Shown: positions 1 to 64,000 of the stretch, one piece after another
Layout of the letters: every line of letters starts with the position of its first letter
How positions within the stretch are numbered: the first letter of the stretch is position 1
Assembly (NCBI RefSeq): GCF_000013565.1
Contig: NC_007802.1
Location: 1,426,001 to 1,490,000, forward strand
DNA from: Jannaschia sp. CCS1
GTDB lineage: Bacteria; Pseudomonadota; Alphaproteobacteria; Rhodobacterales; Rhodobacteraceae
DNA length: 64,000 nt
Direction: 5' to 3'
Program-made: the position numbers and the translations under genes
Notes under the pieces: generated by a model
What the model saw: the letters and a program-made list of their open reading frames with translations, nothing else
Told to the model about the DNA's origin: nothing
Databases searched by the model: none

Positions 1-5
1 GGGCA

Positions 6-1094
6 ATGACACAGGCGCACAAACGCGATTACGGCCTGACCGGAGAGAACAGCACCCGCGCGGTCGAGATCGGGCTGGCGTCGGCTGAGTGGTATCACAC
101 GGACGTGCCGCGCAAGGTCATGAAGGGCCTGATGCGCCGCAATGATGAGGTCGCCACGCGGGATACGATCCTTTGGCTAGGGCTGATGGTGCTGACGGCG
201 CTGGGTGGGGTTTTGACCTGGGGCACCTGGTGGTGCGTGCCGTTCTTTGCGGTCTACGGCGTGCTTTACGGCTCGGCCTGTGACAGTCGCTGGCATGAAT
301 GCGGCCACGGGACGGCCTTCAAGACCCAGTGGAAGAACGATTGGGTCTATCTGCTGGCCAGCTTCATGGTGATGCGCAACCCCGTTGCCTGGCGGTGGAG
401 CCACGCCCGCCATCACACCGACACCATCATCGTGGGCCGCGATCCTGAAATCACGGTCATGCGCCCGCCCGACATCGCCCGAAAGGCGTTGGCCTTCATC
501 GGCATTCCCGATGTGGTCCAGCATTTTGCCATTCTCCTGCGCCATGCCATGGGGCGCATGTCCCCGGATGAGGCCGATTACATTCCGCCGACGGAGGTCC
601 CGAAGGTTGCGTTTTGGGCGCGGATCTTCGTTGGCGTCCACTTGGCCGCCGTCCTTGTGGCGCTTCTTAGCTGGTCGCTTCTGCCACTGATGCTGATCGG
701 TGGGCCCCGCATCTATGGCGCATGGCATATGGTGCTGGTGGGGCTGTTGCAGCACGGGGGGCTGGCGGAGGATGTGCTGGATCACCGGTTGAACTCGCGC
801 AGTGTGTATATGAACCCGGTCAGCCGCTGGTTGTATTGGAACATGAATTACCACGTCGAACATCACATGTTCCCGATGGTGCCCTATCACGCGCTGCCCG
901 CGCTGCACGCCTTGATCAAGGACGATCTGCCGCCCGCAAACCCCTCAATCGCCCATGCCTATGCCGAGATGTTGCGCGCCCTGCGCCGACAGCGCTTTGA
1001 GCCCGGCCATTATGCGCGGCGTGCGCTGCCCCCCGGTGCCCGCCCGTACCGCGAGGATTTTCACGGGGCCGACGCCCTGCCGGAGGTGAGTTGA
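6..1094 (+). CDS. MocD-like membrane fatty-acid-desaturase-fold oxygenase
   Basis: A 362-residue member of the membrane-bound di-iron desaturase/hydroxylase superfamily. The three histidine boxes are intact: HECGH at residues 97-101, HARHH at 133-137 and HVEHH at 283-287. Hydrophobic stretches around residues 55-90 and 205-235 fit the desaturase topology. The next gene encodes a Rieske ferredoxin that could supply electrons. Desaturase-like MocD and ferredoxin MocE are paired in rhizopine catabolism, where they are implicated in removing the O-methyl group. The surrounding MocA-, MocB- and MocC-like genes make oxidative O-demethylation of a cyclitol or sugar more likely than lipid desaturation; that substrate is inferred. 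The ATG is only five bases from the window edge, so any genes upstream in the operon are unseen. Confidence 0.85.
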   Translation: MTQAHKRDYGLTGENSTRAVEIGLASAEWYHTDVPRKVMKGLMRRNDEVATRDTILWLGLMVLTALGGVLTWGTWWCVPFFAVYGVLYGSACDSRWHECGHGTAFKTQWKNDWVYLLASFMVMRNPVAWRWSHARHHTDTIIVGRDPEITVMRPPDIARKALAFIGIPDVVQHFAILLRHAMGRMSPDEADYIPPTEVPKVAFWARIFVGVHLAAVLVALLSWSLLPLMLIGGPRIYGAWHMVLVGLLQHGGLAEDVLDHRLNSRSVYMNPVSRWLYWNMNYHVEHHMFPMVPYHALPALHALIKDDLPPANPSIAHAYAEMLRALRRQRFEPGHYARRALPPGARPYREDFHGADALPEVS

Positions 1095-1406
1095 ATGAGG
1101 GATTGGATTGATGTCTGCGCCGTGGATGAGGTGGAGGAGGAGGACGTGATCCGCTTTGATCACGATGGCCGTACCTTTGCCGTCTACCGAGATGAGGGTG
1201 GCGCGCCGTTCTGCACCGACGGGCTATGCACGCACGAGCAGGTGCATCTGGCGGATGGTCTGGTTCTGGAGGATGAGATCGAGTGCCCCAAGCACAATGG
1301 TCGGTTCAATTACAAGACCGGCGCTGCCCTGCGCACGCCCGCCTGTGTGGCCTTGGCGACCTATCCGGCCCGGGTTGAGGGCGGGCGGATCCAGGTTCAG
1401 GTGTGA
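1095..1406 (+). CDS. MocE-like Rieske [2Fe-2S] ferredoxin
   Basis: A 103-residue stand-alone Rieske protein. Cluster ligands are visible as Cys45-x-His47 (CTH) and Cys64-x2-His67 (CPKH), 16 residues apart, the usual spacing of the Rieske fold. There is no signal peptide, so it acts in the cytoplasm as an electron carrier. The ATG follows the stop of the desaturase-like gene directly (TGAATG), indicating translational coupling, and its own stop overlaps the next start. It most likely reduces the upstream di-iron oxygenase. No ferredoxin reductase (MocF-like) is visible, so the reductase must be upstream of the window or encoded elsewhere. Ligand spacing alone cannot exclude a different oxygenase partner. 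Confidence 0.9.
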   Translation: MRDWIDVCAVDEVEEEDVIRFDHDGRTFAVYRDEGGAPFCTDGLCTHEQVHLADGLVLEDEIECPKHNGRFNYKTGAALRTPACVALATYPARVEGGRIQVQV

Positions 1407-2125
1407 GCGATCTTGCGGGCAAGGTGATCCTGGTGACCGGTGCCGCGCGCGGAATAGGCGCGGCGATTGCCTCGGCCTGTGTGGATGCAGGGGCGGAGGT
1501 GATTGGGGTAGATCGCGACCCGGTGCCCGGTGGGATTTTGTCGGATCTATCGCAAGCCGCCGCCCCGGAGGCGGTTGTGGCGGAGGCGCTGGACCGTTCT
1601 GGTCGGCTCGACGGGCTTGTGAATGCGGCAGGCGTGACCACCCGCGCGTCTTTTCTGGACGCGGATGTTGCGCGGTTCGATCAGGTCATGGCCGTGAACC
1701 TGCGTGCGCCGTTCTTCCTGATGGCCGGGGTGATTGCACACCTTCGGGGGCGCGATGCGCCAGGATCCATCGTAAACATCCAGTCAATGAACGCCCATTG
1801 CGGCGTGCCGGATCTGGCGATTTATGCTGCCAGCAAAGGCGGGTTGCAAACGCTGACGAGGAACGCGGCGCAGACCCATATGGCGGACCGTATTCGGGTG
1901 AACGGCATCAACCTTGGCTGGGTCGCGACCGAGACCGAGCGTGCAGTTCATGGTGACAAAGGCGTGCGTTGGCTGGACGGCGAGGCGGCCAGACAGCCAT
2001 TGGGACGCTTCGTGACAGACGTGGAATGCGCGGCGCAGGCCGTCTGGATGTTGTCCGATGCCGCCCGCCCGATGAGCGGTGTGTGTCTTGATCTGGAGCA
2101 ATGGATCGCAGGCGCACCGCCCTAG
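1403..2125 (+). CDS. Short-chain dehydrogenase/reductase (SDR)
   Basis: A 240-residue classical SDR. The NAD(P)-binding motif TGAARGIG is near residues 12-19, an NAA-type motif (VNAAGV) near 70-75, and the catalytic Tyr and Lys appear in YAASK. It starts at GTG, overlapping the TGA of the ferredoxin gene by three bases. A later ATG would remove the nucleotide-binding strand, so GTG is favoured. It is the third gene of a desaturase-ferredoxin-SDR set, so it probably oxidises an alcohol of the demethylated cyclitol or sugar, or the one-carbon product; the substrate is not readable. Its 3' end overlaps the convergent LacI gene by four bases. Confidence 0.85.
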   Translation: MSDLAGKVILVTGAARGIGAAIASACVDAGAEVIGVDRDPVPGGILSDLSQAAAPEAVVAEALDRSGRLDGLVNAAGVTTRASFLDADVARFDQVMAVNLRAPFFLMAGVIAHLRGRDAPGSIVNIQSMNAHCGVPDLAIYAASKGGLQTLTRNAAQTHMADRIRVNGINLGWVATETERAVHGDKGVRWLDGEAARQPLGRFVTDVECAAQAVWMLSDAARPMSGVCLDLEQWIAGAPP

Positions 2126-3144
2126 CGCGGTGGCGCGGTAGACGCGCGCACGACCAGGTCCACCGACAACAGATCTTCCGGCGGCAGGGGCGCTTGCGGC
2201 GCGCTGATCCGCTCCAACAGACGCGCGGCGGCGGTCCGGCCCAGACGCACCCGATCCTGCCGAATGGTCGTCAGCGCGGGCACGTAAAATTCGGACATAT
2301 CAATATCATCGAAGCCCACGACCGAGATGTCATCGGGCACCCGAACACCGCCCGCCTGCAATCCCGCCATCAGTCCGAAGGCCACCATATCCGCAGCACA
2401 AAAGACGGCCGTGGGGCGGTCGTCCATGAACAGGATCTTCGCGGCCGCCTCATGTCCCGATTGGAGAGAGAAATCGCCGCGAATGATCCAGTCTTCCCGC
2501 GCCGGAAGGCCCAGACGGGTGCGTTCCTCCATCATCCCGCGCCGCCGCACCCCCGTCAGGACGTTGCCTTGCGGCCCGGTGATATGGGCGATCTTGCGAT
2601 GCCCCAGCTCGGTCAGATGCCGGATCGCCAGGCGCGCGCCCTCGGCATTATCGGATTGGATCGAGGGGAAGGTGTATCCCTCCACCCATTCGCAGGCAAA
2701 GACGATGCGCCCGTCCACACCGGCGGCCTTGCAGGCATCCAGCGCGGCCGGGCTGAGCCCGCCATCCAGCGACACGACCCCGTCGATGCGTCCGCTGATG
2801 AAGTTGCCCGCAAGCTCAGCCTTGTGCAGTGGGCGACTTTCGGTATCGGCAATCAGGACCGCATAGTCGCTGCCCGCAAAGCCATCGGAAATGCCCTGCA
2901 AGATCTCGGAATAAAAGGGTTTGCCAAGGTTTGGCACGAGGATCAGAACAGCCCCCGCCCGCTGCATGCGCAGGTTGCGGGCCGCCTGGTTGACGCGGTA
3001 TCCCGTTATCCGCACCGCCTCCAACACCGCCTCACGCGTGGTGTCCGACAAGAGCCCCGGATTCGACAACGCCCGGCTGACCGTCGCGGTGGAGACCTTG
3101 GCAACTGTCGCCACATCCTGGATCGTTGCGCTTTTCTGCGCCAT
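2122..3144 (-). CDS. LacI-family transcriptional regulator
   Basis: A 340-residue repressor-type protein. An N-terminal helix-turn-helix with the signature VSTATVSRAL spans roughly residues 8-30, followed by a hinge helix and a periplasmic-binding-protein-like effector domain. The gene lies between the desaturase/Rieske/SDR genes and the rest of the catabolic locus, transcribed oppositely to the second SDR gene. The 146-bp divergent region contains a near-palindrome with a central CG, the usual form of a LacI-family operator. It probably represses the operon starting at 3291, and perhaps the first genes, in response to the imported sugar or cyclitol. MocR, the classical rhizopine regulator, belongs to another family, so regulation differs even if the pathway is similar. 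Confidence 0.9.
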   Translation of the reverse strand: MAQKSATIQDVATVAKVSTATVSRALSNPGLLSDTTREAVLEAVRITGYRVNQAARNLRMQRAGAVLILVPNLGKPFYSEILQGISDGFAGSDYAVLIADTESRPLHKAELAGNFISGRIDGVVSLDGGLSPAALDACKAAGVDGRIVFACEWVEGYTFPSIQSDNAEGARLAIRHLTELGHRKIAHITGPQGNVLTGVRRRGMMEERTRLGLPAREDWIIRGDFSLQSGHEAAAKILFMDDRPTAVFCAADMVAFGLMAGLQAGGVRVPDDISVVGFDDIDMSEFYVPALTTIRQDRVRLGRTAAARLLERISAPQAPLPPEDLLSVDLVVRASTAPPR

Positions 3145-3201
3145 GGGGCCCCCGCGAAAGTTGAATTACGTCTTGACTCGAATCCGTCGCTGGTTCGAGT
3201 A

Positions 3202-3215
3202 TGTAATCGATTTCA
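3202..3215. promoter_or_regulatory. Candidate LacI-family operator
   Basis: TGTAATCGATTTCA is a 14-bp near-palindrome (five of six arm positions complementary) centred on CG. It lies 58 bp upstream of the repressor start and 75 bp upstream of the divergent SDR start, a placement suited to controlling both promoters. No identical copy was noticed elsewhere in the window. Confidence 0.5.
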
Positions 3216-3290
3216 GAGCCGACAAAGAAGAAAATTCTAAGGGCGGAGATCAGGGAGAAGGGGGGCGGCTTTGACCAGCCAGTCCAACAT

Positions 3291-3998
3291 ATGACCTCAG
3301 CGGCGTTTCAGGACGCGGACGTGCTTGTGGTGGGGGCCAGCCGTGGCGGGATTGGTACGGCGATTGCCCGTGCCTTTCGAGATGCCGGGGCGCAGGTGCG
3401 CATCACGGGCGTCGAGGCTGCGCCTGACCCAGATGACGGGTTCGACTACACGGCCCTCGACGTGACGGATACAGATGCCGTCCGCGCCTATGCCGATACG
3501 ATCCAATACCTTGATATCCTGGTCAATTGTGCCGCCATCACGCGGCGTGGAGAGGAGATGGATCCCGGCTTTTTCTCCCACGTACTGGACGTAAATTTAA
3601 CGGGATCGCTACGGTGTGCGGAGGCTTTGCACGATGCCTTGAAGGGCGGCTGCGTCATCAATGTGGCCTCAATGTACGCACGCTTCGGCTCGCCCCGGAA
3701 CCCGGCCTATGGGGCGTCCAAGGCGGGGGTGGAGCAATTGACCAAGTCGCTCGCCATCGCATGGGCCGAGGACGGCATCCGCGTCAACGCGATCGCGCCC
3801 GGCTTCATCGTAACGGAACAATCGGCCCGCGCGCGAGAAGACGCGACTTTTGCTGAACGTGTGACGGCGCGAACCCCCATGGGTCGGTGGGGGCAACCCG
3901 ACGATATAGCGGGGGTCGCGCTGTTTCTGGCCAGTGACGCGGCCCGGTTCGTCACGGGGGCCACGATCCCGGTCGACGGGGGATATTCGGTTGTTTGA
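3291..3998 (+). CDS. Short-chain dehydrogenase/reductase (SDR)
   Basis: A 235-residue classical SDR with the glycine-rich loop GASRGGIG near residues 16-23, the NCAA motif near residue 79, catalytic Tyr and Lys in YGASK, and the C-terminal IPVDGGYSV ending common in sugar and polyol dehydrogenases. It is the first gene of a long plus-strand operon running to 13924. The binding site around the ATG is weak: a G-rich run lies about 25 bases upstream, but no other in-frame start is better. It presumably catalyses an NAD-dependent alcohol oxidation in the pathway fed by the ABC importer. It differs clearly from the SDR at 1403, so it is not a local duplication. Confidence 0.85.
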   Translation: MTSAAFQDADVLVVGASRGGIGTAIARAFRDAGAQVRITGVEAAPDPDDGFDYTALDVTDTDAVRAYADTIQYLDILVNCAAITRRGEEMDPGFFSHVLDVNLTGSLRCAEALHDALKGGCVINVASMYARFGSPRNPAYGASKAGVEQLTKSLAIAWAEDGIRVNAIAPGFIVTEQSARAREDATFAERVTARTPMGRWGQPDDIAGVALFLASDAARFVTGATIPVDGGYSVV

Positions 3999-4007
3999 GA
4001 GGGGCTT

Positions 4008-5168
4008 ATGACGGATTTTGCAAATATCGGCGCGGTAATTGTCGGCACCGGCTTCATCGGCACGATCCACACGCAGGCCCTGCGCCGTTTGGGTGTTCAG
4101 GTGCGGGGTGTGCTGGGGTCGTCTCCCGAACGGGGTGCCGCGCGTGCGGTCGAGATGGGCGTGCCCAAGGCGTATTCGGACCTTGATGAGGTGCTGGAAG
4201 ATGCGTCCGTGGATGTGGTCCATGTGACCTCGCCCAATCACGCCCATTACGCTCAGGCTCTGGCGATTTTGCGGGCCGGCAAACATGTGATCTGCGAGAA
4301 GCCGTTGGCCATGACATCGGTGGAAAGCGCGGAAATGGTCGAGGTCGCCCGCGCCTCTGGCAAGGTTGCGGCGGTTTGCTACAACATCCGCTTCTATCCG
4401 TTGAACCAGCACGCTCACGGGATGGTTGCAGGGGGCGACTTGGGAGATATTCGTTTCGTGACAGGCCATTACCACCAAGATTGGCTCGCGAAACCAACCG
4501 ACTGGAACTGGCGTCTGGTGGCCGAAGAGGGGGGTGCCCTCCGCTCGGTCGGCGACATTGGCACCCATTGGATCGACCTGACGAGCTTCGTCACCGGCCT
4601 AAAGGCAGAGGCGGTAATGGCGGAATTGGCGACGTTTATTCCGGAGCGCCAGAAGCCAACCGGCCCGGTTGAGACCTTCAGCAGCGCCTCTGGCGATACA
4701 GAGGCCGTGCCGATGTCCACGGACGATGCCGCGATGATCGTCATCCGCTACCCGAACGGCGCGCGTGGGGTGATGTCGACATCACAGGTTAACATGGGTC
4801 GAAAGAACGCGCTGCAATGGGACGTGGCAGGGTCAAAAGCCTCGGCCGCCTGGAACAGTGAGACGCCGGACCATCTTTTTGTCGGTCATCGTGATCGCGC
4901 GAACGAGACTTTGATGCGGGATTTCACCCTGATGAATGACGCGGGCGTCGCGGCGGCCGCCTTGCCGCCCGGCCATGTGGAGGGGTTTGCGGACAGTTTC
5001 TTGAATTTCTTCAGGGCTGTGTATGCGGATGTTGAAGTTGGCGGCAGGCAAGACGGCAGCACGTGGGCCACCTTTGAAGACGGTCATTACGAGATGCGGT
5101 TTTGCGACGCCGTGGTGGTGTCTGCGAGGGAAGAGCGTTGGGTGCGGTTGGACGAGGTCGGAGGTTAA
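4008..5168 (+). CDS. Gfo/Idh/MocA-family NAD(P)-dependent dehydrogenase (MocA-like)
   Basis: A 386-residue oxidoreductase. The N-terminal Rossmann motif GTGFIGTIH is near residues 12-20, and the family's conserved CEKPLAMT segment is near residue 99, where the Lys is catalytic. The C-terminal domain supplies the substrate face (GDIGTHWIDL, with its His in the usual position). Members oxidise or epimerise sugars and inositols through a keto intermediate. A GAGGGG ribosome-binding site precedes the ATG. The stop codon lies two bases before the next start, so it is cotranscribed with the MocC-like isomerase. It is the first of four Gfo/Idh proteins in this operon. The exact substrate cannot be assigned. 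Confidence 0.9.
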   Translation: MTDFANIGAVIVGTGFIGTIHTQALRRLGVQVRGVLGSSPERGAARAVEMGVPKAYSDLDEVLEDASVDVVHVTSPNHAHYAQALAILRAGKHVICEKPLAMTSVESAEMVEVARASGKVAAVCYNIRFYPLNQHAHGMVAGGDLGDIRFVTGHYHQDWLAKPTDWNWRLVAEEGGALRSVGDIGTHWIDLTSFVTGLKAEAVMAELATFIPERQKPTGPVETFSSASGDTEAVPMSTDDAAMIVIRYPNGARGVMSTSQVNMGRKNALQWDVAGSKASAAWNSETPDHLFVGHRDRANETLMRDFTLMNDAGVAAAALPPGHVEGFADSFLNFFRAVYADVEVGGRQDGSTWATFEDGHYEMRFCDAVVVSAREERWVRLDEVGG

Positions 5169-5170
5169 CC

Positions 5171-6085
5171 ATGGAAATGGGGATATTAACTGCTCCGTTT
5201 GAGGATCTGGACCTGACCGAGGTCGCGTCCTGGGCCGGAGAGAACGGATTTTCGGCGATGGAGGTGGCGTGCTGGCCTGCCTCGGGCGGGGAAAAGCGCC
5301 GCTATGCGGGAACGTCTCACATTGATGTGGATAACTTATCCACAGATCAGGCTGCTGATATCTTGGGGCTATTGACGGAGCAGGGGATAAGTATCTCGGG
5401 TCTGGGATATTATCCCAACCCGCTCCATGCGGATCAGGATCACCGTGATGATGTGATCGGCCACCTGATGAAGGTGATCACTGCCGCCAGTACATTGGGC
5501 GTGCCGGTCGTTAACACATTCGTCGGTGGCGATCGTACGCAGACTGTTGACGATAACTGGACCCGTGCGATTGAGATCTTCAATCCCATCGTGGCCCATG
5601 CGCAAGCGTCGGGCGTGCGCCTGTGTTTTGAGAATTGCCCAATGATCTTTAGCTATGACGAATGGCCGGGCGGTCACAACATCGCCTATAGTCCAAAGAT
5701 TTGGCGGCGGATTTTCGAGCAATGGGGCGAGGCGGTCGGGATGAACTTTGATCCCTCGCATCTGATCTGGCAGTTCATCGATCAGACCCGCTTCATTAAG
5801 GAATTTGGCGAACATATGGCCCATGTCCACGCCAAAGACGTGATGGTTGACTGCGATGGGCTTTATGACAACGGGACGATGTCCACGGGTATGGGTTGGC
5901 AAATCCCACGCCTTTGCGGGCTGGGTGATGTCGATTGGAGCGGTTTTTTCGCAGGTCTTTATCGCGCGGGTTATGATGGTCCCGTCATCATTGAACATGA
6001 GGATCGGGATTTCGAGGGCACGCAGGAGCGTGTGAAGCGTGGCTTTCTGCTCGCTCGTGACGTGTTAAAGCCATACATCAAGTAA
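5171..6085 (+). CDS. Sugar phosphate isomerase/epimerase, TIM barrel (MocC/IolE-like)
   Basis: A 304-residue xylose-isomerase-like TIM-barrel protein. Metal-binding candidates are Glu in CFENCP, Asp/His in FDPSHL, His in HVHAKD and Glu in IIEHED, the usual set for AP-endonuclease-family-2 isomerases such as IolE, IolI and MocC. The ATG at 5171 is chosen because GGAGGT precedes it and the previous gene ends at 5168; an upstream in-frame extension would overlap that gene. It probably epimerises or dehydrates a keto-inositol or keto-sugar made by the adjacent dehydrogenases. The gene contains two perfect DnaA boxes in inverted orientation (5326-5344). Confidence 0.88.
   Translation: MEMGILTAPFEDLDLTEVASWAGENGFSAMEVACWPASGGEKRRYAGTSHIDVDNLSTDQAADILGLLTEQGISISGLGYYPNPLHADQDHRDDVIGHLMKVITAASTLGVPVVNTFVGGDRTQTVDDNWTRAIEIFNPIVAHAQASGVRLCFENCPMIFSYDEWPGGHNIAYSPKIWRRIFEQWGEAVGMNFDPSHLIWQFIDQTRFIKEFGEHMAHVHAKDVMVDCDGLYDNGTMSTGMGWQIPRLCGLGDVDWSGFFAGLYRAGYDGPVIIEHEDRDFEGTQERVKRGFLLARDVLKPYIK
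5326..5344. other. Inverted pair of perfect DnaA boxes inside a gene
   Basis: TGTGGATAACTTATCCACA contains the consensus DnaA box TTATCCACA on both strands, separated by one base, giving a perfect 19-bp palindrome inside the epimerase gene. Nothing nearby resembles an origin. It could be a DnaA titration site or chance. Confidence 0.45.
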
Positions 6086-6133
6086 GCTGAGTAATCATCT
6101 GATAAATATCGTTTAACAAGGGAGAAGAGACCA

Positions 6134-7150
6134 ATGAAACGACTTCTGACAACAGCTGCTGCGCTGGCCATGATGGCCCCCGCCGCCTACGCCGACGGTC
6201 ACGCGGCGTATACTATCGGCGTATCCAACACGGTACAGGGCAACGGGTGGCGCGAGCAGATGATTTGCGCCATGCGCGCCCAGGCTGCCGCTGAGGGCGA
6301 TGTCGAGGGATTGATCGTTGCGCATCGCAATACCGACGCCGCGGGGCAGCTGGAGGACCTGAACAACCTGATCGAGGCGGGCGTTGACGCCATCGTTCTG
6401 AACCCTGCAAACCCCGAAGCGCTGAACTCCGCTCTGGATGCGGCGATTGCCGCAGGGATCGTTGTGGTCGCGGTGGACGCCGGTGTGACAGCTGAAGGCG
6501 CCTACATCTTGTCTAACAACCAGGAAGAATACGCATATCTTGGTGCGCGTTGGTTGTTTGAGCAGATCGGTGGCGAGGGCGACGTCGTCTACATGCGTGG
6601 GATCGCAGGCGTCTCGGCCGATACCGACCGCGACAACGGGTTTCAGCGCGCGTTGGCGGAGTATCCGAACGTTAACGTCATTCATGAGGTTTTCACCGGT
6701 TGGCAACAGGACCAGGGCAAGCAGCAGATGTTTGATTTTCTGGCCACAGGCATCCCCTTCGATGGGGTCTGGACGTCTGGGATCGACAACGTGATTGTAG
6801 ATGCCTTTGTCGAGTCCGGTGCGCCGCTGGTGCCGATTGTTGGGGCCGACAATGCAGGTTTTGTGCAGTATCTTGCCGAGACCGAGGGCCTTGAAGGCGC
6901 AGCGGTGACCAACCCCGGATCCGTCGGCGGGGCGGGCATCGCCTTGGCGGTCGACATCCTGAATGGCGACGCGCCCGATGAGACGACGGTGCTGGTGGAC
7001 CCAGTTCTTTGGGAAAATACGACCGCCGAGGGGCAGGAAGTCATTGCCGGTGCTCTGAATCCCGATCTGGACCCCGAATGGCCGGTGTCTGTGTCTATCC
7101 CGGGCTGGACCGACTACTCCATGGCCGACATCATCGCCTGCGAAGGCTGA
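6134..7150 (+). CDS. Periplasmic sugar-binding protein of CUT2 ABC importer (RbsB/MocB-like)
   Basis: A 338-residue exported binding protein. A Sec signal peptide covers residues 1-22 or so (Lys-Arg, hydrophobic core, AYADG cleavage region), followed by a type I periplasmic-binding fold opening with YTIGVSNTVQGNGW and the hallmark segment VDAIVLNPANPEAL. It is related to ribose-, inositol- and rhizopine-binding proteins. GGGAGAAG sits just upstream of the ATG. It lies 48 bp downstream of the isomerase gene, and a strong hairpin separates it from the ATPase gene, an arrangement that usually keeps binding-protein mRNA in excess. It delivers the substrate to the membrane complex encoded at 7261-10711. 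Confidence 0.93.
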   Translation: MKRLLTTAAALAMMAPAAYADGHAAYTIGVSNTVQGNGWREQMICAMRAQAAAEGDVEGLIVAHRNTDAAGQLEDLNNLIEAGVDAIVLNPANPEALNSALDAAIAAGIVVVAVDAGVTAEGAYILSNNQEEYAYLGARWLFEQIGGEGDVVYMRGIAGVSADTDRDNGFQRALAEYPNVNVIHEVFTGWQQDQGKQQMFDFLATGIPFDGVWTSGIDNVIVDAFVESGAPLVPIVGADNAGFVQYLAETEGLEGAAVTNPGSVGGAGIALAVDILNGDAPDETTVLVDPVLWENTTAEGQEVIAGALNPDLDPEWPVSVSIPGWTDYSMADIIACEG

Positions 7151-7160
7151 CCTGACAATG

Positions 7161-7192
7161 TGGCGTTCTGACATCAATTTGTCAGAACGCCA
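7161..7192 (+). terminator. Intercistronic hairpin after binding-protein gene
   Basis: A perfect 13-bp inverted repeat (TGGCGTTCTGACA and its complement) with a six-base TCAATT loop starts 11 bases after the binding-protein stop. There is no T tract, so partial attenuation or 3'-end stabilisation of the upstream mRNA is more likely than full termination. Confidence 0.7.
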
Positions 7193-7260
7193 TGACGGTC
7201 TGTTCGCTATTCGTCAGATTGCGACGAGCGAATCAGAAATATAATAAAATCAGAGGCTTC

Positions 7261-8751
7261 ATGAGCGACTTAGATCGAGCAACATTGTTGGACGCCACAG
7301 GTGTCGCCAAAAGTTTTGGGGCGGTGCGGGCGTTGACCGATGCAAGTCTGCACGTGGGCGCCGGTGAAGTGGTCGCCCTTATGGGGGCCAACGGCGCTGG
7401 AAAATCGACGTTTGTGAAGATCCTGACTGGTGCGTTACGACCTGATGCAGGCCGCGTTTTGATCAGGGGCGAAGTCGCGCGCACGGGCTCACCCGCGCAG
7501 GCGCGGCGATCGGGCCTTGTGCCTGTTTACCAGGAGCCATCGCTGATCCCCGACCTTGACGTTGCGGATAACCTACGCCTTGGTGATACGCCAAGCGACG
7601 CGGTGCTACATTGGATGAATGAGCTTGGGATCAATGGGTTACGCTTTGATGACATGATCTCGGATCTGCCGCTGGCAACGCTGCGTATCCTGGATCTGGC
7701 GCGGGCGCTTGCGAGCCAACCCGACGTTCTCCTCCTCGATGAGATGACCGCCGCCTTGCCCACGAACCTGGTGGAAAATGTCCTTCGCGTTGTGCGTGCG
7801 CAGGCCGATGCGGGGTGCGGCGTTATCTACATCTCCCATCGGTTCACGGAAATCGCGGAGCTTTGCGACAGCGCCACGATCCTGCGCGATGGGCGGACGG
7901 TCGGTGATCTGCAGATCGAGCCAGGGGTTGAAAATCGCTGCGTTGAATTGATGCTTGGGGCGAAGCTGAGCCTCGACAAACGTGACGCCGGCGCGCTGCG
8001 TCAGAATACTGGCGTGCCACGCCTGCGCGCCAGCCAGATTGCGGTGGCCCCCACGGTCAGCGACGTCTCATTTGATCTCTATCCCGGCGAGGTTCTGGGC
8101 GTCGTGGCCCTTGAAGGGCAGGGCCAGGACGAGGTGTTTAACGTACTGTCTGGCCATCAAAAACCCACCGGTGGCGCGTTGCAGGTTGATGGGACCAGTG
8201 TCAGCTTCAGCCATCCCGCCGATGCGATCGCGGCGGGGCTCAGCTATGTCCCTGGGGACCGGGCGGAGGCGCTGTTGCGGGAGCGCTCGGTGCGCGAAAA
8301 CATCGCGCTTCCTTTCTCTGCCAGGCTGCGGGATTGGGGGCCATTGAAAACGCGGCATGAGCGTCACCGCGTTGATCATGCAATAGAAAAACTGCAAATC
8401 GATACCCGCGCCCAGGGTGAGGTTCAGCGGCTATCCGGGGGCAATCAGCAGAAGGTGACCATAGGACGATGGCTGGCCCATGGTGTGCGAACCCTGCTTC
8501 TGTTTGATCCGACGCGCGGTATTGACGTGCGGACGAAACGGCAGATTTACCCCTTGGTGCGTGAGCTGGCTGAGCAAGGCGCAGCTGTGTTGTTCTACAC
8601 CTCCGAGTTGGACGAAATTCCGCTGGCCTGCGACCGGGCTATCGTTATTTTCAACGGGCGGGTCGTGAATGTGGTCAATGCCGCCGACGCCACGGAAGAG
8701 GTCTTGATGCGCGCGGCCTACGGGCTCACGGATGTGAGCGCGGCGTCATGA
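7261..8751 (+). CDS. CUT2 sugar ABC transporter ATPase (two fused domains)
   Basis: A 496-residue RbsA/MglA-type ATPase with tandem nucleotide-binding domains. Domain 1 has Walker A GANGAGKST and Walker B LLLDEM, but its signature region reads LPLATLRI instead of LSxGQ. Domain 2 has the signature LSGGNQQK, but its P-loop reads ALEGQGQDE and lacks the GK(S/T) core. The composite site pairing domain 1 Walker A with the domain 2 signature is therefore intact and the other site is degenerate. The ATG at 7261 is preferred over upstream in-frame codons, which fall in the hairpin region. It overlaps the permease start by four bases (ATGA). Confidence 0.92.
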   Translation: MSDLDRATLLDATGVAKSFGAVRALTDASLHVGAGEVVALMGANGAGKSTFVKILTGALRPDAGRVLIRGEVARTGSPAQARRSGLVPVYQEPSLIPDLDVADNLRLGDTPSDAVLHWMNELGINGLRFDDMISDLPLATLRILDLARALASQPDVLLLDEMTAALPTNLVENVLRVVRAQADAGCGVIYISHRFTEIAELCDSATILRDGRTVGDLQIEPGVENRCVELMLGAKLSLDKRDAGALRQNTGVPRLRASQIAVAPTVSDVSFDLYPGEVLGVVALEGQGQDEVFNVLSGHQKPTGGALQVDGTSVSFSHPADAIAAGLSYVPGDRAEALLRERSVRENIALPFSARLRDWGPLKTRHERHRVDHAIEKLQIDTRAQGEVQRLSGGNQQKVTIGRWLAHGVRTLLLFDPTRGIDVRTKRQIYPLVRELAEQGAAVLFYTSELDEIPLACDRAIVIFNGRVVNVVNAADATEEVLMRAAYGLTDVSAAS

Positions 8752-9683
8752 GCCGTGTCCTTCGCAAGAACGCGTGGACCTTCGGGCTAGTCGGTCTGCT
8801 ATGTGCTTTGCTTGTGATCACAAAATTGATTCAACCGGGTTTTGGCGTCAGCGGTTTGGAAAGCCTTGCGCGCGCAGCGCTCCCCTTCGCATTTGCGACA
8901 GCGGCTATGGCGATCGTTGTCATCGTTGGCGGAATTGACCTGTCCATCGCGTCGATGATGGCGGTTTGCGGCGTGACGGCGGCGGTTTTGATGCAGAGCA
9001 TGGGCGTGATACCTGCGGTTGTGATCACACTGCTTGTGGGGCTGGCGATGGGGGCGTTGAATGGCGCGTTAATCGTGTTAACCAAAGTGCCTGACATCGT
9101 CGTGACGCTCGCCATGCTGTTTGTGTGGGAGGGCGTCGCATTGTTGATCCTGACATCCCCGGGGGGCACCGTCGCCCCGGTACTGCGCGCTCTGATCTCT
9201 GGCACGGTCATCCCCGGCATCCCGAATGCGTTGATTTTCATGGGTTTAACGATTGCGTTAGTGTGGTTTCCGATCCGCCGCGCGAAACTGGGCCTGTCGA
9301 TCTACGCGGTGGGCTCGGATGAGCTGGCGGCCTTCCGGTCCGGTATTAACGTCGGAGGGACCAAGGTCATCGCCTATGGTTTGGCGGGTGTCCTGTCCGC
9401 GCTCGGCGGGCTTTCGTTAATCATGTTGACGGGGATCGGAGAGCCTGTGCCCGGGCCGTATCTTCTGGCCTCTGTGGCCGCCGTGGTCCTGGGCGGCGTG
9501 GTCCTGGGCGGCGGGAAGGGCGGCCTTCTGGGACCGATCATTGCGGTCTTCATCCTACGCATCATCCGCACGATCCTGACCTTCGCCGCCGTTGATCCCA
9601 ATGTGACAACGATTGTCGAAGGTGTCATTATGGTGGCTGTGCTCATGCTCGGCGCGGTTTTGACTTACAGGGGGACGCGCTGA
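8748..9683 (+). CDS. CUT2 sugar ABC transporter permease (RbsC-like)
   Basis: A 311-residue hydrophobic permease with about eight to ten predicted membrane helices. It carries the motif IVVIVGGIDLSIASMMA near residues 50-66 and the glycine-rich loop LGGVVLGGGKGG near 245-256, which in RbsC-type permeases contacts the ATPase. The start overlaps the ATPase stop (ATGA) and the stop overlaps the next start (TGATG), so the three membrane-complex genes are translationally coupled. It pairs with the second permease to form a heterodimeric channel, as in other inositol or autoinducer-type CUT2 importers with two permeases. The gene contains one exact copy of the dispersed GTTAA element. Confidence 0.92.
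   Translation: MSRVLRKNAWTFGLVGLLCALLVITKLIQPGFGVSGLESLARAALPFAFATAAMAIVVIVGGIDLSIASMMAVCGVTAAVLMQSMGVIPAVVITLLVGLAMGALNGALIVLTKVPDIVVTLAMLFVWEGVALLILTSPGGTVAPVLRALISGTVIPGIPNALIFMGLTIALVWFPIRRAKLGLSIYAVGSDELAAFRSGINVGGTKVIAYGLAGVLSALGGLSLIMLTGIGEPVPGPYLLASVAAVVLGGVVLGGGKGGLLGPIIAVFILRIIRTILTFAAVDPNVTTIVEGVIMVAVLMLGAVLTYRGTR
9068..9082. repeat. Dispersed GTTAAC-N3-GTTAAC element, copy 1
   Basis: GTTAATCGTGTTAAC inside the first CUT2 permease gene, read as Leu-Ile-Val-Leu-Thr with the rare Leu codon TTA used twice. A degenerate copy (GTTAATCATGTTGAC) lies at 9416-9430 in the same gene. Confidence 0.7.
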
Positions 9684-10711
9684 TGAGCGATCAACCTCGC
9701 ATTCACGCCGACGCGGCGATGGAGACCGGACTGAAACGGTTCGGGCGGTATCTGGCCGACAATCCGGTGATCCCGCTGATCGCCTTCCTCTTCCTGTTGA
9801 TCGCTGTGCTGGAGATCATGCGCCCCGGCATCGTGACACCGTTTCGCGCCGGGCGGGATGGGATCATTTCGACCTTCTGGGTCGGCAATTTGATCAAATT
9901 CGCGATCCCACTGGCGATGCTCGCGGCCTGCCAAGTGTTAACCATGTTAACTGCCGGCATCGACATGAGCGCTGGCATTCTTGCGACCGTTGCGGCCTTC
10001 GTTTGTGCCACGCTGTCGCCGCTGATTGGCGTCACGCCCGCCGTCCTTGTCGCGCTTGGCGCCGGGGTTGTCGCGGGCCTGGTGAACGGGTTCGGCGTGG
10101 GGGTCGTGCGGGTGCATCCGCTGATCATGACGCTGGGGACGGGCTTGATCGCGACGGGTTGTCTTCAGGTCTATCAACGCTTCGTCATCTCGACCGGGAC
10201 CCTGATCCCCGAGGCGCTGGAATGGCTTGGCACCGGGCGCACGGCGGGGCTACCCAACGGGCTTTTCGTCTTCATCCCCTTTGCCGCGATTATCCTTTAT
10301 ATTATGCGGTTTACGGGCTTCGGGCGGCTCCTTTTTGCGCTGGGTTCCAATGAGGCGGCGACCAAGCTCAGCGGGGTGCGGTCGTGGCAGGTCTACCTCG
10401 CGCTCTACGCGCTCTCGGGCCTGATCGCGGCGCTTGCGGGGCTGCTCTATCTTGGCATGATCCGCACACCGTCTCTTTCCTTGGCCAACCCGCTTCTTCT
10501 GCCGTCGGTGGCCGCCGCCGTAATCGGTGGCACCTCCATCTTCGGCGGGCGGGGCAGCTTTGCTGGCGCCATCGTAGGGGCCTTGATCCTGCGCGTGATC
10601 GACACGATGCTGACGCTGCTGCAAATGCCCGAGGGCGCACGGATCGCGCTGTTCGGTCTGATCATCCTTCTCGTCACCGCGCTATATGTGCGCATCACAG
10701 GGGCCCGTTAA
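9683..10711 (+). CDS. CUT2 sugar ABC transporter permease, second subunit
   Basis: A 342-residue RbsC-family permease. It has a longer cytoplasmic N-terminus than its neighbour (about 25 residues before the first membrane helix), the motif LTAGIDMSAGILATV near residues 89-103 and the loop VIGGTSIFGGRG near residue 280 that is typical of these subunits. The ATG overlaps the upstream stop by one base, and the gene ends with TAA two bases before the next ATG. The two permeases are clearly diverged from each other, so they form a heterodimer rather than a recent duplication. It contains a perfect copy of the GTTAAC doublet. Confidence 0.92.
   Translation: MSDQPRIHADAAMETGLKRFGRYLADNPVIPLIAFLFLLIAVLEIMRPGIVTPFRAGRDGIISTFWVGNLIKFAIPLAMLAACQVLTMLTAGIDMSAGILATVAAFVCATLSPLIGVTPAVLVALGAGVVAGLVNGFGVGVVRVHPLIMTLGTGLIATGCLQVYQRFVISTGTLIPEALEWLGTGRTAGLPNGLFVFIPFAAIILYIMRFTGFGRLLFALGSNEAATKLSGVRSWQVYLALYALSGLIAALAGLLYLGMIRTPSLSLANPLLLPSVAAAVIGGTSIFGGRGSFAGAIVGALILRVIDTMLTLLQMPEGARIALFGLIILLVTALYVRITGAR
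9937..9951. repeat. Dispersed GTTAAC-N3-GTTAAC element, copy 2
   Basis: GTTAACCATGTTAAC, a perfect doublet, read as Leu-Thr-Met-Leu-Thr (residues 86-90) in the second permease. Confidence 0.75.
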
Positions 10712-10713
10712 CC

Positions 10714-11787
10714 ATGACGTACAAGGTCGTCGGCATCAGTTTCGATCATATGCACATGGGCGATCTGCTGCGCATGGTGGACGCTCATCCGAATGCGGAG
10801 ATCACGGCACTGTACGACCCGGACCGGGCGAAGATGGCCTCGGCTGCCAAGACCTTCAACATCCCCGACGACGCCCTGTTCACAGATTTTGACGCCTGCA
10901 TGGCGGCGGGGCCTTATGATCTTGCCATCCTGTGTTGCGCCACGGCGGATCACGCGGAGATGACCGAGCGTCTTGCCCCCCACGGCGTCCATATCCACGT
11001 CGAAAAGCCCTTTGCTGACAGTGCCGACAATGCCCGGAGGATGATCCGCGCGATGAAGGGAACGGGAAAGATCATGTCGATCAACTGGCCGCTGGCGTGG
11101 GTGGAATCGCACCTGACGGCCAAGCGCCTGATCGATGAGGGGATGATCGGAGAGTTACGTGAAGTGCATTTCTACGACGGCAATCGCGGCCCGCTCTATC
11201 ACCTCGCCGACAAGGTTGAGGTCTCACCGGAAGAGGTTGAGGCCCAGAAACCTGATAGCTGGTGGTACAAGTCGGCCTCGGGCGGGGGCAGCCTGTTGGA
11301 CTACATGGGGTACGGCGCGACGCTTGGCACCTGGTACATGGGCGGTGAGGCCCCGCTAGAAGTCACATGTACCATTGACGAGACGCCCGGGATCGAGGTC
11401 GACCAACACGCCATCGCGGTCGTTCGATACGCGCGCGGATTAAGCAAGATGGAGACGCGGTGGGGCACCTTTACCGATCCGTGGAGCGTGAACCCGCAGC
11501 CGACTTGCGGATTTGTGTTTGTGGGTCGCGACGGCACGATCAGCAGCCCTGATTACGCGCCTGCCGTCACAGTCCAGACCCGCGCACGGCCGGAAACGCA
11601 CGAGATCCCCGTTGATCCACTACCTGAGGGTCGCGCGGACGCCATCGCCTATATCATTGATCTGATTGAGAGAAATGCGGCGCCTGAGGGGCCGTTTGAT
11701 CCGGCCCTGTGCCTGACCGCGCAACGCATTGTGGACACGGCCGCGGCCTCTGCCGCCGCCAAACGCACCCTGGAGATCCTGCCATGA
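10714..11787 (+). CDS. Gfo/Idh/MocA-family oxidoreductase
   Basis: A 357-residue protein of the Gfo/Idh/MocA fold. The N-terminal nucleotide-binding region is unusual (VVGISFDHMHMGDLL instead of GxGxxG), but the conserved HVEKPFAD catalytic segment near residue 93 and the GGGSLLDYMGYG region near 190 are present. The ATG at 10714 follows the permease stop directly (TTAACCATG). A longer in-frame extension would lie entirely inside the permease gene and is rejected. It overlaps the next gene by four bases. The altered dinucleotide loop suggests a divergent cofactor mode or a non-classical reaction, such as the lyase or hydrolase activity known in some family branches; that is inference. Confidence 0.88.
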   Translation: MTYKVVGISFDHMHMGDLLRMVDAHPNAEITALYDPDRAKMASAAKTFNIPDDALFTDFDACMAAGPYDLAILCCATADHAEMTERLAPHGVHIHVEKPFADSADNARRMIRAMKGTGKIMSINWPLAWVESHLTAKRLIDEGMIGELREVHFYDGNRGPLYHLADKVEVSPEEVEAQKPDSWWYKSASGGGSLLDYMGYGATLGTWYMGGEAPLEVTCTIDETPGIEVDQHAIAVVRYARGLSKMETRWGTFTDPWSVNPQPTCGFVFVGRDGTISSPDYAPAVTVQTRARPETHEIPVDPLPEGRADAIAYIIDLIERNAAPEGPFDPALCLTAQRIVDTAAASAAAKRTLEILP

Positions 11788-12905
11788 GCGAGACACGCGA
11801 CGCCGGTGACAGCGATACTTACGCCTTGAAGGCGGCGGATCTGCCCGAGATTGCCGCGCCCGATGTGGCCTACCGCCCGCCGACGCCCAAGATCTATCGC
11901 CCGAACATCGGGGTGATTGGAACCGGCGGCATCTCCGGCTCGCACCTCGATGCCTACCGTGATGCGGGATGGCAAGTGGCCGCGATGTGGAACCGCACGC
12001 CTGCCAAGGCGGAGGCAAAGGCGGCGGAGTTTTGCCCCAATGCGCGGATCGAGGCGGATTGGCAGGCGATCCTGACCAACCCGGATATCGACGTGGTCGA
12101 CATAACGCTGCACCCCGAACATCGGACCGAGATCATCCGAGCGGCGCTGACAGCGGGCAAGCATGTGCTGAGCCAGAAGCCGTTTGTCACCGATCTGGAT
12201 ACCGGCATGGACCTGGTGAAACTCGCGCAGGACAGGGGCGTGAAACTGGCCGTGAACCAGAACGCACGGTGGGCACCCTATTTTGCATTCATGCGTGAAG
12301 CGGCGCGGGCCGGACATATCGGACACGTTCTGTCAGTTCATCTGGGCGTCCATTGGACCCATGGCTGGACCGCTGGCACGCCCTTTGATGAGATTGAGGA
12401 TCTGATCCTTTACGACTTCGGTGTGCACTGGTTCGACTTCGTGAATTCAATCGTGGGGGAGCGGGCCGAGGCCGTCTTTGCCAGCGGTGCGCGCGGGGCG
12501 GGGCAAGCCAACAAGGTGCCGCTGTTTGCGCAGGCCATGGTCAGGATGCAGGGTGGACAAGCCTCCCTGGTGTTTGACGGCGGTGTGCCCCATGGACCCC
12601 GCGACACGACGTTTGTGGGCGGAACGGAAGGGTCCATTGTGTCCGACGGGCCGGACCTCAGCCAACAGAGTGTCACGCTCACGACGCCCAACGGCATCGC
12701 GCGGCCCAAGTTGGACGGTCAATGGTTCAACGACGGCTTCAGGGGCACGATGGGAGAGCTGTTGTGCGCGATTGAGGAGGATAGAGAACCCTCCAACGAC
12801 GCGGCCGAAAACCTGCGCAGCCTGGCGATGGCCTTTGCCGCCGTGCGGTCCCGGATGACGGGGCGCGAAGTTGAGATCGGCGAAGCCCGCCGTTTGGAGA
12901 GCTGA
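11784..12905 (+). CDS. Gfo/Idh/MocA-family oxidoreductase
   Basis: A 373-residue family member. A charged, proline-containing N-terminal extension of about 40 residues precedes the Rossmann motif GTGGISGSH. The usual EKP triad reads QKPF (LSQKPFVTD), so the catalytic Lys is kept but the preceding Glu is replaced by Gln. The substrate domain shows DFGVHWFD with its His in the expected place. The ATG at 11784 overlaps the previous TGA. The short gap before the next gene, and the absence of any promoter-like spacing, keep it in the same operon. Substrate unknown; cyclitol or sugar is implied by context. Confidence 0.88.
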   Translation: MSETRDAGDSDTYALKAADLPEIAAPDVAYRPPTPKIYRPNIGVIGTGGISGSHLDAYRDAGWQVAAMWNRTPAKAEAKAAEFCPNARIEADWQAILTNPDIDVVDITLHPEHRTEIIRAALTAGKHVLSQKPFVTDLDTGMDLVKLAQDRGVKLAVNQNARWAPYFAFMREAARAGHIGHVLSVHLGVHWTHGWTAGTPFDEIEDLILYDFGVHWFDFVNSIVGERAEAVFASGARGAGQANKVPLFAQAMVRMQGGQASLVFDGGVPHGPRDTTFVGGTEGSIVSDGPDLSQQSVTLTTPNGIARPKLDGQWFNDGFRGTMGELLCAIEEDREPSNDAAENLRSLAMAFAAVRSRMTGREVEIGEARRLES

Positions 12906-12910
12906 CACTC

Positions 12911-13924
12911 ATGCGCGTTTTGGTCGTCGGATTGGGGAACATGGGCCAAAGCCACGCGCTGGCGCATCACGCCGCCGACGGTGTTGAAATTATTGGCCTC
13001 GTCAACCGGTCCAGCCGAGATTTGCCCGGGGCGCTACAGGGCTATCCGATGATCCAGACGGTGGAGGAGGGGCTGGCCCTGTCCCCCGACCTTGTGGTCA
13101 TTGCTACCTATTCGGACACCCACGCGGATCTTGCCTGCCAGGCCATGCGGGCGGGTGCCCACGTGTTTGTTGAAAAGCCTCTGGCGACCACGGTTGCGGA
13201 TGCAAAGGGGGTCGTGGAAACGGCCCGGGAGACGGGCCAGAAACTGGTCGTCGGCTATATCCTGCGCCACCATCCCAGCTGGATGCGCCTGATCGAGGAG
13301 GCGCGCGCTTTGGGCGGGCCCTACGTCTTCCGCATGAACCTGAACCAGCAGTCAACGGGTGCGGAGTGGGCGACCCATAAGGCCCTGATGCAAACGACAT
13401 CGCCTATCGTGGATTGCGGGGTGCATTACGTCGATGTCTGGTGCCAGATCACCGATGCCAGGCCGGTCGCTGTCCACGGCATGGGCCTGCGCCTGAGCGA
13501 TGAGATCGCGCCGGAGATGTATAATTATGGACAATTTCAGGTGTTTTTCGACGACGGCTCCGTCGGGTGGTACGAGGCGGGCTGGGGGCCGATGATGTCG
13601 GAGGTGGCGTTTTTCGTCAAAGATGTCATCAGCCCCAATGGTGCGGTCTCCATCACCGAAGCCGACAAGGCGGGCAGCGCGGATATCGACGGACATACGA
13701 AAGTTGGCGGGGTGTTGGTCCATCGCCCCGGCGACGACCAGTTGATCGAATTTGAGGGCGAGCCGGGCCATCAGGAGCTGTGCGATGCAGAGCAAGCCTT
13801 CATGCGGCGCGCGATTGCCGAAGACCTCGACCTGAGCCGTCATATGGAGGATGCCGTGCGATCGCTGGCGATCTGCCTGGCTGCCGATGAAAGCATCCGC
13901 ACGGGCCAGCGGGTCACGCTTTAG
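12911..13924 (+). CDS. Gfo/Idh/MocA-family oxidoreductase
   Basis: A 337-residue protein with Rossmann motif GLGNMGQSH at residues 7-15, catalytic segment FVEKPLATT near residue 87 and a C-terminal domain of the usual family size. It is the last gene of the operon that starts at 3291 and ends six bases from the convergent RidA-like gene. It is the fourth Gfo/Idh dehydrogenase in the locus and distinct in sequence from the other three. Multiple family members in one operon are typical where a ring is oxidised, epimerised and re-reduced at several carbons, as with scyllo- and chiro-inositol, so a role in stereochemical interconversion is plausible. Confidence 0.88.
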   Translation: MRVLVVGLGNMGQSHALAHHAADGVEIIGLVNRSSRDLPGALQGYPMIQTVEEGLALSPDLVVIATYSDTHADLACQAMRAGAHVFVEKPLATTVADAKGVVETARETGQKLVVGYILRHHPSWMRLIEEARALGGPYVFRMNLNQQSTGAEWATHKALMQTTSPIVDCGVHYVDVWCQITDARPVAVHGMGLRLSDEIAPEMYNYGQFQVFFDDGSVGWYEAGWGPMMSEVAFFVKDVISPNGAVSITEADKAGSADIDGHTKVGGVLVHRPGDDQLIEFEGEPGHQELCDAEQAFMRRAIAEDLDLSRHMEDAVRSLAICLAADESIRTGQRVTL

Positions 13925-13930
13925 CGCCGG

Positions 13931-14320
13931 TTATTTCTTTGCTGCGGTCACCTCTACTTCCACAAAGAACTCGGGCCGAGTGAAGCCCGACACGATCACG
14001 AGGGTGGAGGCGGGCAGGCGATCTATCCCCGTCAGCCAGGCATCGCGCGCGGCCATGTAGCCCGCCATATGGGCGCGGTCCGTCACAAACGCATTGATGC
14101 GGATCACATCCTCCGGCCCCATCCCGGCCTCCCCTAGGATTGCAGCGCAATTGGCGAAACACAGCGCGCCCTGCGCCTCGGCCCCTTCGGGCACGCTGCC
14201 ATCTGATGCCAACGGCAATTGCCCTGATGTGGCGACCAGACGGTGACCTGCCGGGACTTCGACGCCGTGGGCGTAGCGTGCGAACGGGGCGGCAATTGTG
14301 GGCGGGGCAAGCATACGCAT
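13931..14320 (-). CDS. RidA/YjgF/UK114-family protein lacking the catalytic arginine
   Basis: A 129-residue Rid-family trimer subunit, recognised by the segments SGQLPL, NAFVTD and the C-terminal FFVEVEVTA. In enamine/imine deaminases such as E. coli RidA a conserved Arg (Arg105) follows Pro-Ala near the C-terminus; here that position reads LPASTLVIV, so the Arg is replaced by Ser. It therefore probably belongs to a Rid subgroup without imine-deaminase activity. It is transcribed towards the sugar operon and away from the NMT1-type importer, with 225 bp of regulatory DNA upstream shared divergently with that importer. It may act in the nitrogen-compound pathway encoded at 14546-22032. Confidence 0.85.
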   Translation of the reverse strand: MRMLAPPTIAAPFARYAHGVEVPAGHRLVATSGQLPLASDGSVPEGAEAQGALCFANCAAILGEAGMGPEDVIRINAFVTDRAHMAGYMAARDAWLTGIDRLPASTLVIVSGFTRPEFFVEVEVTAAKK

Positions 14321-14385
14321 CGGTCTGGTCCTTTGGTTCGATCCTCACAGCTAAAGGCCGGTGCAAGACGCCGCGCAATTGCCGC

Positions 14386-14413
14386 TTGGAATGTTGTAGC
14401 TCTATGCTATCAT
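14386..14413 (+). promoter_or_regulatory. Candidate sigma-70 promoter for NMT1-type operon
   Basis: TTGGAA at 14386-14391 and TATCAT at 14408-14413 are separated by 16 bases, resembling -35 and -10 elements. Transcription would start near 14420, giving an untranslated leader of about 125 bases. Confidence 0.4.
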
Positions 14414-14430
14414 TTTCAGCACAAAGCATA
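14403..14430. promoter_or_regulatory. Inverted repeat overlapping candidate promoter
   Basis: TATGCT and AGCATA form a 6-bp inverted repeat separated by 16 bases and overlapping the candidate -10 element and start site, a position suited to an operator. No regulator gene is adjacent except the distant TetR at 22007. Confidence 0.35.
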
Positions 14431-14456
14431 ATCAGCGCTCAAGATATGTGCAGATA

Positions 14457-14525
14457 CCCCGGAATAGGGGCTCTGACAGGCCCATCCCTTGCCGCTGTAC
14501 CGCCTCGATTGTCCAAGTGAGGCGG
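14457..14525 (+). promoter_or_regulatory. Structured 5' leader with two hairpins
   Basis: CCCC-GGAATA-GGGG at 14457-14470 and a perfect 7-bp stem CCGCCTC/GAGGCGG at 14500-14525 precede the ribosome-binding site (GGGGG at 14535-14539). The leader could be a cis-regulatory RNA. The conserved cores of the TPP riboswitch are absent. Confidence 0.4.
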
Positions 14526-14545
14526 AGCAATAACAGGGGGATTCT

Positions 14546-15544
14546 ATGACCAACCATATCACCAAGACCGCCAGCCTTATGGCGGCCACTCTTCTTGCGA
14601 CCACGCCTGCCTTGGCCGACGGCCATCTGACGCCCGTGTCCTACGGCACCAATTGGGTGGCGCAGGCGGAACATGGCGGGTTCTACCAGTCCGTCGCCGA
14701 CGGCACCTATGCGGAATGCGGTCTGGACGTGACGATTGTGCCCGGCGGACCGCAGGTCAACAATCAGGCGCTGCTGCTGGCGGGACGGATCGACTTTTAC
14801 ATGGGCGGCACGCTCGACGTGCTGTTCGGCGTGGACGAGGGCTTGCCCCTGGTCAACGTCATGGCGTCCTTCCAGAAGGATCCGCAGGTCATCATCACGC
14901 ATCCCGGGCGCGTTTCGTCCTTCGCGGAGCTGGTGGATCTGACGATGATCGTCCAGGATGGCGCGCCATACTACGAATGGATGAAATCCGCCTATGGGTT
15001 CACCGACGATCAGCGCCAGACCTATACCTTCAACTCCGCGCCCTTCCTGGTGAATGAGGATGCAGGTCAGCAAGGTTATCTGTCGTCCGAGCCCTTCGCG
15101 GTTGAGCGGGAAACCGGCTGGGCCCCCGACGTCTATCTGATCGCCGACGCGGGCTTTGGCGCTTATTCCACAACGGTTCAGACCCTGGCTGCCACGATTG
15201 AGGAACGCCCAGAGGTCGTGGAATGCTTCGTCAACGGCTCCATCCTTGGCTGGTACAACTACATGTACGGCGACCGCGAGGCTGCCAACGCGCTGATCAT
15301 GGAAGCCAACCCCGACATGGCGCAGGAGGCCATTGATTTCGCCGTGGCGGCAATGCTGGACCGCGGGATCGTCGACAGCGGCGATACTGAGGAATTGGGC
15401 ATCGGCGCGATGACCGATGAGCGGATGGCAGAGTTTTATGCCGCCATGGTCGAGGCGGGCGTTGTGCCCGGCGGCCTCGACATCTCTGGCGCTTACACGA
15501 CGGATTTCGTGAACCAGGGCCTTGGGCTTGATCTGCGCCCCTAA
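14546..15544 (+). CDS. ABC transporter substrate-binding protein, NMT1/THI5-like
   Basis: A 332-residue exported binding protein with a signal peptide ending near residue 25 (TPALADG) and the NMT1/THI5-like fold: an early TNWVAQAEHGGFYQ motif, then GLDVTIVPGGPQV and the small-residue loop of anion- and pyrimidine-binding proteins. Relatives bind pyrimidine precursors of thiamine, riboflavin, or nitriles and other small N-heterocycles. G-rich ribosome-binding site six bases before the ATG. The adjoining cytosine-deaminase-like hydrolase suggests that an N-heterocyclic compound is the ligand; this is inference, and thiamine precursor uptake is a weaker alternative because no thi genes are present. 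Confidence 0.88.
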   Translation: MTNHITKTASLMAATLLATTPALADGHLTPVSYGTNWVAQAEHGGFYQSVADGTYAECGLDVTIVPGGPQVNNQALLLAGRIDFYMGGTLDVLFGVDEGLPLVNVMASFQKDPQVIITHPGRVSSFAELVDLTMIVQDGAPYYEWMKSAYGFTDDQRQTYTFNSAPFLVNEDAGQQGYLSSEPFAVERETGWAPDVYLIADAGFGAYSTTVQTLAATIEERPEVVECFVNGSILGWYNYMYGDREAANALIMEANPDMAQEAIDFAVAAMLDRGIVDSGDTEELGIGAMTDERMAEFYAAMVEAGVVPGGLDISGAYTTDFVNQGLGLDLRP

Positions 15545-15560
15545 CGGGTGCTGAAGACCT

Positions 15561-15586
15561 CCCCGTGCGGCATGCATCGCGCGGGG
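15561..15586 (+). terminator. Intercistronic hairpin after NMT1-like gene
   Basis: CCCCG-T-GCG and CGC-G-CGGGG form an eight-pair stem with one mismatch and an eight-base loop, 16 bases after the stop codon. It is followed by ATTTGACCATTT rather than a T tract, so it probably protects the binding-protein mRNA with partial read-through into the ATPase gene. Confidence 0.55.
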
Positions 15587-15613
15587 ATTTGACCATTTAA
15601 CAGTTGGTTAGAC

Positions 15614-16405
15614 GTGACTTCTTCCACAAATCCTCCGGCGGCCGCCCGCCCGACGATCCTGCGCATGCAAGAGGTCGACAAGACGTTCACTGGCAATGTC
15701 GTGGCGCTGCGCCGCATGTCGATGGAGGTGCGCCAGGGCGATTTCATCTCGCTTCTTGGGCCGTCGGGCTGCGGTAAGTCCACGGCGTTGCGGCTGATTT
15801 CCGGCCTGATGCGACCCACACTGGGGCGGATCACCTGGGAGGGAGACGCCAGCGTCGATGACCTGGGCGTGGTGTTTCAGGAACCCACGCTGATGCCTTG
15901 GGCCACGGTGGAGAAAAACGTCTGGCTTCCCTTCCGCCTACGGGGCAAATCCCTGTCGTCGTGCCGCGACCAGATCCGGGAGGCGCTCGCGCTTGTGGGG
16001 CTGAATGGGTTTGAAGAGCGGTATCCGAGGGAGCTGTCGGGCGGCATGAAAATGCGTGTCTCCATCGCCCGCGCACTTGTGACAAACCCGCGCCTGATAT
16101 TGATGGATGAACCCTTTGCCGCGCTGGATGAGATCACCCGCCAGAAATTGAATGACGACCTGCTGGCGCTGAAGGCGAAGACCAACGCAACGGTCATTTT
16201 TGTGACGCATTCTGTGTTCGAGAGCGTGTTCCTGAGCGACCGGATTCTGGTCATGGCCGCGCGTCCGGGCCGTGTGATCGCGGAAATCGCGGTGCCTGAG
16301 GGGTATCCGCGCGGGATCGAGTGGCGCACGTCCCCGGAATACGCCCGTATCGCGCGCGAGACGTCCGATACCCTGCAATCCACCATGACGGAGGATGCGC
16401 ACTGA
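15614..16405 (+). CDS. ABC transporter ATPase, nitrate/taurine/pyrimidine type
   Basis: A 263-residue ATPase of the SsuB/TauB/ThiZ group. Walker A GPSGCGKST is at residues 49-57, the Q-loop at VVFQEPTLMPW, the signature LSGGMKMR, and Walker B LILMDEPFAALDE. It begins at GTG; an ATG 51 bases downstream would cut only the unstructured N-terminus, so the start is uncertain. The stop overlaps the permease start by one base (TGATG). It energises the importer whose binding protein is encoded upstream. Confidence 0.92.
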   Translation: MTSSTNPPAAARPTILRMQEVDKTFTGNVVALRRMSMEVRQGDFISLLGPSGCGKSTALRLISGLMRPTLGRITWEGDASVDDLGVVFQEPTLMPWATVEKNVWLPFRLRGKSLSSCRDQIREALALVGLNGFEERYPRELSGGMKMRVSIARALVTNPRLILMDEPFAALDEITRQKLNDDLLALKAKTNATVIFVTHSVFESVFLSDRILVMAARPGRVIAEIAVPEGYPRGIEWRTSPEYARIARETSDTLQSTMTEDAH

Positions 16406-17256
16406 TGGCTGTGACGGACCAGGACCGAGGCCCCCTTTTCGACGCCGAAGAAGAACGCATCGTGCGCCGCAAGAAGACCGAGGCGATCGCGCGCTGGGTC
16501 ATTCCGCTTCTGGTCATGGGGCTGGCTATTTACGCCTGGCACCGCGTGGTCGCGGTCAATGAAATCCCGCATTACGTGCTGCCCGGTCCCGGTCTGGTGT
16601 TGGAAACACTCTGGACAGATCGTGACATTCTGTTTCCCGCCCTTCTGGTGACGCTCCGCATCACGATGCTGGCGCTGTTGATCGCCATCGTGGGGGGCGT
16701 CGGCCTCGCGATCCTGTTCGCGCAATCGAAGTTTGCGGAGATGTCGTTTTCGCCCTTCGCGGTGATCCTGCAAGTGACGCCCATCGTCTCCATCGCGCCT
16801 CTGATCTTCATTTATATTGAGAACCGATTGGTCGGCTTGCTTCTGTGCGCGTGGATCGTGGCCTTCTTTCCGGTCCTTGCGAATACGACGTTGGGCCTCA
16901 AATCCGCGGATCATAACCTGCGGGATCTGTTCAGTATTTATCGCGCCAGCCGGTGGCAGCGACTGGTGCACCTGCAATTGCCCTCGGCGCTGCCCTACTT
17001 CCTGGGCGGGTTGAAAATCGCCGGGGGTCTGGCCTTGATCGGCGCGGTGGTTGCCGAATATGTGGCAGGCTCCGGCGGGTTGGCCTCGGGCCTTGCCTTC
17101 CGTATTCTTGAGGCCGGATATCGCCTCAATATCCCCCGGATGTTCGCGGCGCTGATCCTGATCGCGGCCACGGGCGTGGTGATCTATGCCGCCACATCGC
17201 TGACGGCGCATCTTGCGCTGCGAAAGTGGCACGAGTCGGCGCTGAAGAGGGAATGA
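16405..17256 (+). CDS. ABC transporter permease, nitrate/taurine/pyrimidine type
   Basis: A 283-residue inner-membrane permease of the SsuC/TauC/ThiX type with about six helices. The cytoplasmic EAA-like loop appears in the segment after residue 165 (DHNLRDLFSIYRASRWQRLVHLQLPSALP). The ATG at 16405 overlaps the ATPase stop. A charged N-terminal stretch of about 30 residues precedes the first helix. It ends with TGA at 17254-17256 and overlaps or abuts the amidohydrolase gene, so transporter and enzyme are coexpressed. Confidence 0.92.
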   Translation: MAVTDQDRGPLFDAEEERIVRRKKTEAIARWVIPLLVMGLAIYAWHRVVAVNEIPHYVLPGPGLVLETLWTDRDILFPALLVTLRITMLALLIAIVGGVGLAILFAQSKFAEMSFSPFAVILQVTPIVSIAPLIFIYIENRLVGLLLCAWIVAFFPVLANTTLGLKSADHNLRDLFSIYRASRWQRLVHLQLPSALPYFLGGLKIAGGLALIGAVVAEYVAGSGGLASGLAFRILEAGYRLNIPRMFAALILIAATGVVIYAATSLTAHLALRKWHESALKRE

Positions 17257-17258
17257 GA

Positions 17259-18635
17259 ATGGATTTCAAGACGCTCCCCTCTGACAATCTGCGGTTGGAG
17301 AACGTGACGATTCCTGGGTGCCTGATCGGGCAATCGGGCGTTGTGCGCACAGCGCTGAGTATCGCCGACGGTGTGATCGCCGCGAGTGGTGGCACGCCGG
17401 TCGATATGAGGGGGGCGATGGTGTTTCCCTGTTTCGTCGACATGCACACGCATCTGGACAAGGGCCATATCTGGCCCCGCTCGCCCAATCCCGACGGCAC
17501 GTTCATGGGGGCGCTGGAGACGGTGCGCGCAGACAAATCGGGGCGGTGGGACAGTGTTGATCTGCCGCCGCGCATGAATTTCAGCCTGAACTGCGCCTAC
17601 GCCCACGGCACGCGGGCCATTCGAACCCATCTGGACTATTTTGGAGAGACTGACGAGGCGCGGGTCAGCTGGGACGTCTTCGCACAGATCCGTGACGACT
17701 GGGCCGGTCGGATTGATCTTCAGGCCGCTGTGTTGACGGGGATCGACATGGCCGCTGATGCCGGCGCTTTGGCAACTTGCGCAGACCTTGTGGCGTCCCA
17801 TGGCGGCGCTCTCGGGGCCGTGACCTATCCGGAGCCGGACCTGCGCGCTTGGTTAACTGCATACTTTGAGGCGGCTGCGCTGCGTGGGATGGACCTGGAT
17901 TTCCACGTGGATGAGACAATGGATCCAGAGGTTAACACCCTTAAGGATATTGCGGAAATTGTGCTAGAGACAGGATTTAAAGGGAAAATCACCGTGGGCC
18001 ATCTCTGCTCCCTGTCGGTGATGGAAGACGCGGTGGCCATGGCCACTCTTGATCTGGTCGCCAAGGCCGGGCTCGATGTCGTCAGTCTGCCGATGTGCAA
18101 CCTGTATCTGCAAGACCGCCACGCCGCGCGCACGCCGCGAGGCCGGGGCATCACTTTGGTGCACGAGATGAAGGCGCGGGGCATCAACGTCAGTTTCGCC
18201 TCAGACAACACCCGAGATCCGTTCTATGCCTACGGTGATATGGACATGATCGAGGTGATGCGGGAGGCCACGCGCATTGGCCATCTGGACCACTCCGATG
18301 ACGATTGGACCCATGCGTTTCTGGGCAATCCTGCCCGGGCCTGTGGCGTCACGGCACCGTCGTTGATGCCCGGAGCACCCGCCGATTTGGTGATTTGCCG
18401 CGCCCGCGAATGGACGGAACTTTTCGCCCGCCCGCAGGCTGACCGGATCGTGCTGCGTGATGGGCGCCAGATTGATCGCGCTTTGCCGGATTACGCCGAA
18501 TTGGATTACCTTATGACGCCCTCAAGCAGCGAAGCGGTGGGGCAGAAAGCATCGCCCTCAAGCAGCGAAGCGGTAGGGCAGCACGCATCGCCCTCAAGCA
18601 GCGACGCGGTCGGGCAGGGAGAGATCGCCAAATGA
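17259..18635 (+). CDS. Cytosine-deaminase-like amidohydrolase with repeat tail
   Basis: A 458-residue metal-dependent amidohydrolase close to the cytosine/isoguanine deaminase group. Seen are the HTHLDKGH metal-binding motif near residue 63, the LDFHVDE strand with His and Glu, GHLCSL with another His, and the metal-binding Asp in FASDNTRDPFYAYGD. Members deaminate or hydrolyse N-heterocycles including cytosine, creatinine and ammelide-like compounds. ATG at 17259 is preferred because AAGAGGGA sits seven bases upstream, although ATG at 17253 would overlap the permease stop. The last 35 or so residues carry a 12-residue unit repeated three times (S-rich, EAVGQ core), outside the catalytic fold. 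The stop overlaps the FAD-oxidase start. Confidence 0.88.
   Translation: MDFKTLPSDNLRLENVTIPGCLIGQSGVVRTALSIADGVIAASGGTPVDMRGAMVFPCFVDMHTHLDKGHIWPRSPNPDGTFMGALETVRADKSGRWDSVDLPPRMNFSLNCAYAHGTRAIRTHLDYFGETDEARVSWDVFAQIRDDWAGRIDLQAAVLTGIDMAADAGALATCADLVASHGGALGAVTYPEPDLRAWLTAYFEAAALRGMDLDFHVDETMDPEVNTLKDIAEIVLETGFKGKITVGHLCSLSVMEDAVAMATLDLVAKAGLDVVSLPMCNLYLQDRHAARTPRGRGITLVHEMKARGINVSFASDNTRDPFYAYGDMDMIEVMREATRIGHLDHSDDDWTHAFLGNPARACGVTAPSLMPGAPADLVICRAREWTELFARPQADRIVLRDGRQIDRALPDYAELDYLMTPSSSEAVGQKASPSSSEAVGQHASPSSSDAVGQGEIAK
17931..17945. repeat. Dispersed GTTAAC-N3-GTTAAC element, copy 3
   Basis: GTTAACACCCTTAAG in the amidohydrolase gene, read as Val-Asn-Thr-Leu-Lys. Confidence 0.6.
18519..18617 (+). 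repeat. 36-bp tandem repeat, 2.75 copies, in-frame
   Basis: Units begin at 18519, 18555 and 18591, each starting CCCTCAAGCAGCGA and containing CGGT-GGGCAG. The period is a multiple of three, so the repeat adds 12-residue units (PSSSEAVGQ core) to the protein C-terminus. The unit can fold with CCCT pairing AGGG. The third copy is slightly diverged (Asp for Glu). Confidence 0.9.
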
Positions 18636-20038
18636 ACATCCAGGCAGCTATAAAGACCCTTCAGGACAAGGGGATAGAGGTCGACCTTAATCCTGCTTCC
18701 GTCAAATCGAAATCCCGCGACTTCTTTTGGTATTCACCCGTCCTCAAGGATCGTCTGGATCATGTCGTGGCCGACTTCGTGGCCACGCCGCATAGTGAGG
18801 CGCAGGTGATCGAAATTCTGCGTGTCTGCTATGGCCACGACGTCCCTGTCACCACGCGCGGCACGGGCACTGGCAACTACGGCCAAGCCATGCCTTTGGC
18901 GGGTGGTTGTGTATTGCATCTGCATAAGATGAACGCCGTTAAGGATATTGCGCCAGGGCGCGTTGTGGTGGAGCCGGGGTGTCTTTTGAAAGACCTGGAT
19001 GCCGCGTGTATCGCGGATTCCGGCCAGGAAATCCGCATGTTTTCAAGTACATGGGCGACTGCCACGATTGGCGGTTTCATCGCTGGCGGCTCGGGCGGAG
19101 TGGGTTCTGTGCGGTGGGGGGCGTTGCGCGATCCCGGTAACATCATCCGCTTGCGCGTCGTCACGATGGAGCAGGAACCCCGCGTGATGGACATCACCGG
19201 AGATGATCTTCACCGCGTCAGCCACGCCTATGGCACCAACGGCATCATTACGGAGATCGAGATCCCGCTGGCCCCAGCCTATGATTGGGTCGGCGTTTTC
19301 GTCGCCTTTGATAGCTTCGATGAGGCATTGCAATATTCCTATGATTTGGCCTCTTGCGACGGCCTTTTGATCAAGCTCGCCACGGTGTTTGAGGCCCCCA
19401 TCGCCAAAGATTATTTCCAGCGTGTCGCCCCCCATGTTGAGGCCGGTGAGGCGCTCGTTGCTCTTATGGTCGCCCCTCACGCCATGGCCGGGTGGGAGAC
19501 GTTTACCAACACCTACGATGCCCGTCCGATTTACCGCAGTGACGCGACGAACTGGCCGAAAGATCCCGGCCACGTTTTTGAGTATGGCTGGAATCACACG
19601 ACGCTCCGCGCGCTCAAGGTCGACCCGTCGATCACCTATCTTCAGATCGCATACGGCACCGACGATCCTGTTTCTTTGGCCAAGACCACGCGGGATGAGC
19701 TAAGTCCCGAATGCCTGCAACACATTGAAGTCATGCGGCAAAATGGGCGCGTTTCTATGGCCGGATTGACCCTGGTCAAGTTCCAGTCGGAAGAGCGGCT
19801 TGATGAAATCGTGGCGCTGCACGAGGCGAAAGGGGCGATGAACTTCAACCCGCACCGCTACACCCTCGAGGAGGGCGGGCGTCAGGCGGTCGATACCCGA
19901 CAGCTGGAATTCAAGCGCGAGGCCGATCCGAAAGGCCTGCTCAATCCGGGCAAGATGATCTCGTGGGAGGATCCGGATTACAACTTCGACCAGATGTATG
20001 CCTGGCCCGGCCTGCAATCGAAACCGGCGGCGGAGTGA
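18632..20038 (+). CDS. FAD-linked oxidase, VAO/GlcD family
   Basis: A 468-residue flavoprotein of the vanillyl-alcohol-oxidase/glycolate-oxidase GlcD type. The FAD (PCMH) domain spans about residues 45-220, with the pyrophosphate-binding stretch TTRGTGTGNYGQ and the later GGFIAGGSGGVGS. The C-terminal oxidase domain ends with NPGKMISW, the typical family ending. The ATG overlaps the amidohydrolase stop (ATGA). No membrane segment or signal peptide is seen. It presumably oxidises an alcohol or 2-hydroxy acid generated in the pathway; the flavodoxin-fold reductases downstream could be redox partners. No specific substrate is readable. Confidence 0.85.
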   Translation: MNIQAAIKTLQDKGIEVDLNPASVKSKSRDFFWYSPVLKDRLDHVVADFVATPHSEAQVIEILRVCYGHDVPVTTRGTGTGNYGQAMPLAGGCVLHLHKMNAVKDIAPGRVVVEPGCLLKDLDAACIADSGQEIRMFSSTWATATIGGFIAGGSGGVGSVRWGALRDPGNIIRLRVVTMEQEPRVMDITGDDLHRVSHAYGTNGIITEIEIPLAPAYDWVGVFVAFDSFDEALQYSYDLASCDGLLIKLATVFEAPIAKDYFQRVAPHVEAGEALVALMVAPHAMAGWETFTNTYDARPIYRSDATNWPKDPGHVFEYGWNHTTLRALKVDPSITYLQIAYGTDDPVSLAKTTRDELSPECLQHIEVMRQNGRVSMAGLTLVKFQSEERLDEIVALHEAKGAMNFNPHRYTLEEGGRQAVDTRQLEFKREADPKGLLNPGKMISWEDPDYNFDQMYAWPGLQSKPAAE

Positions 20039-20620
20039 ATGGCGAAGGCACTGGTAATCTACGCCCATCCGGTTCCGGAAAGCTTGGGCGGGGCCGCACA
20101 TATGACTGTGGTTAACACCCTTAACAAAATGGGGTGGGAGGTTGATGATTGTGATCTCTATGCCGAGAGGTTTGACCCGGTCCTCAGCGCGGAAGAGCGG
20201 CGCGGCTACCACGACACCGTCACCAACATCGCGCCTGTCCAAGCCTACGTTAACCGTCTGCGCGCTGCTGATGCGGTGATCTTCTGCTTTCCCGTCTGGA
20301 ACTTTGGCTACCCGGCGATCCTGAAGGGATGGTTTGACCGGGTTATGTTGCCCGGCGTGTCCTTCCAGCTTGCTGACGGCAAACTGACGCCTTGCCTCGA
20401 CAACATTCGCAAGCTAGCCGCTGTCACAACCTATGGAAGTACGCCGTGGCGGGCCTTTCTGGCCGGTGATCCGCCGAAGAAGTTGCTCAAGCGTGTGGTG
20501 TGGGGCACGGTGCGCCCAGACAAAATTCGCTATATTGCCCAATATGATATGAACAACATCACGCCTGCCGGATGCGATGCATTTCTGGCCCGCGTCACCC
20601 GTGAAATGGAGGCATTTTAG
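20039..20620 (+). CDS. NAD(P)H-quinone/flavodoxin-fold oxidoreductase
   Basis: A 193-residue protein of the NQO1/KefF/MdaB flavodoxin-like family. It begins LVIYAHPVPES, the FMN/FAD phosphate-binding start, and has the active-site segment FPVWNFGYPAILKGWFDRV. It is directly abutted to the FAD oxidase stop (TGAATG) and to the following paralogue (TAGATG), so the three are coupled. It could reduce a quinone or an N-heterocyclic intermediate with NAD(P)H. Similarity to the next gene (HP start, WYG/WNFGYPAxLKGW core) suggests an old tandem duplication followed by divergence, possibly forming a heterodimer. Confidence 0.85.
   Translation: MAKALVIYAHPVPESLGGAAHMTVVNTLNKMGWEVDDCDLYAERFDPVLSAEERRGYHDTVTNIAPVQAYVNRLRAADAVIFCFPVWNFGYPAILKGWFDRVMLPGVSFQLADGKLTPCLDNIRKLAAVTTYGSTPWRAFLAGDPPKKLLKRVVWGTVRPDKIRYIAQYDMNNITPAGCDAFLARVTREMEAF
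20111..20125. repeat. Dispersed GTTAAC-N3-GTTAAC element, copy 4
   Basis: GTTAACACCCTTAAC in the first flavodoxin-fold gene, read as Val-Asn-Thr-Leu-Asn (residues 25-29). Confidence 0.65.
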
Positions 20621-21250
20621 ATGCGCGCCTTGGTGATTTACTGTCACCCGAAAGAGGGGTCGTTTGCCTCAGCGGTGCGCGACACCGTGATGACGCGTCT
20701 GTCGGCATCGGGCGCGGAGACGCGCTTGCGCGACCTCTATGCCGAGGGGTTTCAGCCGGTGTTAACCACGCCGGAATGGACTGATTACCTTAACGCCCCC
20801 ATGAACCGCGCCCCGGTGGAGGATCACGTCCAAGACCTGCAATGGTGCGACACGCTGATTTTCATATACCCCACCTGGTGGTATGGGCTGCCCGCGATGT
20901 TGAAAGGGTGGCTGGATCGAGTGCTGTTGCCGGACGTCGCCTTTTTGATGCCCAAAGCGGATGGGGAGACAATCCGCCCGGGCCTTCATCATATTGATAA
21001 GATGGGTGTTTTCACCACGTGCGGTGCGTCTTGGTGGCTGACCCGCATGGTCGGTGCGCCGGGGCGACGCACTCTGTTGCGAGGCGTTGGCTTCCTTCTG
21101 AAACCGGGCGCGCGGAAGGTGTTTGCGGCCACCTATCTCATGGACAGTGCCACGCCCGACGCGCTTCGAAAACACCTCGCGACCGTCGCGACAAAGACGG
21201 ATAAACTGGTTAATGCCGTGCCAGCGAAACAGGAGGTTCCCGCCCAATGA
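20621..21250 (+). CDS. NAD(P)H-quinone/flavodoxin-fold oxidoreductase, second copy
   Basis: A 209-residue paralogue of the preceding protein. It starts LVIYCHPKEGSFASAVRD and carries the more canonical active-site segment YPTWWYGLPAMLKGWLDRVL of NAD(P)H:quinone oxidoreductases. The C-terminal region (residues 150-200) differs from its neighbour and could set partner or substrate choice. ATG directly follows the upstream TAG; the stop overlaps the creatininase-family start by four bases. The two neighbouring copies and the FAD oxidase together suggest a redox step within the nitrogen-heterocycle pathway. Confidence 0.87.
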   Translation: MRALVIYCHPKEGSFASAVRDTVMTRLSASGAETRLRDLYAEGFQPVLTTPEWTDYLNAPMNRAPVEDHVQDLQWCDTLIFIYPTWWYGLPAMLKGWLDRVLLPDVAFLMPKADGETIRPGLHHIDKMGVFTTCGASWWLTRMVGAPGRRTLLRGVGFLLKPGARKVFAATYLMDSATPDALRKHLATVATKTDKLVNAVPAKQEVPAQ

Positions 21251-22032
21251 GCCGTTATTGGATCGACTATCCCGCCCCTGATTTGCAGATTGACCCGGAC
21301 CGGACCATCGCGATTTTGCCGGTTGCAGCTGTGGAACAACACGGGCCCCATCTGCCCGTGGGCGTGGACACAATGATCAATCAGGGGTTGTGCGATGAAC
21401 TGGTCGCCCGATGCCCGGACACCCTTGATATCCGTCTTTTGCCGCTTCAGGCGGTTGGTAAATCCAATGAGCATCTCTGGGCGCCGGGCACCCTCACGCT
21501 TTCGGCAGAGACCGCGATGAAAGCCTGGGTGGAGATTGGCCTTTCGGTGGCGCGGGCGGGCGCGCGAAAGATGCTGATCGTGAATTCCCATGGCGGCAAT
21601 ATGGATTTGATTTCAATTGTTTCGCGAGAGTTACGGGTACGGGCGGGCATGTATTGCGTACGCATGGTGTGGGGCGCGGGTGGTGTGCCGGACGGGGTAT
21701 TTTCCGCTCAGGAAACCACCCAGGGCATTCACGGTGGCGACAATGAAACATCGTTAATGCTGCACTTCCGGCCGGACGCGGTGGACATGTCCAAGGCCAA
21801 GGATTTTCGATGGACCCACACGCAGGGAGAGATCCCGCCAGTCGGCCCTATCGCCCACGGGTGGATCGCCTCTGACGTGCATCCCGAAGGTGTCGCGGGG
21901 GAGGCCCATTTGGCCACGGCCGAGAAGGGTCGCGTGACCGCAGCACATTACGTTGACGGCGTGATCGACGTGCTCCACAAAATCGCAGCACAACCCTTGG
22001 ACCGCTTCACGCCCGTTGAGACGCCCCACTGA
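21247..22032 (+). CDS. Creatininase-family amidohydrolase
   Basis: A 261-residue member of the creatininase/MftE/ArfB superfamily. Metal ligands are visible in VEQHGPHLPVGVDT (Glu, His, Asp; near residues 30-43), NSHGGN (His near 113) and HGGDNETS (Glu near 162), matching the di-metal centre. Family members open cyclic amides such as creatinine or hydrolyse formamides. In this operon it follows a deaminase-like amidohydrolase and two redox enzymes, so ring-opening of an oxidised or deaminated heterocycle is plausible. It overlaps the convergent TetR gene by 26 bases, an unusually long tail-to-tail overlap. Confidence 0.88.
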   Translation: MSRYWIDYPAPDLQIDPDRTIAILPVAAVEQHGPHLPVGVDTMINQGLCDELVARCPDTLDIRLLPLQAVGKSNEHLWAPGTLTLSAETAMKAWVEIGLSVARAGARKMLIVNSHGGNMDLISIVSRELRVRAGMYCVRMVWGAGGVPDGVFSAQETTQGIHGGDNETSLMLHFRPDAVDMSKAKDFRWTHTQGEIPPVGPIAHGWIASDVHPEGVAGEAHLATAEKGRVTAAHYVDGVIDVLHKIAAQPLDRFTPVETPH

Positions 22033-22702
22033 TCCCATGCGGGGCAAGATCGCCCACGTAATCTAAAAATTCTTCAATATCAGTGTTTTGTGGAGATATT
22101 CCGGTGAAGCCCAAGACGTAGGCAGATACCCGGGACATGCGCGTTTCCATGTCTTCGCGCAGGTCCAGGGCGTGGTATCCCAACTGCATGAAGTATAGGA
22201 TGCGAGCGCGGGCGTCGGCGTCCTCTGGCGCGTAGTCATGGCGATCGAACATGGCGCGAACCGCGTCCAGGCGGGCAGTATCCGCCGCATCAATGGCATC
22301 ACGGACGTCCTCGTTCCGTCGCGCCCATTCCCGGATCGCGAAATCAAGGCCCGGATCGAACTGGCGGGTGTCGACAAAGCATCGGAAGAAGTTGCAAAGC
22401 GCCTGCGCGATGGAGCGGGACGGCCGCGCACAATGGTCGGTGATCGAGCGTGTGTTGCGAGTTTGCCAATCTTGCAACAAAGCAGACAGAAGCTCATCAC
22501 GATTTTGAAAATACCAGTAAAATGAGGACCTTGAAACGTCGAGACGCCCAGCGAGGGTCGCGATTTTGACTTGGGCCACGCCCGAATTGACCAGGACATC
22601 ACGCGCGGTGTTCACCCAATCCTCGCGCGTGACTTTGATGTGCCCGACCAGGGGGTCCTTGGCGGGATCGTCGCGGTGGAGGAGGGGGGTATCACGCATC
22701 AT
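22007..22702 (-). CDS. TetR-family transcriptional regulator
   Basis: A 231-residue regulator. The N-terminal helix-turn-helix covers about residues 25-65, with IATLAGRLDVSRSSFYWYFQNRDEL as its recognition segment, and the variable C-terminal helical domain is typical for TetR ligand binding. ATG at 22702 is chosen because GGAAAG lies five bases upstream; a GTG start 24 bases earlier would overlap the MttB gene. It is the last gene of a three-gene minus-strand operon with the dehydrogenase and MttB-like genes, so it probably autoregulates that operon, and its convergent overlap could also affect the creatininase operon. Confidence 0.88.
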   Translation of the reverse strand: MMRDTPLLHRDDPAKDPLVGHIKVTREDWVNTARDVLVNSGVAQVKIATLAGRLDVSRSSFYWYFQNRDELLSALLQDWQTRNTRSITDHCARPSRSIAQALCNFFRCFVDTRQFDPGLDFAIREWARRNEDVRDAIDAADTARLDAVRAMFDRHDYAPEDADARARILYFMQLGYHALDLREDMETRMSRVSAYVLGFTGISPQNTDIEEFLDYVGDLAPHGISGASQRA

Positions 22703-22703
22703 C

Positions 22704-24218
22704 TCAGCTTTCCGGGTACGCGCCACCGGCTTGCGTTCGGCGTGCGATGTCGTCTTGAAGGGCGCTCAGGCGATCTCCGTTAACCGTCGGGCTTTTCGGG
22801 TCGGCGAGGATACCCTGCCACACATCGCGCGCGCGGGTGGAGGCATCTTTTGAACCTCGCTCGGTCCACGTGCCGAAGTTCGCGTAGTCGTGGATGATGG
22901 GCTCATAGAACTCTGTCTGGTAGCGGGCCATCGTTTGGGCGGTGGCGAAAAAATGGCCGCTGGGGGCCGTGTCTTCGATCGCATCCAGGCCAATCTCGGC
23001 ATCGCTTGCCTGCGCTCCGGCACAGAGCTCTGCCACCATGTTGAGAACTTCTGCGTCGGTAATAAGCTTTTCATATGAGATGCTTAACCCACCTTCCAAC
23101 CAGCCTGCCGAGTGAATTACAACGGTTGCCCCAGCCATGAGGCAGCCCCAAAGGCCAAACTGGTTTTCATTGGCCGCCTGGACGTCGTTGAGGTTGGCGG
23201 CCGATCCTGCTGCAGATCGCCACGGAAGGCCGATATGGCGTGCCAATTGACCGGCCGCAAGGGAGGCTTGGAAATGAGATGGCGTCCCAAACGCGGGCGC
23301 ACCGGATTTCATGTCGACATTGGATGTGAAAGTTCCGTAGCAAACGGGCGCGCCGGGATTGGTTAACTGCGTTAATGTAATCGCGGCCAGCGCTTCGGCA
23401 TGGGACAGGGTGATTGCGCCCGCCACGGTGATCGGAGCCATTGCCCCCATCAAGGTAAATGGCGTGACAATGGAAATCTGACCCATCCGCGCGAAATCAA
23501 TCAGTCCCTGCGCCATCGGTACATCCAGCGTGCGTGGCGAATTGGTATTGATGATCGTGTAACACCTTGGTTCCGCTTCGAACTCTGCGTCCGACAATCC
23601 CCTGAAATCGCGGAGCATCTCGAAGCTTTCCGTCACCTGCGGCGTTCCGCGAGAGAAGATGAAGGGGAATTTGTTGCTCTCGGTCAACTGGCACTCAAGG
23701 GTGAAGTAGTGACGGATATTGGTGGCGATATCTTGGGGCTCCACCAATGGCGGGAGCATGTGGAAGACGTCGAAGTGATTGGTTAACTGGATTAACTCTT
23801 TGAAGTCACGGGCGCAGCCGGGACGGCGACCGCGGACCTCATCGGTTGCATGTGGCGCACCGGCACCGGGCTGAAAGACGAGCGAGCCCAGTTCCAGCAC
23901 GACGTCCCGCTCAGGCGCGCCGGCGCGACCCTCAATCCGACGCGGCGCGGAGGCCAGAGACGCCTCAACGATGTCCCGCCCGATATAGACCATGTCGTCC
24001 TTCACCATCGCGCCCGCCGTGGCGAAGATGGCGCGGGCTTCTGGCAGTAGAACCTTGATGCCAAGGCGTTCAAGGATGTCCAATCCCGCGTCATGCATCG
24101 CCTCGATCCGGTCCGCCGGGAACACATTCATCGGTGGGAAGGGATTGCGGAGTTGGCCGTACTGCGTCACCCGCGCCGAAGCCCGCGGAGCATTGCGGTT
24201 GCGACGTCTGTTGCTCAT
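22704..24218 (-). CDS. MttB-family (non-pyrrolysine) methyltransferase
   Basis: A 504-residue protein of the trimethylamine methyltransferase (MttB) superfamily, a TIM barrel. Hallmarks are the central PFTLMGAMAPITVAGAITLSHAE region and the SNVDMKSGAPAFGTPSH segment. The frame reads through without an in-frame amber codon, so it is the pyrrolysine-free type, members of which demethylate quaternary amines such as glycine betaine or related betaines. No cognate corrinoid protein is in the window. Its start overlaps the upstream dehydrogenase stop by four bases, implying that a methylated amine is demethylated and then oxidised by the partner. Two copies of the GTTAAC element lie inside the gene. 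Confidence 0.9.
   Translation of the reverse strand: MSNRRRNRNAPRASARVTQYGQLRNPFPPMNVFPADRIEAMHDAGLDILERLGIKVLLPEARAIFATAGAMVKDDMVYIGRDIVEASLASAPRRIEGRAGAPERDVVLELGSLVFQPGAGAPHATDEVRGRRPGCARDFKELIQLTNHFDVFHMLPPLVEPQDIATNIRHYFTLECQLTESNKFPFIFSRGTPQVTESFEMLRDFRGLSDAEFEAEPRCYTIINTNSPRTLDVPMAQGLIDFARMGQISIVTPFTLMGAMAPITVAGAITLSHAEALAAITLTQLTNPGAPVCYGTFTSNVDMKSGAPAFGTPSHFQASLAAGQLARHIGLPWRSAAGSAANLNDVQAANENQFGLWGCLMAGATVVIHSAGWLEGGLSISYEKLITDAEVLNMVAELCAGAQASDAEIGLDAIEDTAPSGHFFATAQTMARYQTEFYEPIIHDYANFGTWTERGSKDASTRARDVWQGILADPKSPTVNGDRLSALQDDIARRTQAGGAYPES
23362..23376. repeat. Dispersed GTTAAC-N3-GTTAAC element, copy 5
   Basis: GTTAACTGCGTTAAT in the MttB-like gene; on the coding (minus) strand it reads Leu-Thr-Gln-Leu-Thr with two TTA codons. 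Confidence 0.65.
23782..23796. repeat. Dispersed GTTAAC-N3-GTTAAC element, copy 6
   Basis: GTTAACTGGATTAAC, also in the MttB-like gene, 420 bp from copy 5; coding strand reads Leu-Ile-Gln-Leu-Thr. Confidence 0.65.
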
Positions 24219-26620
24219 CCCCGCATCGCTGTGCCCGAGGAATCATAGGGCGACGGAGGGATCACTTTCGCGGCGCGTTCACTGCCCACGACATGGACGG
24301 ACAGATCGGTTCCATCCGCGGCCAGGTCCGCCCTAACCATCGCCATCGCAAGGGATTTCTGGACCGTATGGCCGTAGCCACCCGACGTCACGAAGCCCAC
24401 GATGTCTCCGCTATGCCAGACCGGCTCATAGCCGACGGGGTCTGCGCCATCGGCGTCAATTTCCAAGGTGACAAGCCGTTGTGCAGGCCCGTTTCCGTCG
24501 CGCTCAGCCACCGCGCCTGCCTTGCCGATGAAGTCCTTTTCCCAGTCAATCCAGCGGTCCATTCCGGTCTGGGCGGGTGTGTAGCCCTGGGTGAATTCAG
24601 CGGACCAGATGCCGAAGGATTTTTCCAGACGTGTCGATAGAAGGGCGTTGAACCCGACCTCGCGGATGCGATCGTCGGCCCCTGCTTCCAGGAGCATGTC
24701 TCGCAATGTGATGTGGTCTCCGTAGCGGCAGTTGATCTCGTACCCGCGCTCGCCGGTCACGCTCATTCGGGCGACCTTTGCCTCGATCAGGCCGACGTCA
24801 AATGTTGCGCATCCCATGAACGGCATCGGTGCGAGGTCATATGTCACCAGCTTTTGCAGCACCGAGGTGGATTTCGGGCCAGCAAGGGAAAACCCGCAAA
24901 TCTCTTCCCCCAGATCGCGGACGTTAACGCCGTTAACCAAATGATCGTCAAACCACCGCATATGCCACGCGCGCAGGTAGTAGCTGCCCATGACCCACCA
25001 TGTGCCATCGCCCCAGTTGAACACCGTCAGATCACCCATCAGACGACCGCTGTCCCCCAGCATCGGGGCCAGTTTCGCACGACCTCGCCCGGGGAGTTTG
25101 GAGGCCATCATCCGGTCCAGCCAGCGCTCCGCCTCAGGGCCCGTGACTTCGAACCGAGAGAAGCCGGTAATGTCCAGAAGCGCCACACCCTCACGAACCG
25201 CGCGACATTCCTCAGCCACGATACCGTGAGCGTTGGAGCGTTTAAGGGTAAGATTTTCAACGAAATCTTCTGACGGTGCGAAATAGAGGGGCACCTCCAG
25301 ATCCCAGGATTGGCCCCACCGGCAACCCGCCCTTGTCATACCCTCATAGGCGGGTGCGCGTTTCAATGGGCGCCCGGCGGTAAGCTGTTCGTTGGCGTAG
25401 GACATCACGAACCGGCGGGAGTAGAACTGACCTGTCGTCTGCCGAATATACTCGCGGTTCTCGGCAAACTTGCCGTAGCGCGCGACGTCCATGGAGTAGG
25501 TGTCGGCCTCCGTCTCGCCATAGATCATCCATTCCGCGAGCGACTTGCCCACGCCGCCGCCCTGCAGGAAGCCTGCCATGACCGCACAGGCGCACCAGTA
25601 GCCGTTAACGCCGTTAACCGGTCCCACCAATGGGTTTCCATCGGGCGAGAACGTAAACGCACCATTCACCCAGGTCTTCACGCCGGTGGTTTGCAGGGCG
25701 GGGTAGCGCTCAAACCCCAAGATCAGCTCATTCTCGATCCGGTCGGTCTGTTCCTGAAACAGCTCCATCCCGTAATCCCAAGGCGCACCATCCATCGCCC
25801 AGTGCTCATGGTTCACCTCGTAGATCCCCAGAAGCAGGCCCTTCTGGTCTTGTCGCATATACGTGAAGCCCTCAAGGTCGACGGTCATCGGCACTTCAAA
25901 GTCCAATGCCTCCAGCTCGGGGATGGTGTCAGAGATCAGATAATGATGCTTCAGTGGCGAAACCGGCAGCTCAATCCCTGCCATGCGGCCCACTTGCTTG
26001 GCCCAAAGACCGCCCGCATTCACCACATGGTCACAGGTGATCGTGCCCTTGTCGGTGACGATCTTCCAACCGTCCTTGGTCTGGATCAGTTCTTCCACCT
26101 TGGTGTGCTCATAATACTCCGCGCCGCGCAGTTTGGCGGCGGTCGCATAGGCGTGGACGGTGCCCGTGGTGTCCACGTATCCCTCCCGATCCGCCCAAAG
26201 GGCGCCGATGACGCCGTCGGTGGACATGATCGGGCAGGCCTGTTTTGCCTCGTCCGGGGTCATCAGATGGCAGTCGGTGATGCCGATGGCCTGGAAGGTG
26301 CGGTAGGCCGATTGCAGCCATTCCCACCGCTCCGGCGTGCCGGCGAGCGTCAGTCCGCCGGTCATGTGTAGTCCGATGTTCTGGCCGGATTCAGCTTCAA
26401 TTTCTGACAGCAGATCAATGGTATAGGCTTGCAAAGCCGCCATGTTGGGGTCGGCGTTCAATGCGTGAATGCCGCCCGCCGCGTGCCAGCTTGAACCTGC
26501 GGTCAAAACACTGCGTTCGAGCATGCAGACGTCTGTCCAGCCAAACTTCGCCAGATGATAGAGCACCGAGGAGCCAACTACCCCGCCGCCGATCACGACC
26601 GCTCTGTAATGGGTTTTCAT
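24215..26620 (-). CDS. Dimethylglycine/sarcosine dehydrogenase-like FAD-GcvT fusion
   Basis: An 801-residue two-part enzyme. The N-terminal half (about 1-400) is a DAO-type FAD oxidoreductase with GGGVVGSSVLYHL and the segment LTAGSSWHAAGG, whose His matches the covalent FAD attachment site of dimethylglycine and sarcosine dehydrogenases. The C-terminal half (about 415-800) is a GcvT-like tetrahydrofolate-binding aminomethyltransferase. Such enzymes oxidatively demethylate N-methyl amino acids and pass the one-carbon unit to tetrahydrofolate. ATG at 26620 has GGAGG eight bases upstream. It starts the operon with the MttB homologue and TetR gene. The exact methylamine is not assignable. Confidence 0.9.
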   Translation of the reverse strand: MKTHYRAVVIGGGVVGSSVLYHLAKFGWTDVCMLERSVLTAGSSWHAAGGIHALNADPNMAALQAYTIDLLSEIEAESGQNIGLHMTGGLTLAGTPERWEWLQSAYRTFQAIGITDCHLMTPDEAKQACPIMSTDGVIGALWADREGYVDTTGTVHAYATAAKLRGAEYYEHTKVEELIQTKDGWKIVTDKGTITCDHVVNAGGLWAKQVGRMAGIELPVSPLKHHYLISDTIPELEALDFEVPMTVDLEGFTYMRQDQKGLLLGIYEVNHEHWAMDGAPWDYGMELFQEQTDRIENELILGFERYPALQTTGVKTWVNGAFTFSPDGNPLVGPVNGVNGYWCACAVMAGFLQGGGVGKSLAEWMIYGETEADTYSMDVARYGKFAENREYIRQTTGQFYSRRFVMSYANEQLTAGRPLKRAPAYEGMTRAGCRWGQSWDLEVPLYFAPSEDFVENLTLKRSNAHGIVAEECRAVREGVALLDITGFSRFEVTGPEAERWLDRMMASKLPGRGRAKLAPMLGDSGRLMGDLTVFNWGDGTWWVMGSYYLRAWHMRWFDDHLVNGVNVRDLGEEICGFSLAGPKSTSVLQKLVTYDLAPMPFMGCATFDVGLIEAKVARMSVTGERGYEINCRYGDHITLRDMLLEAGADDRIREVGFNALLSTRLEKSFGIWSAEFTQGYTPAQTGMDRWIDWEKDFIGKAGAVAERDGNGPAQRLVTLEIDADGADPVGYEPVWHSGDIVGFVTSGGYGHTVQKSLAMAMVRADLAADGTDLSVHVVGSERAAKVIPPSPYDSSGTAMRG
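24923..24937. repeat. Dispersed GTTAAC-N3-GTTAAC element, copy 7
   Basis: GTTAACGCCGTTAAC, a perfect doublet in the dehydrogenase gene; coding strand reads Val-Asn-Gly-Val-Asn. Confidence 0.75.
25604..25618. repeat. Dispersed GTTAAC-N3-GTTAAC element, copy 8
   Basis: GTTAACGCCGTTAAC, identical to copy 7 and in the same gene 681 bp away, again read Val-Asn-Gly-Val-Asn but in an unrelated protein region. Confidence 0.75.
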
Positions 26621-26741
26621 AGGGTGGGCCTCCGGTGTTTGAACGATCAGGCGCAAGGCTAGGGCGCTCTGGACAGATCTGTCCATTACGTTCGCGACAA
26701 TTTCCGTGTCTGCCTACGACGTGCTGTTGGATCAGGTTGTG

Positions 26742-26756
26742 GTTAACGAGGTTAAC
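26742..26756. repeat. Dispersed GTTAAC-N3-GTTAAC element, copy 9
   Basis: GTTAACGAGGTTAAC, a perfect doublet straddling the stop codon of the PMT glycosyltransferase gene (the stop is the TTA at 26752-26754), so about half the element is non-coding. Confidence 0.75.
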
Positions 26757-28395
26757 CTGCGCAGGGATCGGCCGCGGCCGGGACACCGGGGGACACGTAG
26801 AGGCGAAGTTGAACGGGCCGGAAGTTCCCAATCGACATTCCGTTAATCGTTGGGGCGGCCTCCGCGTTGTTCGGCGCGTTTGAGATCAGCGCGGGATCAA
26901 TCCACGCAGCGCGATTGGCACCGTCCGCCAGGTAGGCGAGCGCACCATCCGCGTCCGTCAGGATCGTATCGGTGCCGAGGCGAAACACCGACGAGGGTTC
27001 TGCGTATCCGGCAAGAGCTACCGGTCCCGTCAGGCAGGCATTGGCGGACATCGCCTCTGTGATCTGATCCGCGATCCAGAAATCCCGCGCGGCGGGCAGG
27101 CTTGCGGCTGTCAGCGTCCAGCCCATGACAACTCCGCAGAGCGCCAGCGCAGCGATGGCCCCGGGTAGCACGTTGCGCCAAAACAGGATGAGGCCCACGA
27201 GGCCCGCGCCACAAAAGACCAGCGCGCCGAGGGTGGAGGGGATGTGAACCCCCTCCGCCGGTCCGTAGGCGACTGGCAAGACCACAGCGACTGCCGTGAA
27301 AAACGCCAGCGCGATGAGCCAGCCGATGCTGCCGATTGCGCGGGCCCATCGCGAGAGACGCAACGTGCCGTCAAAGACGCGGACCATCGCCGCGCCGCAC
27401 AGCAACATGAGCGCGGGATAGAGCGGTAGGGTATAGTGGATGAGCTTCACCGGCACGGCCTCAAACACGATCCATCCGGGGATAAGGACGCCCAACAAGA
27501 ACGCCGTTTTCGGGTCGCTTCGGAACATCCAGGCGTAGGAGATCGCCAATGGAATCAACAGGCTCCACGGGAAGAAGGTGAACCAGATCGTGAGCAGGTA
27601 GAAGCCCGGTGGAGAGGCGGCGTGCTCTCCGTCCGCGGTGATCTTGTCGGACAGATCGCCGCCGAGAGAGGCGCTCCAGAACGCGCCGTCCGTGACCAAG
27701 GTGATCGCAATAAACCAAGGCGCGGTGAGAGCGGCAAACAGGATTGCACCCGGCAAAGGCCGCAGCCGCAAGAGCCAGTGTACGCGGCGGAACTGAACCG
27801 CGATCCAAATGATTGCACCGATCATGGGCAGGGCGACCATGGGTCCCTTCAAAAGGAACCCTGCCGCCAGCGCCGTCCAGAAGATGAACGGCGTTAACCA
27901 AGGTCGCGCGATATCCAGCCACGCCCGGCCCATGGCGCCCATAGCCAGGATGACCGCCAGCAACAGGGCCGCGTCCGTTTTCGCCGTGCGCGCCTCTGCA
28001 TGAAGCATGTAGATGGTCGCGCAGATCACCCCCGCGATGACCGCTGCGCGCCGACCGACCAGCGGCGTGCCAGCCCAGATCATCGCGAGTGCCGAGAGCG
28101 CGCCAGCGAGGTAGGAGGGCAGGCGGTGGACCCAGATCGGTGTCTCTCCCGATGCGCCCGTGATCCAGATTGCAGCCGTCTGCGCCCAGTAAATCAAGGC
28201 CGGTTTGTTGTGGCGCGGGGCGTCTTGCAGGCGGATGTCTATCAGGTCGCCCGTTGCGGCCATCTGGCGCGCTGCTTGGGCAAAGCGCGCTTCATCCCGG
28301 TCCTGGACGGGCAATTCAGCAAGTCCGACACCAAAACTGACCAGCGCGAGGAGCAGCACCAGAAACGGTGCGCTACGGGCCGATAACAGCGTCAT
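26752..28395 (-). CDS. PMT/ArnT-like membrane glycosyltransferase (GT39/GT83 type)
   Basis: A 547-residue polytopic membrane protein with about ten to twelve hydrophobic helices. The N-terminal periplasmic acidic motif RDEARFAQAARQM after the first helix is the hallmark of PMT/ArnT glycosyltransferases, which take a sugar from a polyprenyl phosphate donor. ATG at 28395 overlaps the LABNT gene stop (ATGA); a longer in-frame extension would be non-hydrophobic and lie inside LABNT, so it is rejected. Together with the GT2 donor synthase and LABNT protein it forms a common alphaproteobacterial lipid-A or envelope glycosylation set. The acceptor is not readable. Confidence 0.88.
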   Translation of the reverse strand: MTLLSARSAPFLVLLLALVSFGVGLAELPVQDRDEARFAQAARQMAATGDLIDIRLQDAPRHNKPALIYWAQTAAIWITGASGETPIWVHRLPSYLAGALSALAMIWAGTPLVGRRAAVIAGVICATIYMLHAEARTAKTDAALLLAVILAMGAMGRAWLDIARPWLTPFIFWTALAAGFLLKGPMVALPMIGAIIWIAVQFRRVHWLLRLRPLPGAILFAALTAPWFIAITLVTDGAFWSASLGGDLSDKITADGEHAASPPGFYLLTIWFTFFPWSLLIPLAISYAWMFRSDPKTAFLLGVLIPGWIVFEAVPVKLIHYTLPLYPALMLLCGAAMVRVFDGTLRLSRWARAIGSIGWLIALAFFTAVAVVLPVAYGPAEGVHIPSTLGALVFCGAGLVGLILFWRNVLPGAIAALALCGVVMGWTLTAASLPAARDFWIADQITEAMSANACLTGPVALAGYAEPSSVFRLGTDTILTDADGALAYLADGANRAAWIDPALISNAPNNAEAAPTINGMSIGNFRPVQLRLYVSPGVPAAADPCAG

Positions 28396-28721
28396 TTCTG
28401 GTCGTGGACCGCGTCCGGCCCGGTCGGTTTGGACCGGTGGATCAACATCAGGTTGCGCGCGTAGACGATGACGCCCGTGGACTGGCCAAGGATGAAAACC
28501 GGGTCCTGTCGATAGATCGCGTAGGCCAGCATCAAGAGGCCGCCGCTGATCGACAAATACCAAAAAGCGACCGGAACGTAGGAGCGCCCGGCCTTCTCGG
28601 ACGCGATCCATTGCACGATGAAACGGGAGGCGAAAATGCCCTGAGCCAGGAAGCCGAGAGCGACCCACCAGAACTCAAACCAACTGTCGAGGTTGAAGAC
28701 CCCGAAGATCCAGTCTTCCAT
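28392..28721 (-). CDS. Lipid-A-disaccharide synthase N-terminal-like (LABNT) membrane protein
   Basis: A 109-residue protein matching the stand-alone LABNT domain (the N-terminal domain otherwise fused to LpxB). It has about three membrane helices and the conserved pattern RFIVQWIASEKAGRS followed by PVAFWYLSISGG and a DPVFILGQ-TGVIVYARN tail. GGAGGAG is placed just before the ATG, two bases after the GT2 stop. Stand-alone LABNT proteins regularly occur between a GT2 and a PMT-type transferase and are thought to assist polyprenyl-linked sugar movement; the biochemical role is unproven. Confidence 0.9.
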   Translation of the reverse strand: MEDWIFGVFNLDSWFEFWWVALGFLAQGIFASRFIVQWIASEKAGRSYVPVAFWYLSISGGLLMLAYAIYRQDPVFILGQSTGVIVYARNLMLIHRSKPTGPDAVHDQK

Positions 28722-28723
28722 GA

Positions 28724-29476
28724 TTAACGCTCCTCCGGTCGGGAGACGTCGGTGTCCTTTGGCAGGACCTTGCGACGCCGCCGGATCAACCAGGCGACCC
28801 CCATGAGGTCAGACAATCCGACAATCGCACGGCCCAGATTTGTGTACTTCGATGCGCCCGCAACGCGCGGTTTATGGGCAACGTCGACATGGGCGATATC
28901 CCAGCCATCCCGTTGAAAAAGCGCAGGTAAGTAGCGGTGCATGTGGTCAAAATAGGGTAGGGCGAGATAGGCGTCGCGGCGATAGGCCTTCAGTCCGCAG
29001 CCCGTGTCGCGTGTGCCGTCTTTCAACAGCACACCACGGATGGCATTCGCTGCGCGCGACGCGACGCGCTTGGGCAGGGGATCATCTCGTTTCACGCGCT
29101 GACCGGCCACAAGGCCAAGGGTCTCGGGCCCGTCAAGCAGCGCCGTCAGGAGTTTGGGCAACTCCTCGGGTGGATTTTGACCATCCCCATCCAAGGTTGC
29201 GATGATGGGTGCGCGGGCGGCGCGCACGGCGGCGTGGACGGCCGCGGATTGGCCGGCCGGCCGCGGATGCGTTAACACCGTTAAGTTTGCTTGCGGATGG
29301 GCTGCGCCGAATGCGCGCAATGCCGCGCCCGTGCCGTCTGTCGATCCGTCGTCGGTCACGCAAATCTCAAACGTGCCGAAAGGCTCAGCCGCTGCCACGC
29401 ACCCGCCAAGCAGATGGGGCACGGTCTCGGCCTCATTTAACATGGGGATCGCGATCGCGAAACGCGGCGTGGTCAT
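28724..29476 (-). CDS. GT2 family glycosyltransferase (polyprenyl-phosphate sugar synthase-like)
   Basis: A 250-residue GT2 enzyme similar to dolichol-phosphate mannose synthase. It has the nucleotide-sugar motifs DDGSTDGT near residue 42 and DGDGQNPPEE (the DxD-type metal site) near 95. There is no C-terminal membrane anchor, only a basic tail (RRRRK). ATG at 29476 is preceded by GAGGAG; an upstream GTG or ATG is possible but less well placed. It probably charges undecaprenyl phosphate with a sugar for the PMT transferase two genes downstream. It contains copy 10 of the GTTAAC element. Confidence 0.9.
   Translation of the reverse strand: MTTPRFAIAIPMLNEAETVPHLLGGCVAAAEPFGTFEICVTDDGSTDGTGAALRAFGAAHPQANLTVLTHPRPAGQSAAVHAAVRAARAPIIATLDGDGQNPPEELPKLLTALLDGPETLGLVAGQRVKRDDPLPKRVASRAANAIRGVLLKDGTRDTGCGLKAYRRDAYLALPYFDHMHRYLPALFQRDGWDIAHVDVAHKPRVAGASKYTNLGRAIVGLSDLMGVAWLIRRRRKVLPKDTDVSRPEER
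29271..29285. repeat. Dispersed GTTAAC-N3-GTTAAC element, copy 10
   Basis: GTTAACACCGTTAAG in the GT2 gene; coding strand reads Leu-Thr-Val-Leu-Thr. Confidence 0.6.
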
Positions 29477-29525
29477 TTGGGCGCTCCTCAAGGGCGATAT
29501 CGAAGTGGTTTAGGCTGAAACGCAG

Positions 29526-29550
29526 CAGGCCGGAAGAGGCGTTCGGCCTG
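29526..29550. terminator. Hairpin between hydantoinase operon and GT2 operon
   Basis: A 7-bp perfect stem CAGGCCG/CGGCCTG with an 11-base loop lies in the 82-bp gap between the GT2 start (29476) and the DapA-like stop (29559). No T tract follows on either strand, so it is at best a weak terminator. Confidence 0.4.
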
Positions 29551-29558
29551 TCGCGGCG

Positions 29559-30467
29559 TCATAAAGCGGAAAGACGCGCCTCCTGCCGCACAATCAGGGT
29601 CTCAATTTCTGCGATTGTGCGCTTCGACAGAGTCAGGCCGGGTTTGCGGACGGTCCCATGGGCGATCGCGCCACGCCTGGCGAGGATGTATTTTCGAACG
29701 GCGAGGCCCAGGCCAGGCTGGGTTTCATAACGGATCAGGGCCAGATAGGCGTCGGCTATATCTCGCGCCCGCTCCGGTTCAGAATGGACGAGGGCATTGA
29801 TATCCCTCATCATTTCTGGATAAGCGAAGCCCGTCATCGCCCCGTCCGCACCACGCAGCAATTCCTCCAGCAAAAACAGCCCGCCATTGCCGCAAAGGAT
29901 CGAAATCCTGCGCGCGCCGTCCTCCTCTTGCTGCCGGAGTGCACTTATCTTCTCCAGTCCTGGCCAATCCTCATGTTTGAGCATCTTGCAAGTGGGACAA
30001 GTGTCAAAAATTTTGCGCAGCACATTGGGTGTGATCTGGACATGTGTGGCCAGCGGGAAATCCTGCAAGATCCATGGTGTTTCGCCCAAAGCCTCCGCAA
30101 CGTTTTGAAAATAGGACACTATTTGATCGTCTGTGCGAAGTTGCGAGGGGGGTGCCACCATCACGCCTGCCGCCCCTTGATCCATGGCCGATGCACTGAG
30201 GTGTTGGATTGCCGCCAACCCAGGCGCCGTTACGCCGAAGACCACTGGAAGGTTGGTGCGCGCCACGACACGGGCGATCATCGCCTCGGATTCCGCTGTC
30301 GAGAGCTTCCCGGCCTCTCCCATCATGCCCAGGATCGTCAGGCCCGTGGCGCCGTTTTCGGCGTAGAAATCAACCATCGTGTCGACGCTCGCCAGATCCA
30401 ATGCGCCATCGGGCAAAAACGGCGTCGCCGCGATGGTAAAGACGCCTGAGGTGGTCTCATCAATCAT
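29559..30467 (-). CDS. Dihydrodipicolinate synthase/N-acetylneuraminate lyase-family aldolase
   Basis: A 302-residue class I aldolase-type TIM barrel of the DapA/NanA family. The GEAGKLS segment near residue 50 corresponds to the substrate-carboxylate loop, and the Schiff-base Lys is probably in MLKHED near residue 164. True DapA is normally encoded elsewhere as a housekeeping gene; here the gene ends an operon with hydantoinase and racemase genes, so a catabolic 2-keto-acid lyase or synthase is more likely. It overlaps the racemase stop by eight bases. No candidate substrate is evident. Confidence 0.87.
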   Translation of the reverse strand: MIDETTSGVFTIAATPFLPDGALDLASVDTMVDFYAENGATGLTILGMMGEAGKLSTAESEAMIARVVARTNLPVVFGVTAPGLAAIQHLSASAMDQGAAGVMVAPPSQLRTDDQIVSYFQNVAEALGETPWILQDFPLATHVQITPNVLRKIFDTCPTCKMLKHEDWPGLEKISALRQQEEDGARRISILCGNGGLFLLEELLRGADGAMTGFAYPEMMRDINALVHSEPERARDIADAYLALIRYETQPGLGLAVRKYILARRGAIAHGTVRKPGLTLSKRTIAEIETLIVRQEARLSAL

Positions 30468-31149
30468 GGGAGGGTTCCGTTTTATGACTTTGTTTCAAGC
30501 GAATACGGGTGAGGGCGATGGCAACAGCGGCTTGACACGGCTCGACAACAGGCACGCCAAGATCCCGTTCCAGAGGCTTCCGGAACCGGGCCATCCCTGC
30601 GCACCCCATGATCAGTACGTCCGCCCCGTCTTGGTGAATGAGCGTTTCCCCGACTTGCATCATCCGGCTCAGGGTTTGGTCGGCGTCCGCCAGATCAGTG
30701 ACGCCGAGGTTCAGCGCGCGGTCCCCGGCAAGACGGCTTTGCAGTCCCATCGCGCCTATGCTGCGCAAGTGGCGTGGGATCGAGTTTGGTAAAATCGCAA
30801 TGATGCCAAAGCGTTGCCCCAAGGTGAGCGCGGTCGTGATGGCACTTTCCTGGATGCCAAGAACCGGCTTGGCGGTCCGATCCCGCAAGGCATGGAGACC
30901 GGGATCGCCGAAACAGGCAATCACAAACCCGGCAGCATCTTTATCGACCTCCGCCGCCAGATCCAGCGTTTGTGGAATGGTCAAATCCGCTTGTGCTTGG
31001 CTTTCGATCCCGGGGGGACCGCTTCGATTGGTCACGCAAATGATGCGATGTCCCATTCCGTCCAAAGGTGTGATGGCCTCCCCTATTTCACGGGTCACCG
31101 CGTCCGAGGAATTAGGGTTAATCACATAAAGATTTTGTGCCTGGTCCAT
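30460..31149 (-). CDS. Aspartate/glutamate/hydantoin racemase-family protein
   Basis: A 229-residue racemase of the Asp/Glu/hydantoin superfamily. The two catalytic cysteines appear in ACFGDPG near residue 80 and MGCAGM near residue 186, so the cofactor-independent two-base mechanism looks intact. The N-terminal VINPNSS motif is that of hydantoin and allantoin racemases (HyuE group). It lies downstream of a hydantoinase-type gene, which fits racemisation of 5-substituted hydantoins or allantoin. Nine bases separate it from the VOC gene. Confidence 0.88.
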   Translation of the reverse strand: MDQAQNLYVINPNSSDAVTREIGEAITPLDGMGHRIICVTNRSGPPGIESQAQADLTIPQTLDLAAEVDKDAAGFVIACFGDPGLHALRDRTAKPVLGIQESAITTALTLGQRFGIIAILPNSIPRHLRSIGAMGLQSRLAGDRALNLGVTDLADADQTLSRMMQVGETLIHQDGADVLIMGCAGMARFRKPLERDLGVPVVEPCQAAVAIALTRIRLKQSHKTEPSHD

Positions 31150-31158
31150 GACGATGCC

Positions 31159-31554
31159 TCAGGCGTCAGGCCGTGTGGCGGTCTGGATCTCCACCTGATA
31201 GCCCTCCGGATCATCAAACACGAATGCGCGGATGCCTATGGCGTCGTTCACGAACAATTCGCTCAGGTTTTCAACGTCTTGTGCACCGATGTAGCTGTAC
31301 CAGGCATCGACATCCGGCACCCGAACGCAGAACTGAACGGGGCGGGTCTCGGCCCATTTGTGCATGCCATGAGCTTCGTCGACGAGGCCAATATGCGCGC
31401 CGGGACAGACCCGCATGATCTTGGCCAAGCCCTGCTGATTAATAACCAAAGGAAAGCCCATCACATCGCGGTAAAAGGCCTCTGCCCTATCAAGATCCTT
31501 GTAATAAAGGAACGTGATCGCCAGCTCATTGGGCGCGTCCGGGCGTTGGTTCAT
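31159..31554 (-). CDS. VOC (glyoxalase/bleomycin-resistance) family protein
   Basis: A 131-residue two-module betaalphabetabetabeta protein. The pattern LYYKDLDRAEAFYRDVMGFP opens the first module and VFDDPEGYQVEIQ closes the second, with a likely metal-ligand Glu in the final strand. Metal-binding His/Glu positions are not complete enough to name a reaction. Its start overlaps the hydantoinase stop by four bases, so it is probably an accessory enzyme of hydantoin-type degradation, such as an isomerase or dioxygenase of a small intermediate. Function unassigned. Confidence 0.8.
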   Translation of the reverse strand: MNQRPDAPNELAITFLYYKDLDRAEAFYRDVMGFPLVINQQGLAKIMRVCPGAHIGLVDEAHGMHKWAETRPVQFCVRVPDVDAWYSYIGAQDVENLSELFVNDAIGIRAFVFDDPEGYQVEIQTATRPDA

Positions 31555-32933
31555 GTGGGTCTCCGATCAATCCAGCGGCCTTGGCCAGGGTGGGCAGTGA
31601 GCGCTCCGTCTCTCACGATCCGCTGCCCGCGCAAGAAAACATTTACTGGCCAACCAGTTACACAATGACCTTCATAGGGATTATAGCCCACGTTGTCATG
31701 CAGGTCGTCCGCGCCGTACGTATAAGACTTCTCGGGATCCCACAGCACAATATCCGCGTCCGCGCCGGGTCGGAGGCGGCCCTTGCCGGGAAGACCATAA
31801 ATATCCGCGGCAGCGCCCGCAGTAAGGGCTGCAAATGCGGCCGATGGAAGCTTGGAGCGTTTCACGATCGCGTCAAACAGCAGGGGCAGCCGGGTCTCTA
31901 ACCCGGGAAGACCGTTCGCGATATCTGGAAATGGTGGGCTCAAGCCATTCTTTAGTTTTCCAGTCTTATCAAAACGGTACGGGGCGTGATCGGATGAAAT
32001 CAGATCGAGTGTCCCATCATTCAAAGCGGCCCAAAGCGCGGCTTGATCCCTTTCCGTACGTTGCGGCGGAGAGCACATCCACTTCGCGCCCTCGACACCC
32101 GGTTTGTCAAGAATGTCAGCCGTCATGAACAAGTAATGGGGGCAGGTTTCAGCAAAAACCGGGGCGCCCCGCGCTCGGGCATCGGCGACGGCTTTCGCGG
32201 CGCTCGCGCAGGAGACATGGAAAATCATGACCGGCGCGTCCGTGCGCTCGGCCATCGCACAGATCCGGGCCACGGCTATGCGTTCGGCGGCCTCAGGACG
32301 CGCCTGTGCGTGATGCTTGGGAAGAGATTTATGACGGGATAGCAAAATGTTGCGAGCAGATCTTAAAGTCGTATCGTCTTCCGCGTGAACACATGTCAAT
32401 GCGCCGGCCGGGCCAGCCACTTGTAGGATCTTCTCGATCTGGTCGTCGTTCAGCGCAATGTCGTAGGTCGTGAAAACCTTCAAAGATCTGTGCCCTCCAG
32501 CAATGAGGGCGCGCAAATCGTCAACAAAATGCGGCACGTCAGGGTCCGATAAGCTCAGGTGAAACGCGTAGTCGATCATTGCTCCACGTTTCGCGCGGGC
32601 GGTATAGTCACCCACAACGTCTTGCAAACGCTGCCCTTTCCCCTGTGCTGCGAAAGAAATGACGCTGGTAGTGCCTCCTAACGCGGCAGAGCGTGTTGCA
32701 GTTTCAAACGTGTCGGCATTCATCAACCCCATGCCCGAGCGTTGCTCGATATGGGCGTGGGGATCGACACCGCCTGGCGTCGCAACAAGACCGCTGGCGT
32801 CAATACTCTGACCCGCGTCGGGGAGGTTCGGTCCGATCGCTTGGATTGTCCCATCCGAAATTGCGATGTCCATGGCGGTCAGCGTCGCGCCGCCTAGGAC
32901 TTTCGTATTACGAATGACTGTCGTGTTGAACAT
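31551..32933 (-). CDS. Dihydropyrimidinase/hydantoinase/allantoinase-family amidohydrolase
   Basis: A 460-residue cyclic amidohydrolase. It has the metal motif DPHAHIE near residue 57, the carbamylated-Lys candidate in SLKVFTTY near 150, a metal His in CVHAED near 183, FHVSCAS near 239, and the catalytic Asp in SSDHAPY near 315. This is the complete binuclear set of D-hydantoinases, dihydropyrimidinases and allantoinases, so the enzyme should be active. GAAGGAG precedes the ATG. It is the first gene of the operon. No carbamoylase or ureidoglycolate gene follows, so the next step must be encoded elsewhere or the true substrate is different. Confidence 0.9.
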   Translation of the reverse strand: MFNTTVIRNTKVLGGATLTAMDIAISDGTIQAIGPNLPDAGQSIDASGLVATPGGVDPHAHIEQRSGMGLMNADTFETATRSAALGGTTSVISFAAQGKGQRLQDVVGDYTARAKRGAMIDYAFHLSLSDPDVPHFVDDLRALIAGGHRSLKVFTTYDIALNDDQIEKILQVAGPAGALTCVHAEDDTTLRSARNILLSRHKSLPKHHAQARPEAAERIAVARICAMAERTDAPVMIFHVSCASAAKAVADARARGAPVFAETCPHYLFMTADILDKPGVEGAKWMCSPPQRTERDQAALWAALNDGTLDLISSDHAPYRFDKTGKLKNGLSPPFPDIANGLPGLETRLPLLFDAIVKRSKLPSAAFAALTAGAAADIYGLPGKGRLRPGADADIVLWDPEKSYTYGADDLHDNVGYNPYEGHCVTGWPVNVFLRGQRIVRDGALTAHPGQGRWIDRRPT

Positions 32934-33262
32934 GCATGCTCCTTCTTGAACATAGCGTGTCCGGTAGGCCTGAGAGAGGCAAGGGGCGAAAATAGAAGGG
33001 CAGATATCTTGTGAGTAAATCTGTGGATATTAATTTACGACGGCATCCTCACGGTGATGGATAGATGCCTAAATACGGTACTTATACAGATTTCAAGATG
33101 CAAATAATCTCATCTTATTTCACTTTTCGAATATTCACAGGGTGGCGCAGATTATCACTCACCGTAATGCCGCCGCATCATGAGGCCTGGTAAACCCGGT
33201 ACTATTGGGCACCACTGAAAGCTGCGCTAGTATTGTGATGTCCCGTTTAGAAGTCATCGCGC
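32934..33262. promoter_or_regulatory. AT-rich divergent intergenic region
   Basis: This 329-bp gap between the divergent hydantoinase and MoxR/VWA operons is much richer in A+T than its surroundings. It holds one DnaA-like box with one mismatch (TGTGGATAT near 33022) and a weaker one near 33130, but no iterons and no gene. Both operon promoters must lie here; no clear -35/-10 pair or operator was recognised. Confidence 0.6.
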
Positions 33263-33949
33263 ATGATCCTGCTTAGTCCAGAGACAGTTTTGAACCCGTC
33301 GGCACTTGAGACGCGGTCGCTTCCGAAAAAGATCATCGGGCGCGTGCAAATCCTGCCCAGATCGGCAGGGCCATCGACGTGGATACGACTGATCGTTGAG
33401 ATGCAGATCATACGGTACTTATTCGCCCTACTGCCGTTTCTCGTTTTGATATTATTTTCCAGAGACTTAGCGCTCCCGGTCACCCAAGCGCCGCTCGCGA
33501 TGATCCTTGTAATCGGAATAGTTGAGCTGAAGATTCTGCGCTTGTCTGGCCCCGCACGAGAGCGGTTGATGTCCCAAAACGCCGCTGACCGCATTCATGA
33601 TGCATTCACCTTCCGTGCTAAGGCGGTGCTGCGCCGAATTGCGGCGCGTCGGGGCGTGACAGACGGCGAATTGCGTCTGGTGGCGGAGCAATCTGAACTC
33701 GCGCGCGTCCCTCCGTTGACATTCCTCTCGATCCAATCCGCAGAGCCTACGCCACATATTGTAGCATTAGCTCCTCAGGACCGCGATATCTTGCGAGAAT
33801 TGTTCGACGACACCTTGAGTGAACGTGACTTGCATCGCGCCAATCTGCGCACGGACACCGCGGTGCGTGAGGTTCAGATTGAGGCTGCGGGCGTCTCAGC
33901 GCACGGACGCCTGGCGGCCTGGATCGACGCGCAACCGGTGGAGGCATAG
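33263..33949 (+). CDS. Hypothetical membrane protein preceding MoxR/VWA genes
   Basis: A 228-residue protein not recognised as a known family. Two hydrophobic segments (about residues 50-65 and 77-93) suggest membrane anchoring, followed by a charged soluble C-terminal domain of about 120 residues rich in Arg, Glu and Ala. Start is uncertain: ATG at 33263 gives a 46-residue hydrophilic lead, whereas ATG at 33401 would start directly at the first membrane segment. The gene is three bases upstream of the MoxR ATPase gene, so it is the first member of a coupled trio and may anchor or be the target of the ATPase-VWA pair. Confidence 0.7.
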   Translation: MILLSPETVLNPSALETRSLPKKIIGRVQILPRSAGPSTWIRLIVEMQIIRYLFALLPFLVLILFSRDLALPVTQAPLAMILVIGIVELKILRLSGPARERLMSQNAADRIHDAFTFRAKAVLRRIAARRGVTDGELRLVAEQSELARVPPLTFLSIQSAEPTPHIVALAPQDRDILRELFDDTLSERDLHRANLRTDTAVREVQIEAAGVSAHGRLAAWIDAQPVEA

Positions 33950-33952
33950 GTC

Positions 33953-35047
33953 ATGGCGATCAATGCAAGCAACGTATCTGCCGGGGCTGCGCTGGAGGTT
34001 CTGCACGCTGGTTGGGCCGCGCAACAGGCGGGTGAATTAACCACGTCCTGGATGCTGCACGGACGGCCAGGTGTGGGAAAAACAGATATTATTCAACAGC
34101 TTGCCATTGAAGTTGGGGCGGAGCTTTTCGATCTGCGATTGACCACGATCGAGCCTCAGGATCTGCGTGGCCTTCCGTTCTACGATCACGAGGCTCGGAA
34201 GACGGTTTGGTATCGGCCGGAGGATCTACCGGATCGCGACAGCCCTGCGATATTGTTTCTTGACGAGTTGACTGCGGCCGCGCCCAGTCTGCAACCCACG
34301 GTGTATGGCTTACTTCAAGAGCGGCGGGTGGGACGGCACCGGTTGCCGAAGGGCGTGTTCATCGTTGCGGCTGGAAACACTGTCGATGACGGCGCGGTTG
34401 CTTATGAAATGGGTACCGCCCTGTCGGATCGCCTGGTGCACATCGTCGTGCGCGCGGATGCGGATGATTGGCTCAAAACCTATGCACCAAAAGCTGGCAT
34501 TCACCCGACCGTCGCAGCCTTTCTCCGAACCCGCCCGGACCTTCTTGAAACGACTGAGGCCGCATTGCGGCGGGGTGACGCTGTCGCCTGCACGCCACGC
34601 GCCTGGTCTCGCGTCAGCTTGATCATGGACATGACCGTATCCCGGGCCACGCGCCACATCATGATCGCCGGTACCCTTGGCGAGGCTGTAGCCGCCGAGT
34701 TCGTTTTGATGGCCGATGAGATTGCCGCGACCGTGCAGATTGACGCGATGTTGGCCAGTTCGCGCGCCGAACGAGCGGAGCTTTACCCAAGAACGTTGCA
34801 CGGGTTAACGGCGTTAATCTACGGCTTGGTGGGTGCTGTCGATGAGGTAAGCGCTGCTGTCGGGATTGAAATTCTCAATGATCTCAGATCATTGGAGAGG
34901 CGCGGCGTGCCAGTTGCCGAGCTTGCCACGTTTGGATTTGAACTTCTGATTGCCCGGGCGATGGATCGGGGCTGGCAGGAGGTGTTCGCCGCGTCCGACG
35001 CCTACGCGGACTATGCGCGGGAGCGGGCGGCCGCAGGATTGCCGTGA
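33953..35047 (+). CDS. MoxR-type AAA+ ATPase
   Basis: A 364-residue AAA+ ATPase. Walker A is GRPGVGKTD near residue 37, Walker B is ILFLDELTAA near residue 100, and the sensor-1-like VAAGNTVDD segment near 138 completes the MoxR-type core. MoxR ATPases act as chaperone-like remodellers working with VWA-domain proteins. The stop overlaps the VWA gene start by four bases (ATGA), indicating 1:1 synthesis. Upstream lies the small membrane protein. No substrate is evident. Confidence 0.9.
   Translation: MAINASNVSAGAALEVLHAGWAAQQAGELTTSWMLHGRPGVGKTDIIQQLAIEVGAELFDLRLTTIEPQDLRGLPFYDHEARKTVWYRPEDLPDRDSPAILFLDELTAAAPSLQPTVYGLLQERRVGRHRLPKGVFIVAAGNTVDDGAVAYEMGTALSDRLVHIVVRADADDWLKTYAPKAGIHPTVAAFLRTRPDLLETTEAALRRGDAVACTPRAWSRVSLIMDMTVSRATRHIMIAGTLGEAVAAEFVLMADEIAATVQIDAMLASSRAERAELYPRTLHGLTALIYGLVGAVDEVSAAVGIEILNDLRSLERRGVPVAELATFGFELLIARAMDRGWQEVFAASDAYADYARERAAAGLP
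34804..34818. repeat. Dispersed GTTAAC-N3-GTTAAC element, copy 11
   Basis: GTTAACGGCGTTAAT in the MoxR gene, read as Leu-Thr-Ala-Leu-Ile with two TTA codons. Confidence 0.65.
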
Positions 35048-36261
35048 GTCACAGCGCGCGCGCCAAGTTGGCACTAGCGCATCTTGGCGAAGTCGATCCT
35101 GCGCTGGCCGTTCTCGCGCTTTGGTGTCGACATCGTGATGGCGATGGAGCAACACGAACACAAGGAAATACAATCCTTTACGGGCCGTCCTTTACGTCGT
35201 TTGGATTGGCCGAGCAGGTCGGTTTGCTCGCCCATCACGTCTTGCACGTGGCCCTCCAGCATTCAGATCGTCAAGCTGCCTTGGCGGAACGGCTTGGCGA
35301 CCAATTCGATCAGACCCTTTTCGGGTTAGCGGCCGATGGATTGATAAACGAAACGCTGCTGCTGGCTGGCCACGCGTTGCCACGACCTGCCGTTGTCGTG
35401 ACAGATCTGTTGGAAGCGGTCGGAAACCCGGCACCATCAAGCACGCAAGCCTTGTCCGAATGGGATGTGGATCGCCTGGCGATGGCGTTGCATTCCGATT
35501 CGCGAAGTACCGAAAAGGCTAGAAAATTTGGCAGATCACGCGATTTCTCAGCCGATGTCGAAGATGGAAAGTCAGGCGAAGAAGAGGACACACCAAGTGC
35601 CGCAGAGTGGCGCAATCAGATGCTTCGAGCATTGGAAGCGGGTCGCAAAGCGGGCACAGGAATTGGCCGTTTCGGAGCGCTTCTGGCCGACATTGCGCCA
35701 CCAGCCATCCCATGGGAGGTCCAGCTAAGGGGGCTATTGACCCTTGCGTTGAGTGACGTGCCCAAGATTTCTTACCGGCGACCGGCATCGCGCTGGATCG
35801 CGGCTGTGGCTGAGGCGCGGATCGCGGGCACCTTGGAGCCGGCGTTTCAACCGGGCCGTGCGCGCAGCGGATCGCGCCCGCGTGTGGTGGTTGGATTGGA
35901 CACCTCCAGCTCCATCAACGCAATGGCACTATCGCTTTTTTGTGCGGAGGCAGAAGGGGTTAGCCGTCGGTCGGGGGCCGAGGTGCATCTGCTGGCCTTC
36001 GACGAAAACGTTCACACCGCGCTTAGGATGGACACCGCTGCATGGCGATCACTTAGGGATAGGCCCCTTCGCACCGGCGGCGGCACGGACTACGCGCCGG
36101 TGATGGAGGCCGCCGCGCGTTTGCGCCCTTCAATCCTGGTGATGTTGACTGATCTCGACGCGCCGATCGGGCCGCCGCCGCCGTTTCCTGTCCTTTGGGT
36201 CGTGCCGGGACGTGCCGGTGTCGACGCGCCTTTCGGTCGGGTGCTTCGGATCGACGGCTAA
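35044..36261 (+). CDS. VWA-domain protein with DUF2201-like metallopeptidase-type N-terminus
   Basis: A 405-residue protein. The N-terminal region (about 1-130) resembles the putative metallopeptidase domain DUF2201_N: LLAHHVLHVALQH followed by an AADGLINETL helix. The canonical HExxH is here HHVLH (His64, His65, His68), so the catalytic Glu is replaced by His. The C-terminal VWA-like domain retains the MIDAS metal site: DTSSS at 286-290, a Thr in GGGTDY and an Asp in TDLDAP. A central linker (residues 155-200) is acidic and low-complexity. It overlaps the MoxR gene. It likely forms a MoxR-VWA remodelling pair in which the N-terminal fold may bind metal or be a non-catalytic scaffold. Confidence 0.83.
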   Translation: MSHSARAKLALAHLGEVDPALAVLALWCRHRDGDGATRTQGNTILYGPSFTSFGLAEQVGLLAHHVLHVALQHSDRQAALAERLGDQFDQTLFGLAADGLINETLLLAGHALPRPAVVVTDLLEAVGNPAPSSTQALSEWDVDRLAMALHSDSRSTEKARKFGRSRDFSADVEDGKSGEEEDTPSAAEWRNQMLRALEAGRKAGTGIGRFGALLADIAPPAIPWEVQLRGLLTLALSDVPKISYRRPASRWIAAVAEARIAGTLEPAFQPGRARSGSRPRVVVGLDTSSSINAMALSLFCAEAEGVSRRSGAEVHLLAFDENVHTALRMDTAAWRSLRDRPLRTGGGTDYAPVMEAAARLRPSILVMLTDLDAPIGPPPPFPVLWVVPGRAGVDAPFGRVLRIDG

Positions 36262-36263
36262 GC

Positions 36264-37934
36264 CTATTCAGCCGCAGCCTTTACGGCATGGCTTTCCCGT
36301 TGTGTCGACTGCCAATCCGGTGCGATCCAAGGCGTCAGATTCTCGGCGGGCACACGGCGACCCAGGATGTGATCCGCGGCCTTTTCCCCGACCATAATTG
36401 ATGGAGCGTTCAGGTTTCCATTTGGAATCAAAGGAAAAATCGAACTGTCTGCCACGCGCAAACTGCTGACGCCAATCACCGAGGTCTGGGGATCTACAAC
36501 CGACATTGGGTCATTTCTCTGCCCCACTCGTGCGGTTCCACAGGGGTGGTAAGCCGATTCAGCATGCTCGCGAATGACCGCATCCAAGGCGTCATCGAAT
36601 TGCGCGGCATCGCCGGGTTGGATCTCATGATCGACGTACTCCGCCATGGGTTCGGTGGCGAAGATCTCGCGCGTCAGGCGGATAGCGCGGCGGAAATCCC
36701 GCCAGTCCTTTTCGTGGGACATGTAGTTGAACTGGATTTTCGGAGCTTGCGCTGGGTCTTGACTGCGGAGCGTGATTTCACCCCGGGAGGGGGACCGCAT
36801 GGGGCCGGTATGGGCTTGGAAACCGTGCCCGCCCGGGGGCATCTGGCCGTCATACCGGATCGCGATTGGAAGAAAATGGTATTGAATATCAGGATATTCC
36901 ACCCCTGCGCTGGAGCGAATGAAGCCACAGGATTCAAAGTTGTTGGTGGCCCCCAGCCCTGTCTTGGTGAACAGCCATTGCGCGCCCACCGCCGCTTTTC
37001 CCCAGAGCGACCAGTAGGGTGCGATCGAAACAGGCTTGGATGCGGCGTACTGGATATACATTTCCAGGTGATCTTGCAGGTTTTGACCGACGCCCGCACG
37101 GTCCGCGACCACTGAAATACCATGTTCTGCCAAATGCTTGGCTGGCCCAATTCCACTAAGCATTAGAATTTTAGGTGAATTGATCGCACCGGCGCACAGG
37201 ACCACTTCGCAGCGCACTCGGATCAGGCTGCCATCTGCCAGACGAACACCCGTTGCCCGGCCCTCCTTAAACTCGATCCGTTGCACCAGGCCACGCACCA
37301 TATCGCAGTTTGGTTTGGCAAGTGCGGGCCTAAGATAGGCGCTGGCCGCAGACCACCGTTTACCTTTGTAAACGGTCATCTCAAACGCGCCGAACCCCTC
37401 CTGCCGATATCCGTTGTAATCGTCCGTCGCGCCATAACCAGCCTGCATACCAGCGTCGATAAACGCCTGATAAAGCGGATTTTTGCGCGTGCCCCGGGTG
37501 ACGTGAACCGGCCCGTCACTGCCTCGGAAGGCGGGCTCCCCGGCGTCGCCGTGCCAGGTCTCCGCGCGTTTGAAATAAGGCAGCACGTCGGCATAGGACC
37601 AACCATCGGCTCCCATTTCTGCCCAGGTGTCAAAGTCGCGCGCATGGCCGCGAACGTAGATCATCCCGTTGATTGAGGAGGACCCTCCGACCACCTTGCC
37701 ACGGGGACAGGCCATGACGCGATTGTTCATGTGCGGTTCGGGCTCGGTCACGTAGCCCCAGTCGTAGCGCTTCATGCCCATCGGATAGCTCAGCGCGGCG
37801 GGCATGTTGATGAATGGCCCCCAATCGGACCCGCCATGCTCGACAACGAGCACAGATTTCCCGGCCTCTGCCAACCTGTAGGTCACCGCGCAACCTGCTG
37901 ATCCCGCTCCAATAACGACATAATCTGCTTCCAT
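36264..37934 (-). CDS. betA: Choline dehydrogenase
   Basis: A 556-residue GMC-family FAD oxidoreductase. The N-terminal dinucleotide motif is [13 protein letters not shown] signature 1 is in [13 protein letters not shown], signature 2 is in [17 protein letters not shown], and the active-site His lies in [10 protein letters not shown]. It oxidises choline to betaine aldehyde, probably at the inner membrane, and is the last gene of betI-orf-betC-betB-betA. The start overlaps the betB stop by one base (TGATG). Length agrees with the family (about 550). Confidence 0.96.
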
Positions 37935-39379
37935 CAGAATGCGGCCTCCACAGGGGACATTCCGACGTAAACAGTCTTGAGTTGGCTGTAATGCTCAACA
38001 GCGGTGCGCGAGTTCTCGCGCCCGATGCCTGAGCCCTTCATGCCGCCAAAAGGCACCTCGACTGGCGTGAGGTTATATTGGTTAATCCAGAGGCTTCCGG
38101 CGTCGATGGCATGGACGACGCGGTGCGCCCGGGTCAGATCGGCGGTGAAAACGGCACCGGACAAGCCCAGATCTGTCGCATTTGCGCGGCTGACGACGTC
38201 ATTTTCGGTCTCGAAGTCCAGGACACACATGACGGGGCCAAAAATCTCTTCCCGGGCGATGGTCATATCGTCGGTCACATCAGCGAAAATGGTCGGCTCG
38301 ATATAGCAGCCGGGCCGATCCAGTCGTTTGCCGCCGTGGATCAGACGCGCGCCCTCTGAAAGACCTTTTTCGATGTAGGAACAAGTGATTGCGAGCTGAT
38401 CTTCACTCACCATTGGGCCGAAATTTGTGGCCTCATCGCGGGGATCGCCGATGATGGCCTGCGCCGTCCGCTCTGTCAGACGTGTCAGGAAGGCATCCTT
38501 GATGCCGGATTGCACGAACACCCGTGTGCCGTTGGAACATACCTGCCCAGAGGCGTAGAAATTAGCGTTGATCGCGCCGGACACGGCACTTTCCAAATCC
38601 GCATCGTCGAAGATGATCAGTGGCGATTTGCCCCCCAACTCCATCGTTGCGTGCTTCATTTGTGCGGCCGCTGCGGCGTAGACTTTCTTGCCCGTGCCCG
38701 CCGATCCGGTGAGGGATACCTTGGCCGTGCGCGGATCTTCGACCAATGCGCGGCCCACCTCTCCTGCGCCTTGGATGACGTTGTAGACACCGGCGGGCGC
38801 GCCGGCTTCAACCAGAATTTCCGCGACTTTCAAAGCACATAGCGGGGTTTGCTCGGAAGGTTTGAACACCATCGTGTTGCCGCAGGCCAGGGCAGGCGCA
38901 CCCTTCCAAGCGGCGATTTGGGTGGGGTAATTCCACGCGCCAATGCCGACGCAGACGCCGAGGGGAACGCGCATCGTGTAGGCCCAATCGCCGCCCAATT
39001 GCATGTGCTCCCCGCCCAAAGAGGCCGCGATGCCACCGAAATATTCCAGCGCATCCGCCGCCGACGTGGCGTCGGCCACCAGCGTTTCCTGAATCGGTTT
39101 ACCGGTATCCAGGGTCTCCAGCTCGCTCAACTCCCGGTTGCGTTCGCGGATGATGTCGGCGGCACGGCGCAGGATGCGGCCCCGCTCAACGCCCATCAAC
39201 GCGGCCCATTCCACCTGCGCGGATCTTGCGGAGGCCAGGGCGGCCTCAACGACAGCAGGGGTGGCTGCATGGACGCGCGCAATTTCCGCGCCCGTGGCGG
39301 GGAAAATGACGGGCATCGGCGTGCCAGCGGTATCTTCCAGATACGCGCCGTTCACGAAATGGGAAGCAGTCGGTTGCAT
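37934..39379 (-). CDS. betB: Betaine aldehyde dehydrogenase
   Basis: A 481-residue NAD(P)+-dependent aldehyde dehydrogenase. The general-base Glu lies in MELGGKSP, the catalytic Cys in [11 protein letters not shown], and the dinucleotide loop in [12 protein letters not shown]. It converts betaine aldehyde into the osmoprotectant and nutrient glycine betaine. It sits between betC and betA, the conserved roseobacter and rhizobial order. Length and motif spacing are those of BetB. Confidence 0.96.
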
Positions 39380-39401
39380 CGGTCACCTGATCGTCTGGGG
39401 G

Positions 39402-40910
39402 TCATTCGCCCCGGGGAAAGCGTTGATTTTCCTCAAGAACGTTGAGGTCCATGTGGTTGCGCATGTAGCGCTCGGACGCGTCGCGCAGGGGTTGAAAATC
39501 CCACGGGTAGTAGGCGCCGTTGCGCAGCGCCTCGTAGACGACCCAGCGGCGGGCCTGGGATTGCCGAACGTTTGCGTCGAACGCCTCCAGATCCCAGCGG
39601 GCGGCTGCCTTGACCCGAAACGCCTCCAAGGTCGCCGCATGGGCGGGGTTTTCGGACAGGTCGTTCAGCTCATGGGGATCGGCGGCCAGATCGAACAATT
39701 GCTCCGGATCAATCGCGCAATTGGTGTATTTCCATTGGCCTTGGCGCAGGCCCACGACGGGAGAGTACGACCCTTCCGCCGCGTATTCCATCGCCACCGG
39801 ATTGACCCGTTTGGCGCCCTTTCCTAACGGCGTTAACGTTTCGCCATCGGTCCACGGCATCACCTCGTCCATCGACACGCCCGCGAGGTCGCAAAGGGTG
39901 GGGCAGAGGTCGATGGTGGAGACCGGGTCCGAGACCATCCCAGGCTCCATCCCCGGCGCGGAGATCATCAGCGGCACGCGAGCCGAGCCCTCATAGAAGG
40001 ACATTTTGAACCACAAGCCACGTTCGCCTAACATGTCACCGTGGTCCGAGATGAAGATCACGATCGCCTCCTGCCGCGTGCGCTCCAGCACGTCCAGCAC
40101 GCCGCCGATCTTCTGATCGAGGTAGGAGATGTTGGCGAAATAGGCCTGGCGCGACCGGGCGATGTCCTGATCCGTAATATCGAAATTACCCAGATCATTC
40201 GCGTCCAGAATGCGCTTGGAATGGTTGTCCTGCTCTGCATAGGGGATCGCCCCGATCTCAGGTATCAAGCGATTGCAATCGTTATACAAATCCCAGAACT
40301 CGCGGCGCGCGACATAGGGGTCATGGGGGTGGGTGAAACTGACCGTCAGACACCACGGGCGCCGATCGGCCCCACGCGACAGGTCGTAGAGTTTTTGCTC
40401 CGCCTCAAACGCCACGGCGTCGTCATATTCCATCTGGTTGGTGATCTCAGCAACGCCGGATCCGGTGACGGAGCCCATGTTGTGATACCACCAATCGATC
40501 CGCTCACCGGGCTTGCGGTAGTCCGGCGTCCAACCGAAATCAGCCGGGTAGATATCCGTGGTCAGCCGCTGTTCAAACCCGTGCAGCTGGTCCGGCCCCA
40601 CAAAATGCATCTTGCCCGACAACGCAGTATAGTAGCCCGCACGGCGCAGGTGATGGGCGTAGGTCGGGATTGACGACGTGAATTCCGCGGCGTTGTCATA
40701 GACGCCGGTGCGCGACGGTAATTGGCCCGACATGAACGACGCGCGGGCCGGCGCGCAGAGTGGAGAGGCGGTATACGTGTTGGCAAATCGTGTGGAGCGG
40801 GCTGCCAAGCGGTCCAGATTGGGCGTGTGCAGCCAGTCCGCCGGGCCGTCCGGGAACAACGTGCCGTTCAACTGATCCACCATTACTATCAGGATGTTAG
40901 GTTGGGTCAT
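39402..40910 (-). CDS. betC: Choline sulfatase
   Basis: A 502-residue type I sulfatase. The modification motif CxPxR (LCAPARASFMSG) is at residues 53-64 or so, with Cys converted to formylglycine by another enzyme, and the metal-binding DHGDMLGERG is near residue 295. It hydrolyses choline-O-sulfate to choline, extending the pathway to a common marine osmolyte. ATG at 40910 overlaps the stop of the zinc-ribbon gene (ATGA); an alternative TTG 12 bases earlier is less likely. No signal peptide, so the enzyme is cytoplasmic. Confidence 0.94.
   Translation of the reverse strand: MTQPNILIVMVDQLNGTLFPDGPADWLHTPNLDRLAARSTRFANTYTASPLCAPARASFMSGQLPSRTGVYDNAAEFTSSIPTYAHHLRRAGYYTALSGKMHFVGPDQLHGFEQRLTTDIYPADFGWTPDYRKPGERIDWWYHNMGSVTGSGVAEITNQMEYDDAVAFEAEQKLYDLSRGADRRPWCLTVSFTHPHDPYVARREFWDLYNDCNRLIPEIGAIPYAEQDNHSKRILDANDLGNFDITDQDIARSRQAYFANISYLDQKIGGVLDVLERTRQEAIVIFISDHGDMLGERGLWFKMSFYEGSARVPLMISAPGMEPGMVSDPVSTIDLCPTLCDLAGVSMDEVMPWTDGETLTPLGKGAKRVNPVAMEYAAEGSYSPVVGLRQGQWKYTNCAIDPEQLFDLAADPHELNDLSENPAHAATLEAFRVKAAARWDLEAFDANVRQSQARRWVVYEALRNGAYYPWDFQPLRDASERYMRNHMDLNVLEENQRFPRGE
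39823..39837. repeat. Degenerate GTTAAC-doublet in betC
   Basis: CCTAACGGCGTTAAC keeps the 9-bp period but the first half is CTAA rather than TTAA. Listed as a possible decayed copy, not counted in the 15. Confidence 0.4.
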
Positions 40911-41161
40911 GTCCGGAACCAATGCGCGTTCATCTTGCCAAGGAAGTCGGGTGTGACGGGGTGGCCGGACGCATCGCCGATCACGCTGTCGATGCCGCAG
41001 TGAGGGCAGATCGCGGTCTCGGTCGGGGTATCTGCGACCCAGTCGACGATCAGGTCAGGTTGATAGATCGCAAGGCAGGAGAAACAGCCAACGCTATTGC
41101 TTGCTTCGACCTCAGGTCGATGCCGGATGCAATGTTTGTGGGCGGCGATGACATCACTCAT
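40907..41161 (-). CDS. Small zinc-ribbon protein in bet operon
   Basis: An 84-residue protein with two cysteine pairs, CFSC near residue 26 and CPHC near residue 52, 22 residues apart, consistent with a zinc ribbon. It has no signal peptide or membrane segment. It overlaps betC and betI by four bases each side, so it is translated with the bet enzymes. Its function is unknown; its fixed place between regulator and sulfatase suggests a role in choline-sulfate use, for instance as a helper for a metalloenzyme. Confidence 0.8.
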   Translation of the reverse strand: MSDVIAAHKHCIRHRPEVEASNSVGCFSCLAIYQPDLIVDWVADTPTETAICPHCGIDSVIGDASGHPVTPDFLGKMNAHWFRT

Positions 41162-41730
41162 CGGATCGCGACTTCCAGATAATCGGTGACGCGGGCAATG
41201 GCCGCCTCTGCGTTTGGCGGGCCCAGGTCGGCCAAAGCGTGGCGAATATAGAGGCCGTCGATCAGCGCCGCGGCCGTCGCGGCGATGCGCGGCGCGTCAT
41301 TGGTTAACGGCCTTAACGCATGGGTCAGATTGGACACCAGCCGGTGCTGATAAACGCGCAACAGCCGTGCGGCCTGATCGTCCCGTTGCGCCATGACGTA
41401 GAAGGTGAGCCAGGCCGCCACGACTTCGGGCCGGAAATTCTGCCCGCCGAAAGAGGCACGGGTGATGGCCACCAACCGCTCCATCGGGGTCGTCGCGCGG
41501 GCCAGTTGCGCGCGCGCTTCCGTCCCGAACTCCGCCAGGATAGCCCGCATCGCCGCCAGCAAAAGATCGTCCTTGGAGCCGAAATAATGATGCGCCAGCG
41601 CTGAAGACACGCCCGCTGCCTTGGCGATCTGCCCCATGGTCACGTCCAGAGACCCCCGCCGCCCGATCTCGGCAATCGTCGCGTTGACAAGCGCGTCCTT
41701 CCGTATAGCCATCATACCTGTGCGGGGCAT
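41158..41730 (-). CDS. betI: Transcriptional regulator BetI
   Basis: A 190-residue TetR-family repressor with the BetI-type N-terminus PRTGMMAIRKDALVNATI and the helix-turn-helix MGQIAKAAGVSSALAHHYFG. In other bacteria BetI represses bet genes and choline relieves this. ATG at 41730 is chosen because it gives the standard BetI start and has AAAGGTG seven bases upstream; longer in-frame reading would run through the operator. A strong palindrome lies at 41771-41790 in the divergent region towards choX. Confidence 0.93.
   Translation of the reverse strand: MPRTGMMAIRKDALVNATIAEIGRRGSLDVTMGQIAKAAGVSSALAHHYFGSKDDLLLAAMRAILAEFGTEARAQLARATTPMERLVAITRASFGGQNFRPEVVAAWLTFYVMAQRDDQAARLLRVYQHRLVSNLTHALRPLTNDAPRIAATAAALIDGLYIRHALADLGPPNAEAAIARVTDYLEVAIR
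41303..41317. repeat. Dispersed GTTAAC-N3-GTTAAC element, copy 12
   Basis: GTTAACGGCCTTAAC in betI; coding strand reads Leu-Arg-Pro-Leu-Thr. Confidence 0.65.
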
Positions 41731-41770
41731 CGCGACACCTTTCATGTTGCCATGCACCAGAAATAGATTT

Positions 41771-41790
41771 TTAATTGACTGGTCAATCAA
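41771..41790. promoter_or_regulatory. Candidate BetI operator in betI-choX divergent region
   Basis: TTAATTGACTGGTCAATCAA is a near-perfect 20-bp palindrome (8 of 9 arm positions; core TTGAC-TG-GTCAA perfect). It lies 33 bp upstream of choX and 40 bp upstream of betI, so one TetR-type repressor could control both operons. Confidence 0.7.
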
Positions 41791-41823
41791 CAAAAACGAC
41801 CAGACATCAACGGGAGACCAAAA

Positions 41824-42768
41824 ATGACCCTTTTTCGCGCAACTGCGACCAGTGCCCTCGCGTTAACCCTGACCGCCGGGGCCGCGATGGCCGACGCCCA
41901 TGCAGACTGTGGCACCGTGACCTTCTCGGACGTCGGTTGGACGGATATCACCGCCACGACAGCCGCGACCTCCGTCGTGCTGGAGGCTTTGGGCTATGAG
42001 ACCGAGATCCTCGTTCTGTCCGTTCCGGTGACCTACACGTCGCTTGCGGAAGGGGATGTGGATATCTTCCTGGGCAACTGGATGCCGACGATGGAAGCCG
42101 ACATCGCGCCCTATCGTGAGGCGGGCACCGTCGATACCGTCCGCGCCAACCTTGAGGGCGCGAAGTACACGCTGGCCACGAACGCCGCCGGGGCCGCCCT
42201 CGGGATCACTGATTTCGCCTCCATCGTGGCGGCCATGGACGAGCTGGATGGCGAGATCTACGGCATTGAGCCCGGCAACGACGGCAACCGCCTGATCATG
42301 GATATGATCGAGGCCGACGCCTTTGGTCTGAGCGAGTTTGAAGTCGTCGAATCCTCCGAGCAGGGCATGCTGGCGCAGGTCGCCCGCGCCTCTGACCGGG
42401 ACGAGCCCGTCGTTTTCCTCGGCTGGGAACCGCATCCGATGAATGCCAATTTCGATCTGACCTATCTGGAAGGCGGCGATGATTGGTTCGGCCCCAATCT
42501 GGGTGGCGCGACGGTCTTCACCAACACCTCCGCTGGCTACGCGGACGCCTGCCCGAACGTCGGCGCGCTTCTGAACAATCTGGAATTCAGCCTCGCCATG
42601 GAGAACGAAATCATGGGCGCGATCCTGGACGAGGGCGAAGATCCTGCCGATGCCGCAACGGCCTGGATGGCCGCCAATCCGGATGCTGTGATGGCCTGGC
42701 TTGACGGTGTAACAACCTTCGACGGCGGCGACGCATCCGCGGCCGTGTCCGAGGCACTGGGCCTCTAA
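41824..42768 (+). CDS. choX: Choline ABC transporter substrate-binding protein
   Basis: A 314-residue exported binding protein of the OpuAC/ChoX type. A signal peptide ends near residue 23-26 (AAMADAHA). The motifs VTFSDVGWTDITATTAATS and the VDIFLGNWMPTMEAD loop, with aromatic residues that form the quaternary-ammonium cage, identify ChoX. It captures choline in the periplasm for ChoW and ChoV. It diverges from betI across the palindromic operator. A terminator immediately follows, separating it from the RTX gene and presumably making choX mRNA most abundant. Confidence 0.95.
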   Translation: MTLFRATATSALALTLTAGAAMADAHADCGTVTFSDVGWTDITATTAATSVVLEALGYETEILVLSVPVTYTSLAEGDVDIFLGNWMPTMEADIAPYREAGTVDTVRANLEGAKYTLATNAAGAALGITDFASIVAAMDELDGEIYGIEPGNDGNRLIMDMIEADAFGLSEFEVVESSEQGMLAQVARASDRDEPVVFLGWEPHPMNANFDLTYLEGGDDWFGPNLGGATVFTNTSAGYADACPNVGALLNNLEFSLAMENEIMGAILDEGEDPADAATAWMAANPDAVMAWLDGVTTFDGGDASAAVSEALGL

Positions 42769-42776
42769 CCCCAAGT

Positions 42777-42791
42777 GTTAACGATCTTAAG
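42777..42791. repeat. Dispersed GTTAAC-N3-GTTAAC element, copy 13
   Basis: GTTAACGATCTTAAG starts eight bases after the choX stop and ends one base before the terminator stem: a fully intergenic copy, so the element is not tied to coding constraints. Confidence 0.65.
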
Positions 42792-42792
42792 A

Positions 42793-42818
42793 AGGCTCCG
42801 CTTCGGCGGGGCCTTTTT
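42793..42818 (+). terminator. Rho-independent terminator after choX
   Basis: Nine-pair stem AGGCTCCGC/GCGGGGCCT (one G-T pair) with a TTCG loop, followed by five Ts. Expected to reduce transcription into the RTX, choW and choV genes. Confidence 0.9.
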
Positions 42819-42938
42819 CCTTGGGGGCATGGATTCCCCACCCGACGCGAATGGAGGATTTTGGTACCTTGTCCCCGCGGGCCGAGCCTATTTCAGCGGC
42901 CCGATAATTTTCATATTACCAATTTTCAGGAAAAACCC

Positions 42939-43787
42939 ATGTACAATACTGCACTTGAGGCGCTTCTGGCGCGCGTTCGCACGGTCGATGAATTGCACAG
43001 GATGTTGGCTGAAGGCGAAGTTGACCTCGACCTCCTGCTTCTGGACGTCTCACCGCTCCATGGTGGCGTCGGTGGAAAATATCCGGGACCGGGAGATTTC
43101 GCCGATCCGTCGGCCAACCGTATTTACGGCACCGATGATGGCGAAACGATTCACGGCACGGACCGGCGGGATGTGATCAAGGCCGGGGCCGGGGATGATA
43201 CCGTGTTTGCCAAGGCCGGGAACGATACCGTCTATGGCGAAGGGGGCGATGACACGATCACCGGGGGGGACGGGAACGATCGCCTGTCCGGTGGGTCCGG
43301 CAACGACTATCTCTACGCGGGTGACGACGGGTGGTTGAACATCCTTAACGGCGGGCGTGACGTCGATACGATGTTCGGCTCGACCCTTTCCAATGTCATT
43401 GATATCTTCCAGTTCACTCAAGCCAAAGACGCCCCGGCAAGCAGTAATCCCGACCATATCGACAGGATCTTGGAATTTCGGGACGGCGAGGATTTCATTC
43501 ACCTTGTCTTCGACTCCAATGAGTTCAAGCCAGGCCACCAGGGCTTTGTGTTTGTCGACGAAGAGGACGCGGGCGAGGCTGGAACGATCTGGTTCGACAA
43601 ACAAAACGCCAGCGCATCGGGCAGCGAAGGCTGGATCAGCCTCATCATGCACGGTCATACCGACAACGACGGCGCGGTTGACTTCAGCATTGGTGTCACG
43701 GTTCTGGTCGATAAAGACGAGATCGACGTCTACGCCGCCGATGCCGCCTATCAGGCGTTGGGCGTCGATGATTTTATCTTCGGATAG
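42939..43787 (+). CDS. RTX-type calcium-binding repeat protein inside cho operon
   Basis: A 282-residue acidic protein without N-terminal signal peptide. After an N-terminal helical region, four to five nonapeptide-like RTX repeats (GAGDDTVF, GNDTVYGEGGDDTI, GGDGNDRL, GGSGNDYL) occupy about residues 75-125 and should form a Ca-binding beta-roll. The rest is acidic and ends in DDFIFG, a Ca-domain ending typical of type I secreted proteins. ATG at 42939 has AGGA eight bases upstream; further upstream in-frame codons precede a poor leader. It interrupts choX and choW. Probably exported by an unlinked type I system; function unknown. Confidence 0.85.
   Translation: MYNTALEALLARVRTVDELHRMLAEGEVDLDLLLLDVSPLHGGVGGKYPGPGDFADPSANRIYGTDDGETIHGTDRRDVIKAGAGDDTVFAKAGNDTVYGEGGDDTITGGDGNDRLSGGSGNDYLYAGDDGWLNILNGGRDVDTMFGSTLSNVIDIFQFTQAKDAPASSNPDHIDRILEFRDGEDFIHLVFDSNEFKPGHQGFVFVDEEDAGEAGTIWFDKQNASASGSEGWISLIMHGHTDNDGAVDFSIGVTVLVDKDEIDVYAADAAYQALGVDDFIFG
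43335..43349. repeat. Degenerate GTTAAC-doublet in RTX gene
   Basis: TTGAACATCCTTAAC keeps the 9-bp period with a degenerate first half. Not counted in the 15 exact copies. Confidence 0.3.
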
Positions 43788-43802
43788 GCGAAGCGGTTCG
43801 CC
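43787..43802 (+). terminator. Small hairpin after RTX gene
   Basis: GGCGAA-GCGG-TTCGCC, a 6-bp stem overlapping the RTX stop codon, without T tract. Probably only a weak pause or mRNA-end structure before choW. Confidence 0.35.
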
Positions 43803-43887
43803 CCCGTGAAGCGCAAGCCGTTGGATCGGCCCTTTAATATCCCGCCCCGGCACGGCATGCTGGGGCCGGACTGTAAGGGGCACGGAC

Positions 43888-44871
43888 ATGTGGTGGCAGA
43901 ATTTTCGGCAGTGGTGGCGCGACGACGGCATCTCGGAATGCTCGTTCCCCAATGATCCGGATGTCACCGGCCCGATCACCTTCCTGACCGAGTGCAAATT
44001 GCGCATCGGCGACGGGGCGGAGGCGGTGTTTGACTGGCTGCAAAGCAACGGCGCGTTCATTTTTGACGCGATGGCCGTGGCGCTGGAAGCGATGATCGAG
44101 GTGTTTCTGGCCATCCTGCAAGAACCGCCCAACACCTCTTGGTTTCAGGATATCCGCCTGCGCGACGCGGCATTTCTCTACCCGCAGGACTGGCATCCCT
44201 TTCTGGTCATTGCGATTTTCACGGCGCTCGCCTGGTGGATGCATCGCGGTTGGAAAGTGCCCATGCTGGTGGCCGTCGGGTTCCTGTTCATCGTTAATCA
44301 GGACTATTGGGAGGAAACGACTGAAAGCCTGACCCTCGTCCTGTCGGCCTGCGTCGTCTGCATGGGCGTGGGCGTGCCCATCGGCATCGCCGTCGCTCAC
44401 AGGCCCCGCCTCTATGCGTGGATGCGGCCCGTTCTGGACCTCATGCAAACCCTGCCGACCTTCGTCTATCTCATTCCGGCCATTGTGTTTTTCGGCATCG
44501 GCATGGTGCCGGGCCTGATCGCTACGGTGATCTTCGTTCTGCCCGCGCCGATCCGGCTGACCCATCTCGGCATCTCCTCTACACCGCAAAGCCTGCTTGA
44601 GGCGGCGGATGCATTCGGCGCGACCGGCTCCCAAAAGCTCTGGAAAGTAGAGCTGCCCTACGCGCTGCCGCAGATCATGACGGGCCTGAACCAGACGATC
44701 ATGTTGTCGCTCTCGATGGTGGTGATCGCAGCGCTTGTGGGGGCGGACGGATTGGGTGTGCCCGTGGTGCGCGCGCTCAATCAGGTGAATACGGGCCTCG
44801 GATTTGAGAGCGGATTTATCATCGTCGTCGTGGCCATCGTGCTGGACCGAACCTTGAGGGTGAAAACATGA
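43888..44871 (+). CDS. choW: Choline ABC transporter permease
   Basis: A 327-residue ProW/OpuAB-type permease. A long N-terminal cytoplasmic or amphipathic region precedes about six to seven helices. The ATPase-contact loop reads EAADAFGATGSQKLWKVELPYALP near residue 232. It forms the channel of the ChoXWV choline importer. It lies 100 bp after the RTX gene, so an own promoter or read-through is needed, and its stop overlaps the GFA gene start by four bases. Confidence 0.94.
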   Translation: MWWQNFRQWWRDDGISECSFPNDPDVTGPITFLTECKLRIGDGAEAVFDWLQSNGAFIFDAMAVALEAMIEVFLAILQEPPNTSWFQDIRLRDAAFLYPQDWHPFLVIAIFTALAWWMHRGWKVPMLVAVGFLFIVNQDYWEETTESLTLVLSACVVCMGVGVPIGIAVAHRPRLYAWMRPVLDLMQTLPTFVYLIPAIVFFGIGMVPGLIATVIFVLPAPIRLTHLGISSTPQSLLEAADAFGATGSQKLWKVELPYALPQIMTGLNQTIMLSLSMVVIAALVGADGLGVPVVRALNQVNTGLGFESGFIIVVVAIVLDRTLRVKT

Positions 44872-45278
44872 AGCTGAACGGTCAATGTCATTGTGGCGCG
44901 GTGCGCTTTACGGCTGAATTGAAGGGCGGGTTGGCGTCCGCGCGGCGCTGCGATTGCTCGCTGTGCACGATGCGCGGGGCGGTGGCCGTCTCTGCCGCGC
45001 TGGACGGGCTCCAGATCACCCAAGGCGCTGATAACCTGACGCTTTACCAGTTCAACACCCGCGTGGCGGAGCATTACTTTTGCAAGAGTTGCGGCATCTA
45101 TACGCATCACAAGCGGCGATCAAACCCCAATGAATACGGCGTGAACCTCGCCTGTCTGGACGGGCAATCGCCGTTCCAACTGGCCGAAATCATTGTCCAC
45201 GATGGCCAGCAACACCCCAATGACGGTGGCCCTGCCGATGGGGTCGCGGGCATCCTTCGATACGAGGCCAAGACATGA
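44868..45278 (+). CDS. GFA-family (glutathione-dependent formaldehyde-activating-like) protein
   Basis: A 136-residue zinc protein of the GFA/CENP-V fold. The cysteine set CHCGAV, CDCSLC and FCKSCGIYTHH supplies two zinc sites as in glutathione-dependent formaldehyde-activating enzyme. It is sandwiched between choW and choV with 4-bp overlaps on both sides, so it is made together with the choline importer. Choline breakdown beyond glycine betaine releases methyl groups that can yield formaldehyde, so formaldehyde handling is a reasonable guess. Many GFA homologues lack that activity, so the role is unproven. Confidence 0.88.
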   Translation: MKLNGQCHCGAVRFTAELKGGLASARRCDCSLCTMRGAVAVSAALDGLQITQGADNLTLYQFNTRVAEHYFCKSCGIYTHHKRRSNPNEYGVNLACLDGQSPFQLAEIIVHDGQQHPNDGGPADGVAGILRYEAKT

Positions 45279-46318
45279 GCACCGCCGTGTCCTTCCGCGA
45301 TGTCTGCATCATGTTCGGCCCCCGCCCGGCCCGCGCCCTGAGCCTTGCGGATGAAGGCGGCACAAGGTCCGAGATTCAATCCGCGACGGAGCATGTTCTG
45401 GGCGTTCACGATTGTTCGCTGGATGTGGAGGAGGGGGAGATCCTCGTTCTCATGGGCCTGTCTGGCTCCGGCAAATCCACGCTTTTGCGCGCGGTTAACG
45501 GCCTTAACCCTGTGGCCCGGGGACAGGTCGAAGTGCGCGACGGCGATTGGTCCTGCACGCTGCCCGGCGCCTCGGTCGCGGACCTGCGTTACCTGCGGCA
45601 GAACTGCGTTTCCATGGTCTTTCAACAGTTTGGCCTGCTGCCATGGCGCACAGTGCGCGAGAATGTCGGCCTTGGGCTGGAGCTTGCGGGGCAATCGGCT
45701 ACGGCCCGGGCAGAGGCGGTGGACAAGCAATTGGCGCTCGTGAACCTCAGCGAATGGGGGGATCGCAAGGTGGGCGAATTGTCTGGCGGCATGCAGCAGC
45801 GCGTTGGCCTGGCCCGCGCCTTCGTCACCGACGCCCCGATCCTTCTGATGGATGAGCCGTTCTCCGCCCTTGATCCCCTGATCCGTTCCAAACTGCAGGA
45901 CGAGCTGCTGGACCTCCAGCGCGACCTGAAACGCACCATCATCTTCGTCAGCCATGACCTGGATGAGGCGTTCAAGATCGGCAACCGCATCGCGATCCTG
46001 GAAGGGGGCCGCATCGTGCAGATCGGCACGCCCCGGCAGATCTTCTCGGAACCCGCGACGGGCTACGTGGCCGAATTCGTCTCTAACATGAACCCCTTAG
46101 GCGTTCTGACCGCACGCGACGTCATGCAAGACGTGCCCACCGACGCGCCCCGGATCCCGGTGGAAATGCCCGTCAAAGACATCCTTGCGCGATTTGCGGA
46201 CACGCCTGCGCCCCTCGCCGTTGAGGAAGACGGAGAGGTCATCGGCACCGTAACGACCGACAGCGTCGCCGCGCGTCTCGGCACGCCGGAGGCCGGGCAT
46301 TCAACCTCTCCGGCTTAG
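45275..46318 (+). CDS. choV: Choline ABC transporter ATPase
   Basis: A 347-residue ProV/OpuAA-type ATPase. Walker A is GLSGSGKST near residue 67, Q-loop VFQQFGLLPW, signature LSGGMQQR and Walker B LLMDEPFSALDP. The C-terminal 65 residues form a short CBS-like regulatory region (EDGEVIGTVTTDSVAARLG). N-terminal residues 1-45 show the extended MFGPRPARAL region of quaternary-amine ATPases. Start overlaps the GFA gene (ATGA). With ChoX and ChoW it completes a choline importer. Confidence 0.95.
   Translation: MSTAVSFRDVCIMFGPRPARALSLADEGGTRSEIQSATEHVLGVHDCSLDVEEGEILVLMGLSGSGKSTLLRAVNGLNPVARGQVEVRDGDWSCTLPGASVADLRYLRQNCVSMVFQQFGLLPWRTVRENVGLGLELAGQSATARAEAVDKQLALVNLSEWGDRKVGELSGGMQQRVGLARAFVTDAPILLMDEPFSALDPLIRSKLQDELLDLQRDLKRTIIFVSHDLDEAFKIGNRIAILEGGRIVQIGTPRQIFSEPATGYVAEFVSNMNPLGVLTARDVMQDVPTDAPRIPVEMPVKDILARFADTPAPLAVEEDGEVIGTVTTDSVAARLGTPEAGHSTSPA
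45494..45508. repeat. Dispersed GTTAAC-N3-GTTAAC element, copy 14
   Basis: GTTAACGGCCTTAAC in choV, identical to copy 12 in betI but on the opposite coding strand and frame: read Val-Asn-Gly-Leu-Asn. Confidence 0.65.
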
Positions 46319-46396
46319 TGCGCGGCTCCTGTTTCATCTGGGCAAATACAACTCAATCCCGCCGCCGCCTCTATGTGCACCGTCGCGATGGCTCTC

Positions 46397-47437
46397 CTAT
46401 GCCAAATCCGCCATTAACCGTTCCAGATGCCAGTCGCTGTCGCCCAATTGGTGGTCGATCATCACCAGACGCTTGGCATAATGCGACAGCGGATACTCCC
46501 ATGTGATCCCGATCCCGCCATGCATCTGGATCGCCTCCTCCGCGACCTGACGCGCGATTTTGCCCACCAGATGTTTGGCCTGCGCGGCCCGTTTGGGGAA
46601 AGCGTCGGTCCCATCGGCGGAGGCTGCGAGGATGATGATTGATCGCGCCTGTTCGATCTCGATCGCCAGATCAATCGTGCGATGTTGCAGGACCTGAAAC
46701 GCCCCCAGAGGCTGGCCGAATTGCGTGCGGGTCTTCAGGTAGTCGACAAGCATGTCCTGCACCACGCCCATCGCGCCAAGCGCTTCGGCACATAGCGCCA
46801 GCGCCCCGCGATCCAGCGCGGTCTGCAAGGCGCATTCCGCGTTGTCCATGATCAAAGTTGCAGGTGTGTTGTCGAAGAAAACCTCCCCCGCCGGGCCGCC
46901 GTCGATCATCGCGTAGCCTGTAATGTCGGCCTCCGACGCAGGCATTTGGAACACTGCGATATCATCGCCCTGCCTGGCAGCGACCAGCAAAATCTCCGCC
47001 GTGGGCGCGCCGTAGACCACCGTCTTGCGCCCCGTTAACCGCCCGTCCACCGCCTCCGTGGTGAGGTCGCGGATATCATAGGGCGCGTCGGTCTCGCTGA
47101 TCGCGAGGGCGTAGCGCGTGCCGCCCAGAAGTGCCTCCGGATCGTCGAGGAGGGAGGCCGCCAAAACCTGGCCCAGGACCGGCTCGGGACACAACGCGCG
47201 GCCCAATTCTTCAAAGACGCAGACAATATCGAACCCGTGGCCGCCCATGCCGCCTTTACCCTCATCCACCAACGCATAGAAGATGCCCAACTCGGTCAAT
47301 TCTGCCCATTTTTCAGGGTTATGGAACGGCGCGTCGTAGGCTGTGGCGGTGCGATGCTCCATGCCGTAAGCGTCCGTAAGGTAGCGGCGCAGCGTCTCGG
47401 CCAACATGCGGCGGTCGTCGGTCTGCTCAAAGTTCAC
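46397..47437 (-). CDS. Acyl-CoA dehydrogenase family protein (small subunit-like)
   Basis: A 346-residue acyl-CoA dehydrogenase, shorter than the common 380-400. The C-terminal domain retains RTQFGQPLGAFQVLQH and the QMHGGIGITWEYPL FAD/dimer segment, while the N-terminal domain is compact. It overlaps the larger upstream dehydrogenase by four bases. Such pairs, one long and one short, form alpha2-beta2 dehydrogenases acting on bulky CoA esters such as sterol side chains or aromatic acids. No other degradation genes flank it, so the substrate is open. Confidence 0.9.
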   Translation of the reverse strand: MNFEQTDDRRMLAETLRRYLTDAYGMEHRTATAYDAPFHNPEKWAELTELGIFYALVDEGKGGMGGHGFDIVCVFEELGRALCPEPVLGQVLAASLLDDPEALLGGTRYALAISETDAPYDIRDLTTEAVDGRLTGRKTVVYGAPTAEILLVAARQGDDIAVFQMPASEADITGYAMIDGGPAGEVFFDNTPATLIMDNAECALQTALDRGALALCAEALGAMGVVQDMLVDYLKTRTQFGQPLGAFQVLQHRTIDLAIEIEQARSIIILAASADGTDAFPKRAAQAKHLVGKIARQVAEEAIQMHGGIGITWEYPLSHYAKRLVMIDHQLGDSDWHLERLMADLA

Positions 47438-48615
47438 TGCATCAATCCCTTGGCCAGAATGTTGCGCTGGATCTCGTTCGAGCCGCCGTAGATGGAGATT
47501 TTGCGGTTGTTGAAATACCCCGCCGCGTTGTGGGCGTGGCCCGGTGGCGTGATCGCCAGATTGTCGAGGTCTTCGGACGGGAAGGGGGCCGCCGCGGGGC
47601 CAAGGGCGCGGCGCGACAGATCATTCAGCGCCTGCCGGATCACGGTGCCCTTGATCTTCAGCATGGACGGCTCCGCGCCGAGCTGCCCGCCCGCCGCCGC
47701 CTTCGACAGCATCCGCAGGTTGGTGATCTTCACGGCCTCCAACTCAGCCTCCACTTCCGCCAGGCGGGCCGCGAACAACGCGTTCTGGATCAAGGGCTTA
47801 CCACCGCGCATCACTCCCCGTGCCAGCCCCTTCACCTTTTCCAGCGCCTGAACCGAAAAGCCGGTTCCGGCAATGTTCGTGCGCTCATGCCCCAGCAGAT
47901 ATTTCGCGATGGTCCAGCCCGCGTTTTCCTCCCCCACCCGATTGGCGACAGGCACGCGGACGTCGGTGAAGAACACCTCGTTTACCTCAAACCCGCCCTC
48001 GATCAGGCGGATCGGGCGCATCTCGATCCCCGGCGTCTCCAGGTCGATCAGCACGAAGCTGATCCCGGCCTGCGGCTTCCCATCAAATTTGGTGCGCACC
48101 AGACAAAAGATGCGGTTGGCGTATTGGCCGTAGGTCGTCCAGGTCTTTTGCCCGTTGATGATATAGTCGTCGCCGTCGCGGTCTGCGCGGGTCTTCAGGG
48201 AGGCCAGATCGCTGCCTGCGCCGGGCTCGGAATAGCCCTGGCACCACCAATCGCGCCCGTCCAGAATGCGAGGCAAGTAGTCAGCCTGCTGCTCTGCCGT
48301 GCCGAATTTCATCAGCACCGGCCCCAGCATTTTAAGACCAAAAGGTACGATCCGCGGGGCATTGGCCAGCGCGCTTTCCTCTTCAAAAATGTGCAGCTCA
48401 ATCGGCCCCCAATCGCATCCCCCATGCGCCGCAGGCCAGGTCCCGCCAAGCCAACCCTTGTCGTTCAGGATCGCGTGCCACGCCTCCATATCCGCCTTCG
48501 TCGCGCCGGCGCCGGAGGCCACGCGCGCGGCAATATCCGCAGGCAGGGACGCGGCCAGAAAGGCGCGAACCTCGGCCTGAAAAGCCAGCTCTTTCGGTGA
48601 ATATGACAGGTCCAT
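47434..48615 (-). CDS. Acyl-CoA dehydrogenase family protein (large subunit-like)
   Basis: A 393-residue acyl-CoA dehydrogenase. The central region has GYSEPGAGSDLASLKTRA (FAD-binding, beta-barrel domain), then INGQKTWTTYGQYA, and the C-terminal domain ends with YGGSNEIQRNILAKGLMQ. It is the longer partner of the adjacent short enzyme. ATG at 48615 has a G-rich site at good spacing; GTG six bases upstream is possible. The pair probably forms a heteromer acting on a CoA ester of unknown structure. Confidence 0.92.
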   Translation of the reverse strand: MDLSYSPKELAFQAEVRAFLAASLPADIAARVASGAGATKADMEAWHAILNDKGWLGGTWPAAHGGCDWGPIELHIFEEESALANAPRIVPFGLKMLGPVLMKFGTAEQQADYLPRILDGRDWWCQGYSEPGAGSDLASLKTRADRDGDDYIINGQKTWTTYGQYANRIFCLVRTKFDGKPQAGISFVLIDLETPGIEMRPIRLIEGGFEVNEVFFTDVRVPVANRVGEENAGWTIAKYLLGHERTNIAGTGFSVQALEKVKGLARGVMRGGKPLIQNALFAARLAEVEAELEAVKITNLRMLSKAAAGGQLGAEPSMLKIKGTVIRQALNDLSRRALGPAAAPFPSEDLDNLAITPPGHAHNAAGYFNNRKISIYGGSNEIQRNILAKGLMQ

Positions 48616-48682
48616 CGGCACCCTCCCTCAATGTGGGGGAAAGGTAGCAGGTGTTCCGGATTAGGCCAGAACGAACGCGACG

Positions 48683-49012
48683 TTACATGGAGAAGGACGT
48701 GCCACAGCCGCAGGAGGACGAGGCGTTCGGGTTCTCAATCGTGAACCGCGCGCCGATCAGCTCTTCGGTGAAGTCGATGACGGCGTCCGCCAGAAAGGGC
48801 AGGGAGACTTCGTCCACAACGACTTTTTGACCCTGACCTTCCAGGACAAGGTCATCGCTGGCGGGGGTGTCGAGCTTGATTTCATACTGAAATCCCGAAC
48901 ACCCGCCGCCTTCCACGGCCACCCGCAGGGCTTGGGGTGCGGCGGCATCCTCATTGATCTCGGCCAGACGCGCGAAGGCGCGGTCGGTGACTTTGGGCGG
49001 AATGGCAAGCAT
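48683..49012 (-). CDS. erpA: Iron-sulfur cluster insertion protein, ErpA/IscA type
   Basis: A 109-residue A-type Fe-S carrier. The three conserved cysteines are in GGGCSGF near residue 38 and SSCGCG near residues 100-103. It transfers [4Fe-4S] or [2Fe-2S] clusters to apoproteins in the cytoplasm. It is divergent from dgt across about 100 bp, a conserved alphaproteobacterial pairing. ErpA versus IscA cannot be decided rigorously, but isolation from isc/suf genes favours ErpA. Confidence 0.92.
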   Translation of the reverse strand: MLAIPPKVTDRAFARLAEINEDAAAPQALRVAVEGGGCSGFQYEIKLDTPASDDLVLEGQGQKVVVDEVSLPFLADAVIDFTEELIGARFTIENPNASSSCGCGTSFSM

Positions 49013-49112
49013 GGGCGTTCACCTGTCGTAAAGCGCGTGTGCCTGTAATATATGAAGGGCAGGGGCGCCGGACAAGACACTGCTCAAGATCGCCCTGTTG
49101 GAGGCAGACAAG

Positions 49113-50303
49113 ATGCGCGCAGCTTACGCATGCGACCCGATGGCCACGCGTGGACGCGCCGTGGTGGAGGAGGAGAGCGCCCACCGCTCTCCGTTCCAGC
49201 GCGATCGCGACAGGATCATCCATTCCAGCGCATTTCGTCGGTTGAAGCATAAAACACAGGTGTTTGTGGAGCATGAGGGCGATTACTTTCGCACCCGTCT
49301 GACCCATTCGCTGGAGGTCGCGCAGGTGGCACGCACCATGGCGCGCGCGCTGGGTCTGGACGAGGATCTGACGGAAACCGTCGCATTGGCCCATGATCTG
49401 GGCCATCCGCCCTTTGGGCACACTGGCGAAGACGCATTGTCCGCGCTGATGGCGCCCTATGGCGGATATGACCACAATGCCCAGGCGTTAAGGATTGTGA
49501 CGCATCTGGAGCGGCATTACGCTGAGTTTGATGGGTTGAACCTCACCTGGGAAACCCTTGAGGGGATTGCGAAACACAACGGCCCGGTCGCAGCCCCGCT
49601 GCCCTGGGCGCTGGAGGCCAGCTGCGCGGATATTAACCTTGAACTTTCCACCCATGCCTCAGCCGAGGCGCAGGTGGCCGCCCTGGCCGATGACATCGCC
49701 TACAATCACCACGATCTTCACGATGGGTTGCGGGCAGAGCTGTTTTCAACCGATGAATTGGCAGGTTTGCCGATCTTGAAGGGGTGCTTCGCCGCCGTCG
49801 ATCAGCGCTATCCCGGCCTGAACTATTACCGCCGCCGGCACGAGGCATTGCGGCGGTTTTTCGGGGTGCTGGTGGAGGATGTTTTGGCCAACGCGCGCGC
49901 CGCTTTGGCCGAGATCAACCCGCAATCCGCCATGGATATCCGCAATGCGGGCCGTCCAATCATCCGCTTTTCCAACGGCTTGTTCGCAGACCTTCAAGTC
50001 ATCCGTACATTTTTATTCAAACGCATGTATCGCGCGCCCTCTGTGGTGGAGATGCGGACACAGGTCACGCAGGTCGTCGAAGACCTGTTCCCCTTCTTTC
50101 TGGAGACACCATCTGAATTGCCCAGGCAATGGCGCAAGGATGTGGAGGATGTGGCAGGCGATGCCACGCAGTTGGCGCGGATTGTGTCGGATTACATCTC
50201 GGGCATGACCGACCGTTTCGCCCTGCAATGCCACCAGAGGTTGATCGGTGGCGCGCAAGACGGCACAGTGACCGGGCCCTCCACGCTCAATTTCGGAGCC
50301 TGA
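49113..50303 (+). CDS. dgt: Deoxyguanosinetriphosphate triphosphohydrolase-like protein
   Basis: A 396-residue HD-domain dNTP triphosphohydrolase. Metal ligands are the His of RLTHSLEV near residue 68 and the HD pair in AHDLGHPPFGHTGE near residue 95, with a further Asp in DDIAYNHHD near 192. It cleaves dNTPs to deoxynucleosides and triphosphate and helps control nucleotide pools. ATG at 49113 has GGAGG eight bases upstream and is preferred to an upstream TTG. Length fits the type-2 Dgt subfamily of alphaproteobacteria. Confidence 0.93.
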   Translation: MRAAYACDPMATRGRAVVEEESAHRSPFQRDRDRIIHSSAFRRLKHKTQVFVEHEGDYFRTRLTHSLEVAQVARTMARALGLDEDLTETVALAHDLGHPPFGHTGEDALSALMAPYGGYDHNAQALRIVTHLERHYAEFDGLNLTWETLEGIAKHNGPVAAPLPWALEASCADINLELSTHASAEAQVAALADDIAYNHHDLHDGLRAELFSTDELAGLPILKGCFAAVDQRYPGLNYYRRRHEALRRFFGVLVEDVLANARAALAEINPQSAMDIRNAGRPIIRFSNGLFADLQVIRTFLFKRMYRAPSVVEMRTQVTQVVEDLFPFFLETPSELPRQWRKDVEDVAGDATQLARIVSDYISGMTDRFALQCHQRLIGGAQDGTVTGPSTLNFGA

Positions 50304-50305
50304 AT

Positions 50306-50671
50306 ATGCCTCTCCCTCTGCGCCACGCCGCCCCTTTGGCGGTCCTTCTCGCGACCCTGACCGCGGCCCAGGCCTTCCCGCAAGATGGCCTTTTCTATCA
50401 AGGTTTTAGCTGCCCTGCCGATGGATTTGAACCCGGTGGTGAACGGACGGCATCGCTGGCCTTCCCGACCCTGTGTCTGGTTGAGCAATGCTGTGATCTG
50501 TCTAACCCCGTGAATGTCCGGGCCATGGATCAGATCTTTTTATATGACGGGGCCTGCACGTCTGAGGGCACTGAATTTGAGGCCCGGCTTTTGGTGGGCG
50601 AGGCGTCCGTTGACGGGCTGGTCGTGGTCATCAACAACAACGCCTACACCTATTCGCGATGCGAGCCCTGA
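50306..50671 (+). CDS. Small exported cysteine-rich protein
   Basis: A 121-residue protein with a signal peptide (hydrophobic residues 10-22, AQA cleavage region) and six cysteines in the mature part (SCP, LCLVEQCC, GAC, SRC), which can form three disulfides in the periplasm. No known domain is recognised. ATG at 50306 lies two bases after the dgt stop, so it is cotranscribed with dgt and precedes argS by 66 bp. A longer in-frame extension would lie in dgt and is rejected. Confidence 0.75.
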   Translation: MPLPLRHAAPLAVLLATLTAAQAFPQDGLFYQGFSCPADGFEPGGERTASLAFPTLCLVEQCCDLSNPVNVRAMDQIFLYDGACTSEGTEFEARLLVGEASVDGLVVVINNNAYTYSRCEP

Positions 50672-50709
50672 CCGGCTCTGATTGACCACGGCGCGCGGCG
50701 TGATAAACG

Positions 50710-50735
50710 CACGGGTGATCTTCAAAGGACCCGTG
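50710..50735 (+). promoter_or_regulatory. Hairpin enclosing argS ribosome-binding site
   Basis: CACGGGT and ACCCGTG form a perfect 7-bp stem whose loop and 3' arm include the AAAGGA Shine-Dalgarno at 50724-50729, eight bases before the argS ATG. It could limit translation initiation or be autoregulated. Confidence 0.5.
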
Positions 50736-50737
50736 AC

Positions 50738-52465
50738 ATGACCCTCTTCGCCGAGATCCGCGATACCGTTTTGGCCGCTATTGATACGCTCGTGGCTGAT
50801 AATGTGCTGCCTTCTGGGCTGGAAATGCGCGCCGTCACGGTGGAGCCGCCGCGCGATGCCTCCCACGGGGATATGGCGACGAATGCCGCGATGGTGCTGG
50901 CCAAACCCGCAGGCATGAAGCCACGCGATATAGCGGAGGCTTTGGCCGCCAAGCTGGCCGATGACGCGCGGATCGACACCGTTGACGTCGCCGGGCCGGG
51001 CTTCCTGAACCTGCGCCTGTCGGGGGATGTTTGGCGCGGCGTGATCGCGGACGCTCTGACCCAGGGCGAGGCTTATGGGCGGTCGAAAATCGGCGCGGGT
51101 AAGCGGGTAAACGTCGAATATGTCAGCGCAAATCCCACTGGCCCGTTGCATGTGGGCCACACGCGGGGGGCGGTGTTTGGCGATGCATTGGCCTCGCTTC
51201 TGGACGTTGCTGGCTATGACGTGACGCGGGAATACTACATCAACGACGGCGGTGCGCAGGTCGATGTTCTCGTGCGGTCGGTCTATCTGCGCTACCTGGA
51301 AGCGCACGGCCAAGACGTCGCATTTGAGGATGGAACCTATCCCGGCGACTATCTGATCGACGTGGGACAGGCGCTAAAGGACAAGGTCGGCGACGCGTTC
51401 GTCGACAAGGGAGAGCAGTTCTGGCTGGCCGAGATCCGGGAGTTCGCGACCGAACAGATGATGGATCTGATCCGTAAGGATCTGGCCCTGCTCGGCGTCG
51501 AAATGGATGTCTTCTACAGTGAAAAATCGCTCTACGGGACGGGCCGGATCGAGGCGGCGATTGACGATCTGCGCGGCAAGGGCCTGATCTATGAAGGCTA
51601 TCTTGAGCCGCCAAAAGGCAAGACACCCGAGGATTGGGAGCCGCGCGAACAGACGCTGTTCAAGTCGACCGAACATGGCGACGATGTGGACCGCCCGGTG
51701 ATGAAGTCCGACGGCTCCTGGACCTACTTCGCGCCGGACATCGCCTATCATTTTGATAAGGTTTCCAGGGGGTTCGATGAATTGATCGACGTGTTTGGCG
51801 CGGATCACGGTGGCTACGTCAAGCGGATGAAGGCGGCCGTGTCTGCGCTGTCGGGCGGTGACGTTCCGCTGGATGTGAAGTTGACGCAGCTGGTGAAATT
51901 GCGGCGCGGTGACGAAGAGCTGAAGATGTCCAAACGGGCAGGGACCTTCGTGACGCTCGCCGATGTGGTGGAGATGGTGGGCGCGGATGTGACCCGGTTC
52001 CACATGCTGACCCGCAAGAACGACGCACCCCTTGATTTCGACGTCGACAAAGTGCGCGAGCAGTCGAAAGACAACCCGGTGTGGTACGTGCAATACGCCC
52101 ATGCGCGGATCAAATCCGTCCTGCGCAAGGCGGAGGAGGCGGGCATGTCGCCCGATCCCGCAAACCTTAACGCTGTTAACGATCCGGCAGAACTGGCGCT
52201 GGCGGCAAAAATCGCCGAATACCCGCGCCTGATCGAGATCGCCGCAAAGGGAAATGAGCCGCACCGCGTGGCCTTCTACCTCTTTGATCTGGCTTCCGAT
52301 TTTCACGGGCTCTGGAACAAGGGCAACGCAGAGACGCATCTGCGCTTCTTTCAGGATGATGACCCATCGGCCACATCCGGTAAATTGTGCCTGATTTCCG
52401 CCGTGGCGATTGTCATTTCAAACGGTCTTGGTATTTTGGGTGTCACTCCGGTCGATCAGATGTGA
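50738..52465 (+). CDS. argS: Arginyl-tRNA synthetase
   Basis: A 575-residue class I synthetase. The HIGH-type motif is in [14 protein letters not shown] near residue 130 and the KMSKS-type motif is KMSKRAG near residue 398. N-terminal Add-1 domain and C-terminal anticodon-binding DALR domain (ending with a complete GILGV-type tail) are present. It attaches arginine to tRNA-Arg. Lies downstream of dgt and upstream of the SPOR protein, as in many Rhodobacterales. Confidence 0.97.
52166..52180. repeat. Dispersed GTTAAC-N3-GTTAAC element, copy 15
   Basis: CTTAACGCTGTTAAC in argS, read as Leu-Asn-Ala-Val-Asn. The only copy in a core housekeeping gene and the last one in the window. Confidence 0.6.
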
Positions 52466-52542
52466 GGCACAAGACCTCTCCCGGCCCGGACGTCACAGGC
52501 AATAAATGATCCGCGGCTCAGTGCCCGGACGATGAGGCGGGC

Positions 52543-53571
52543 ATGGCAGATATCCAATATACCGGGAATGATCCGGACGCGTATTCCTCCTATGGGGCGT
52601 ATGATCACGCGGCTCAACACGGCGCGGCAACAGACGCATCGCGCGTCACGCAATTGATCAACTGGACGGGCGCCTTGGTGTCCATGGGACTGGTGATCGG
52701 CATGGGCGTGTGGGCGTTTCAGCTTCTGGTGCGCGACGTGGCCGATGTGCCGGTGATCCGCGCGCTGGACGGCCCGATGCGGGTGGCACCGGAAAATCCG
52801 GGCGGATCTATCGCGGAAAATCAAGGGCTTGCGGTGAACCGTCTGGCTGAAGGGGCGGAAGCTGCGCCGGTGCCGGATCAGCTGTTGCTGGCCCCCCCGC
52901 CGCAGGATCTGAGCGCCGTGGACCTGGACGGCACAACGGAAGACACACCCGAAGAGCAGGCGTTTGAGAATGCCTCCGCCGCGCTGCCCGACATCGACGC
53001 CGAGGTCGTGCCCGAGGTTGTCGAAGAGGTCGACACCGACGCGCTGATCGCGCGCCTCCTACAGGAAGCGGTGCCGCTGACGGACATGGACGCGCCAGTG
53101 CTGGAAGATGACCCAACCGCCATCGGAGAGCCCGCCGTAGACCTTGTGGCGCGGGCGCAGACGATCCCGCTGTCGACCCCCGGTGTGCGTCGCTCCCCCC
53201 GTCCGTCCTTGCGCCCGGCAAGCCTTTCAAGGCCCGCGCCAGCGCCTGCGACGCAGGATGGGGCCCAAGGCATCACCGATGATGCCAGCGGGTTCGAGAT
53301 GGCGGCGGCTGAACTGGAGGCCGGCACCCGTCTTGTCCAGCTTGGCGCATTCGATACGCCGGACCTCGCCCGCTCGGAATGGGAGCGGTTGTCGGGCAAC
53401 TTCCCGGACTTCTTCCTGGGCCGCGCCCGTGTGATCGAAGAAGCGTCATCGGGCGGGGCCACGTTCTACCGCCTGCGCGCCCATGGCTTCAGCGATTTGT
53501 CGGCCTCCCGCCGCTTCTGCGCGGCACTTGTCGCCCAAGGATCGGCCTGCATTCCGGTCACCGTTCGCTGA
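52543..53571 (+). CDS. SPOR-domain cell-envelope protein
   Basis: A 342-residue bitopic membrane protein. One membrane helix near residues 47-65 follows a short cytoplasmic N-terminus, then comes a long acidic, proline-rich linker (residues 80-250) and a C-terminal SPOR domain (about 262-342; RLVQLGAFDTPDLARSEW and ending CIPVTVR). SPOR domains bind denuded septal peptidoglycan, so a role in cell division is likely. Placed directly between argS and nagZ, the conserved order in Rhodobacteraceae. Confidence 0.92.
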   Translation: MADIQYTGNDPDAYSSYGAYDHAAQHGAATDASRVTQLINWTGALVSMGLVIGMGVWAFQLLVRDVADVPVIRALDGPMRVAPENPGGSIAENQGLAVNRLAEGAEAAPVPDQLLLAPPPQDLSAVDLDGTTEDTPEEQAFENASAALPDIDAEVVPEVVEEVDTDALIARLLQEAVPLTDMDAPVLEDDPTAIGEPAVDLVARAQTIPLSTPGVRRSPRPSLRPASLSRPAPAPATQDGAQGITDDASGFEMAAAELEAGTRLVQLGAFDTPDLARSEWERLSGNFPDFFLGRARVIEEASSGGATFYRLRAHGFSDLSASRRFCAALVAQGSACIPVTVR

Positions 53572-53572
53572 C

Positions 53573-54589
53573 ATGGCGACCTCTGCCAGCATTCTTGGAT
53601 GCGAGGGGCTGACCCTGTCGGCCTCCGAGAAGGCGTTCTTTGCCGAGGCGCGTCCATGGGGGTTCATCCTCTTCGCGCGTAACATTAAGAACGCCGCGCA
53701 AGTTCTTGCCCTGACAGAAGAACTGAGGGCGAGTGTGGGCTGGAATGCCCCCATTCTGATCGACCAGGAAGGGGGGCGCGTTCAGCGCTTGCGGGGTCCG
53801 ATCTGGCGGGAATGGTCGCCGCCCCTCGACGCCATTAAGGCCGCGAATGATCCCTCCCGCGTCATGTACCTCCGCTCGTATCTGATTGGCCATGAATTGC
53901 GCGAGGTGGGGATCGACGTCCAATGCGGTCCAACCTGTGATGTGGCGCGCGACACGACCCACCCTTTCCTGAAAAACCGTCTGTACGGCTATGATGCGGA
54001 TAGCGTGACCCGCTATGCCGAGGCCGTCGTGAGCGGTTTGGCCGACAGCGGCGTCGCGTGCGTTGTGAAGCACATCCCCGGCCACGGGCTCGGGACGGTG
54101 GACAGCCATCACGACCTGCCCCGGGTCACAGCGGACCGTGCCACGCTGGACGCGATAGATTTCAAGGTTTTCAATGGGATGGCCAGTCAATCCATGGGGA
54201 TGACCGCCCATGTGGTGTTTGAGGCCATCGACCCGGACCTGCCCGCCACCCTGTCGCCGACGATGATCGACCTGATCCGCAGCGACATTGGGTTCAACGG
54301 CCTGCTAATGACCGACGATTTGTCGATGAATGCGCTTCCTGGCACCATCGGCGAGCGCGCCGCAGCCGCCCGTGCGGCGGGCTGTGACGTGATCCTCCAT
54401 TGCAATGGTGACCGGGCTGAGATGGAGGAGGTTTTGGCCAATTGCGGCGTGCTGGATGGCCCCGCGAAGGAGCGGGCTGACATCGCCGATGCGCGCCGCC
54501 CCAGCCAACAACACCTTGACATCAACGCCGTTGAGCAAGAACTTTCCGACCTTCTGGGCGGAAAGGTTTACGTCAATGACAGGGACTGA
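53573..54589 (+). CDS. nagZ: Beta-N-acetylhexosaminidase
   Basis: A 338-residue GH3 enzyme of the NagZ type. The conserved KHIPGHG loop, carrying the catalytic Asp/His region, is near residue 165, and the nucleophile Asp lies in LLMTDDLSMNAL near residue 245. It removes GlcNAc from anhydro-muropeptides in peptidoglycan recycling, in the cytoplasm. ATG at 53573 follows the SPOR stop by one base; a longer frame would overlap that gene. It overlaps scpA by 14 bases. Confidence 0.94.
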   Translation: MATSASILGCEGLTLSASEKAFFAEARPWGFILFARNIKNAAQVLALTEELRASVGWNAPILIDQEGGRVQRLRGPIWREWSPPLDAIKAANDPSRVMYLRSYLIGHELREVGIDVQCGPTCDVARDTTHPFLKNRLYGYDADSVTRYAEAVVSGLADSGVACVVKHIPGHGLGTVDSHHDLPRVTADRATLDAIDFKVFNGMASQSMGMTAHVVFEAIDPDLPATLSPTMIDLIRSDIGFNGLLMTDDLSMNALPGTIGERAAAARAAGCDVILHCNGDRAEMEEVLANCGVLDGPAKERADIADARRPSQQHLDINAVEQELSDLLGGKVYVNDRD

Positions 54590-55388
54590 ATCCGGGGCCA
54601 GCGGGGGTCAGCCAGCCAACAGCGATGATTGGGACGCGGTCACCGCGCGCCGGGAGGCCGAGGCGCTGATCATCGACGTCGACGGGTTCGAAGGGCCACT
54701 GGACCTGTTGCTGACGCTGTCGCGGACGCAGAAGGTGGATTTGCGCCGGATCTCGATCCTGGCCCTGACCGAACAATACCTTGTTTTCATTGAGAAAGCG
54801 CGCCAGTTACGGATCGAGTTGGCCGCCGATTATCTGGTGATGGCCGCCTGGCTCGCCTTCCTGAAATCCAAGCTGCTGTTGCCGCCGGAACCGGGGGAAG
54901 AGGGGCCGTCGGGCGAAGATCTCGCCGCACATCTGGCGTTTCAGCTGGAGCGTCTGGCGGCGATGCGGGACTGCGCCGCGCGCCTGATGGCACAGGATCG
55001 TTTGGGCCGGGACCGGTTCGTGCGCGGGCAAACCCAGGCCATGACGACGAACCGCAAGGTGATCTACACGGCGGGCCTTCTGGACCTGATGCAGGCCTAT
55101 GCCCGCATCCGCACCAAGGATGAATTCCGCCCCTTCGTGATGGACCGCGAGGCGGTGTTAACCATGGAAGAGGCGCTGGACCGCCTGCGCGGCATGGTCG
55201 GCTACATGGGCGACTGGGCGGATCTGATGTCGTATTTGCCCGATGGCTGGACCACGGACCCGGCCAAACGACGGTCTGCGGCGGCTGCAAACTTCGCGGC
55301 AGCCCTGGAGCTTGCGAAAGCGGGGCGTGTCGAGATCCGCCAGGCGGACACGTTCTCCCCCATCCAACTGCGCCGGAAAGAGCCATGA
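54576..55388 (+). CDS. scpA: Segregation and condensation protein A
   Basis: A 270-residue kleisin. FEGPLDLLLTLSRTQKVDLRRI near residues 38-60 is the ScpA N-terminal SMC-binding signature, and the C-terminal winged-helix region follows. It links SMC heads with ScpB to form the chromosome-organising condensin. ATG at 54576 overlaps the end of nagZ by 14 bases; a longer frame inside nagZ is rejected. Overlaps scpB by four bases. Confidence 0.95.
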   Translation: MTGTESGASGGQPANSDDWDAVTARREAEALIIDVDGFEGPLDLLLTLSRTQKVDLRRISILALTEQYLVFIEKARQLRIELAADYLVMAAWLAFLKSKLLLPPEPGEEGPSGEDLAAHLAFQLERLAAMRDCAARLMAQDRLGRDRFVRGQTQAMTTNRKVIYTAGLLDLMQAYARIRTKDEFRPFVMDREAVLTMEEALDRLRGMVGYMGDWADLMSYLPDGWTTDPAKRRSAAAANFAAALELAKAGRVEIRQADTFSPIQLRRKEP

Positions 55389-56071
55389 CGGACACGCCGA
55401 AGCAAACCGAGGAAAGCCTGTTTCGCGCCCCCCCACTGGCGGAACAGGAACGCATGGTGGAGGCGCTTTTGTTCGCCTCGGCTGATCCCGTCAGTCTGGC
55501 GGAGATGGAAGCGCGGATGCCCCACGGATCTGACCCGGCGGAGGCGCTGTTTTTGCTGCGCAAACGCTATGAAGGGCGCGGCGTTCAGGTCGCGAAGGTC
55601 GGCGATAACTGGGCGTTTCGCACCGCGGCCGACCTGGGATTTCTGATGGCGCGCGACCAGGTGGAGCAGCGCAAACTGAGCCGTGCGGCCATTGAGACGC
55701 TGGCCATCATTGCCTACCACCAACCCGTCACACGGGCAGAAATTGAGGAAATTCGCGGTGTTAGCGTCAGTCGCGGCACGATAGACCAGCTGATTGAGCT
55801 GGATTGGATCAAGTTCGGCCGCCGTCGCATGACGCCCGGGCGGCCTGTCACCTATGTGGTCACGCAGCTGTTTCTGGATCATTTCGGGCTCGAATCCGCG
55901 CGCGATTTGCCGGGTCTCAAGGAACTCCGTGACGCGGGGCTGCTCGAATCCCGTCCGCCCGATGCTGACGACGGAGCGGAACCGCGCGATGAGAATACGT
56001 CGGACATGTTTGACGACGACGCGGATGCCTCGCTGGACGACGATAGCCCGCTGTTCGAGGACGACGCCTGA
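55385..56071 (+). CDS. scpB: Segregation and condensation protein B
   Basis: A 228-residue ScpB with two winged-helix domains (core: LSRAAIETLAIIAYHQPVTRAEIEEIRGV) and a long acidic C-terminal tail (residues 195-228, almost entirely Asp and Glu). Partner of ScpA in the SMC complex. The start ATG overlaps the scpA stop (ATGA). The acidic tail is longer than in many homologues, a feature often seen in Rhodobacterales. Confidence 0.95.
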   Translation: MTDTPKQTEESLFRAPPLAEQERMVEALLFASADPVSLAEMEARMPHGSDPAEALFLLRKRYEGRGVQVAKVGDNWAFRTAADLGFLMARDQVEQRKLSRAAIETLAIIAYHQPVTRAEIEEIRGVSVSRGTIDQLIELDWIKFGRRRMTPGRPVTYVVTQLFLDHFGLESARDLPGLKELRDAGLLESRPPDADDGAEPRDENTSDMFDDDADASLDDDSPLFEDDA

Positions 56072-56128
56072 TTTTCGCCGCACTTCTTTGCAACATCCAC
56101 CCATACAGGCAAAAAAAGGCTCCATCCC

Positions 56129-56326
56129 ATGGACAGAATTATCAACATGATCGTGCGTCAGGTGATCGGGCGCGTCGTGAACAAAGGCGTCGACGCGGGT
56201 ATCGACCGGGCCACGCGTGGCCGCAACGGTGAGGCCCCGAATACGCAGCAGCGCCAACAGGCGCGGGGCGCGGTGCGTCACGCCCGGGGTGCCATGCGGA
56301 TGCTCCGGCGCGCAGGCCGGATGTAA
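56129..56326 (+). CDS. Small conserved basic protein
   Basis: A 65-residue basic protein (R-rich C-terminus; central GVDAGIDRATRG) of unknown function. The amphipathic N-terminus (INMIVRQVIGRVVNKG) could associate with membrane. It follows scpB by 57 bp. Short length and clean start favour a real gene, but no domain is recognised; coding status is moderately sure. Confidence 0.65.
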   Translation: MDRIINMIVRQVIGRVVNKGVDAGIDRATRGRNGEAPNTQQRQQARGAVRHARGAMRMLRRAGRM

Positions 56327-56556
56327 AGCCCGCCTCCCCCGGGGCGTGCTATTGGCTGCCTCCACCCCTATGCCGCGAGCCGGCCGGGCGCGACCCCCAT
56401 CTGCCTGACCAAGTCCGCCAAAGGCGGAGGTTTGGCCGCGCTCCCGGTCTCTGGTGAGGTCGGTTGGCGGGTAAAGTGCGGGCAGCGCACCGCTCTCATC
56501 GTCTGAAACCATGGCAAGGGGGCCACACTTGCGGCCTCTCTGCAGGGGCCTGTCAC

Positions 56557-56632
56557 ACACTGCCTAGATTTTGCCTTATTTGCCCGCCACCCCTGTGGAT
56601 AAGTCAAAAACAAAAAACAAATGAGGCAGTGT
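56557..56632 (+). promoter_or_regulatory. Long-range inverted repeat covering a ribosome-binding site
   Basis: ACACTGCCT (56557-56565) is complementary to AGGCAGTGT (56624-56632), which includes the AGG Shine-Dalgarno just before the ATG at 56634. Pairing would hide the start site of the small gene. Confidence 0.5.
56594..56602 (-). other. Perfect DnaA box
   Basis: TGTGGATAA, the complement of the consensus TTATCCACA, in the intergenic leader of the 64-residue gene. Single copy here, in an A-rich context. Confidence 0.45.
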
Positions 56633-56633
56633 A

Positions 56634-56828
56634 ATGGAGCGTTTGGTCACCAATTTTCTGCGCTTTGTCGCAGGACGCGACGGCGAGCGAGACACAAATA
56701 TCCACGTCAACCGGATCGCCATGGGCGGCAGTCAGGACCGCGCCCTCGCGGCGTTCAAAGCGGATCAGGCGAAGGTTGCCAGCCGCCAAGACGGGGCGAC
56801 ATTCGCCACGAAACGCGCGGCAAAGTAG
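56634..56828 (+). CDS. Small hypothetical protein
   Basis: A 64-residue protein not matching a known family, hydrophilic, with the segment ALAAFKADQAKVASRQDG in the middle. AGGCAG ribosome-binding site and a strong terminator 24 bases after the stop support a free-standing expressed gene. The long-range inverted repeat around its Shine-Dalgarno suggests translational control. Function unknown. Confidence 0.65.
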   Translation: MERLVTNFLRFVAGRDGERDTNIHVNRIAMGGSQDRALAAFKADQAKVASRQDGATFATKRAAK

Positions 56829-56851
56829 CATCCAGACCTACGGAAAACCCG

Positions 56852-56878
56852 AAAGGCGCCCTTCGCGGCGCCTTTTTT
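56852..56878 (+). terminator. Rho-independent terminator
   Basis: Nine-pair stem AAAGGCGCC/GGCGCCTTT with loop CTTCGC and a run of six Ts, ending the transcript of the 64-residue gene. Confidence 0.92.
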
Positions 56879-56937
56879 CTTGCCTGAACCGGATGCCGTG
56901 GCGTTAGCTCCGCCCACACTCACGAAAGACGGATTTC

Positions 56938-57537
56938 ATGACCTGCAAGACCATTTTCGGCGCAATCGCCGCCTGCCTCACCTTCACCGCCGCAGCGACC
57001 GCGAACGTCGAATACGATTGCGGCGAATATAACAACGCGATCTATTCGATCACCTATTTTGACGAAGAAGATGTGGCCGAGATCCGCGCCGTGGATCTGG
57101 CCGGTCAGATGGCGTCCGCCCTGATGCGGCCCGCGATATCCGGCAGCGGCAGCCGCTACGTCTCGGACACCGGAAACTCCGAGTTTATCGAACATCAGGG
57201 CAACGCCTACCTGTTTGTGCAGGGCGTCCAGCTCACTTGCACCGTGTTCGCCGTCACCGCCCCTGGCGACAATGGGGGCGGCTTCGCGGCCGTTCCGCTC
57301 AATATCCCCGCCTATTCCTATGGCGGCAACCTGCGCAGCGGTCCCGGCATGCAATTCGGCACCCTGGGCAGCCTGCCCGAGGGCACGACGATCACCATTA
57401 TCGAGGAGACGGGCATTTATATGGGCGACCACCAATGGTTTGGCGTGCGGCTCTTCAATGGCCAGACCGCCTATCACTGGGGCGGCATCATCTGCGCCTC
57501 GGGCGCGCCGCTGAACGGTGTCTTCACAGGCTGCTGA
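56938..57537 (+). CDS. Exported MliC-like / SH3-domain protein
   Basis: A 199-residue secreted protein. A signal peptide covers residues 1-22 (TAAATANV). Residues 23-100 resemble an MliC lysozyme-inhibitor fold: paired Cys in YDCG and LTC, and SGSGSRYVSD. Residues 118-199 form a bacterial SH3 domain (RSGPGMQFGTLGSLPEGT and a WFGVRLFNGQTAYHWGG strand). The combination suggests binding to peptidoglycan or to a host-type lysozyme. Next gene is divergent VPLPA-CTERM; a CtrA-like site lies downstream. Confidence 0.75.
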   Translation: MTCKTIFGAIAACLTFTAAATANVEYDCGEYNNAIYSITYFDEEDVAEIRAVDLAGQMASALMRPAISGSGSRYVSDTGNSEFIEHQGNAYLFVQGVQLTCTVFAVTAPGDNGGGFAAVPLNIPAYSYGGNLRSGPGMQFGTLGSLPEGTTITIIEETGIYMGDHQWFGVRLFNGQTAYHWGGIICASGAPLNGVFTGC

Positions 57538-57553
57538 GGGGGCCTTTAGCAGG

Positions 57554-57568
57554 TTAATTTTCGGTTAA
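57554..57568. promoter_or_regulatory. CtrA-like box
   Basis: TTAATTTTCGGTTAA is TTAA-N7-TTAA, the CtrA consensus spacing, in the intergenic region between two convergent genes. The only TTAA-N7-TTAA found in this window. Confidence 0.4.
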
Positions 57569-57609
57569 CGAAAATCGGAAAAACGAGGTATACCAATAGC
57601 CTGACCCCC

Positions 57610-57627
57610 GGTTGCAAGCGTGCAACC
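57610..57627. terminator. Hairpin in convergent intergenic region
   Basis: GGTTGCA-AGCG-TGCAACC, a perfect 7-bp stem, between the SH3 gene stop and the VPLPA gene terminator; no T tract. Confidence 0.4.
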
Positions 57628-57643
57628 CTCAGGGCAAATCACC

Positions 57644-57670
57644 AAAAAAGGGCGCCCGGAAAGGCGCCCT
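57644..57670 (-). terminator. Rho-independent terminator of the VPLPA-CTERM gene
   Basis: On the minus strand AGGGCGCC/GGCGCCCT closes a stem followed by six Ts, 29 bases after the gene stop. Confidence 0.9.
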
Positions 57671-57698
57671 GATCTTACTATCGGTCAACGCCGTGGCC

Positions 57699-58433
57699 TT
57701 ACCCGCGACGTCGCCGCATCACCGGCAGCGCAGCCAGGCCGCCAAGCAGCAATAGGGCGGAGGCGGGCAGGGGGATCGGCGCCGGCGCCGTTCCGGTCAA
57801 CAGGATGTTGTCGAGGCCCGCGATTTCGCTGGAGGCCGAGGTATTTACCGTGGCGGAAAAGATGAACGACGTGCCCCCTGACATCGCGAAAGAAAAGGTC
57901 TCAAGAGCCAGCGATTGGGTTGCGTCGCTGCTGCCTGACCCACCACCGGTCTCCCCATTCCGATTGAAGATCTTGTTGAATGTCACGCCCCCATCAATGG
58001 AGTAGGACGCGAGCGAGGTATCAGCGCTGTCCCAGCGACCAATTTCGAAGTAGTCGAATGAAAATGTCAGGTCGGTGAAGCCGGTGATGTCGACCGCCAT
58101 TGTGCGGAATACTCCGGGACCTTCAGGCTCGAACCACTGAAAATGCTCCCCGCCGGGCAATTGGGCGGATGCTGTCGGGAAGGGGTCGAAGGTGCCGATG
58201 TTATCTTGAACCGCAGCCCCTTCGGAGTCGACCGATGCGCTGTCTTCCGCGAAGGAGATGGTCCATTGCCCATTGGTCGCGGTAAAGCTGTCGCCTGCGT
58301 TGATTTCGCCAAACAGGCCTTCGTCAAGTTGGCCGGTAAAATCCTCGGAAAACAACACGCTGTTGGCCATTGCGGCCGGCGCAGACAAAAGAGCCGCTGC
58401 GGCGACCGCTACAAATAAAATAGATCGGGTCAT
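57699..58433 (-). CDS. VPLPA-CTERM sorting-domain protein
   Basis: A 244-residue exported protein. A signal peptide is at residues 1-23 (AMANS region). The C-terminus carries the exosortase-like sorting signal IPLPASALLLLGG-LAALPVMRRRRG. The mature domain is Ser/Thr/Gly/Asp-rich with a likely PEP-type beta-sandwich (FEIGRWDSADTS). ATG at 58433 with GGAAGGA upstream. No exosortase gene in the window. Such proteins are surface or biofilm components in Rhodobacterales; the role here is unknown. Confidence 0.87.
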   Translation of the reverse strand: MTRSILFVAVAAAALLSAPAAMANSVLFSEDFTGQLDEGLFGEINAGDSFTATNGQWTISFAEDSASVDSEGAAVQDNIGTFDPFPTASAQLPGGEHFQWFEPEGPGVFRTMAVDITGFTDLTFSFDYFEIGRWDSADTSLASYSIDGGVTFNKIFNRNGETGGGSGSSDATQSLALETFSFAMSGGTSFIFSATVNTSASSEIAGLDNILLTGTAPAPIPLPASALLLLGGLAALPVMRRRRG

Positions 58434-58522
58434 GGGCAAATCCTTCCGTAGATACAGTACGCACAACGTTTAGACCGTCGCGCAGTTGACGCCAGGTAAA
58501 GTCTGCAACGCACGCTGTCGAC

Positions 58523-58553
58523 AAAAAAGGGGCACCCGGCGGGCGCCCCTTTT
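58523..58553 (-). terminator. Rho-independent terminator of glnA
   Basis: On the minus strand AAAAGGGGC and GCCCCTTTT, with one mismatch in the middle of the 12-bp stem, form a hairpin with a T run; it may function bidirectionally. Confidence 0.8.
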
Positions 58554-58596
58554 ATCGTGTGCCGTGACACGCGGCCAATCAGCGGTTGTTCTACAG

Positions 58597-58658
58597 GTCT
58601 AACCGGAGGTTAGCAGCTGTAGTACATGTCTAACCGGAGGTTAGCAGCTGTAATACAT
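58597..58658. repeat. 31-bp tandem duplication spanning the glnA stop codon
   Basis: Copies 58597-58627 and 58628-58658 differ at one base. Each contains a CTAACC-GGA-GGTTAG hairpin and a copy of the glnA C-terminal codons (ATG-TAY-TAC-AGC-TGC-TAA). A third, degraded copy (about 15 of 20 positions) precedes at 58581. The stop codon used lies in the copy nearest to glnA. Confidence 0.85.
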
Positions 58659-60047
58659 CTTGTATTCCATCGGGTGCGGCGTGTGCTCGTAGGCATAGAC
58701 CTCTTCCCACTTCAGCGCGCAGTAGCCTTCGATCTGACTGCGGGTGAACACGTCGCCCTTCAGCAGGAACTCGTGATCGGCTTCCAGCTCGTCCAGCGCT
58801 TCGCGCAGGGAGGCGCAGACCGTGGGGATACCGGCCAGTTCTTCCGGCGGCAGATCGTACAGATCCTTGTCCGACGGATCGCCGGGGTGGATCTTGTTCT
58901 GGATACCGTCAAGGCCCGCCATCAACAGCGCCGCGAAGCACAGATAGGGGTTCGCCGCCGGGTCAGGGAAGCGCGCTTCCACACGCTTGGCCTTGGGGCT
59001 TTCCGTCCACGGGATCCGCACACAGCCCGACCGGTTGCGAGCAGAATACGCGCGCAGAACCGGGGCCTCAAAGCCCGGGATCAGACGCTTGTAGGAGTTG
59101 GTGGAGGGGTTCGTGAACGCGTTCAGCGCCTTGGCGTGCTTCAGGATACCCCCAATGAAATACAGCGCCTCGTCCGACAGATCGGCGTATTTGTCGCCTG
59201 CAAACAAGGGCTTGCCGTCCTTCCAGATCGACATGTTCACGTGCATTCCGGTGCCATTGTCGCCCGCGATGGGCTTGGGCATGAAGGTGGCGGATTTGCC
59301 ATAGGCGTGGGCCACGTTGTGGATCACGTATTTGTATTTCTGCAACTCATCGGCCTGTTTGGTGAGGCTGTCAAAGATCAGACCCAGCTCGTGCTGGCAC
59401 GACGCCACCTCGTGGTGGTGCTTGTCGACCTTCATGCCGATGCGCTTCATCGTGGACAGCATTTCCGAGCGCAGATCGTGGGAGGCGTCGATCGGGTTGA
59501 CGGGGAAGTAGCCGCCTTTGACGCCCGGGCGGTGGCCCATATTGCCCATCTCATATTCGGTATCGCCGTTCCAGGAGGCGTCCTGCGCGTCGACCTCATA
59601 GGAGACCTTGTTGATCTCAACGGACATCCGCACATCGTCAAAGATGAAGAATTCCGCTTCGGGGCCGCAGTAGAAATTGTCGCCGATGCCGCTGGAAATC
59701 AGGTAGGCTTCGGCCTTTTCCGCCGTGCCGCGCGGGTCGCGCTCATAGGCCTCGCCCGTGTCGGGCTCCACGACCGAGCAATGCACGCAGAGCGTTTTTT
59801 CGGCGTAGAAGGGGTCCACATAGCCCGAGTTCGTGTCCAGCATCAGCTTCATGTCGGAGGCTTCAATGCCCTTCCAACCGGCGATGGAGGAGCCGTCGAA
59901 CATGAAGCCCTCTTCGATGAAATCCTCGTCAACCTGGTCGGCCATCAGCGTGACGTGCTGCAACTTGCCGCGTGGGTCGGTGAAGCGAACATCGACGTAC
60001 TCGACGTCCTCGTCCTTCATCATTTTCAAAAAGCTCTCTGTGCTCAT
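58641..60047 (-). CDS. glnA: Glutamine synthetase type I
   Basis: A 468-residue GlnA. It has the N-terminal beta-grasp and catalytic domain with MFDGSSIAGW, the ATP-site AGDNGTGMHVNMS, and the adenylylation-loop Tyr in DLYDLPPEEL near residue 395. It makes glutamine from glutamate and ammonia, the main nitrogen-assimilation step, controlled by adenylylation and PII. ATG at 60047 has AGGA nine bases upstream; GTG six bases earlier is possible. Lies 57 bp downstream of glnB. A 31-bp tandem duplication follows the stop. Confidence 0.97.
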   Translation of the reverse strand: MSTESFLKMMKDEDVEYVDVRFTDPRGKLQHVTLMADQVDEDFIEEGFMFDGSSIAGWKGIEASDMKLMLDTNSGYVDPFYAEKTLCVHCSVVEPDTGEAYERDPRGTAEKAEAYLISSGIGDNFYCGPEAEFFIFDDVRMSVEINKVSYEVDAQDASWNGDTEYEMGNMGHRPGVKGGYFPVNPIDASHDLRSEMLSTMKRIGMKVDKHHHEVASCQHELGLIFDSLTKQADELQKYKYVIHNVAHAYGKSATFMPKPIAGDNGTGMHVNMSIWKDGKPLFAGDKYADLSDEALYFIGGILKHAKALNAFTNPSTNSYKRLIPGFEAPVLRAYSARNRSGCVRIPWTESPKAKRVEARFPDPAANPYLCFAALLMAGLDGIQNKIHPGDPSDKDLYDLPPEELAGIPTVCASLREALDELEADHEFLLKGDVFTRSQIEGYCALKWEEVYAYEHTPHPMEYKMYYSC

Positions 60048-60104
60048 CGTCACTTTTCCTTGAAATCGTAAGGGGTTAGGGTATTGCTCAACCTTGAGCA
60101 GGGC

Positions 60105-60485
<381 letters not shown>

Positions 60486-60619
60486 TCATCTTGTGCACCC
60501 CGCGTCCATGCAGGACGCAAGACGGGTCAGGGTTGCAAGGGGGAATCTGCATATCTTGCCCGGAAAATGCACATACCGCCTAAAAAATGATCATTCATGA
60601 ATCGGATAGCGGAGCACCC

Positions 60620-62365
60620 ATGACGGAGTTGGTCACAGCGGCAGAGATGCGCGCGATTGAGGCGGACGCCATCGCCAGCGGAGAGGTTACGGGTCTGGAG
60701 TTGATGGAGCGCGCGGGACGCGGGGTGGTGGATGCCATCCTGCGCCAATGGCCCGACGCGCAATCGGCGACGGTGCTGTGCGGGCCGGGCAACAACGGCG
60801 GCGACGGCTATGTCATCGCGCGGCTGTTGGCCGAGCGCTGGTGGAACGTGCGGGTCCTAGGTATGGGACAGGCGGACGCGATGCCCCCCGACGCCCGTGC
60901 CAGCCGTTTGGCCTGGACGGGGGAAGTGTTGCCGCTGGATGAGGCCACGTTGCGCCGCGGTCCGCCCACGGACATCTACGTCGACGCGATCTTTGGCACC
61001 GGACTGACGCGCGCGCCGGAGGGCGATCTGGCGTCATTGCTGCGCTATCTGGGCGGATCGGTTGGAGATTCTGCGTATTTCACGCCGCGCCTGGTCGCGG
61101 TCGATGCGCCGTCGGGCCTGTGCCTGGACCGCGGGCAAATGTTGGCCGGCGGGCGGGCGGAACCCGGCACGGCCTCAGTTCCGCTTTGCGCGCTGACTGT
61201 CACGTTCGAAGTGCCCAAGATCGGTCATTTCATCGCTGACGGCCCGGCCTGTTGCGGGCGATTGGAGGTCGTGGACCTTGGCCTGTTGCCATGGCGCAGT
61301 CTCCGACGCGATGCGGTGAGCGGCAAAATTGCGGAGGCCAGGCCAGCAACCGTCCGGGTGGAGCTGGTCGATACGACGCCGATGGTCCCCCCCGGCAGCC
61401 CGTTGGGCCACAGCCCGCCCTGGTTCGGCAAACGTGGCGGTCACAAATACGATCACGGTCACGTGCTGGTGGCCTCCGGCGGGGCAGGGCGCACGGGCGC
61501 GGCCCGGCTGGCGGCGCGGTCGGCGTTGCGCGTGGGGGCGGGTTTGGTGACGGTCGCCTCTCCGCCCTCGGCCCTCATGGAAAACGCCATGCACCTGACG
61601 GCGATCATGACCCGGCGCTGCGATGGTGCTGTCGGTCTGGCCGAGATCCTGGAGGATGCGCGCTTCAGCACAATCTGCCTTGGCCCCGGACTAGGTGTGG
61701 GGGGCGAGACCTGTGCCATGGTCAAGGTGGCCCTGAACGGGCGACGGCAGGTCGTATTGGACGCCGATGCGCTGACCAGTTTTGCCGACGATCCGGACGC
61801 GCTTTTTGACGCCATTCACCGCACCCACGGCTCCCAGACAATGCCACGTTACGCCACTGTATTAACGCCCCACGGTGGTGAGTTTCGACGCCTGTTCCCG
61901 GACATTGCAGAGATGTGGCAGCCAGCCGATCCAATGAAGCAGCTGCGCGAGAGGCAAGACGACAGCGTCGCGGCGTTCAAGAGGATTGGAGACCAATTCG
62001 CGGCATACAAGGAGGCTCAGGCCGCCGCCATCAGCAAGGTGGAGGCCACGCGCGCGGCTGCCAAACGTTCCGGTGCCGTGGTTCTGCTCAAGGGGCCAGA
62101 CACAATTGTCGCCGCGCCTAATGGCCGGGTGGCCGTGGCCGCCGCCGCCTACGAACGTGCGGTGCCCTGGTTGGCGACCGCGGGGGCGGGGGACGTTCTG
62201 GCGGGGCTGATCGCGGGGTTGGCCGCCCGGTCACACGACGTTTTCCGATCCGCGGCAGATGCGGCCTGGCTTCATGTGGAGGCCGCCCGCGCGTTCGGCC
62301 CCGGGCTTATCGCGGAGGATTTGCCAGAGATCTTGCCCACGGTCTTTCGCGAGTTGGGGGTGTAA
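60620..62365 (+). CDS. nnr: Bifunctional NAD(P)H-hydrate epimerase/dehydratase
   Basis: A 581-residue repair enzyme. The N-terminal YjeF epimerase domain (to about 220) has GPGNNGGDGYVIARLL near residue 58; the C-terminal ADP-dependent dehydratase has GHVLVASGGAGRTGAARL and the TAGAGDVLAGLIAG motif near 525. It corrects damaged NADHX and NADPHX. An unusual charged, helical insert (about residues 432-468, RERQDDSVAAFKRIGDQFAA core) lies between TPHGGEF and the final ATP-binding strand. ATG at 60620 with GGAG five bases upstream is preferred. Confidence 0.93.
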   Translation: MTELVTAAEMRAIEADAIASGEVTGLELMERAGRGVVDAILRQWPDAQSATVLCGPGNNGGDGYVIARLLAERWWNVRVLGMGQADAMPPDARASRLAWTGEVLPLDEATLRRGPPTDIYVDAIFGTGLTRAPEGDLASLLRYLGGSVGDSAYFTPRLVAVDAPSGLCLDRGQMLAGGRAEPGTASVPLCALTVTFEVPKIGHFIADGPACCGRLEVVDLGLLPWRSLRRDAVSGKIAEARPATVRVELVDTTPMVPPGSPLGHSPPWFGKRGGHKYDHGHVLVASGGAGRTGAARLAARSALRVGAGLVTVASPPSALMENAMHLTAIMTRRCDGAVGLAEILEDARFSTICLGPGLGVGGETCAMVKVALNGRRQVVLDADALTSFADDPDALFDAIHRTHGSQTMPRYATVLTPHGGEFRRLFPDIAEMWQPADPMKQLRERQDDSVAAFKRIGDQFAAYKEAQAAAISKVEATRAAAKRSGAVVLLKGPDTIVAAPNGRVAVAAAAYERAVPWLATAGAGDVLAGLIAGLAARSHDVFRSAADAAWLHVEAARAFGPGLIAEDLPEILPTVFRELGV

Positions 62366-62470
62366 CCGTGCAAGGACCCGGTGACATGCGAAGAAACGCC
62401 TTGGATGCGCGGGCCACGTCTGCGGGAGGGACGCCGGGTATCAGGCGCGGGTAAGGCACCCCCGATCTGA

Positions 62471-63079
62471 TCAGGCCTTGACGGCCACACTTGGTAGGTC
62501 GGCAGAGGTCAGTTCCAGCCCATCCGCGTAGATGATTTCAGGGGCACCAAAGTAGAGCGACAGCATGACCTGAGCGCCCGTCGTCTCCGTCCGGATAAAT
62601 TCACCGTCCACCAGACGCGCGGCCTGGGGGGCCGCAATATCCTTGCCCCAAAGGGCCTGAGCGCGCCAATCGCGGATCAGAACGCGCTGGCCGGGCATTA
62701 GCGTGATGTCCGTAGCAGGCTTGCCGCCCAACGCATCGGCTGAGATCACCACGCGCGGCGTACCCTCCGGCACATGGTGGCGCAGGATCGCCTTGATCTT
62801 GCGGACCCCGCGACGGGTGATGAGGCGATCGCCGGTGCTCAGGAACTCAACGGGGATCGCCCCGTCCATGGTCAGAACGGTCGTTCCGGGGTCAAGGCCA
62901 GCCTCACAGCCATGCGCATTAACGCCCGCGTTGGCCATTGGCCGCGGGGAGGGTGATGTCATCGAGATACCTGCTCGCGCGTTCGGGCATTTGTTGCCTC
63001 GTGTTTGTGCAGGTGAGGGTACGATATCCACGCCTGCGGGGCGAGTGTTTTCTTGGCCGATCCGTGTGGAGTCCGTCAT
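62471..63079 (-). CDS. Hint-domain (hedgehog/intein-like) protein
   Basis: A 202-residue protein with a Hint-fold domain starting near residue 58 (CEAGLDPGTTVLTMDG; Cys at the usual first catalytic position, then GDRLITRRG) and continuing to the C-terminus. It has a polar N-terminal lead. Rhodobacterales Hint proteins often occur singly without a recognised extein; the Cys is present but the C-terminal Asn of inteins is not clearly seen, so autoprocessing is uncertain. ATG at 63079 with GAGGGG upstream. Function unknown. Confidence 0.83.
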   Translation of the reverse strand: MTDSTRIGQENTRPAGVDIVPSPAQTRGNKCPNARAGISMTSPSPRPMANAGVNAHGCEAGLDPGTTVLTMDGAIPVEFLSTGDRLITRRGVRKIKAILRHHVPEGTPRVVISADALGGKPATDITLMPGQRVLIRDWRAQALWGKDIAAPQAARLVDGEFIRTETTGAQVMLSLYFGAPEIIYADGLELTSADLPSVAVKA

Positions 63080-63239
63080 CTTTCATCCCCTCAGGCATCC
63101 CGGGTGGCACCCCAATCCTTGCCGCAGCGTCATGGGCAATTGGGGCACAATCTGGGCGAAAGAAAGTTATGGGCGGTTTAAAGGCGGGGCGTTTTTGGTC
63201 TCGATTTGAGGCGAATGCCCTGCTAGACGCGGGCGCAAT

Positions 63240-63323
63240 GCGGGTGTGGCGGAACTGGTAGACGCACCAGATTTAGGTTCTGGCGCCTTTGGCGTGGGGG
63301 TTCGAGTCCCTTCACCCGCACCA
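63240..63323 (+). tRNA. tRNA-Leu (anticodon UAG)
   Basis: A complete cloverleaf: acceptor GCGGGTG pairs with CACCCGC at 63313-63319, anticodon TAG at 63274-63276 in a TTTAGGT loop closed by CCAGA/TCTGG, a class II long variable arm (CGCCTTTGGCG region), T-loop GTTCGAGTC, and encoded 3' CCA. Reads CUA and other CUN Leu codons. Confidence 0.97.
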
Positions 63324-63632
63324 CTTACCTTGATAAAATGAAAATTTTTCAGATAGTTAGATCATATTCAAGCTGGTGTGTCCCCCAAAATATCCCCCAA
63401 GGCTTGCCGGCTCGGAATTCGGTTGTTGAGCAAATGGCTCCTGGAGCACTCTATGCAGTCTTATTGAGTCGGCTTTCGGCCCAAAGCTGCCTTTCGAGCA
63501 AAGGCAGAACGCTGCGGCTGCAGCCCGCTTTGCGGACATTCACCGCAAGCGCGAACCCCGGGCCTCGTCCAACGTACACATTGCGGGACTAAGCGCTCTT
63601 TCGCTGGATCAGGGTAAATGACTGTTTTGATA
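63324..63632. other. Gene-free region downstream of tRNA-Leu
   Basis: A 309-bp stretch without a convincing gene. It shows a direct repeat TCCCCCAA twice in 20 bases near 63380-63400 and a GCTGCGGCTGCAGCCCGCTTTG segment near 63510-63530 that looks like degenerate intergenic sequence. It sits at a tRNA 3' end, a common integration location, but no integrase or clear attachment duplication of the tRNA end was found. Confidence 0.5.
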
Positions 63633-64000
63633 TCAAAGCTGAACCAGTCGTTCTTCGACGGGTGTCGATTGGACGATGGATGAGTTGGTCGCACCAAACG
63701 GCACGATCCGATCAATTACCGCCTCCATTTCAGCCACGTCTCGAACATGCGCGCGGGCAACAAAGCAATCCTCACCTGAGACGCGATCACAGGCGACAAT
63801 CTGCGGTGTGTCCTGAATTGCTTCGATCATTTTGCTCATTTCACCCGGCAAAGGCCGCGCGCGGATTAGGACCGTCAACCCATAGCCAAGGCGGGCTGGA
63901 TCAATGCGTGCGCCATAACTTGCGATGATGCCGACGTCCTCTAAGCGTCGTACACGATCAGAAACGCTTGGCGCTGACAAGCCCACTCGCCGAGATAGCT
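63633..64000 (-). CDS. Lrp/AsnC-family transcriptional regulator (5' end beyond window)
   Basis: A partial protein. The visible part starts within the helix-turn-helix (LSRRVGLSAPSVSDRVRRLE) and continues through the RAM/AsnC ligand-sensing domain to the normal C-terminus (about 122 residues seen). The reading frame is open through position 64000, so the N-terminus is outside. The sensing domain carries SGEDCFVARAHVRD, typical for the family. Target and ligand cannot be told. Confidence 0.9.
   Translation of the reverse strand, partial: LSRRVGLSAPSVSDRVRRLEDVGIIASYGARIDPARLGYGLTVLIRARPLPGEMSKMIEAIQDTPQIVACDRVSGEDCFVARAHVRDVAEMEAVIDRIVPFGATNSSIVQSTPVEERLVQL

Follow-up and report, generated by a model that had tools for sequence, protein, structure and literature searches.

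A palindromic TTAA-N5-TTAA element dispersed through the terminus-proximal half of the Jannaschia sp. CCS1 chromosome: a putative recognition site of a domain-organising protein

Palindromic sites marking a region of the chromosome are known from the parS/ParB, KorB and Noc systems, where they lie around the origin, and sites of the form TTAA-N7-TTAA are recognized by CtrA. To our knowledge, few chromosome-domain signals have a known consensus. The matS site of MatP reads GTGACATTGTCAC in E. coli and GTTACNNNGTAAC in P. thracensis (PMC8669397, in the part of the article available), and the E. coli MatP recognition sites are spread over an 800-kb stretch (PMC7188993, likewise in part). The only alphaproteobacterial terminus binder that we found described, ZapT of Caulobacter crescentus, came without a consensus motif, as far as the available part of that article goes (PMC7188993).

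In this study we analysed a 64-kb stretch of the Jannaschia sp. CCS1 chromosome (NC_007802.1, positions 1,426,001 to 1,490,000; referred to below as the window), for which an initial annotation had reported a dispersed element made of two TTAA halves at an exactly fixed spacing. This observation is confirmed. All 15 TTAA-N5-TTAA pairs are present, TTAA starting 1 base after each coordinate originally listed, and the estimate of fewer than 100 TTAA tetramers with hardly any other close pairs was correct: the window contains 88 tetramers, and every other spacing between 0 and 40 occurs at most once (one pair each at spacings 7, 17, 24 and 32). The number of perfect GTTAAC-N3-GTTAAC copies, given as five, is four (window positions 9937, 24923, 25604 and 26742). 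Our literature search, in which sources were available in part, returned no published description of a TTAA-N5-TTAA motif. We consider it likely that the element, approximately GGTTAACGNCGTTAACC, is the recognition site of a putative dimeric sequence-specific protein which sets the terminus-proximal half apart as a chromosomal domain of its own. The sites are given below in window coordinates; they carry no strand, and the earlier remark that copies occur on both strands is meaningless for a palindromic unit. Relatives are termed positive or negative according to the presence or absence of the motif in their genomes.

9069..9081, no strand: TTAATCGTGTTAA site inside an ORF; kept in 0/5 positive and 0/3 negative relatives
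9938..9950, no strand: perfect GTTAAC-N3-GTTAAC site inside an ORF; kept in 4/5 positive and 0/3 negative relatives
17932..17944, no strand: TTAACACCCTTAA site inside an ORF (cytosine deaminase family); kept in 1/1 aligned positive relative
20112..20124, no strand: TTAACACCCTTAA site inside an ORF; kept in 0/2 positive relatives
23363..23375, no strand: TTAACTGCGTTAA site inside an ORF; kept in 2/4 positive and 0/3 negative relatives
23783..23795, no strand: TTAACTGGATTAA site inside an ORF; kept in 1/4 positive and 0/3 negative relatives
24924..24936, no strand: perfect GTTAAC-N3-GTTAAC site inside an ORF; kept in 3/4 positive and 0/3 negative relatives
25605..25617, no strand: perfect GTTAAC-N3-GTTAAC site inside an ORF; kept in 1/4 positive and 0/3 negative relatives
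26743..26755, no strand: perfect GTTAAC-N3-GTTAAC site at a gene edge; kept in 0/2 positive relatives
29272..29284, no strand: TTAACACCGTTAA site inside an ORF; kept in 0/7 positive and 0/3 negative relatives
34805..34817, no strand: TTAACGGCGTTAA site inside an ORF; kept in 2/4 positive and 0/3 negative relatives
41304..41316, no strand: TTAACGGCCTTAA site inside an ORF for a BetI-type TetR protein; kept in 7/7 positive and 0/4 negative relatives
42778..42790, no strand: TTAACGATCTTAA site, intergenic by the ORF picks; no alignable relative
45495..45507, no strand: TTAACGGCCTTAA site inside an ABC-transporter ORF; kept in 5/7 positive and 0/4 negative relatives
52167..52179, no strand: TTAACGCTGTTAA site inside argS; kept in 4/7 positive and 0/4 negative relatives
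18930..18942, no strand: possible degenerate site TGAACGCCGTTAA, one mismatch
27885..27897, no strand: possible degenerate site TGAACGGCGTTAA, one mismatch
39824..39836, no strand: possible degenerate site CTAACGGCGTTAA, one mismatch

The unit is a palindrome of about 17 bp, whose symmetry extends past the TTAA cores (G at -7 in 67/88, C at -2 in 65/88 and G at -1 in 60/88), with C or G as the centre base in 70/88. When up to one mismatch is allowed, the window yields 27 matches, compared with 2.89 expected from dinucleotide-preserving shuffles, none of 100 of which reached 27. The predicted excess of N5 pairs over codon-preserving shuffles was found both in the window (58 ORFs; 13 pairs observed versus a mean of 0.535 and a maximum of 4 in 1000 shuffles) and in a 1-Mb region (1.406-2.412 Mb, 882 ORFs; 33 pairs versus a mean of 2.5 and a maximum of 8 in 200 shuffles). 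Over the whole chromosome the loose pattern occurs 44 times, versus 27 for the same pattern read backwards as a control, and tighter forms of the motif give 25 versus 3 and 15 versus 1. The bare genome-wide total is not striking by itself; it is the location of the sites that constitutes strong evidence.

Forty-three of the 44 pairs of the 4.318-Mb chromosome are placed within 1.435-2.440 Mb. The genes dnaA-dnaN-recF-gyrB are found at the contig start, and at 2.302-2.305 Mb there is a KOPS-like strand switch (scored with the E. coli consensus word) that contains a dif-like site. This site, which has three mismatches to the dif consensus used, is probably dif, as judged from sequence; it was chosen because it is located inside the strand switch and because its core is present in exactly one copy in each of 13 genomes of the genus. 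Two better-scoring dif-like places, at 2.245 Mb (one mismatch) and 1.512 Mb (two mismatches, in an AT-rich stretch), were set aside, recurrence in relatives having been examined for the 2.302-Mb choice only. In the 12 kb at dnaA the expected KOPS-like bias was absent (0 forward and 4 reverse occurrences of the E. coli consensus word).

Plotting the sites against origin and terminus, as had been proposed, places them in the terminus-proximal chromosome half. Six genomes of the genus were mapped, and 153/155 of their sites lie no further than a quarter of the chromosome from dif, one site of G002 being located near its origin, and in five of the six several sites are present on both sides of dif. 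The genome of the window is one-sided: of its 43 domain sites, 42 lie towards argS from dif and a single one lies on the opposite side. At 1.435-1.479 Mb, about 850 kb from dif, this genome carries 29.5 sites per 100 kb, and no measured stretch is denser than the window; a second dense stretch, containing seven sites, is found at 1.619-1.653 Mb. In the 300 kb before dif there are 1.3 sites per 100 kb, and in the 110 kb after it there are none. This one-sided density far from dif is not what a plain terminus-domain model would lead one to expect. The reported absence of copies from 52-64 kb holds within the window, where none lies past 52179, but the set continues for about 1 Mb outside it.

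The motif is present in eight of the 13 genomes of the genus and completely absent from the other five. At orthologous positions the site is kept in 30/63 comparisons with positive relatives (control 9329/56172, 16.6%) and in 0/36 with negative relatives (control 4375/32289, 13.5%), these comparisons being non-independent in that the genomes are related. The anticipated conservation in relatives was thus observed at orthologous places, achieved partly through the choice of third bases: at the 45495 site the codons of the negative genomes G003 and G007 are the same but for two third positions, which have C instead of T. Four window sites (9069, 20112, 26743 and 29272) are kept in none of 16 positive comparisons. 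Eleven of the 15 window sites reside in genes that the negative relatives also possess, and the 1.619-1.653 Mb stretch shares most of its genes with the negative genome G001, which has no site there.

Outside the genus, for which plasmid matches indicate Rhodobacteraceae, nearly all species sampled lack the motif, and sets of sites were found only in some species of this one genus. A search for the strict 17-mer in a genome collection, which may omit the genome of the window or very near ones, returned 76 stretches; among the 34 of these loci that were examined, two genomes had many copies, a Mcinerneyibacteriota MAG (8 stretches) and an Ignavibacteriae MAG (5). Both sets were rejected, as their copies share letters beyond the palindrome in the manner of dispersed repeats. 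Another palindrome, TGCTCACGCGTGAGCA, present in five copies no further than about 200 kb from dif of G001, was considered as an alternative terminus palindrome of this negative genome and dropped; its core occurs in 29 copies over the whole G001 chromosome. Apart from TGCTCACGCGTGAGCA and its sub-words, no dyad in the 400 kb around dif of G001 scored above 22, compared with 176 for TTAA-N5-TTAA in the genome of the window.

The palindrome, its excess over shuffles, its confinement around dif, its upkeep at orthologous places and its patchy presence among species are established features of the element. The motif has been scattered by selection through the last-copied half of the chromosome, like an address label. 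The shuffles, the conservation and the location support the initial suggestion that the dispersed copies serve a protein of chromosome segregation or domain organisation, binding by a protein being predicted from the DNA. The silencer offered as an alternative is unsupported: the marked region spans about 1 Mb, and the comparable genes of negative relatives are ordinary and syntenic. On the best reading, the sites would work like E. coli matS/MatP. A dimeric protein would bind the palindromic site and, once bound, could bridge or condense the terminus region as MatP does on matS; alternatively, it might act on Smc-ScpAB in this region, or couple the region to the division machinery. We lean, if only slightly, towards the wider proposal of a MatP-independent domain code in one genus, in which a putative new protein reads the palindromic word and organises the terminus-proximal half from a dense anchor cluster beside argS-scpAB, the code having been gained or lost at least twice.

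Several searches were made for the binder. MatP (PF06303) was matched in none of the 13 genomes of the genus at E values up to 1, the control search in E. coli being positive. No gene common to the positive genomes and absent from the negative ones was found around argS among G010 ORFs of at least 60 aa (12-94 kb per genome), and comparison of the 1.61-1.65 Mb stretch with G001 alone gave no clear positive-specific candidate. At 1.85-2.41 Mb, 147 ORFs of the window's genome, a list which includes spurious ORFs, are unmatched in the sampled DNA of negative species. By eye, several of the 147 resemble ordinary regulators. The binder gene may well lie elsewhere, because most of the genome is outside these comparisons.

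The density peak in a single 44-kb stretch, with lower values further on, would also be expected of a ParB/Noc/KorB-like protein that spreads from a nucleation point in the dense cluster beside argS-scpAB, with a secondary role for the outlying sites. Moreover, within 80 kb around argS there are 11 loose-pattern pairs in G010 and 10 in G011, whereas the entire genome of each contains only 9 TTAACNNNGTTAA sites. However, no ParB_N protein confined to positive species was found (a second ParB_N family, of about 300 aa, also occurs in negative genomes and is missing from the positive G002), and the G010 ORFs around argS include no positive-only gene. We therefore regard such a protein as unlikely.

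A ZapT-like MerR protein whose gene adjoins ihfA, presumed to be a relative of the Caulobacter protein linking the terminus and the Z-ring, is a quite unlikely binder. Its gene follows ihfA in 13/13 genomes as judged by sequence (Pfam MerR_1 was tested in the window's genome only) and in the window's genome is located inside the site-bearing region (ihfA at 1.772 Mb); furthermore, of the 10 places bound by Caulobacter ZapT most are in ORFs and only one falls outside the terminus region, although that study found no consensus motif (PMC7188993). On the other hand, the MerR DNA-binding domain is nearly identical in genomes with and without sites, that of the negative G008 resembling the positives, and none of the eight alignment columns separating positives from negatives falls in the MerR HTH (the first is column 114).

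As for operators of a transcription factor, the palindromic shape is operator-like and, even though ORF picks cover 94% of the region, 9 of 42 sites are located at gene edges or between genes, so regulatory use of some is possible. The other 33 lie within ORFs, and in several species the sites keep to a single region of the chromosome, which makes this explanation of the whole set very unlikely. All 33 intragenic copies use two of the three reading frames; the third is unused because a TAA stop would fall in frame. It is highly improbable that the sites represent a replication-fork trap, a gene-transfer-agent packaging signal or another non-organising terminus function: the location around dif would fit, but fork traps are polar and a symmetric site cannot be polar by itself, and nothing in the present data connects the sites with packaging. 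Chance or codon usage, for which the 27 reversed matches might be cited, is refuted by the codon-preserving and dinucleotide shuffles, the confinement to one region and the conservation above control, and its probability is negligible.

If the proposed organising protein exists, site-free species whose gene content and gene order are the same provide a ready-made natural experiment. With a defined 17-bp word mapped in several genomes, the binder could be fished with one oligonucleotide (the GGTTAACGCCGTTAACC duplex) and its role tested by Hi-C, while the site-free close relatives allow one to ask which functions require a terminus domain and by what steps a chromosome-wide code arises or disappears.

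With CtrA sites the element shares the two TTAA halves, but the spacing here is 5, and the window holds one N7 pair versus 15 N5 pairs. Palindromic sites and a dense cluster recall the parS, KorB and Noc systems, whereas the sites described here lie around the terminus, not the origin, and no ParB_N paralogue follows the motif. The resemblance to ZapT consists in alphaproteobacterial terminus binding mostly inside ORFs, as in Caulobacter crescentus (PMC7188993, in the part available), and in a MerR homologue adjoining ihfA, assigned without comparison to Caulobacter ZapT itself; the MerR HTH, however, does not follow the presence or absence of sites. In the case of matS/MatP, the arms and the length differ (GTGAC-N3-GTCAC in matS versus TTAAC-N3-GTTAA in a unit of about 17 bp), MatP is unmatched in the 13 genomes, and the sites of the window's genome are one-sided and dense at the edge. 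Nevertheless, both are odd palindromes with an AC-N3-GT centre (PMC8669397, in the part available), and both are dispersed around the terminus, here with 153 of 155 sites of the six mapped genomes within a quarter of the chromosome from dif.

The initial annotation had held that TTAA tetramers are paired at N5 far above chance, and the counts bear this out: the window contains 15 TTAA-N5-TTAA pairs among 88 TTAA, and no other spacing between 0 and 40 yields more than a single pair; if one mismatch is tolerated, there are 27 matches, compared with 2.89 in dinucleotide-shuffled sequence. When synonymous codons were permuted inside ORFs (mechanical picks, some of them spurious), leaving proteins and codon use unchanged, the 13 pairs in the 58 ORFs of the window compared with a shuffle mean of 0.535 and a maximum of 4 (1000 shuffles), and the 33 pairs in the 882 ORFs of 1.406-2.412 Mb with a mean of 2.5 and a maximum of 8 (200 shuffles). 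TTAA itself is depleted to about half in the ORFs of G000:C2:1406001-2412000 (G000 being the window's own genome), with 346 copies against 751 in 20 codon-preserving shuffles; the N5 pairs are therefore maintained despite general avoidance. Selection at these sites acts on the DNA.

The 44 genome copies, aligned on both strands (n=88; the TTAA cores are imposed by the search itself), prefer G at -7 (67/88), C at -2 (65/88), G at -1 (60/88) and a central C or G (70/88), giving the palindromic consensus GGTTAACGNCGTTAACC, with only weak preferences farther outward. Such a palindrome is expected of the footprint of a dimeric protein rather than of a mobile repeat. Several copies of a longer repeat containing GGTTAACGNCGTTAACC, whose common letters extend beyond it, were also observed in unrelated MAGs.

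Loci with the longer repeat containing GGTTAACGNCGTTAACC
Mcinerneyibacteriota MAG: L157, L169, L177, L184, L194, L201, L203, L216
Ignavibacteriae MAG: L164, L193, L198, L209, L211

The window corresponds to C2:1426001-1490000. The chromosome carrying it (a contig of 4,317,977 bp) encodes DnaA, DnaN, a RecF-like protein and GyrB at the contig start. KOPS-like GGGNAGGG words, which follow the E. coli consensus, switch strand between 2,301,813 and 2,304,762 (2 exceptions in 170 kb scanned), and within this gap sits the dif-like site TTGGCCAGTAATCATGATTATGTTAAGT, whose core occurs exactly once per genome in 13/13 genomes of the genus. All but one of the 44 pairs lie within 1,435,069-2,439,487; the outlying one, at 3,476,062, is off consensus, and the second contig (about 86 kb) has no pair. 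Genome-wide, the loose pattern gives 44 matches against 27 for the same pattern reversed, and tighter patterns 25 against 3 and 15 against 1.

Density of GTTAACGNCGTTAAC (at most 2 mismatches), per 100 kb
G000, 1.406-1.435 Mb: 0
G000, 1.435-1.479 Mb: 29.5
G000, 1.479-1.575 Mb: 0
G000, 1.575-1.77 Mb: 6.7
G000, 1.77-2.00 Mb: 1.7
G000, 2.00-2.302 Mb: 1.3
G000, 2.302-2.412 Mb: 0
G000, 179-kb sample elsewhere: 1.1
G001 (species without the motif), 640 kb: 0.5

The densest stretch, 1.435-1.479 Mb, lies within the window. At 52543-56071, argS precedes genes for SPOR, glycosyl hydrolase 3, ScpA and ScpB; scpA and scpB (54597-56071) come immediately past the dense end of the sites, which thus adjoins condensin subunits, an adjacency that may be coincidental. 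Two stretches of G000, C2:1500001-1512000 (L013, GC 0.52) and 2000001-2012000 (L017, GC 0.51), are AT-rich (almost every other sample has a GC of 0.60-0.65) and are possibly mobile elements; a second dif-like site lies near 1,511,572, inside the former.

Plotting the sites against origin and terminus, as had been proposed, showed that they concentrate around dif. With the argS side taken as negative, and G010 and G011 (several contigs) left out, 153 of the 155 sites in six genomes fall within a quarter chromosome of dif, as mapped with unequal patterns (loose for G000, TTAACNNNGTTAA for G012 and G004, GTTAACNNNGTTAAC for G002, G006 and G009). The sites are thus located in the terminus half. 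In G000, 42 sites lie between -868 and -41 kb, another at +137 kb and the odd one at +1173 kb; the numbers on the argS side and the other side are 24/9 in G012, 22/9 in G004, 16/5 in G002 (one of the 5 near the origin), 9/10 in G006 and 4/3 in G009. ihfA and argS flank dif on opposite sides in G006 but share one side of it in G000, G002 and G012, as would be expected from an inversion spanning the terminus.

Presence of the motif is clade-limited. The eight genomes that have it contain 25, 33, 31, 38, 38, 10, 9 and 9 copies of TTAACNNNGTTAA, against 3, 2, 5, 1, 2, 6, 1 and 4 for the reversed controls; G001, G003, G005, G007 and G008 have none (reversed controls 1-4), the G008 assembly being 83% complete in 320 contigs. 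Beyond this genus, a lone perfect site occurs in one of 24 further genera sampled within the family, and in each of three among 24 genomes from more distant parts of the class. Around argS, all eight positive species have pairs (15, 11, 10, 13, 5, 10, 5 and 4 in 94, 80, 80, 80, 80, 60, 40 and 60 kb), and none was found in the five negative ones (80, 40, 60, 80 and 12 kb). An unrooted tree from ArgS, a FabH-like protein and the MerR domain places G008 next to the clade that contains the window's species (support 0.90), and groups G001, G003, G005 and G007 together beside G009; the motif thus changed state at least twice in the genus, provided that this tree is correct and that the incomplete G008 genome does not mislead. 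G001 also has a perfect 16-bp palindrome, TGCTCACGCGTGAGCA, scattered over its whole chromosome (e.g. L126 position 457), whose 14-bp core has 29 copies there, 4 in G005 and a single one in G007; the ten remaining genus genomes lack it.

Conservation of the motif in relatives, another check proposed, was also found. Alignment was possible for 14 of the 15 window sites, and there all eight TTAA letters are retained in 30/63 comparisons with positive relatives (control, an identical comb placed at different offsets: 16.6%) and in 0/36 with four negative relatives (control 13.5%). Common ancestry of the relatives makes these comparisons non-independent. Site 41304 is retained in 7/7 positive relatives, and sites 9069, 20112, 26743 and 29272 in 0/16 positive comparisons. 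At 45495, G000 has GGTTAACGGCCTTAACCC and the negatives G003 and G007 have GGTCAACGGCCTCAACCC, differing at two third positions. Genes that negative species also possess hold 11 of the 15 window sites, and in G001 the counterpart of a second stretch (1.619-1.653 Mb, seven sites in G000) is largely unchanged in gene content yet carries no site. Among 42 sites, 33 are within ORFs, 4 at gene edges and 5 between genes; as ORF picks cover 94% of the site-bearing region, sites fall at edges and in gaps more often than this coverage would predict, and a regulatory role is therefore possible for some of them.

A dimeric protein probably reads the palindromic sites and, by doing so, sets the site-bearing region apart. 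In the minor part of the genome that was compared, no positive-specific gene was seen around the site clusters, and the distribution of ParB_N proteins does not track the motif. The MerR gene after ihfA, presumably a ZapT relative, is present in 13/13 genomes, and its HTH fails to separate positives from negatives, so it was rejected as an explanation of the motif's distribution.

Caulobacter ZapT links the terminus with the Z-ring (PMC7188993), and E. coli MatP sets the terminus region apart by unloading MukBEF at matS (PMC8669397); the SMC complex of G000 is likely Smc-ScpAB. A plain terminus domain leaves unaccounted for both the one-sidedness in G000 and the crowding of sites at an edge some 850 kb away from dif. 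The motif is not classed as matS, because the GGTTAACGNCGTTAACC-type site has different arms and the search of the 13 genus genomes detected no MatP; like matS, however, it consists of palindrome copies with an AC-N3-GT centre that mark the region around dif.
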